From: a virus | Length of the DNA: 20,796 nt | IMG/VR virus record: IMGVR_UViG_3300035698_004239 | Location: 1 to 20,796 of that record | Direction: 5' to 3' (one strand) | Shown here: one piece after another, positions 1 through 20,796 of the stretch | Layout: each line of letters opens with the position of its first letter | Numbering within the stretch: position 1 is the first letter of the stretch | Made by a program: the position numbers and the translations under genes | Notes under the pieces: generated by a model | Seen by the model: the letters and a program-made list of their open reading frames with translations, nothing else | The model's database searches: none | Told to the model about the DNA's origin: nothing

Positions 1-120
1 ATACTGAAACACGGTTTTTCAACCGATGACACACTACAGGAATTAATGGCAGACCTTGAGGCATATTATAACGACGGCGCACAATACACGAACAGTATTG
101 TATTTAATGACCGTATGTAA
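1..120 (+). CDS. 3' end of a small hypothetical protein (partial)
   Basis: The frame is open from the first base and stops at TAA 118-120, giving the last 39 residues of a protein that starts outside the window. The visible part is acidic, with several Asp/Glu, and ends FNDRM. No domain can be recognised from so short a tail. It is followed after 45 nt by the next small gene in the same direction. That spacing and the shared leader style suggest it belongs to the same run of small accessory genes. An internal ATG at 46 is in frame but has no good ribosome site, so I treat this as a truncated gene rather than a 24-residue one. Confidence 0.6.
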   Translation: MLKHGFSTDDTLQELMADLEAYYNDGAQYTNSIVFNDRM

Positions 121-130
121 TTTACAGACT

Positions 131-165
131 AACAGCCCACAAGGGCACAACCGAAAGGGGAAAAG
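131..165 (+). promoter_or_regulatory. Leader with small hairpin and ribosome site
   Basis: This short leader contains GCCC(ACAA)GGGC, a 4-bp hairpin at 135-146. It is followed by CAACCGAAAGGGG (148-160), which supplies the ribosome site for the gene at 166. Blocks matching AACAGCC-ACAA and CAACCGAAA-GGGG recur before the gene at 374 (336-367). A similar hairpin, GCCT(GTAA)GGGC, precedes the gene at 1903. The recurrence is seen directly; a regulatory role is inference. Confidence 0.4.
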
Positions 166-336
166 ATGAAATACTTCAGATTAGAATATGCCGACGAATC
201 GTTTGAAATTATAAAGGCAAATGACGCTCTCACGCTAATAAAAGAGCGCGATCTTTGCACCCGTGACCATATAAAAACGAGAATCATCGAGTTGTACGGA
301 GAACAACTAGCAATGGCGATTTCAAACGAAGATTAA
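166..336 (+). CDS. Small hypothetical protein, 56 aa
   Basis: ATG at 166 is preceded by AAGGGGAAAAG, a good Shine-Dalgarno site, and the frame closes at TAA 334-336. The product begins MKYFRLEYADESF and ends AMAISNED. It is charged and probably a small soluble alpha/beta protein, with no Cys cluster, signal peptide or membrane segment. I do not recognise a family. It lies between the partial gene ending at 120 and the 155-aa gene at 374, all co-directional. Support comes from the ribosome site, coding-like composition and tight packing rather than homology. Confidence 0.65.
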   Translation: MKYFRLEYADESFEIIKANDALTLIKERDLCTRDHIKTRIIELYGEQLAMAISNED

Positions 337-373
337 ACAGCCGACAACGCAGTCAACCGAAAAGGGGTACAGC
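336..373 (+). promoter_or_regulatory. Leader resembling the one at 131-165
   Basis: AACAGCCGACAA (336-347) and CAACCGAAAAGGGG (354-367) match the leader at 131-160 closely, but the perfect hairpin is lost here. The AAGGGG part is the ribosome site for the ATG at 374. It overlaps the stop codon of the preceding gene. Confidence 0.35.
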
Positions 374-841
374 ATGAAAAAGGCAACTATGGCGACAGTC
401 AAAAGTTTCATCAGGAAAAACCGGGAGGCGCTCTATATCAAGAACCTTTCAAACTTTGACGGAATGGTTGACTGCGTGATGCCATGCAAAGGAAGGGGAT
501 TTCGGAAAGCAGCAACCCCGCATCAGAACCACTCGAATTGCTTGGGCATCGGCGGCGCATGGTTTGTCGGCTCGTCCAGAGACTACATCGAACGATATGA
601 TGATGAATCGTTTGAGGGTTTTGAAATATCAAACTGTTGCGGAAGTTTCATCCTCGCGATGACGAAGCAGTTTTTGTTTACGCACCGGACACTGCAACAA
701 AATTTTGTCCGGGCAATCACTGCCGTCCTCGTTCAACTCGCAGATCAGAGCACCGATCTGCGGAACGAAGATGCTGTAAAATTCTGTAAGAAGGTAAAGG
801 AAATGAGCGACAATGGTGACGCTGGTTTCCGATACGTTTAA
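374..841 (+). CDS. Hypothetical protein, 155 aa
   Basis: ATG at 374 follows AAGGGG with a 6-nt spacer; the stop is TAA at 839-841. The first half contains several Cys and His residues (VDCVMPCKG, HQNHSNCLGI) and an aromatic/Gly segment, GIGGAWFVGSSRDY. A SNCCGSF element follows. There is no transmembrane helix or signal peptide. The pattern FDGMVDC...GAWFVG.SRDY...F.ISNCCGSF gives me the impression of a conserved phage/bacterial hypothetical family, but I cannot name it or assign a reaction. The C-terminal third (about 100-155) looks helical and charged. It sits in a run of small early-type genes, 14 nt upstream of the next gene. The Cys/His content could bind metal, which is inference only. 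Confidence 0.75.
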   Translation: MKKATMATVKSFIRKNREALYIKNLSNFDGMVDCVMPCKGRGFRKAATPHQNHSNCLGIGGAWFVGSSRDYIERYDDESFEGFEISNCCGSFILAMTKQFLFTHRTLQQNFVRAITAVLVQLADQSTDLRNEDAVKFCKKVKEMSDNGDAGFRYV

Positions 842-855
842 AAAAGGAGATTAAA

Positions 856-1209
856 ATGAGCAAACAAAACTGGAAGCCTATCAATACAAGAGCGTTATTG
901 AACAACCTCAATCTTGTTTTAAAAACTGGGGACATCAACAAATTAAACAAACCGACTTATACGCACATTTCTCTCATGTCGGGGTTTATCGCTCATTATG
1001 ATCTGCATGGGTTCAGGGGTTATTATGAATGCACCAGCGACTTAATCCGTGATTTGGCAAACAGTGCGGATTTCCGAAACCCCGAAAGGGAAATCAGAGA
1101 TCCTTGGTTTGCAAAAGAATATGGCAAAGAATATTGCCAATCAAAAGCAAACTTTTATAATGGGGTTGTTACGCTTATCACTCTTTACAACAGCCAAAAA
1201 GGAGGATGA
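856..1209 (+). CDS. Hypothetical protein, 117 aa
   Basis: The gene starts at ATG 856 behind AAAAAAGGAGATTAAA, a strong ribosome site, and stops at TGA 1207-1209. The product starts MSKQNWKPINTRALL and ends YNSQKGG. It is rich in aromatic residues in the centre (HYDLHGFRGYYE) and lacks membrane segments or a recognisable motif. Family and function are unknown. Its 3' end carries AAAAAGGAGG, the ribosome site of the next gene, whose GTG start begins one base after this stop. Translational coupling is therefore likely. Confidence 0.7.
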   Translation: MSKQNWKPINTRALLNNLNLVLKTGDINKLNKPTYTHISLMSGFIAHYDLHGFRGYYECTSDLIRDLANSADFRNPEREIRDPWFAKEYGKEYCQSKANFYNGVVTLITLYNSQKGG

Positions 1210-1210
1210 T

Positions 1211-1417
1211 GTGGAAAAGAAAATGATCGCAGGGATGAACTACCACGGTGCTGTTTCTATAGAGACACCGTCGATGATAAAAGAGGTGAACAGAATGATT
1301 CGCGCCGCAGCAGAAGAGGGGGAGGCCATAGTGTTCGTCCCGATGGAGTTTGGGGACAAAGTGAGTGGTACTCATTTTATGGTCTACTCTCATGCCAAAA
1401 AGTTGAGGGATTTCTAA
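1211..1417 (+). CDS. Small hypothetical protein, 68 aa, GTG start
   Basis: I chose GTG at 1211 because it lies just downstream of AAAAAGGAGG (about 1196-1205). The frame is open further upstream, but that stretch overlaps the preceding gene and has no ribosome site. ATG 1223 is a weaker alternative. The protein (VEKKMIAGMNYHGAV...) contains a helical segment, IKEVNRMIRAAAEEGE, followed by a beta-like AIVFVPMEFG and ends KKLRDF. No family is recognised. Stop TAA at 1415-1417. Confidence 0.6.
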   Translation: MEKKMIAGMNYHGAVSIETPSMIKEVNRMIRAAAEEGEAIVFVPMEFGDKVSGTHFMVYSHAKKLRDF

Positions 1418-1444
1418 ACGACGTTAAAAAAAAAGGAGGACAGC

Positions 1445-1606
1445 ATGGAGACCGACATGGTACGGTTCCAGACAACAGCCGCTCTTGCAAGAGAGCGTGA
1501 ATTACTTGTCTGTGATACAGAGGGTGCAGCAACTGAAAGGGAATTACAGTTGCTCATGGAGATTGACAACGAGTTGGGGCGTAGACGGGGGGAGTATGTG
1601 CGATAA
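1445..1606 (+). CDS. Small hypothetical protein, 53 aa
   Basis: ATG 1445 follows AAAAAAAAAGGAGGACAGC, one of the strongest ribosome sites in the window, and the frame ends at TAA 1604-1606. The product is almost entirely helical and charged (ALARERELLV, ATERELQLLMEIDNEL, ending RRRGEYVR), compatible with a short coiled coil. No family is recognised. Its last 11 bases overlap the start of the 27-aa membrane peptide that follows. Confidence 0.6.
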   Translation: METDMVRFQTTAALARERELLVCDTEGAATERELQLLMEIDNELGRRRGEYVR

Positions 1607-1679
1607 AATTGGTAAGATATTTTTGGTTGCCGCAGCACTATACTGGATTGCTCACCTAATCGTGTGGGCGATCCGCTAA
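1596..1679 (+). CDS. 27-aa single-pass membrane peptide
   Basis: ATG 1596 lies behind GGGGGGAG (about 1586-1593), inside the end of the previous gene, and the frame stops at TAA 1677-1679. The sequence MCDKIGKIF is followed by a continuous hydrophobic stretch (LVAAALYWIAHLIVWAI) and a terminal Arg. This fits a single transmembrane helix of about 18 residues with a basic N-terminal flank. Such tiny phage membrane proteins can act as antiholins, exclusion factors or modulators of host membrane complexes, but nothing here says which. Support is the ribosome site and the clean hydrophobic profile. Confidence 0.5.
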   Translation: MCDKIGKIFLVAAALYWIAHLIVWAIR

Positions 1680-1696
1680 CTGAAGGGGGGCACAAA

Positions 1697-1867
1697 ATGA
1701 AAATAGAATTAACACGGCGACAAATCCTCGCATTGTTTCTAGCGGCGTCGAGCACCATAGACGATCCGGTGGCGATGGAAAGCACGTTCCTTGAACCTAG
1801 TGGCATTATCAACCTAGAGACTGCCCTAGAAAAGGTAGAGGATATGCTTTATAAAAACAAAAGATAA
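1697..1867 (+). CDS. Small hypothetical protein, 56 aa
   Basis: The frame is open from 1664, but ATG 1697 is the likely start because AGGGGGG (1684-1690) lies 6 nt upstream and the earlier ATG at 1664 has no ribosome site and overlaps the membrane peptide gene. The product (MKIELTRRQILALFLAA...) has an amphipathic N-terminal helix, a Pro-containing middle and a C-terminal helix (LETALEKVEDMLYKNKR). No domain is recognised. Stop TAA at 1865-1867. Confidence 0.6.
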   Translation: MKIELTRRQILALFLAASSTIDDPVAMESTFLEPSGIINLETALEKVEDMLYKNKR

Positions 1868-1902
1868 TCAACGCCTGTAAGGGCATCAGAGAGGACGTTA
1901 AC
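1868..1902 (+). promoter_or_regulatory. Leader with GTAA tetraloop hairpin
   Basis: GCCT(GTAA)GGGC at 1873-1884 can form a 4-bp stem (one U-G pair) closed by a GNRA-type loop. It is followed by AGAGAGGACG as a ribosome site for ATG 1903. It resembles the hairpin leader at 131-165. The fold is simple and its function is unknown. Confidence 0.3.
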
Positions 1903-2103
1903 ATGACAACATATGAGGTTGTGTTCACGGATTACCGTGGAACAGAAGTAGATCGAAAACCAGATATTAAATTTGCCCCGATGAAGCGATGCGCTTGTAA
2001 TAACATGCCGGGGGCACCAAAGGAAAGCGAACGGCTGTGGCACTACGTTCGACCCAGCGGCCAAGAAGGATGGTTCTGTAGCCTCTGTGGAGGTGTCAAA
2101 TGA
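1903..2103 (+). CDS. Small Cys4 (zinc-ribbon-like) protein, 66 aa
   Basis: ATG 1903 is preceded by AGAGAGGACGTTAAC. The protein has an N-terminal beta-like half and four Cys, C30 and C32 (KRCACN) and C59 and C62 (FCSLCGG), which would suit one zinc ion, although the first pair is CxC rather than CxxC. Its stop codon overlaps the ATG of the SprT-like protease (ATGA at 2100-2103), so the two are probably translated together. That linkage and the shared Cys4 character suggest functional association, but no family is recognised. Confidence 0.65.
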   Translation: MTTYEVVFTDYRGTEVDRKPDIKFAPMKRCACNNMPGAPKESERLWHYVRPSGQEGWFCSLCGGVK

Positions 2104-2606
2104 CGATCATTGATGACCTGTGCGAAGAGATCCGTATAAAACATTTTCCCTCGATCCCCAGAGGATCCTATCGCTGGTTCGCGGGAAGCAGCAGGCACAG
2201 TCTGTGGGGACAATTCTGTCCCAATGGAGACAAGTACGTTATCAGGATCAACTCCACGCTGTTAAAGAACCGGAGGGAACTGCGACGAACGATCAAGCAT
2301 GAATTCATCCATGCCGAATTGTGGTCGGAAGGCAAACCGTATATGCATCGGACAGCGCGGGATGCATTTAATAAACGAGCAAGGGAGTTGCGTCTGGGTG
2401 AGGGTGACCGATACACGATTTCAACGGTCAGGTTCTATTGCCCCCACTGTGCAAGGGCCGGGCGATTGACTTTGCTTAAGAGGTTGGGTACAAGGATGCG
2501 TCCTGTCGAATCATATTGCTATTCTTGTGGCAGATTCAGGATGTTCAAGAGTACGAAAAGGCGTCCCAGTACTTTAAAAAAACAAGTAGAGATGGGTAAA
2601 CTCTAA
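2100..2606 (+). CDS. SprT-like zinc metalloprotease
   Basis: The central motif is HEFIH (H67, E68, H71), the HExxH zinc/catalytic signature, preceded by a helix rich in Arg (LLKNRRELRRTIK). His83 (PYMHRTARDAF) is a plausible third zinc ligand. This arrangement is typical of the SprT/Spartan-like family. The C-terminal third carries a zinc ribbon: CPHC at 114-117 and CYSC at 140-143. At 168 residues it has the usual length of compact bacterial and phage SprT-like proteins. Family members are implicated in proteolysis of DNA-bound or crosslinked proteins (Spartan in eukaryotes); the phage substrate is unknown. It overlaps the upstream Cys4 gene by 4 nt, and a second Cys4 gene follows after 20 nt. 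Confidence 0.85.
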   Translation: MTIIDDLCEEIRIKHFPSIPRGSYRWFAGSSRHSLWGQFCPNGDKYVIRINSTLLKNRRELRRTIKHEFIHAELWSEGKPYMHRTARDAFNKRARELRLGEGDRYTISTVRFYCPHCARAGRLTLLKRLGTRMRPVESYCYSCGRFRMFKSTKRRPSTLKKQVEMGKL

Positions 2607-2626
2607 TCTTCAAGGGGGAGGAAGCA

Positions 2627-2821
2627 ATGGAATCTTGTCCAAGGTGCAGAAGCAAGAGACGGTTAAGAAGTCGATTAGATGGTGGGCGCGTTTGTCGTAG
2701 GTGCGGGCAAAGGATCACAAGGGAGGGGGAATTGGTTCCTTCTTTTGATCGTCGTTCATGGGGACTGGAGGATCTAAATGGAAATGAAAGAAGTGGAAAG
2801 TCTAGTGAAGGGGCTGGGTGA
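2627..2821 (+). CDS. Small zinc-ribbon protein, 64 aa
   Basis: ATG 2627 follows AAGGGGGAGGAAGCA. Two CxxC knuckles, C4-C7 (CPRC) and C23-C26 (CRRC), are separated by a basic linker, a classic zinc-ribbon layout seen in nucleic-acid-binding small proteins. The N-terminal half is strongly Arg/Lys rich and could bind DNA or RNA. The C-terminal half is less structured and its coding sequence overlaps the next gene by 44 nt (2778-2821), so the last 15 residues share DNA with that gene. It follows the SprT-like protease by 20 nt. Confidence 0.65.
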   Translation: MESCPRCRSKRRLRSRLDGGRVCRRCGQRITREGELVPSFDRRSWGLEDLNGNERSGKSSEGAG

Positions 2822-3089
2822 AAAAAACGTCCGGCTCATAAACAAGAGTCGAAATCAGTTGGCCAGCCAAATCAAGAGCGCATATTGTTTATGCTATAAG
2901 CGGCCAACGGAAGAGAGCCTGTGTGTTTTGAAAAGTTTTATCCGAACTTTTAGGACGAACCCCTTCCTTGATTGTGCAGTAAAAATTAAAAAGAGTCCCT
3001 TCGGGGACTCTTTTTTTTTGTCTTTAAATCGCCGTAAATATAAAAAAACATTAAAATATTATATAATAATGAGGACAAGTAAGCGTTAG
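2778..3089 (+). CDS. Hypothetical basic protein whose frame runs through a terminator
   Basis: ATG 2778 lies behind GGAGGATCTAA and the frame is open to the TAG at 3087-3089 (103 codons). The first 72 or so residues look coding: a helical, Lys/Arg-rich N-terminus (EVESLVKGLGEKNVR) and a Cys-containing centre (AYCLCYKRP). From about residue 71 the frame passes directly through the terminator hairpin at 2988-3019 and then through AT-rich promoter-like DNA, giving a Phe/Lys/Tyr-rich tail that does not look selected. Either the gene has lost its original stop codon, or most transcripts end before any stop and yield non-stop mRNA. Function is unknown. Confidence 0.45.
   Translation: MEMKEVESLVKGLGEKNVRLINKSRNQLASQIKSAYCLCYKRPTEESLCVLKSFIRTFRTNPFLDCAVKIKKSPFGDSFFLSLNRRKYKKTLKYYIIMRTSKR
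2988..3019 (+). terminator. Rho-independent terminator with TTCG tetraloop
   Basis: The stem AAAAAGAGTCCC pairs with GGGACTCTTTTT around a TTCG loop (3000-3003). The G/C-rich core at 2993-2999 and 3004-3010 is perfect, and a run of nine T follows (3011-3019). This is a textbook intrinsic terminator closing the small-gene operon. It falls inside the open frame of the preceding gene, in front of the tail operon. Confidence 0.9.
3037..3073 (+). promoter_or_regulatory. Candidate promoter for the tail operon
   Basis: Directly after the terminator lies an AT-rich segment with a perfect TATAAT at 3062-3067. Sigma70 spacing would put a -35 near 3039-3044, but no TTGACA-like hexamer is there, so an activator or a phage late promoter type (AT-rich, TATAAAAAAA at 3040-3048) is possible. 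Transcription would start near 3074, about 45-60 nt before the first tail gene. A similar AT-rich block occurs at 7448-7475. Confidence 0.45.
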
Positions 3090-3132
3090 AAAGCGAAGGT
3101 GCGAAATAGGAGTCCCCGTCACAGAATTTCTG

Positions 3133-4029
3133 GTGGAGTTTGTTCTCCGTCAGGGCATCGAAGAAATCAGGAATGATTTGTCTATTCTTGATGAAATCTT
3201 TGAAGGATATAAAGACCCGTATTTAGACGAAACCTACGGTGGAAAATATATCCAAGAGGTCAAAGATTATGTGGGGAAGACTCCGTTTCATATTGTTCAG
3301 GCATGGCCAAGGGAAGACATCCAGACCCCCTGCGTCTCTATCAATGTGATGGGCACTGACGAATTAGCGGGCAAGGATATGCTTGGGGATTATAGCGCGG
3401 TTGAGTCTGAAACTGCGGATCCCTTTATCGTTGTAGATGAGTTCCAACCGACTTCGTACACCGATGGCTATATCGTTTGCCCCTTGGTGACGAGTTTAGA
3501 TTCTGTAAGGCAGGGACAACTTTTCGTAGATAGTGCTGATACCCAGTTTGAAATTCTTGCTGTTATTAATACGGCAACAGAAAAGAAGATCGGTATCGGT
3601 TTAGGACAGACTGTTGACGTAAGTTTAGATGATTGTTTTGTCCGTACACTGGTCGAAGAAACAAGGACGAATGTCCATAGGATCGCTTTGAATGATCGGT
3701 TGGTTCTGGGGATTCATTCCTCACGCGACCCCAAAGAGGTTAAATACTGGTACTACATCCTTCTGTATATTTTGAATAAGAAAAGGGATGTGTTTGAAAG
3801 CAAGGGATACCAAGTCCATTTGACGTCGGCAAGCGACTTCAATCGATTGATTGAAATGATGCCACGGGAATATATTACAAGAATTATTAATGTAACCTTC
3901 CTGACTTGGATGTCTTGGACTGATGGAAGTCAGACGTTGGCCACTGGGGAATCAGACGCGATTCGTGTTGATAAGGACGTAGTCGCGATCCCCGCAAGTT
4001 CTTTGAAGTCGATCATAACAACAGAATAA
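3133..4029 (+). CDS. Putative neck/tail-completion protein (first gene of tail operon)
   Basis: I report the first canonical start, GTG 3133, giving 298 aa, but it has no ribosome site. The frame is open upstream to 3073, and AGGAG at 3108-3112 is ideally placed for a start at GTC 3118, which would add five residues (V/M-TEFL) and is not a normal start codon. The protein is acidic and soluble, without signal or membrane segments. A C-terminal segment, LTSASDFNRLIEMMPREYITRIINVTFLTW, recalls proteins found just before the sheath in large myophages, which cap or join the tail to the neck. The function rests on position and that weak resemblance. Stop TAA at 4027-4029. Confidence 0.6.
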   Translation: MEFVLRQGIEEIRNDLSILDEIFEGYKDPYLDETYGGKYIQEVKDYVGKTPFHIVQAWPREDIQTPCVSINVMGTDELAGKDMLGDYSAVESETADPFIVVDEFQPTSYTDGYIVCPLVTSLDSVRQGQLFVDSADTQFEILAVINTATEKKIGIGLGQTVDVSLDDCFVRTLVEETRTNVHRIALNDRLVLGIHSSRDPKEVKYWYYILLYILNKKRDVFESKGYQVHLTSASDFNRLIEMMPREYITRIINVTFLTWMSWTDGSQTLATGESDAIRVDKDVVAIPASSLKSIITTE

Positions 4030-4045
4030 ATTAAGGAGAAGGATG

Positions 4046-4435
4046 ATGGCAGAAACTTTACAAAAACGTATACAAAATAATTTGGATAGGATTAAAAATA
4101 TCCAAAAAAATACTAAAATGGAAGAGGTAACAAAGGCGAATAAAATTAAAATCTTTAATAAGCGAGTCCTTGATTTAAAGCAAGAACTGGCCGCGACTCA
4201 AACGAAGCCTGTTGCCAAAAAAGAAAAGAAGATTAAAAAATTGAATAAGCCACGCGCTTCAAGGGTGTCGTCTCCGAAGGAGATCGACTTTGAGACGTAT
4301 TTCAGTATCGCCCGCAGAGGGAATAAGAAACTGAAAGCGCATCATATGAAGCCAATGAAAAACTTTTTTGCACAGGCTTTAGGCAAGAATCTTGCTACAA
4401 AAGAGGAATTTGATAAAGTCTTAATGAAATATTAA
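4046..4435 (+). CDS. Small Lys-rich protein upstream of the tail sheath
   Basis: Tandem ATGs occur at 4043 and 4046. The second has the better spacing (7 nt) from AAGGAG at 4033-4038, so I start there (129 aa). The first two thirds are very Lys-rich and helical (KEKKIKKLNKPRA), and the C-terminal third (FETYFSIARRG...FDKVLMKY) looks like a small globular helical domain. No family is recognised. It lies 16 nt after the putative neck gene and 17 nt before the sheath gene, so it is probably expressed with the tail. It could be an assembly factor or minor virion component; this is inferred from position only. Confidence 0.6.
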   Translation: MAETLQKRIQNNLDRIKNIQKNTKMEEVTKANKIKIFNKRVLDLKQELAATQTKPVAKKEKKIKKLNKPRASRVSSPKEIDFETYFSIARRGNKKLKAHHMKPMKNFFAQALGKNLATKEEFDKVLMKY

Positions 4436-4452
4436 GAAAGGAGATTTTAATA

Positions 4453-6957
4453 ATGAGTATTGAACATTCTTTTGCGGGTTCAACGATTAGAAAACCCGGC
4501 ATGTATACTCGATCAAGGATTAAGCAAGTCGGAGGGTTCCCTCTGCTTGGTGCGAGTATCGTAGGTATTATTGGTGAAGCGGTCGGAGGTGCTCCCGGTT
4601 CAGACGCCGACGAAGGGGCTCAACTTTACAGCAGCACGGAGATGGCTGATTTGGCCGACAAGTATATCTCCGGGCCGATTGTAGAGGCAGCGAGGGCGTT
4701 AATTAGTCCGGGACGGGACAATCGTATTCCGGGCGGTGCCAATTACATCCGTATTTACAAAACGAACCAAAGCACACAGGCAACGGCGACAGTCGATACC
4801 ATTTCAGCCACATCTGCTGAACTGTTTGACCTTGAGTCGATCAATTATGGTGCTGATGAGAATCTGATTTATTATTATATTTCAGAGGGTACTGCGGTTG
4901 ACACCGATGCGGTTGTTACGAGTGGCGTTGTTACGTTCCCCGTCACATTAGTTGGTGCCGACACGTTGGTTGTAAGCGTCAATGGCACAGATTTTACCTA
5001 TACGGTTGCGGCTTCCGCTGGCGTAAAGGCTACCATTACGACGTTACTGGCAGCATTGAATACGGATGCTGAATGGGCGGCTTCTCGTCCCTGTACGTTT
5101 ACAGAGGGCACGGTTTCTAACACCATCGATATGACGATGGACAATACGAATGCGGCTCTCGAGGAGTATAACGAACTGAATGAGTATTCGATTTATAATC
5201 GTTTGGTTGGTTCTCCCACGACAACGAATCTTGCGTACAAGTGCAACTTTGTTGATGTGGTTGACTTCAATGGTGATGGCTCTGCTTCTGGTACGTTTAC
5301 GGTTGCGGCATCTACTGGCTTGACTGTTGGACAGTTCGTGACGATTGATGATGATGACAGTTCTGAAATTCGTTGTTTGGTCACGACTGTTTCTGGAGCG
5401 GCTCCGACTGTTACGATCACCGTTGATAATGGCAGCACGGATCTTTCTGGTTATACCACGCTACAGAATGCCAAGGTTTATATTTCTGGCTCGGTTGTGA
5501 GCCTGTCTACGTTAGCATTAACGACAGGGGCGGCTGGCCCGATCCGTGGGCATCGTGGATCAAGAATCGTTTCTGTCGGACGCAATGACAGTCTTGAAAC
5601 GCTTGACGAGAACGACGCCAACACGATGATGCGGATTTGGTATGTCGGTACGGGTACGAATTGTGTGATGAGCATCGCTGATGTTTCTACCGTTCGTACA
5701 TTAACCACTACGGTTACGGCTGGTGGTGCTGGCGAAGACCTTGATATCAATCTTGCAAACTATACGATTCAGGAACTTTGTGATTACGTTAACAACTTTG
5801 CCAGTGGCGTTTACATGGCATATCCTGTTTATGGAAATAAGGCTGGTCAGACCGCAGACGTTTTAGATTATTTGAATGGGATCAACATCATTACGTTGCC
5901 GTTAGATGTTAAGGCGATCAACTGGGAGATCTTGACCATTGTTAATAGTCAGTCAGAATTTATTAATTTTGACCTGAAGACGAATGCATATGGTGCTTTG
6001 GAAACAATCACTTCGACCCTGAAGGAATTTCTGACGGGTTCCGTTGCGGGTGCATCGACAAACTCTAATTTCCAGTCTGGGTTTGATGCGTTGCTCCAAG
6101 TCCGTTGTAACACCATCGTCCCGTTGGTTTCGGAAGATGCTACGGCTGACATTGTTCTTGGTCTTACCGACGCGACTTCGACGTACACGATTGATTCCAT
6201 CAATCTTATGTCTGACACGCATTGCCGAACGGCTTCAAATGTTAAGAATCGAAGCGAACGCAATTGCTACGTTTCGTATTTAAGCACTGACTTTGAAACG
6301 TGCAGGCAGAAAGCAGAAGACCTCAACTCTGAATATACTTCTTTCGTTATTCAGGAGTCGCAGGGGCTTGACGTCAATGGTGATACCGTGTGGCAACAGC
6401 CCTATATGTTGGCTTGTAAGTGCGCGGGTATGCAGGCGGGTTCTGAAGTTGGAACGCCAATTACATACAAGCAGCCGAACATCACTGGCATCCGTCATAG
6501 TGATTTTGATCCGTCTACCCAGTATGACAAAGCCATTCAGTCCGGCATTCTGTTTGTTGAGCAGCCAGACTTTGGTGGGTTCCGGGTCGTTGTCGGCAAT
6601 ACGACTTATGGCAAGGATGCCAATGGCGTGTTCAATCGCATTAGCACCTTTGAGGCGGGACAGTATGTCGCCTATAACATCCGTCAGCAGATCGAACAAA
6701 TCTATATTGGCCGGAAACTTGGCAATGCAGAGGCCGTCGGTGAGTCAATCAAAACGACGATCATCGCGATGATGACCCAATTCAGGGATGCTGAAATCAT
6801 TGTTGGTGACGATACCAATGATGGTCTTGGCTACAAGGGACTCTCGATCAGGGTTGAAGGCAACGTGATTTATATCGACATCACGATTACTCCGGTTCCG
6901 GGAATCGACTTTGTGTTTGGAACGATCACAATCGATACGGTAAAGACGATTGTATAA
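4453..6957 (+). CDS. Contractile tail sheath protein, with extra inserted domains
   Basis: The N-terminus (TIRKPGMYTRSRIKQV, then a GIIGEA segment) and the C-terminus (YNIRQQIEQIYIGRKLGNAEAVGES, then D.NDGLGYKGLSIRVEGNVIYIDITITPVPG) are characteristic of phage sheath proteins. The C-terminal domain and terminal arms form the contractile mesh around the tube. At 834 residues it is longer than many sheaths (T4 gp18 is 659 residues). The surplus lies in the middle: the sheath-like strand around residues 132-148 (SINYGADENLIYYYISE) is followed by a hook-IN-like insert (about 167-250) and a copy of the recurrent DDDT/QNA module (270-343). The sheath-like sequence resumes near 370. Such inserts would face outward. 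ATG 4453 has AAAGGAG 9 nt upstream; the tube gene follows after 27 nt. Confidence 0.9.
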   Translation: MSIEHSFAGSTIRKPGMYTRSRIKQVGGFPLLGASIVGIIGEAVGGAPGSDADEGAQLYSSTEMADLADKYISGPIVEAARALISPGRDNRIPGGANYIRIYKTNQSTQATATVDTISATSAELFDLESINYGADENLIYYYISEGTAVDTDAVVTSGVVTFPVTLVGADTLVVSVNGTDFTYTVAASAGVKATITTLLAALNTDAEWAASRPCTFTEGTVSNTIDMTMDNTNAALEEYNELNEYSIYNRLVGSPTTTNLAYKCNFVDVVDFNGDGSASGTFTVAASTGLTVGQFVTIDDDDSSEIRCLVTTVSGAAPTVTITVDNGSTDLSGYTTLQNAKVYISGSVVSLSTLALTTGAAGPIRGHRGSRIVSVGRNDSLETLDENDANTMMRIWYVGTGTNCVMSIADVSTVRTLTTTVTAGGAGEDLDINLANYTIQELCDYVNNFASGVYMAYPVYGNKAGQTADVLDYLNGINIITLPLDVKAINWEILTIVNSQSEFINFDLKTNAYGALETITSTLKEFLTGSVAGASTNSNFQSGFDALLQVRCNTIVPLVSEDATADIVLGLTDATSTYTIDSINLMSDTHCRTASNVKNRSERNCYVSYLSTDFETCRQKAEDLNSEYTSFVIQESQGLDVNGDTVWQQPYMLACKCAGMQAGSEVGTPITYKQPNITGIRHSDFDPSTQYDKAIQSGILFVEQPDFGGFRVVVGNTTYGKDANGVFNRISTFEAGQYVAYNIRQQIEQIYIGRKLGNAEAVGESIKTTIIAMMTQFRDAEIIVGDDTNDGLGYKGLSIRVEGNVIYIDITITPVPGIDFVFGTITIDTVKTIV
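4951..5202 (+). repeat. Hook-IN-like inserted domain in the sheath
   Basis: Encodes sheath residues 167-250: VGADTLVVSVNGTDFTYTV, a helical TITTLLAALNTDAEW, then strands with TFTEGTVSNTIDMTMDN. The strand-helix-strand pattern (display a variable, two strands, then A..AA.LN/IN helix) resembles hook-IN/flagellin-like beta domains and the three copies in the 1404-aa baseplate protein. Similarity is by pattern only. Confidence 0.4.
5260..5481 (+). repeat. Recurrent DDDT/QNA module, sheath copy
   Basis: Encodes sheath residues 270-343. Key blocks in order: NGDGSASGTFTV, TGLTVGQFVTIDDDDS, VSGAAPTVTITV and DLSGYTTLQNAKVY. The same blocks in the same order occur in the 566-aa protein and repeatedly in the 1404-aa baseplate protein. 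Predicted all-beta from alternating hydrophobic patterns. DNA identity between copies is visibly low, so the copies are old or laterally acquired. Confidence 0.75.
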
Positions 6958-6984
6958 TTATAAGATAGGAAAGGAGAAATAAAA

Positions 6985-7404
6985 ATGGCTTCTAATGTCC
7001 CTTCGGGATCAAGAATTGCTTTTAAGATTGACGGTAACAAAGTCGGCTATGCCACTGGCATTTCATATGATGTGACCTATGGTACTGTTCCGGTTCAGGT
7101 GCTTGATCAGCCTGATGTCTTGGAGCATGTCGAGACTGGTTATGATGTTGGTTTTTCAGCGACCAAGTTTCGGGTTGTTTCATCTTCGTTGAAGGCTTTG
7201 GGTATCGAACCTACTTTAGATGGTTTGCTTACCAGAGCAGAACTCGTTGCTGAAGTTTATGATCGGGTCAGTGGTAAAACACTTTCGCGTTTTGAGGGTG
7301 TTAAACTTTCTGGAACTTCAGGCAATGTGAATGCTCGCGATGTATTCAACGAAACCCTGACGTTCGTTGCTCGTAAAATGACGGACGAATCTGAATTTGC
7401 ATAA
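6985..7404 (+). CDS. Tail tube protein
   Basis: 139 residues, all-beta in character, immediately downstream of the sheath, which is where the tube gene lies in almost all contractile tails. Motifs such as GSRIAFKIDGNKVGYATGIS, VPVQVLDQPDVLEHV and the late TLTFVARKM fit the tube family of large myophages, whose subunits stack as hexameric rings around the tape measure. ATG 6985 has AAAGGAG upstream with an 8-9 nt spacer. A stable hairpin follows the stop codon (7417-7441). The assignment rests on position, size and general pattern. Confidence 0.8.
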   Translation: MASNVPSGSRIAFKIDGNKVGYATGISYDVTYGTVPVQVLDQPDVLEHVETGYDVGFSATKFRVVSSSLKALGIEPTLDGLLTRAELVAEVYDRVSGKTLSRFEGVKLSGTSGNVNARDVFNETLTFVARKMTDESEFA

Positions 7405-7416
7405 GACTTACGGGAA

Positions 7417-7441
7417 TGGGGGCAGGCATTGTCTGCCCCCA
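7417..7441 (+). terminator. Strong hairpin after the tube gene, without T-run
   Basis: TGGGGGCAG (7417-7425) pairs perfectly with CTGCCCCCA (7433-7441) around a 7-nt loop. No T tract follows directly, so it is not a standard intrinsic terminator. It could be a leaky terminator or protect the 3' end of the abundant sheath-tube message, letting tube be made in excess of the chaperone and tape-measure genes. Confidence 0.5.
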
Positions 7442-7447
7442 ATCCAA

Positions 7448-7475
7448 ATTATAAAAAAAATAAAAATATAATAAA
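7448..7475 (+). promoter_or_regulatory. AT-rich promoter-like block before chaperone genes
   Basis: The stretch ATTATAAAAAAAATAAAAATATAATAAAGG resembles the block after the terminator at 3037-3067 (TATAAAAAAA, then TAAAAT/TAAAAA and TATAAT). The TATAAT at 7467-7472 is very close to the ATG at 7487, so if it is a promoter the start may use the upstream TATAAAA element instead. It may equally be an unstructured ribosome-access leader. Confidence 0.25.
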
Positions 7476-7486
7476 GGAGAATTAAA

Positions 7487-7870
7487 ATGGATTTTACTGG
7501 ACTCCCTTCGATGGAATTTTCTTTTACCCTTTCTGTAAAAGGATCAGAAACAAATAAATTATATGAGGGCAACTTTGTATATTGCCGTTTGAATTACCGT
7601 GCCAAAGCAGAGGCAGCAAAACTGACCTCTCAATTGAGTGGCGATCTAGAGAACATTGATTCGTCCATTCGCTTCATGAATAGTATCCTTGGTGTTTTAC
7701 GTTTCGGCCTCACAGATTCCCCAAAGTGGTGGGGAGATAGTGCTTTCGGTTTAGATCTTTATGATGACAATGTTGTTATAGAAATCTATAAGAAGGTTGA
7801 TGAGTTTGAGAAGAATTGGTCAAGGGAAGTAAACAAAAGTCCGTCAAAACCAAAACAGAAAGATGAGTAG
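7487..7870 (+). CDS. Putative tail assembly chaperone (first of pair)
   Basis: The gene lies between tube and tape measure, the invariant place of the tail assembly chaperones (lambda gpG/gpGT position). ATG 7487 follows AAAGGAGAATTAAA. The 127-aa product begins with beta-like strands (FSFTLSVKG, LYEGNFVYCRLNYRAK) and continues with helices, then a Lys/Ser-rich tail. Its stop TAG 7868-7870 overlaps the next ATG at 7863 by 8 nt. Tail chaperones bind the tape measure and recruit tube subunits. No direct family motif is seen; the call rests on position, size and the paired overlap. Confidence 0.6.
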   Translation: MDFTGLPSMEFSFTLSVKGSETNKLYEGNFVYCRLNYRAKAEAAKLTSQLSGDLENIDSSIRFMNSILGVLRFGLTDSPKWWGDSAFGLDLYDDNVVIEIYKKVDEFEKNWSREVNKSPSKPKQKDE

Positions 7871-8240
7871 CACAAGCAATTTAGAAAAGATTGCGTTTAA
7901 GAACTTATATGAACTAGAAACGGAAGATGATGTATTCCGTTATCTCCGTATCTGGTGGTCTAGTTATTATAAAAGACCAAGCAAAGATCCTTTGTTAAAG
8001 GAGTATACCTTTGAAGAGTTGTTGTTGGAATTCTTTGAGCAGAATTTAAAGAATAATAAAGAGAGGTTTCAAGAAATAAAGGATGAATGGTTTGAGCAGT
8101 GCTTGAGCGATGAAGAATGGCTGAAAAAAGAGGAGGAAAAGATTGGGGCTAAAATTGTAAAGGCAGAGGGCAGTGGCGAGACCAAGAAGTCCACGATGAT
8201 TATGGTGGCCTTACTGAAAAGGTTAAATAGATATGGCTAA
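7863..8240 (+). CDS. Putative tail assembly chaperone (second of pair)
   Basis: The 125-aa product is highly helical and acidic in its first two thirds (FEELLLEFFEQNLKNNKERF, WFEQCLSDEEWLKKEEEK) and basic at the end. It overlaps the previous gene by 8 nt (ATGAGTAG) and the tape measure gene by 8 nt (ATGGCTAA), with no strong ribosome site of its own. Its expression therefore probably depends on coupling, or on a +1/-2 frameshift from the upstream gene; frame 0 is open from 7833. No clear slippery heptamer is seen. The assignment is by position and architecture. Confidence 0.55.
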   Translation: MSSTSNLEKIAFKNLYELETEDDVFRYLRIWWSSYYKRPSKDPLLKEYTFEELLLEFFEQNLKNNKERFQEIKDEWFEQCLSDEEWLKKEEEKIGAKIVKAEGSGETKKSTMIMVALLKRLNRYG

Positions 8241-10452
8241 TAAAAAACATGTGCTTAAAATTTCTGGTGACTTTAAGGAATTAGAAAAAAGTTTCAGCAA
8301 GGTAAAGCGAGAACTAAAGGGGCTTGGCAAAGAAGGTATCGATCTTAAACTTTCCCCAGATGCAAAGAAACTTATTTCTAGAGAGCAAGCCTCCCTTGTC
8401 AAAGACCTGTCCAAAGAAATTAAAGTAGCAGAGCAAGAGGTCAATAAACTCGCCAAGGCATATGAAAAAACGGGCCTTGGCCTTGATAAATTTAATCGTG
8501 CAGTAAGGCAGCATTCTCAACTATCCAGACAAGCCAAACAAATGAGCAGCGGCTTGTCCGGTGCTGCTCCCGGGGCTACTCCCGGTGGTACAGGCAGCGG
8601 CATGGCTGGTGTGTTGGGGGCATTGGGACTTGGTGGTTTGGCTAGAATGCTCACTCCGGTTGGTGCAATTGCGGGTATGGCTATGGGCGCACATTATATC
8701 TATGGTCGTTCTCAAAAATATGTGAATCCGGGATTAATTTATAACAGTATGGGATACAGCCGGAAACAAGTCCGTAGAGGCGTAATCGAACCCGGAGTGC
8801 AACAAGGATACAACCGCGACGAAGCAATGGACATGGGAATTAATTGGTCAAGGGCGACTGGCGGTATCGGCGGTATTGGTTTGGGGATGCAGGCAAGCAG
8901 GGCTTTTGGGCTGGACTTCGGACAAGTCGCCGGGATTGGAGAAACGGCTCGTCGTGGTGGTCAGAGTGGGAATCAACGTAAGTCATTTATAGATATGTTA
9001 GCGGCTGGTGTGGCAAGCGGGGTTGGGATTGCTCGTTTACCTGAATATTTGCAAGCACAGTCTGCTATGTTAAGTGGCTTTTTACAAAGTGGGCCTACCG
9101 ATCTTGGGTTCTTATCTTCGCTACTTTCTACAGCAACAAATAAGGGTGGAACTTTTGCCCGAAATAATCCCAACGCAACGGCCAGTGTAATGCAGAAACT
9201 TAATGCTGGGTATATGTCTCAAGGCCGTGGTGGGAATATGTGGGGACTTATGGCCCCAGAAGTAATAAGACAGTTCCCGAATGCCCGTGGAGCATATGAC
9301 ATTCAAACAATTACTGCTGCTGGGATGGGCGGGATCGGCGGGTCAGATTTGGCAGATATGAATTTGCCCCCTTCGGTTTTGGCTCGCTATAAAAGGCTTG
9401 GACTGACTGGGGCCAATGTCGGTGATAAAAACATGCAAGTTCTTTACAATAGCGTTATCGGCAACAACAGGGGAGACCCAACACAAATTGGGGGGGCGAT
9501 TGCATCGATGATGCCCGGTTCTTCATTGGGTGAGCAGAATCAGGCAATGGGTTTTTTGCAAACTTGGAATCAAAATAAAGGTACGCCCGTAGGAGACGAG
9601 GCTCGTCAAAATTTTTTGAAGTCACTAGAAGATAAAAGTAAAACTGTTATGAAGAGCATGGATGGATATTTGAAAAGTATCGATGCCAATATTGAAAAAC
9701 TTAAAGACCAGTGGACGATAGAGGGTATCGTCTTCAATGTATTCGGCATTAAGGCCGTGGAGAATGCCCAAGACCTAATGCATGGTGGAAGTTCATCCTC
9801 TTCAACAACTGGTTTCGGTGAGGTGAAGGGGAAGTGGGGCGACAAGGGCGGCAGAAGGGGATATGCAACGGATAGGCACAATAATCCAACGGCCATGTCT
9901 GTAAGAGTGGCCAAGCAAGGTGGTCTAATTGAGGGCAAAGATTATGTTGTTGGAGATTCTTTCGATGGTGGGAAAGAAAACTGGGCAAGATTATTAGGAG
10001 ACCCATATGAAAAGACAAGAAAGGTAATTGACGAGATAGGCTTTTACACACAGGGGGGGAAACCACGCTGGGACTATATAGCAATGTCCAAGGCAGAATG
10101 GGACTCAAGGGGTAAAGAAGGACAAGACGCGACCATAGAGGGGATGAATCGTCATGAGGGTGGGTCTGGGTCATTAAGTAGGGCAAATGTAAATGGCTCT
10201 CCTTCTACCAATTTTGGTGGGATCGTAAAGCAATATAATGGTGATGCTTCTGCGGGGAATTCCATAGTGCCGGGAGGAGTAAGTTCTATGACCGCCAACC
10301 CCGGCACGGTAATGCTAGACTTTGCGGGAGAAGCCGTTACATGGTTTCGGCGTCTAGTAGACAAACAAGAGGAAACGAAACAAGAAATCGCAAGGACAAA
10401 GCCGGGAACTGGTGCGCCAGATAATTTGCATCAACTCAATAAGGAAATTTAA
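8233..10452 (+). CDS. Tail tape measure protein with C-terminal RHNNP domain
   Basis: 739 residues in the tape-measure position. The N-terminus (about 10-105) is a charged coiled coil. A Gly/Ala-rich linker then leads to a hydrophobic stretch at 122-158 (MAGVLGALGLGGLARMLTPV..AIAGMAMGAHYIYG), typical of tape measures that reach the inner membrane during DNA entry. The middle is Gly-rich. Residues about 540-625 form a distinct domain beginning YATDRHNNPTAM and continuing VVGDSF, ARLLGDPYEK, GGKPRWDYIAMSKAEW, reminiscent of phage RNNNP-type domains associated with peptidoglycan hydrolysis. By the 1.5 A per residue rule the tail would be about 110 nm. Its start overlaps the preceding stop. Confidence 0.85.
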   Translation: MANKKHVLKISGDFKELEKSFSKVKRELKGLGKEGIDLKLSPDAKKLISREQASLVKDLSKEIKVAEQEVNKLAKAYEKTGLGLDKFNRAVRQHSQLSRQAKQMSSGLSGAAPGATPGGTGSGMAGVLGALGLGGLARMLTPVGAIAGMAMGAHYIYGRSQKYVNPGLIYNSMGYSRKQVRRGVIEPGVQQGYNRDEAMDMGINWSRATGGIGGIGLGMQASRAFGLDFGQVAGIGETARRGGQSGNQRKSFIDMLAAGVASGVGIARLPEYLQAQSAMLSGFLQSGPTDLGFLSSLLSTATNKGGTFARNNPNATASVMQKLNAGYMSQGRGGNMWGLMAPEVIRQFPNARGAYDIQTITAAGMGGIGGSDLADMNLPPSVLARYKRLGLTGANVGDKNMQVLYNSVIGNNRGDPTQIGGAIASMMPGSSLGEQNQAMGFLQTWNQNKGTPVGDEARQNFLKSLEDKSKTVMKSMDGYLKSIDANIEKLKDQWTIEGIVFNVFGIKAVENAQDLMHGGSSSSSTTGFGEVKGKWGDKGGRRGYATDRHNNPTAMSVRVAKQGGLIEGKDYVVGDSFDGGKENWARLLGDPYEKTRKVIDEIGFYTQGGKPRWDYIAMSKAEWDSRGKEGQDATIEGMNRHEGGSGSLSRANVNGSPSTNFGGIVKQYNGDASAGNSIVPGGVSSMTANPGTVMLDFAGEAVTWFRRLVDKQEETKQEIARTKPGTGAPDNLHQLNKEI

Positions 10453-11921
10453 TGAAGCGAACGATACGTTCAAGAAAAACTAGATGCTTTATGGACGTTT
10501 TCCACTTCACAGACCAAAGCGTGTCTGGTGGGGGTTTAGACACACAAAAGCATCAACTCTATGACCACATTGTTTCTTTCTCCTATTCCAAAAGCATCGC
10601 TAGTCCCTCTGGATCTTTCCAGTGTAAAATTTTGCCAGTTAAAGACTATTCTAAATTTATTTCTCCCGGTGATTGGGTACAGATTTATTTAACGACTGAC
10701 ACAGATAAAAAACACAAACGAGTCATCGGGAATGTTGATCGTGTAGCACTAGAAACGGTAGTCAGCGCAGACGGAATGTCTGAAACATTTTTTGTTATTT
10801 CTGGAAGGGACTTCGGGAAAATTTTTCAAGACACAATGATTTGGTTCAATCCCTATAAGATAGGTGGCATGCAGTTCACGATTTTAGATAAGGTGAACAA
10901 GTTGGGTGGGCCTTCAAACGTCTTAATCAAAAACCTCATCGATCTGTTTTTAAACGACACGACCACAATCCCCAATTGCTCTACGAGTTTGAATTATTGG
11001 TACGTCGGATACAAGTTGGCTAAAGAACTGGGATCTCACGGCCATCCGCAATTCGCAGATTTTTTAAATTTAGATGATTTAAAGGTTGCCCAACCGGGGT
11101 ATAAATTAATCCCCACCATGAACACCCAAGGCAATTTGTGGGAGTTACTGACAACCATTAGTAACGAAGTCATTAATTCTATGTATGCAGAACTTTATGA
11201 AAACGAGGAGGGGATCACGCTGCCAAAACTTTTCTTTGGGGTTCGTCCATATACATTCAGGACATATAGTTCTAAAAAGGTGCCCGTTCGGTATTTTTTA
11301 GACCTACCCGAAGTCGCTATAAGTTCCGACAGCATTATTCGATCTTCAACTGGAATCAATGACCATGACCGATTCAACATGTTCTTTTTGAGACTAAAGG
11401 AAGAGCCAATTTTTAAAGCGACAGAGGCTCGTCTTTTTTCAAATCCCGCACTTGTGATGAACAAAGAAAGCATCAAGAGAAATGGGTTAAGGTTGTTCCA
11501 ACGGACAGTCGATTATGGCTCTATAGGGCAGAATGGGACTATTGATTTGGACATATACGAATCCTATCTCGATTTGGTTACTCAATGGTATAAGGGGAAT
11601 CATTTGTTAGAAAATGGTACGTTCTCAATTGTAGGAAGCCCCGACGTAAGAATCGGGAAGCGTCTTGTGATCACGGACAGCGATGTCTATCCCAATCGAC
11701 AATTTTTAATCGAGTCTTATACCGATGAATGGAACTACCAAGACATTTGGAGACAAACAATAGGGGTTACAAGGGGAATCGTTGTAGAAGACGGGGCAGA
11801 AAAATATGCGTATGAGGGATCAGAAAGTCTGTTCAATATTTCTGCAATTTCTGACGTCAAGAACACCCCGACAATGGACTTTGCCAACAATGCCGATGCT
11901 CTGGGGGGAGAACTTGCATAA
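10452..11921 (+). CDS. Baseplate hub protein (gp27/gpD-like role)
   Basis: Directly after the tape measure and before the spike, the usual place for the trimeric hub. The N-terminus has the beta-barrel pattern of hub proteins: IVSFSYSKSIASPSGSFQCKILP, SPGDWVQIYL, KRVIGNVDRV and a following FVISGRDFGKIFQD. A later segment (LENGTFSIVGSPDVRIGKRLVI ... RQFLIESYTDEW) fits the second barrel seen in gpD/gp27 proteins. The start at 10452 overlaps the tape-measure stop by one base and has AAGGA upstream. ATG 10491, which would drop a 13-residue basic N-terminus, is an alternative. The stop overlaps the ATG of the spike gene. Confidence 0.7.
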   Translation: MKRTIRSRKTRCFMDVFHFTDQSVSGGGLDTQKHQLYDHIVSFSYSKSIASPSGSFQCKILPVKDYSKFISPGDWVQIYLTTDTDKKHKRVIGNVDRVALETVVSADGMSETFFVISGRDFGKIFQDTMIWFNPYKIGGMQFTILDKVNKLGGPSNVLIKNLIDLFLNDTTTIPNCSTSLNYWYVGYKLAKELGSHGHPQFADFLNLDDLKVAQPGYKLIPTMNTQGNLWELLTTISNEVINSMYAELYENEEGITLPKLFFGVRPYTFRTYSSKKVPVRYFLDLPEVAISSDSIIRSSTGINDHDRFNMFFLRLKEEPIFKATEARLFSNPALVMNKESIKRNGLRLFQRTVDYGSIGQNGTIDLDIYESYLDLVTQWYKGNHLLENGTFSIVGSPDVRIGKRLVITDSDVYPNRQFLIESYTDEWNYQDIWRQTIGVTRGIVVEDGAEKYAYEGSESLFNISAISDVKNTPTMDFANNADALGGELA

Positions 11922-12811
11922 TGTTGCATAGAGACGGAACAAGATACAGTGAAGGGCTGATCCCGCAGTCGGTTGCCGCTCCTTCGTTTCCTTCTTTTGT
12001 AGAGGCAAGGGTTGATGAGGTGATCTACACAGACGATCCTCGCAACTCCACATTCAATAATAGTTATAAAGAGGTTCAGTATAACTGCACGATTATCCGT
12101 GGGGCTTTAGACGGCCAAAGAATTTTTAATGTTAGGGACACCGTCGAATCTGGTGGTCAGTATAATAAAAGCGCACAGGTAAGAAGCCCGACTCGTAAGG
12201 GAAAAATTGAGCCACCGATTACAGAGCCGGGAAAAACAGACGGTGAATTTGTTTTAATCGCTTTGGTAAACAACAATCCCTATCAGGCAAGAATTATCAG
12301 AGGATTACCGCACCCCTTAAGCGATGCGATGGACATCAAGAAAGCACAGGGGGAAGTTAAAAGTTGGGAATTCAATGGGGTTACGTTCGGCATCAATAAA
12401 GATGGTGCTTTAGAAATTGGTTTCGGTGGTGGCCCTAAAGATGTGAATGGCGCAGCGGCTAACGAGTCTGCTTCCGGCAGTTCTATTGTGATGACGAAGG
12501 AAGGTAGCGTCACGTTAACAGACAGTAAGGGTCAAAGTGTTAGCCTCGACAGTGAGAATCAAAAAGTTGTTATTAGTGCCGATCAGGGAATGGAAATTGC
12601 AGCCGGAACAACTATGGAAATAGAAATAAGCGGCACCGCTTCCATACAGGCAAGCGGTACGTTCCAACTTAAAGGCGCAACCATCATGCTTCAGTCTGGC
12701 GGCATCGGAGCGGCTCGCATTGGTGACATTGCGGTTGGTACAGGTAATCAGGGTGCGCCCGTGGTGAGCACGATTCAAACAGGAAGTTCTACGACCTTAA
12801 TAGGTGGGTAA
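11921..12811 (+). CDS. Baseplate spike protein (gp5/gpV-like, OB-fold and beta-helix)
   Basis: 296 residues. The first part (about 25-135) has the five-strand OB-fold pattern of spike proteins (FVEARVDEVIYTDD ... YNCTIIRG ... GEFVLIALVNNNPYQARIIRG). The rest is a repetitive beta-helix with short alternating repeats: SIVMTKEGSVTLTD, SVSLDSENQKVVISAD, GMEIAAGTTMEIEISG, SIQASGTFQLKG. This is like the C-terminal needle of T4 gp5 and P2 gpV. It ends with a Gly/Ser-rich tip containing ARIGDIAVGTGN. No lysozyme domain is present. The trimeric spike would pierce the outer envelope. ATG 11921 overlaps the previous stop; GGGGGGAG lies about 10 nt upstream. Confidence 0.8.
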   Translation: MLHRDGTRYSEGLIPQSVAAPSFPSFVEARVDEVIYTDDPRNSTFNNSYKEVQYNCTIIRGALDGQRIFNVRDTVESGGQYNKSAQVRSPTRKGKIEPPITEPGKTDGEFVLIALVNNNPYQARIIRGLPHPLSDAMDIKKAQGEVKSWEFNGVTFGINKDGALEIGFGGGPKDVNGAAANESASGSSIVMTKEGSVTLTDSKGQSVSLDSENQKVVISADQGMEIAAGTTMEIEISGTASIQASGTFQLKGATIMLQSGGIGAARIGDIAVGTGNQGAPVVSTIQTGSSTTLIGG

Positions 12812-12814
12812 GTA

Positions 12815-14515
12815 ATGGCTATTGTTTTTGATGCGACAACTCGTAAGGCGGTTTCAAGAAGGATTGTAAAGATCCCCATTGAGAACTCTGCGTTTGATAC
12901 ATCTATCGCCAGTATCGACGAAGCCGCGACTGTTTTTACAAATGTAGATTCTGGGAATGAACTTTGGTTTAATTGGTACAAGGACGATATCGGTGGGCAG
13001 TATGAAGCCGAACGGACTTCGATGAACGGTTGGGTTTTTTCTACCATGATCGAACAGAACCTAACTGATTCTGTTAATCAAACCGATTACAATATCTTTT
13101 TTCCCAAGGGAGTAAATTATAATCCCTACATGTATCCGCTTGTGAACTACATGGTAAAGGGAGAAAACGGTACGCCGTTTCAGAGCGATGGCGCAGCGGG
13201 TGGAACATTTACGACTTGGGAAGTTAATAATTTAGCAACTGGACAAGACGTTGTCGTGACAGACGATGACACCGGAGACACTTCCGACACTTACATCCAG
13301 AACATTGTTGGGGCGAGCGCACCGTTTACGATCACCGTTTATAATCGGGTGACTGGTACAGCACAGAACCTTTCTTCGTACACGGTAGAAAAGAATGCCA
13401 ATATTAAGAGCGTAAGAAACCAGTATGCAGAAACTATCGTGATGGGTTATATTTTAGAAATTTATAATATTTTGATTACTGGTATCGCAGGCGGTGGGGC
13501 TTCTGTCGGTGGCAATTATAACCAAGCAGCGAAAACTGTTTCTGCTTCAATCAACACTTGGGGCATTGGGCAGAAAATCATTGGTGACAATGGTGCTGCG
13601 GCAGGCGCAGTTTTAGAAATCATCAGTGCCCCCTCTGGAGTTATCCCTACCTACACATATTCAGTAAGGGAGATCGCCGCAACGGGAAACGTAACGGCTT
13701 CTTTCACAGGAACCTTCGGTGGATTTAGCAATGTACAGCGCGAAAACCTAGCAGGATCGGCTTATGATAATGCCCTGAATGCCCTTGCTGTTCAAATGAA
13801 GGATTGGGTTTATGTTGACGTCACAAATTCTTGGAACGTGATTCTGACCGCAGAAGAAACGGCATTGGGAGCCAATGAAGAAGACCGTGCCGCGCAACAG
13901 GCTCAAATTGTAGTGGCTCAAGCAGACGTAACAGCGGCAAAGGCTGTTATTACTACTTGGTCTGGCTACCCCGACACAGGTGTCACGGGCAAGTTTTCAG
14001 ACGGTGAAATAGGAACAATCAATACAGAAATGACTGCCCGGAATGTCTTTATAACAACGAGAGTCGCTCAAATTGTTGTCGCGTTAGGCGGTGTCACCGA
14101 TGCGGGTGGAAGTTTTACCTTTGTGAACACGGCTTTAGACATTTACTATCGTCGATTCCAATTTATGGATTTTAGAATCGGTCGTGTTGCTGGCAGTCTG
14201 GCAAAAGCCACTCGACAATCAGGTACTTCCAGCATCATCACTGGATTAAAAAATACCAACACCGCACTTGAGGCTGAATATACAAGTAAGATGTCGGCAA
14301 GTATTTTTACGAACGACGGGGATGACAGCACAATAGTCGAAGTTGAAAACGGTGCCCTGTTTGCGCCTAGAGATATAGTGTATGTAATTTCAGAAACACA
14401 ACCAGAGATCGCAACAATTGTTGTTTCGGTTAAGGGGAACAGGGTGAACCTGAACAGCATTGTAAGTTCGGATTACACAATCGTAGATTTAGGTAGATTG
14501 TATAAAACGATATAA
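12815..14515 (+). CDS. Unrecognised structural protein, 566 aa, carrying the recurrent module
   Basis: The gene lies between the spike and the gp53/LysM/gp25 fusion, so it is almost certainly a baseplate or tail-associated protein, but I recognise no family. ATG 12815 follows AGGTGGGTAAGTA. Residues 1-120 are unique (LWFNWYKDDIGGQYEAERTS). Residues 121-200 are a copy of the module shared with sheath and wedge. Residues about 220-305 hold another beta segment (IGQKIIGDNGAAAGAVLEI). Residues 345-395 contain Ala/Gln-rich helices (EDRAAQQAQIVVAQADVTAAK), and the C-terminus is a small beta domain (LFAPRDIVYVISETQPE ... VSVKGNRVNLNSIV). Alternating helical and beta blocks suggest an extended, possibly trimeric protein. 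Confidence 0.6.
   Translation: MAIVFDATTRKAVSRRIVKIPIENSAFDTSIASIDEAATVFTNVDSGNELWFNWYKDDIGGQYEAERTSMNGWVFSTMIEQNLTDSVNQTDYNIFFPKGVNYNPYMYPLVNYMVKGENGTPFQSDGAAGGTFTTWEVNNLATGQDVVVTDDDTGDTSDTYIQNIVGASAPFTITVYNRVTGTAQNLSSYTVEKNANIKSVRNQYAETIVMGYILEIYNILITGIAGGGASVGGNYNQAAKTVSASINTWGIGQKIIGDNGAAAGAVLEIISAPSGVIPTYTYSVREIAATGNVTASFTGTFGGFSNVQRENLAGSAYDNALNALAVQMKDWVYVDVTNSWNVILTAEETALGANEEDRAAQQAQIVVAQADVTAAKAVITTWSGYPDTGVTGKFSDGEIGTINTEMTARNVFITTRVAQIVVALGGVTDAGGSFTFVNTALDIYYRRFQFMDFRIGRVAGSLAKATRQSGTSSIITGLKNTNTALEAEYTSKMSASIFTNDGDDSTIVEVENGALFAPRDIVYVISETQPEIATIVVSVKGNRVNLNSIVSSDYTIVDLGRLYKTI
13175..13414 (+). repeat. Recurrent DDDT/QNA module, 566-aa protein copy
   Basis: Encodes residues 121-200. 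Blocks: PFQSDGAAGGTFTTW, GQDVVVTDDDTGD, YIQNIVGASAPFTITVYN, QNLSSYTVEKNANIKSV. Order and spacing match the sheath copy and the wedge copies, with a few extra residues between blocks. It falls between a YMYPLVNYMVKGENG segment and QYAETIVMGYILEIYN, which read like parts of one surrounding domain. Confidence 0.75.
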
Positions 14516-14532
14516 TAGGGTGGGGTAAATAA

Positions 14533-16395
14533 ATGGCTCTACAGGAATTTAGACAACTCAAGACTTCAGTCGAAGACTGGAAAAATATCGATGATACGTT
14601 TGCTTCTATTTGGGGTGGGGGCAATTCTTCCCTCAACGTATTGGTCGCGCATGCGTTGCAAGAAATCAAGCCAAGGAACTGGAATAAGAATCCCGGCTAT
14701 GTATTCAAGATTACAAATGCAAGTGGCGCAGTAAGCAGTGCCAACACCCAATATCGGTTACAGTTAAATCCGCAAGCATTAAAGCAGAGCGAGCCGTTTT
14801 CGATTAAGATTATTCCAACGCAGTCAGGCGTTGTAACTGAAAACGAAGGTTTCGTTTTTAAAGACCTTGTCCTTTCAGGAACGACGGGGATCTATCCTTC
14901 GCGAGGCACCCAAGGGGTTACCGATGCGGGCTTCGCTAGATTAGGTGGGGGCAAGTCCGGCTATCAAGAGTTGATGGAGTTGCGGAATTTCATTCGTCAA
15001 TATGCACAGATCAAAACTTTGGCAGACGGGAAAAATGCCAGACTGGCCTTCAACAACTTTAAGGACAATGAGTTTTGGTACGTTGAGCCTGTTAAGTTTG
15101 ATACGAGCAGAAGCAAAGATTCTCCATTTACATATAACTATGAAATTATTTTTAAGATCATCGGGAAGGTCGCTCCTGATACTGATGGTCTGCCGTGGTA
15201 TGAGCAAATCTTTGCGACAATCGATGACATAGAAGATACAATTGATGCGGCAATAAATGTTTTTGATAGCGCGATAGACATGCTGACTCAAGTTGAACAG
15301 GCCGCAGATAGCATTTTGTTAAAGCCATTACGGCAAGTGAACAAGGTTATCCAGTCGCTACAGTCTGGGAAGAACACCGTTTCTTCATTGCCACGAAAGT
15401 TTTATGGAGCGTTGCAATATGAAGTCAGACGGATACGGGATAACTTTTGTGATTTCATTGGGCAAGGCGATACAGGCTATGACGAAATTTATGATCGTGA
15501 GTCCACGTTGCAGAGTGGGTCTACCTCTACAGTTCTAACTGTCGAGCAAAGAGAAGTACTATCGGCATTCAATAATACGGAGAAAGCGTTGAACGACATG
15601 CTTTCCTCTAATCAATATTTCGGTGATGTTGTTCAGGTCGTTTTAAACAACACCATTCTTGATCAAGATTCTATTATCAGCGAGCAGACTCTCTTGGCAG
15701 GACAGGCCGCCAGTAAAGAAAATGTACTAAAGGCATTCGACAATAAGATTTCATTGCCCACACCGAACTCTGCATATAAAATAACCGTAGAGACGGGGGA
15801 CATTTTAGAACGTATCGCAATGAGGCGGTTGGGGGATCCAACAAGGTGGATTGAGATTGCAAGTCTGAATAAACTTAAACCGCCCTATGTGGACGATACT
15901 CTGGTACAAGATGGGGTGGTTAATCCCGGAGATCAAATATTAATCCCATCGAATTCGGCTTCAAGCGCAGGGGATACCCTCCAGTTTAAGGGGAGAGAAA
16001 CTTCCGTTACAAGAACCCTGACCGACCAAGAAAATTTTATGTCTGTTGATTTGTTGCTCAACACAAATGCCGATTTGATTTTAAACAATCGTGGCGATGT
16101 CGAGTTGGTCTACGGATATGATAATTTAAAACAAGCAGTTTTCTTGCAACTTGGATATGAAAAAGGATCGTTATTTTATCATCCTAATCGTGGAGTAAAC
16201 ATTAAGGTTGGCGGAAAAAGCCTATTGATGGTTGATGAAATGATCCAGTCCATCAGAGAAACTTTGGAAGCCGATCCTCGTATTTATCAGGTTTCCAACA
16301 TAAGTTTAAGTAGGCAAGATAGTCTAGTAAGGTTGGACATGAATGTAATTGCCAATAAGGCGAAAGAAGAAGTTCCGTTTGTATTGACATTTTAA
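14533..16395 (+). CDS. Baseplate protein: gp53-like N-terminus, LysM domain, gp25-like C-terminus
   Basis: 620 residues with three recognisable parts. The N-terminal third contains FVFKDLVLSGTTGIYPSRG (about 107-125), typical of gp53-like wedge proteins of large myophages. Residues 414-474 are a LysM-type domain: YKITVETGDILERIAMRRLGD, a W..I..LN.L segment and NPGDQILIPS. Residues 504-620 match the GPW/gp25 sheath-initiator fold (LLLNTNADLILNNRGDVELVYGYDNLKQAV ... NRGVNIKV ... ETLEADPRIYQV), with D581-P582-R583 where gp25 has its conserved EPR motif. Gp25 nucleates the sheath and gp53 joins baseplate wedges; here both functions appear fused. The hydrophobic helix region in the middle may be a linker. 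ATG 14533 follows GGGTGGGG. Confidence 0.75.
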   Translation: MALQEFRQLKTSVEDWKNIDDTFASIWGGGNSSLNVLVAHALQEIKPRNWNKNPGYVFKITNASGAVSSANTQYRLQLNPQALKQSEPFSIKIIPTQSGVVTENEGFVFKDLVLSGTTGIYPSRGTQGVTDAGFARLGGGKSGYQELMELRNFIRQYAQIKTLADGKNARLAFNNFKDNEFWYVEPVKFDTSRSKDSPFTYNYEIIFKIIGKVAPDTDGLPWYEQIFATIDDIEDTIDAAINVFDSAIDMLTQVEQAADSILLKPLRQVNKVIQSLQSGKNTVSSLPRKFYGALQYEVRRIRDNFCDFIGQGDTGYDEIYDRESTLQSGSTSTVLTVEQREVLSAFNNTEKALNDMLSSNQYFGDVVQVVLNNTILDQDSIISEQTLLAGQAASKENVLKAFDNKISLPTPNSAYKITVETGDILERIAMRRLGDPTRWIEIASLNKLKPPYVDDTLVQDGVVNPGDQILIPSNSASSAGDTLQFKGRETSVTRTLTDQENFMSVDLLLNTNADLILNNRGDVELVYGYDNLKQAVFLQLGYEKGSLFYHPNRGVNIKVGGKSLLMVDEMIQSIRETLEADPRIYQVSNISLSRQDSLVRLDMNVIANKAKEEVPFVLTF

Positions 16396-16406
16396 GGAGC
16401 AAGTAA

Positions 16407-19400
16407 ATGGCATTTGAATTTAAATCTTTTCAAAAAATTGTTGCCGATCAAGTCGCATTTTTGACAGCAAACAGTGCCTTGAATGATATCAACGCTGGTT
16501 CTACCATTTTAACAATTATTGAAATGGTGTCTCAAGAAATTTATCAGCAGTACATTCAGTTGGTTAATATCATCCAGAGTTATAACCTTGAAACCACTAC
16601 AGGCGAAGACCTAAACAATCGTGCTCTGGAGTATGGCCTTGAAAGATTAGATGCCCGAAAGGCTAGTGGATACATCACTATTACTGATGAAAGTTTTGAC
16701 AAAGTTTCTACGAATGTGTTTGCTGGCACTGGCGGTGCCGTTGCTGGTCAAGCCACATTGGATATTGATGATTCTACCGGGTTTACTGTCCCATCATTCC
16801 CCGATCCGTGGCCAAAAGTTATTGTTGGTCGAGGTACGGCAAGCGAACAAGCAATTGAATATACCGCGATTGTAGATAAGACAACCTATTATCAATTAAC
16901 TTTGAATGGGACGGTCACAGATAGCCATAAGGTTGGCGAATCAGTTATTTTAAGTCAGGGTGGGTTGCGAACAATCAATGCCGGGACACTTGTTTACGTT
17001 CCTGAAACGAACGTCTCTTCAAGAATAGACTATACGCTAAACGAGACAGCGACTTTGGCTGATGGAGAAGACACTGTCTTGAGCGTATTGGTTACTGCCA
17101 GCACAGCAGGCATAGATGGGAATATCCCTGTTGAGGCAATCGATACTTTTGAAACTGCTCCGTTTACAAATGCAATTGTCACAAATCCAGAATCGTTTAC
17201 AAGTGGGTCTGATGAAGAATCCGATCAGGAATTAAGAGATAGGATCCGTGATACGGTTCAAAGTTTGTCGAAGGGGACTGCTCTTTCAATTACAACAGCG
17301 TTAAGTGGTATCACAAATGATGATCAAACGAGGCGCGTTGTATCTTCAAACCTGATTGAGCCTGTTTCAATTTCCGAACCGACACGGATTTATATCGACG
17401 ATGGTGTCGGCTTTGAGCCAAGTTTTAGCGGGAAGGCTACAGAGTATGTTATTAGAACTGCCGCTGGAACAGAAAAATTTGTGCAGTTGGATAACTATCC
17501 AATCGTTAAGGCCGAGTTGATAACAAATAATTCCCAACCATTTGCCATTAATTCTGGCGACAAATTATTGATTTCTGTAAACGATGTCGAGGAAGAAATT
17601 ATTTTTGGCTCCACGGATTTCAGTGCCTCCGGTGTTGCGACGGCTAGGGAAATTGCTATCGCCATTAATGACCGCATGTCATTAATCGAGGCTCGTACTG
17701 CGAGTGGGAGTACCGAAGTCACTATTAGCGCGTTAGCCAATACAAATGAAAAAATCAAAGTACTTACTCCTGCAACAGGGGTCAATGTAAACGATGCGTT
17801 GAACTTTGCTGAAAACCAATATGCATACACATTAAAACTTTATAAGAATGATGTGCTTTTGAGCAAAGACGGCCTGACGGCATTTGTCGATACAGACAAT
17901 GAGGCTCCCTATGCATTAGTAGATACGCAAGACCTCACCCTGATCATTGATGATAAGGGGACGAACATCTTGACGGTTGTTTTCCATACGGCAGATTTCG
18001 TGAACATTGCTATCGCTACAGCCGCAGAGGTTGCTGCGGCAATCGATGCAGAATTACCCGGTGGATATGCGACAGCGATTTTAGATGATAGCAAGGTGCG
18101 TATCTATTCAAGGACGGCAAACAGTGAGGACTCCTCCATAGAGGTTACTGGTGGGACAGCGAATGCCGTCTTGGGTTTTTCTACTGTACAGGTCGAGGGC
18201 GTCGATCTTGACTATATCCTTAATCGCTTTAACGGACAGATTGAATTGTCCACGGCCCTTGTGGAGAACGACATCGTAACCGCTGGGACAAATAATACCG
18301 AAGCATTTCTAGAATGCGTGAGTCCACAGAACTATCCGATCACAGCAGGAATAGATACATTGGCATTCTTTGTTGATGGCGAAGTAGTCGCACAAACAAT
18401 TACTTTTGCCTTGGGTTCGTACACGGCAGAACAAATCGCAGATTTGATTAATGCCGATACTGCTTTAATTGGTATCCGTGCCTACACCGTTGAGCGGGGG
18501 GCGGATACTTATTTAAGAATTGCTACAAACACCTTGGACGGCACTGGCACGATTGAGGTTGATAGCACCGCAACGACGGCAACTACTTTAGACTTTCCTT
18601 ATGATACGTTGGCCACAAGTGAAGAGCCGAACTTGGCATATGTCGAGCCTGATAATGAAGAAAGTTATATTTTAGGCCCAGACCAAAACTTGGTTACTAT
18701 TTTAGATGGTGACGCTTCTGATCGTGTATTCAACTTACTGTTCAGCGTCGAAGGTACTGTTACAAATAGTATTGCTGCAAATTTGTTTGATTCCTCCAAT
18801 GTTGCGGCTGCTTATTCAAGTACAAATGATTTTTTCAATGGCTACTATATTCGTTTTAAAAACCTGACAACGACTGCGGCCCTTCAGGGATACGCTCGCT
18901 ATGTTTCAGACTATATAGGTGCAACGGGGAATTTTACGTTAAGCGATGATTTTCTTTATACACAGACGTTCTTGTCAAGCGGAACTGCTATCGGAACCTT
19001 TACAACCGATTCTCTTACTGGCGTTGCTATGGGAGCAACGGTAGATATTGAAGATGATGACACTGTAGCCGTAACAGGGGTGGTCACAAACATTACTGGT
19101 GCTGCTTCCCCCTACACGGTTGAAATTGACGCTGGCGCAACCAACCTTACGGCCTACACTACAGCACAAAATGCTAAAGCAGTTTTTCATGTGGCCCCTG
19201 TCAACGGAGACTCTTTTGATTTGATCCCTGTGACAGCAGACAATGTTGTGTCTTTTTTAAACAATACGTTGATTACTCCGTTCTCGATTTATGCCGATGT
19301 GCGCTTAATTAAAGAAGGCGTGAAGCCGCAGATTTCTACTACGACTTCTGGCTCTGCTGGTGGGATCCAGATTACTGGTGGCACTGCGAACAATGTATCA

Positions 19401-20621
19401 ATCGCGTTTTCTGAAAACGGTGGTTCGACTGGAGACTTTGAGGTCGATACAATCGATGGCCTGTTCTTCGGTGAGGGTGACAACGTAGCGGCGAATTATT
19501 ATTATGGCGGCTTCCGTGTGTCGTTAGACAATGCCCTGAACAGTTATACTTATCCATTTGTAACAGATGGTCAGGCGGGTGGAACATTCACATGTGCCAA
19601 CGCAAGATATTTACAGATTAATGACGGCACTGTTATTAAAGATGACGATACCCAGACCTATCTTAATGGATTAATAAACGAGATTACGGCGGTTGGTTCG
19701 TTAGTTTTCGATTCGGACGGTCAATCGAATGGGACATTCACAACAAATGACGATCCTTCGGGATTAACTGTCGGTGACTATGTCGTTATAAACGACAACA
19801 ATACCAATGCATATACGAATGGATATATTTATTCTTATACTGCTGGCGGTGCCCCTTGGACTGTTACTATCTATGATGGCGGTACAGATGAGCCATTTGA
19901 TTTGAGCGCATATACTCTTGCTCAAGTCGCAGAGTGTTATTATCCTCCGTTCACCGTTGAAATTTATGACAGAACAACGGGCGTTGCATATGACATATCG
20001 GCATTTACTGCATTGCAAAATGCCGAAATCAGTTCAGTTTATGACAAGGGTTACGTTCAGAACATTGCCGCTGATTTAGGCACGGGTGCCGAACCCTACA
20101 CCGCAACAATCTATGATGAAGACTCCTTGGCATTGTGTGATACATTAGAGATGTATACGCTTGATTATGGTGCCGTTGTAGAAGAACGTCATAGTTTTAA
20201 TTTTGATGACAATCCAGTAGTCGGCGTCGATGGCTATAAGTACTACATTGGCTTATTAAGAGAGGTGCAGTGGAAACTGGACGGATTAGATTCTGATCCG
20301 ACAAACTATCCCGGAATTAAAGCAGCGGGTGTCACCATTGAAGTTTCTGCGCCAGTGGTACGGCCTATTAAGTTATCGATTAATATTACCACCGAAGGTG
20401 ACATTACCATCGGGAGCATTACTTCCGATATCAAAAGTGCTGTTTCTCAATATATTAATAATCTGAAAGTTGGCGAAGACGTTTTATTAACTGCGATAGA
20501 GTGTGCGATTAGAGGCGTGACTGGTGTTTATGACGTAAGCATTATCAGCCCGACAATTAATGTCGTTATTTCTGACAATGAATTGGCAAGAATTTTGTCT
20601 GCCGATATTACACTTGTTTAG
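16407..20621 (+). CDS. Giant baseplate J-type wedge protein with multiple inserted domains
   Basis: 1404 residues. The N-terminal portion (1-340) is a baseplate J/gp6-like wedge: INAGSTILTIIEMVSQEIYQQY near the start, a beta core, then FTSGSDEESDQELRDRIRD followed by SLSKGTALSITTAL, the J-family signature. The C-terminus (about 1290-1404: VVRPIKLSINITT ... VSQYINNLKVGEDV ... IRGVTGVYDVSIISP) is the matching J tail. Between these, about 950 residues are inserted: three hook-IN-like domains (375-455, 508-592, 649-734), a NDFFNGYYIRF/YVSDYIGATGNF domain (806-850 and resuming at 928), and at least three copies of the DDDT/QNA module (854-927, 1049-1099 plus 1179-1210, 1100-1178). J proteins are commonly a few hundred residues. 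ATG 16407 has AAGGAG upstream. Confidence 0.85.
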   Translation: MAFEFKSFQKIVADQVAFLTANSALNDINAGSTILTIIEMVSQEIYQQYIQLVNIIQSYNLETTTGEDLNNRALEYGLERLDARKASGYITITDESFDKVSTNVFAGTGGAVAGQATLDIDDSTGFTVPSFPDPWPKVIVGRGTASEQAIEYTAIVDKTTYYQLTLNGTVTDSHKVGESVILSQGGLRTINAGTLVYVPETNVSSRIDYTLNETATLADGEDTVLSVLVTASTAGIDGNIPVEAIDTFETAPFTNAIVTNPESFTSGSDEESDQELRDRIRDTVQSLSKGTALSITTALSGITNDDQTRRVVSSNLIEPVSISEPTRIYIDDGVGFEPSFSGKATEYVIRTAAGTEKFVQLDNYPIVKAELITNNSQPFAINSGDKLLISVNDVEEEIIFGSTDFSASGVATAREIAIAINDRMSLIEARTASGSTEVTISALANTNEKIKVLTPATGVNVNDALNFAENQYAYTLKLYKNDVLLSKDGLTAFVDTDNEAPYALVDTQDLTLIIDDKGTNILTVVFHTADFVNIAIATAAEVAAAIDAELPGGYATAILDDSKVRIYSRTANSEDSSIEVTGGTANAVLGFSTVQVEGVDLDYILNRFNGQIELSTALVENDIVTAGTNNTEAFLECVSPQNYPITAGIDTLAFFVDGEVVAQTITFALGSYTAEQIADLINADTALIGIRAYTVERGADTYLRIATNTLDGTGTIEVDSTATTATTLDFPYDTLATSEEPNLAYVEPDNEESYILGPDQNLVTILDGDASDRVFNLLFSVEGTVTNSIAANLFDSSNVAAAYSSTNDFFNGYYIRFKNLTTTAALQGYARYVSDYIGATGNFTLSDDFLYTQTFLSSGTAIGTFTTDSLTGVAMGATVDIEDDDTVAVTGVVTNITGAASPYTVEIDAGATNLTAYTTAQNAKAVFHVAPVNGDSFDLIPVTADNVVSFLNNTLITPFSIYADVRLIKEGVKPQISTTTSGSAGGIQITGGTANNVSIAFSENGGSTGDFEVDTIDGLFFGEGDNVAANYYYGGFRVSLDNALNSYTYPFVTDGQAGGTFTCANARYLQINDGTVIKDDDTQTYLNGLINEITAVGSLVFDSDGQSNGTFTTNDDPSGLTVGDYVVINDNNTNAYTNGYIYSYTAGGAPWTVTIYDGGTDEPFDLSAYTLAQVAECYYPPFTVEIYDRTTGVAYDISAFTALQNAEISSVYDKGYVQNIAADLGTGAEPYTATIYDEDSLALCDTLEMYTLDYGAVVEERHSFNFDDNPVVGVDGYKYYIGLLREVQWKLDGLDSDPTNYPGIKAAGVTIEVSAPVVRPIKLSINITTEGDITIGSITSDIKSAVSQYINNLKVGEDVLLTAIECAIRGVTGVYDVSIISPTINVVISDNELARILSADITLV
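17529..17771 (+). repeat. Hook-IN-like domain 1 in the J-type protein
   Basis: Residues 375-455: INSGDKLLISVNDVEEEIIF, the helix TAREIAIAINDRMSLIEA, then strands STEVTISALANTNEKIKVL. The pattern (strand, strand, A.EIA.AIN helix, two strands) is shared by two more copies in this protein. Confidence 0.55.
17928..18182 (+). repeat. Hook-IN-like domain 2 in the J-type protein
   Basis: Residues 508-592: QDLTLIIDDKGTNILTVVF, the helix TAAEVAAAIDAELPGGYA, then KVRIYSRTANSEDSSIEVTG and NAVLGFS. This is the clearest of the three copies. Confidence 0.6.
18351..18608 (+). repeat. Hook-IN-like domain 3 in the J-type protein
   Basis: Residues 649-734: IDTLAFFVDGEVVAQTITF, the helix TAEQIADLINADTALIG, then DTYLRIATNTLDGTGTIEVD. 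It matches copies 1 and 2 in layout. Confidence 0.55.
18966..19187 (+). repeat. Recurrent DDDT/QNA module, J-type protein copy a
   Basis: Residues 854-927. Blocks: GTAIGTFTTDSLTG, GATVDIEDDDTVA, ITGAASPYTVEIDA and NLTAYTTAQNAKAVF. It interrupts a beta domain whose first part ends GATGNFTLSDDFLYT and whose last part is APVNGDSFDLIP. Confidence 0.75.
19551..20036 (+). repeat. Recurrent module copy b/d, split by an internal copy
   Basis: The first half (19551-19703, residues 1049-1099) has YPFVTDGQAGGTFT, TVIKDDDTQTYLN and LINEITAVGS. The second half (19941-20036, residues 1179-1210) has PPFTVEIYDRTTG, YDISAFTALQNAEISS. Joined, they align along the whole module, and the break falls exactly at the loop before the P.FTV strand. 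Confidence 0.65.
19704..19940 (+). repeat. Recurrent module copy c, nested in copy b/d
   Basis: Residues 1100-1178, a complete copy: VFDSDGQSNGTFTTND, GLTVGDYVVINDNNTNAYTNG, YTAGGAPWTVTIYDGG, FDLSAYTLAQVAECYY. It lies between the two halves of copy b/d. Confidence 0.7.
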
Positions 20622-20629
20622 GGAGCAAG

Positions 20630-20796
20630 ATGAGTGCTTCAGATAAATTAAGAAGATTAGAAAAAACATTGCCGGGGTTATTCAGGCCGAATGTCAATCC
20701 ATTCATTGGGGCATTGCTCCAAATGTGGGCCGACGGTTTAGAAAATATTCAGGTTCAAATAGATGAGGCTCATGATCAACTCTACGTTGAGTTGGC
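20630..20796 (+). CDS. Start of next baseplate gene (partial)
   Basis: ATG 20630 follows GGGAGCAAG, 8 nt after the stop of the J-type gene, and the frame is open to the window edge (55 codons). The visible sequence starts MSASDKLRRLEKTLPGLF and continues NPFIGALLQMWADGLENIQVQIDEAHDQLYVE, a helical start. Its position directly after J is where tail protein I or another wedge component lies in P2-type order, and the N-terminus is compatible, but too little is visible for a firm name. Confidence 0.6.
   Translation, partial: MSASDKLRRLEKTLPGLFRPNVNPFIGALLQMWADGLENIQVQIDEAHDQLYVEL

Follow-up and report, generated by a model that had tools for sequence, protein, structure and literature searches.

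The contractile-tail operon and its module copies

The window, meaning the whole 20.8-kb virus fragment that was analysed, carries a contractile-tail operon of an uncultured bacterial virus. The operon encodes the sheath, the tube, chaperone-size genes, the tape measure, hub and spike-like proteins, a 566-aa protein (p566), a gp25/LysM/tube-initiator protein, and baseplate J. Among named phages, Myxococcus phage Mx1 came closest in the searches, with 32% identity across part of J. Three genes are hosts of one repeated module:

4453..6957, + strand: host gene, tail sheath protein (PHROG 279, 1.8e-37; PF17482)
12815..14515, + strand: host gene, p566, between the spike-like and gp25/LysM-like baseplate genes
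16407..20621, + strand: host gene, baseplate J / wedge protein, 1404 aa (PF04865, 2.5e-19; PHROG 6, 5.6e-39)

Pfam and PHROG searches with p566 gave no match, and the profile search found no module copy in the tube protein of the window (139 aa). The sequence-only reading had located five related stretches of about 75 residues in the three host proteins; their genes and frames were confirmed and the coordinates were essentially right. The module, named here after its predicted barrel fold, is about 80 residues long, and its five copies are distributed over the sheath, p566, and the J-type wedge protein. Three copies are uninterrupted and stand apart from the nest described below, and a fourth region in p566 resembles them:

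5257..5493, + strand: barrel module, sheath copy SH, sheath residues 269-347 (leave-one-out i-E 9.6e-18)
13169..13420, + strand: barrel module in p566, residues 119-202 (leave-one-out i-E 6.4e-22)
18963..19196, + strand: barrel module J1 at J site B, J residues 853-930 (leave-one-out i-E 9.2e-18)
14285..14512, + strand: p566 C-terminal domain (hhalign against the module: probability 90, E 1.6e-6; shuffled profiles at most 0.5)

By this profile comparison, the p566 C-terminal domain is a probable distant relative of the module. Smith-Waterman scores of all copy pairs range from 92 to 164, whereas shuffled sequences average near 30 and reach 73 at most; with 1,000 shuffles per pair, z is 11.5-22.0 and every pair lies above all its shuffles. 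Leave-one-out HMMs, in which the query was built without the copy sought, recovered each copy by the profile of the other four, and the profile therefore retrieves its own members above background; the best profile match in the shuffled-protein control (5-fold) was 0.18. The stretches are compositionally biased, and convergence of Thr/Gly-rich beta sequence, a matter of composition and not homology, was considered for this reason. Composition-preserving shuffles and the shuffled-protein controls fall short of the observed scores and the order of the blocks is conserved, which leaves convergence a negligible probability; at the sequence level, the shuffles refute a composition artefact. Among 25 copies, the residues conserved in at least 90% are G, G, and F alone.

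Filled and empty sites among relatives

Six relatives from IMG/VR were compared (L004/L051, L005, L006, L007, L008/L050, and L052/L054), most of them from dataset 3300035698 and the rest from 3300031227. The overall identity of J to the window is 60-74% for four relatives. Orthologue alignments reveal a further insertion site in J, upstream of site B:

18144..18155, + strand: J insertion site A, empty in the window (SSIEV^TGGTAN; orthologue alignments)

Site A holds the module in L005, L007, and L054, and is empty in the window, L004, and L006. Site B holds J1 in the window and L005, and is empty in L004, L006, L007, and L054. In the tree of the J N-terminal region, the window and L006 are sisters (support 1.00), as are L005 and L007 (0.996). 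The distribution at site B thus cuts across the pairs of the J tree and calls for two or more changes (gains or losses) or for recombination.

The p566 module is present in the window, L004, and L006, while a different sequence occupies that region in L005, L007, and L008; this alternative p566 domain is not detectably of the module family (hhalign probability 8.9). In the gpI-like protein, encoded past the end of the window, L007 alone has a barrel module. The fibre-like protein of 424-512 aa has one copy in all five contigs reaching that far, and a second copy in L005 and L007. The sheath copy is present in each of the three sheaths available, at the same position in two relatives with diverged sequence. 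In a 64-kb contig, every profile match falls within the sheath, p566, J, or fibre genes.

Between orthologues, the aligned sequences have the module cleanly present or absent at fixed sites, namely J sites A and B, gpI, and the fibre. Most sites shared by orthologues, among them the sheath copy and the entire nest, go back far within the clade and show no recent movement, and with six or seven contigs gains are indistinguishable from losses. Where an orthologue does not have a polymorphic copy, the surrounding protein is intact and its flanks are unaltered, so the polymorphic copies cannot be essential.

Misassembly of related phages in one metagenome could in principle mimic presence and absence, and most relatives do come from one metagenome (IMG/VR 3300035698). 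It is nevertheless very improbable, given that the junctions are in frame within long ORFs with contiguous host sequence on both sides, that the relatives represent both datasets (3300035698 and 3300031227), and that the filled and empty states are each found in several contigs.

A three-level nest in the J protein

J of the window holds an additional, outermost sixth copy, J0, which the earlier reading had overlooked and which is split around J2. The profile matches give J the architecture J0[J2[J3]J2]J0, in which the module lies three deep inside itself:

19401..19544, + strand: J0 N-terminal part, J residues 999-1046 (profile match, hhalign)
19545..19700, + strand: J2 N-terminal part, J residues 1047-1098 (8.8e-11 leave-one-out; 4.4e-12 with the profile without J0/J2)
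19701..19940, + strand: J3, innermost, J residues 1099-1178 (4.7e-20 leave-one-out)
19941..20045, + strand: J2 C-terminal part, J residues 1179-1213 (1.8e-9 leave-one-out)
20046..20174, + strand: J0 C-terminal part, J residues 1214-1256 (9.1e-3 with the profile without J0/J2)

The two halves of J2 match complementary profile positions, 2-51 for the N part and 50-76 for the C part. J0 was assessed with a profile from which all J0 and J2 copies had been left out. With this profile, the window scores 0.0074 for the J0 N part and 0.0091 for the C part; in five orthologues, the N part ranges from 9.4e-5 to 0.015 and the C part from 9.5e-8 (L054) to 0.001. Spliced J0 reaches i-E values between 1.9e-12 and 5.8e-6 in five of six orthologues with the same profile; in L004 each half is matched on its own, at 3.0e-5 and 1.5e-5. 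A direct hhalign comparison of the J0 profile with the module profile gives a probability of 97.9 and E 4.8e-13, whereas column-shuffled profiles reach 0.5 at most.

The points of interruption differ, with J2 placed in J0 near profile position 30-40 and J3 in J2 at about 50. The nest is kept in J of all five relatives compared (six of six J proteins with the window), and a domain interrupted by its own family at two or more levels, with complementary profile ranges, is found in the six orthologues. The J1 host domain (hhalign probability 1.2) and the J N-terminal domain (1.1) were also considered as members of the family and are not detectably related to the module.

Cross-gene similarity and landing sites

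In a tree of 37 copies, most copies group by site. The second fibre copy of L005 (F2) is placed with J1 of the window and L005 (support 0.989), and not with other fibre copies. It is 62% identical to J1 of L005 in amino acids, and their DNA is 70.5% identical over 200 nt (E 3e-18) in an alignment that begins at the first module residues and includes an 18-nt exact run. The L005 site A copy and J1 are likewise 71% identical in DNA over 129 nt. The closest pair between sheath and J consists of sheath and site A copies, at up to 49% amino acid identity.

The host domains of J site A and of the gpI site are homologous (hhalign probability 97.5, E 6.4e-12; shuffled maximum 2.5). Both insertions come after a strand ending IQI/IEV, where several empty versions have TGGTAN. 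J0 of the window begins shortly after another IQITGGTAN. Compared with other host profiles by hhalign, the J0 host domain gives probabilities of 23-29 to two and under 1 to two others; the sequence evidence weakly suggests that it belongs to the recurring domain seen at J site A and gpI.

The gpI site is variable in content, with a barrel in L007, a helical module of about 120 aa in L004, and nothing in three others. The helical module of L004 gpI is 51-56% identical to a module inserted inside J0 of L006 and L007. A second, helical portable module thus uses one site that is also used by the barrel.

Vertical inheritance followed by losses, from an ancestor filled at all sites and with no movement between genes, would explain why the nest, sheath, and p566 copies mostly group by site, and whole loop insertions are easily deleted. 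Against this stand the position of L005 F2, a fibre-gene copy, inside the J1/site A group, the gpI site with its three states (barrel in L007, helical module in L004, empty in three), and the conflict of the site B pattern with the J tree. Inheritance with losses alone is accordingly unlikely. The sequence-only reading had proposed a promiscuous domain family that decorates three virion proteins. Its promiscuity, over several tail and baseplate proteins and at varied positions, is upheld and is strengthened by gain and loss between relatives and by cross-gene similarity; the number three is too low, as at least five protein types carry the module in the clade.

Predicted fold

The sheath copy, modelled by AlphaFold2 with an alignment of 25 copies, is predicted to be a small beta-barrel (pLDDT 95.9, pTM 0.84), whose third strand is long and spans 37-47, the fourth spanning 50-55. 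As this model used the alignment of all copies, agreement in fold is partly by construction; the J1 stretch was folded with just one other J1 copy in the alignment. The AlphaFold model of J 783-1262 is poor, with a mean pLDDT of 44.5 and values of 58-76 over most of J1.

The sheath model superposes on residues 143-231 of 7w1c, the K1 lyase of a Klebsiella phage, with Z 11.1 and an rmsd of 1.8 over 76 of 78 residues at 24% identity. VIA-align against the PDB gives Z 9.1 to residues 107-179 of 9n71, the tail tube of phage Mystique, and further matches to the phage Chi tail-tip protein (8.4) and EF-Tu (7.3-8.5). LKA1gp49 (4ru4) is matched with Z 7.4 at 24% identity, and V-ATPase N-terminal barrels with Z 6.5-6.9. 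Foldseek alone gave no PDB match to the sheath model at E 1e-3, the best being V-ATPase (1.1e-3) and K1 lyase (3.0e-3). In the J model, the J1 stretch matches V-ATPase barrels with Z up to 9.9, and the stretch spanning J3 (313-397) matches the Mystique tail tube at 104-176 with Z 8.1 and an rmsd of 1.9. The sheath, J1, and J3 stretches all point to one predicted barrel fold.

Several named families were considered. The Pfam HAS-barrel PF09378 matches the sheath copy with 21.4 bits (E 2.7e-4; gathering cut-off 25.2) and is matched by one of the 25 copies; membership was rejected because the score is under the cut-off, a single copy matches, and the host proteins have no ATPase family match. DUF7767 and DUF5334 gave few weak matches that were incoherent across copies. 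An Ig-like identity found no support, since no Pfam Ig-type match was obtained and the model matches barrels among the structures listed, and the earlier caution against calling the module Ig-like was well placed. The P22 coat I-domain is absent among the structural matches listed for the sheath model. The earlier reading had recognised no named family, and here the predicted fold does match solved tailspike insertion barrels and a phage tail-tube domain.

Comparison with known systems

K1 lyase: The 'rider' of this enzyme is a barrel in a beta-helix loop that stabilises the trimer and borders a second sugar site, and it has been likened to the P22 coat I-domain, which is reported to matter in capsid folding and assembly (PMC8822698). 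In LKA1gp49 the insertion is a six-stranded barrel, which its authors likened to the P22 domain and to residues 1-75 of a V-type ATPase (PMC5701251), and KP34gp57 has a similar barrel insertion (PMC10653864). Like these tailspike barrels (7w1c 143-231, 4ru4 284-370, and KP34gp57), the module is a barrel of about 80-90 residues in a loop of a host protein; it shares with them the predicted fold and, by orthologue comparison, the insertion within another domain or protein. The hosts of the 'rider' are beta-helix depolymerases, whereas those of the module are sheath, J-type wedge, gpI-like, and fibre-like proteins, and the module, unlike the 'rider' type, is multi-copy per particle and self-nested. 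A PDB sequence search with the module gave no relevant match that would link it to the solved 'rider' barrels; in the structural alignment, identity is 24%.

Tail-tube domains: The Mystique domain (9n71, about 104-179, from an Acinetobacter phage) has the same predicted fold and also belongs to a tail shaft protein. Mystique has one copy, in the tube protein, whereas the tube protein here is without the module. An inserted domain in the YSD1 tail tube stabilises ring contacts (PMC8718954).

ATPase and EF-Tu barrels: The V/F-type ATPase N-terminal barrels, the HAS-barrel, and EF-Tu domain 2 are of the same general barrel type, which occurs here without the ATPase partner domain.

Ig-like tail domains: These are regarded as promiscuous, optional tail decoration (Fraser et al. 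2006, as cited in PMC10684548), also in sheaths (PMC9230969), and Evseev et al. describe additional, often Ig-like, domains away from the tube in large-phage sheaths (PMC9230969). The module shares this ecology of promiscuous, optional, exterior decoration but is predicted to be a barrel and not a sandwich.

Cyanobacterial RNA polymerase SI3: Recursive insertion of a small beta domain, with six levels reported, is known from this protein (PMC13114784). Its HABAS or sandwich-barrel hybrid motif shares the recursive insertion architecture but differs in fold and system. Here the host is a virion protein, and insertion is still polymorphic between relatives at other sites.

Beyond the clade, J alone matches named phages (Mx1 and short J-core matches), and the module finds nothing credible among them, with no profile match in Mx1. 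Bacterial genomes gave no match, and module-level IMG/VR scans, whose reach is close relatives only, gave no contig outside the clade. A literature search covering few subscription journals found no such barrel in sheath or J proteins, or self-nested.

Origin and likely role of the module

The repeats are best explained as one family of beta-barrel insertion domains, probably moved by recombination, nested in J, and likely serving as exterior decoration, an account that is judged probable as a whole. As far as sequence is concerned, the module is present in three proteins of the window and in five protein types of the clade, at optional fixed sites and in a nest. Copies would move between genes and co-infecting phages through DNA recombination; no enzyme or repeat able to move the module was found. 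Both module ends appear to meet near one edge, which would fit surface loops, including those of the module itself, and insertion would be tolerated because of this geometry.

By alignment, J2 would enter J0 before strand 3, and J3 would enter J2 at the strand 3-4 hairpin. These entry points lie at opposite ends of one strand, and an outward stack of three barrels is therefore expected. The wedge protein may then bear the three barrels as a doubly tethered rod. That the copies are exposed at the surface, as the sequence-only reading had supposed, is plausible by analogy with the additional domains of sheaths, which are placed off the tube (PMC9230969).

As to function, the copies most likely decorate the exterior without any catalytic role, stiffening or cementing the tail, adhering weakly to sugars, or both, although this remains speculative. 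A role as structural cement or as spacers, giving stiffness to the contacts of sheath and baseplate, is a serious possibility, if short of an even chance. It would agree with stabilisation of the K1 lyase trimer by the 'rider' and the P22 I-domain role in capsid assembly (PMC8822698), with the ring contacts of YSD1 (PMC8718954), and with nesting, which yields two-strand tethers suited to a stiff rod. It agrees less well with the dispensability of every polymorphic copy, whose flanking protein is unchanged in orthologues without it.

Carbohydrate-binding adhesins along the tail, acting in reversible attachment as proposed for Ig-like tail domains, are a rather doubtful alternative by analogy. 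Their predicted fold is that of barrels bordering sugar-binding sites in K1 lyase, LKA1gp49, and KP34gp57 (PMC8822698, PMC5701251, PMC10653864), but those barrels act with a beta-helix, which is absent here, and conservation confined to G, G, and F offers no obvious sugar site. A broader proposal goes beyond the favoured account of a recombining, decorating barrel family. In it, the barrel and helical modules would be moving cassettes that pass from one tail gene to another through recombination and have preferred landing sites (a strand ending IQI/TGGTAN in a repeated host domain), the barrels would stack into stiff rods that project from the wedge, and the tail surface would be continually remodelled; this is less likely than not.

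Significance

The fold of the module is already known. What is new is its spread across the sheath and baseplate proteins of one clade with visible gain and loss, together with shared landing sites and three-level self-nesting. Shuffling of tail domains is usually inferred from distant comparisons, whereas here close orthologues show filled and empty sites, a cross-gene copy is still similar in DNA, and the module is hosted in its own copies. The models would place the sheath and wedge copies in the fold of tailspike insertion barrels. The route by which additional domains enter sheath and baseplate proteins becomes testable, as does the choice between adhesive and structural tail decoration, in a virus that is seen redecorating its tail with a reusable part.

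The 566-aa protein

Besides the predicted beta-barrel module at residues 119-202, the 566-aa protein has a C-terminal domain that may be counted among the relatives of this module:
window 14285-14512 (+), 566-aa protein, C-terminal domain, probably distantly related to the barrel module (hhalign)
The profile comparison of this domain with the barrel gave an hhalign probability of 90 and an E-value of 1.6e-6, and a distant relationship between the two is probable. In the orthologues of the related viral contigs L005, L007 and L008, the module-bearing part (residues ~100-245) is replaced by a different sequence, and the N and C termini are retained.

Repeated host domain and insertion-site motif

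A host domain recurs in the baseplate J protein of the window (residues ~366-470, 495-580 and 634-732) and in the gpI-like proteins of relatives, and two of its copies contain insertion sites. Its profiles matched one another with hhalign probabilities of 69-97.5 in five of six pairs, and of 26 in the remaining pair. VQVTGGTAN, a motif of the insertion sites, was also found in the J-like protein of Myxococcus phage Mx1 (L009 14461); this protein gave no match to the barrel module.

Repeats in the DNA

Directly past the tube gene lies a 33-base inverted repeat (85%; window 7413-7445), which is probably a terminator. Upstream of the sheath gene of the related contig L051, a 131-bp direct repeat (3751-3878 and 4678-4808) is 88.6% identical.

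A second portable module

A helical module of ~120 aa, with the pattern NAHAAD..QHTTA...YDAHDADAE, is also portable and is absent from the window. Its copies in relatives are:
L006 J protein, residues 950-1081, helical module
L007 J protein, residues 1028-1159, helical module
L004 gpI-like protein, residues 222-355, helical module
The J and gpI-like copies share 51-56% identity, and at the gpI site the helical module of L004 occupies the position at which L007 carries the barrel.
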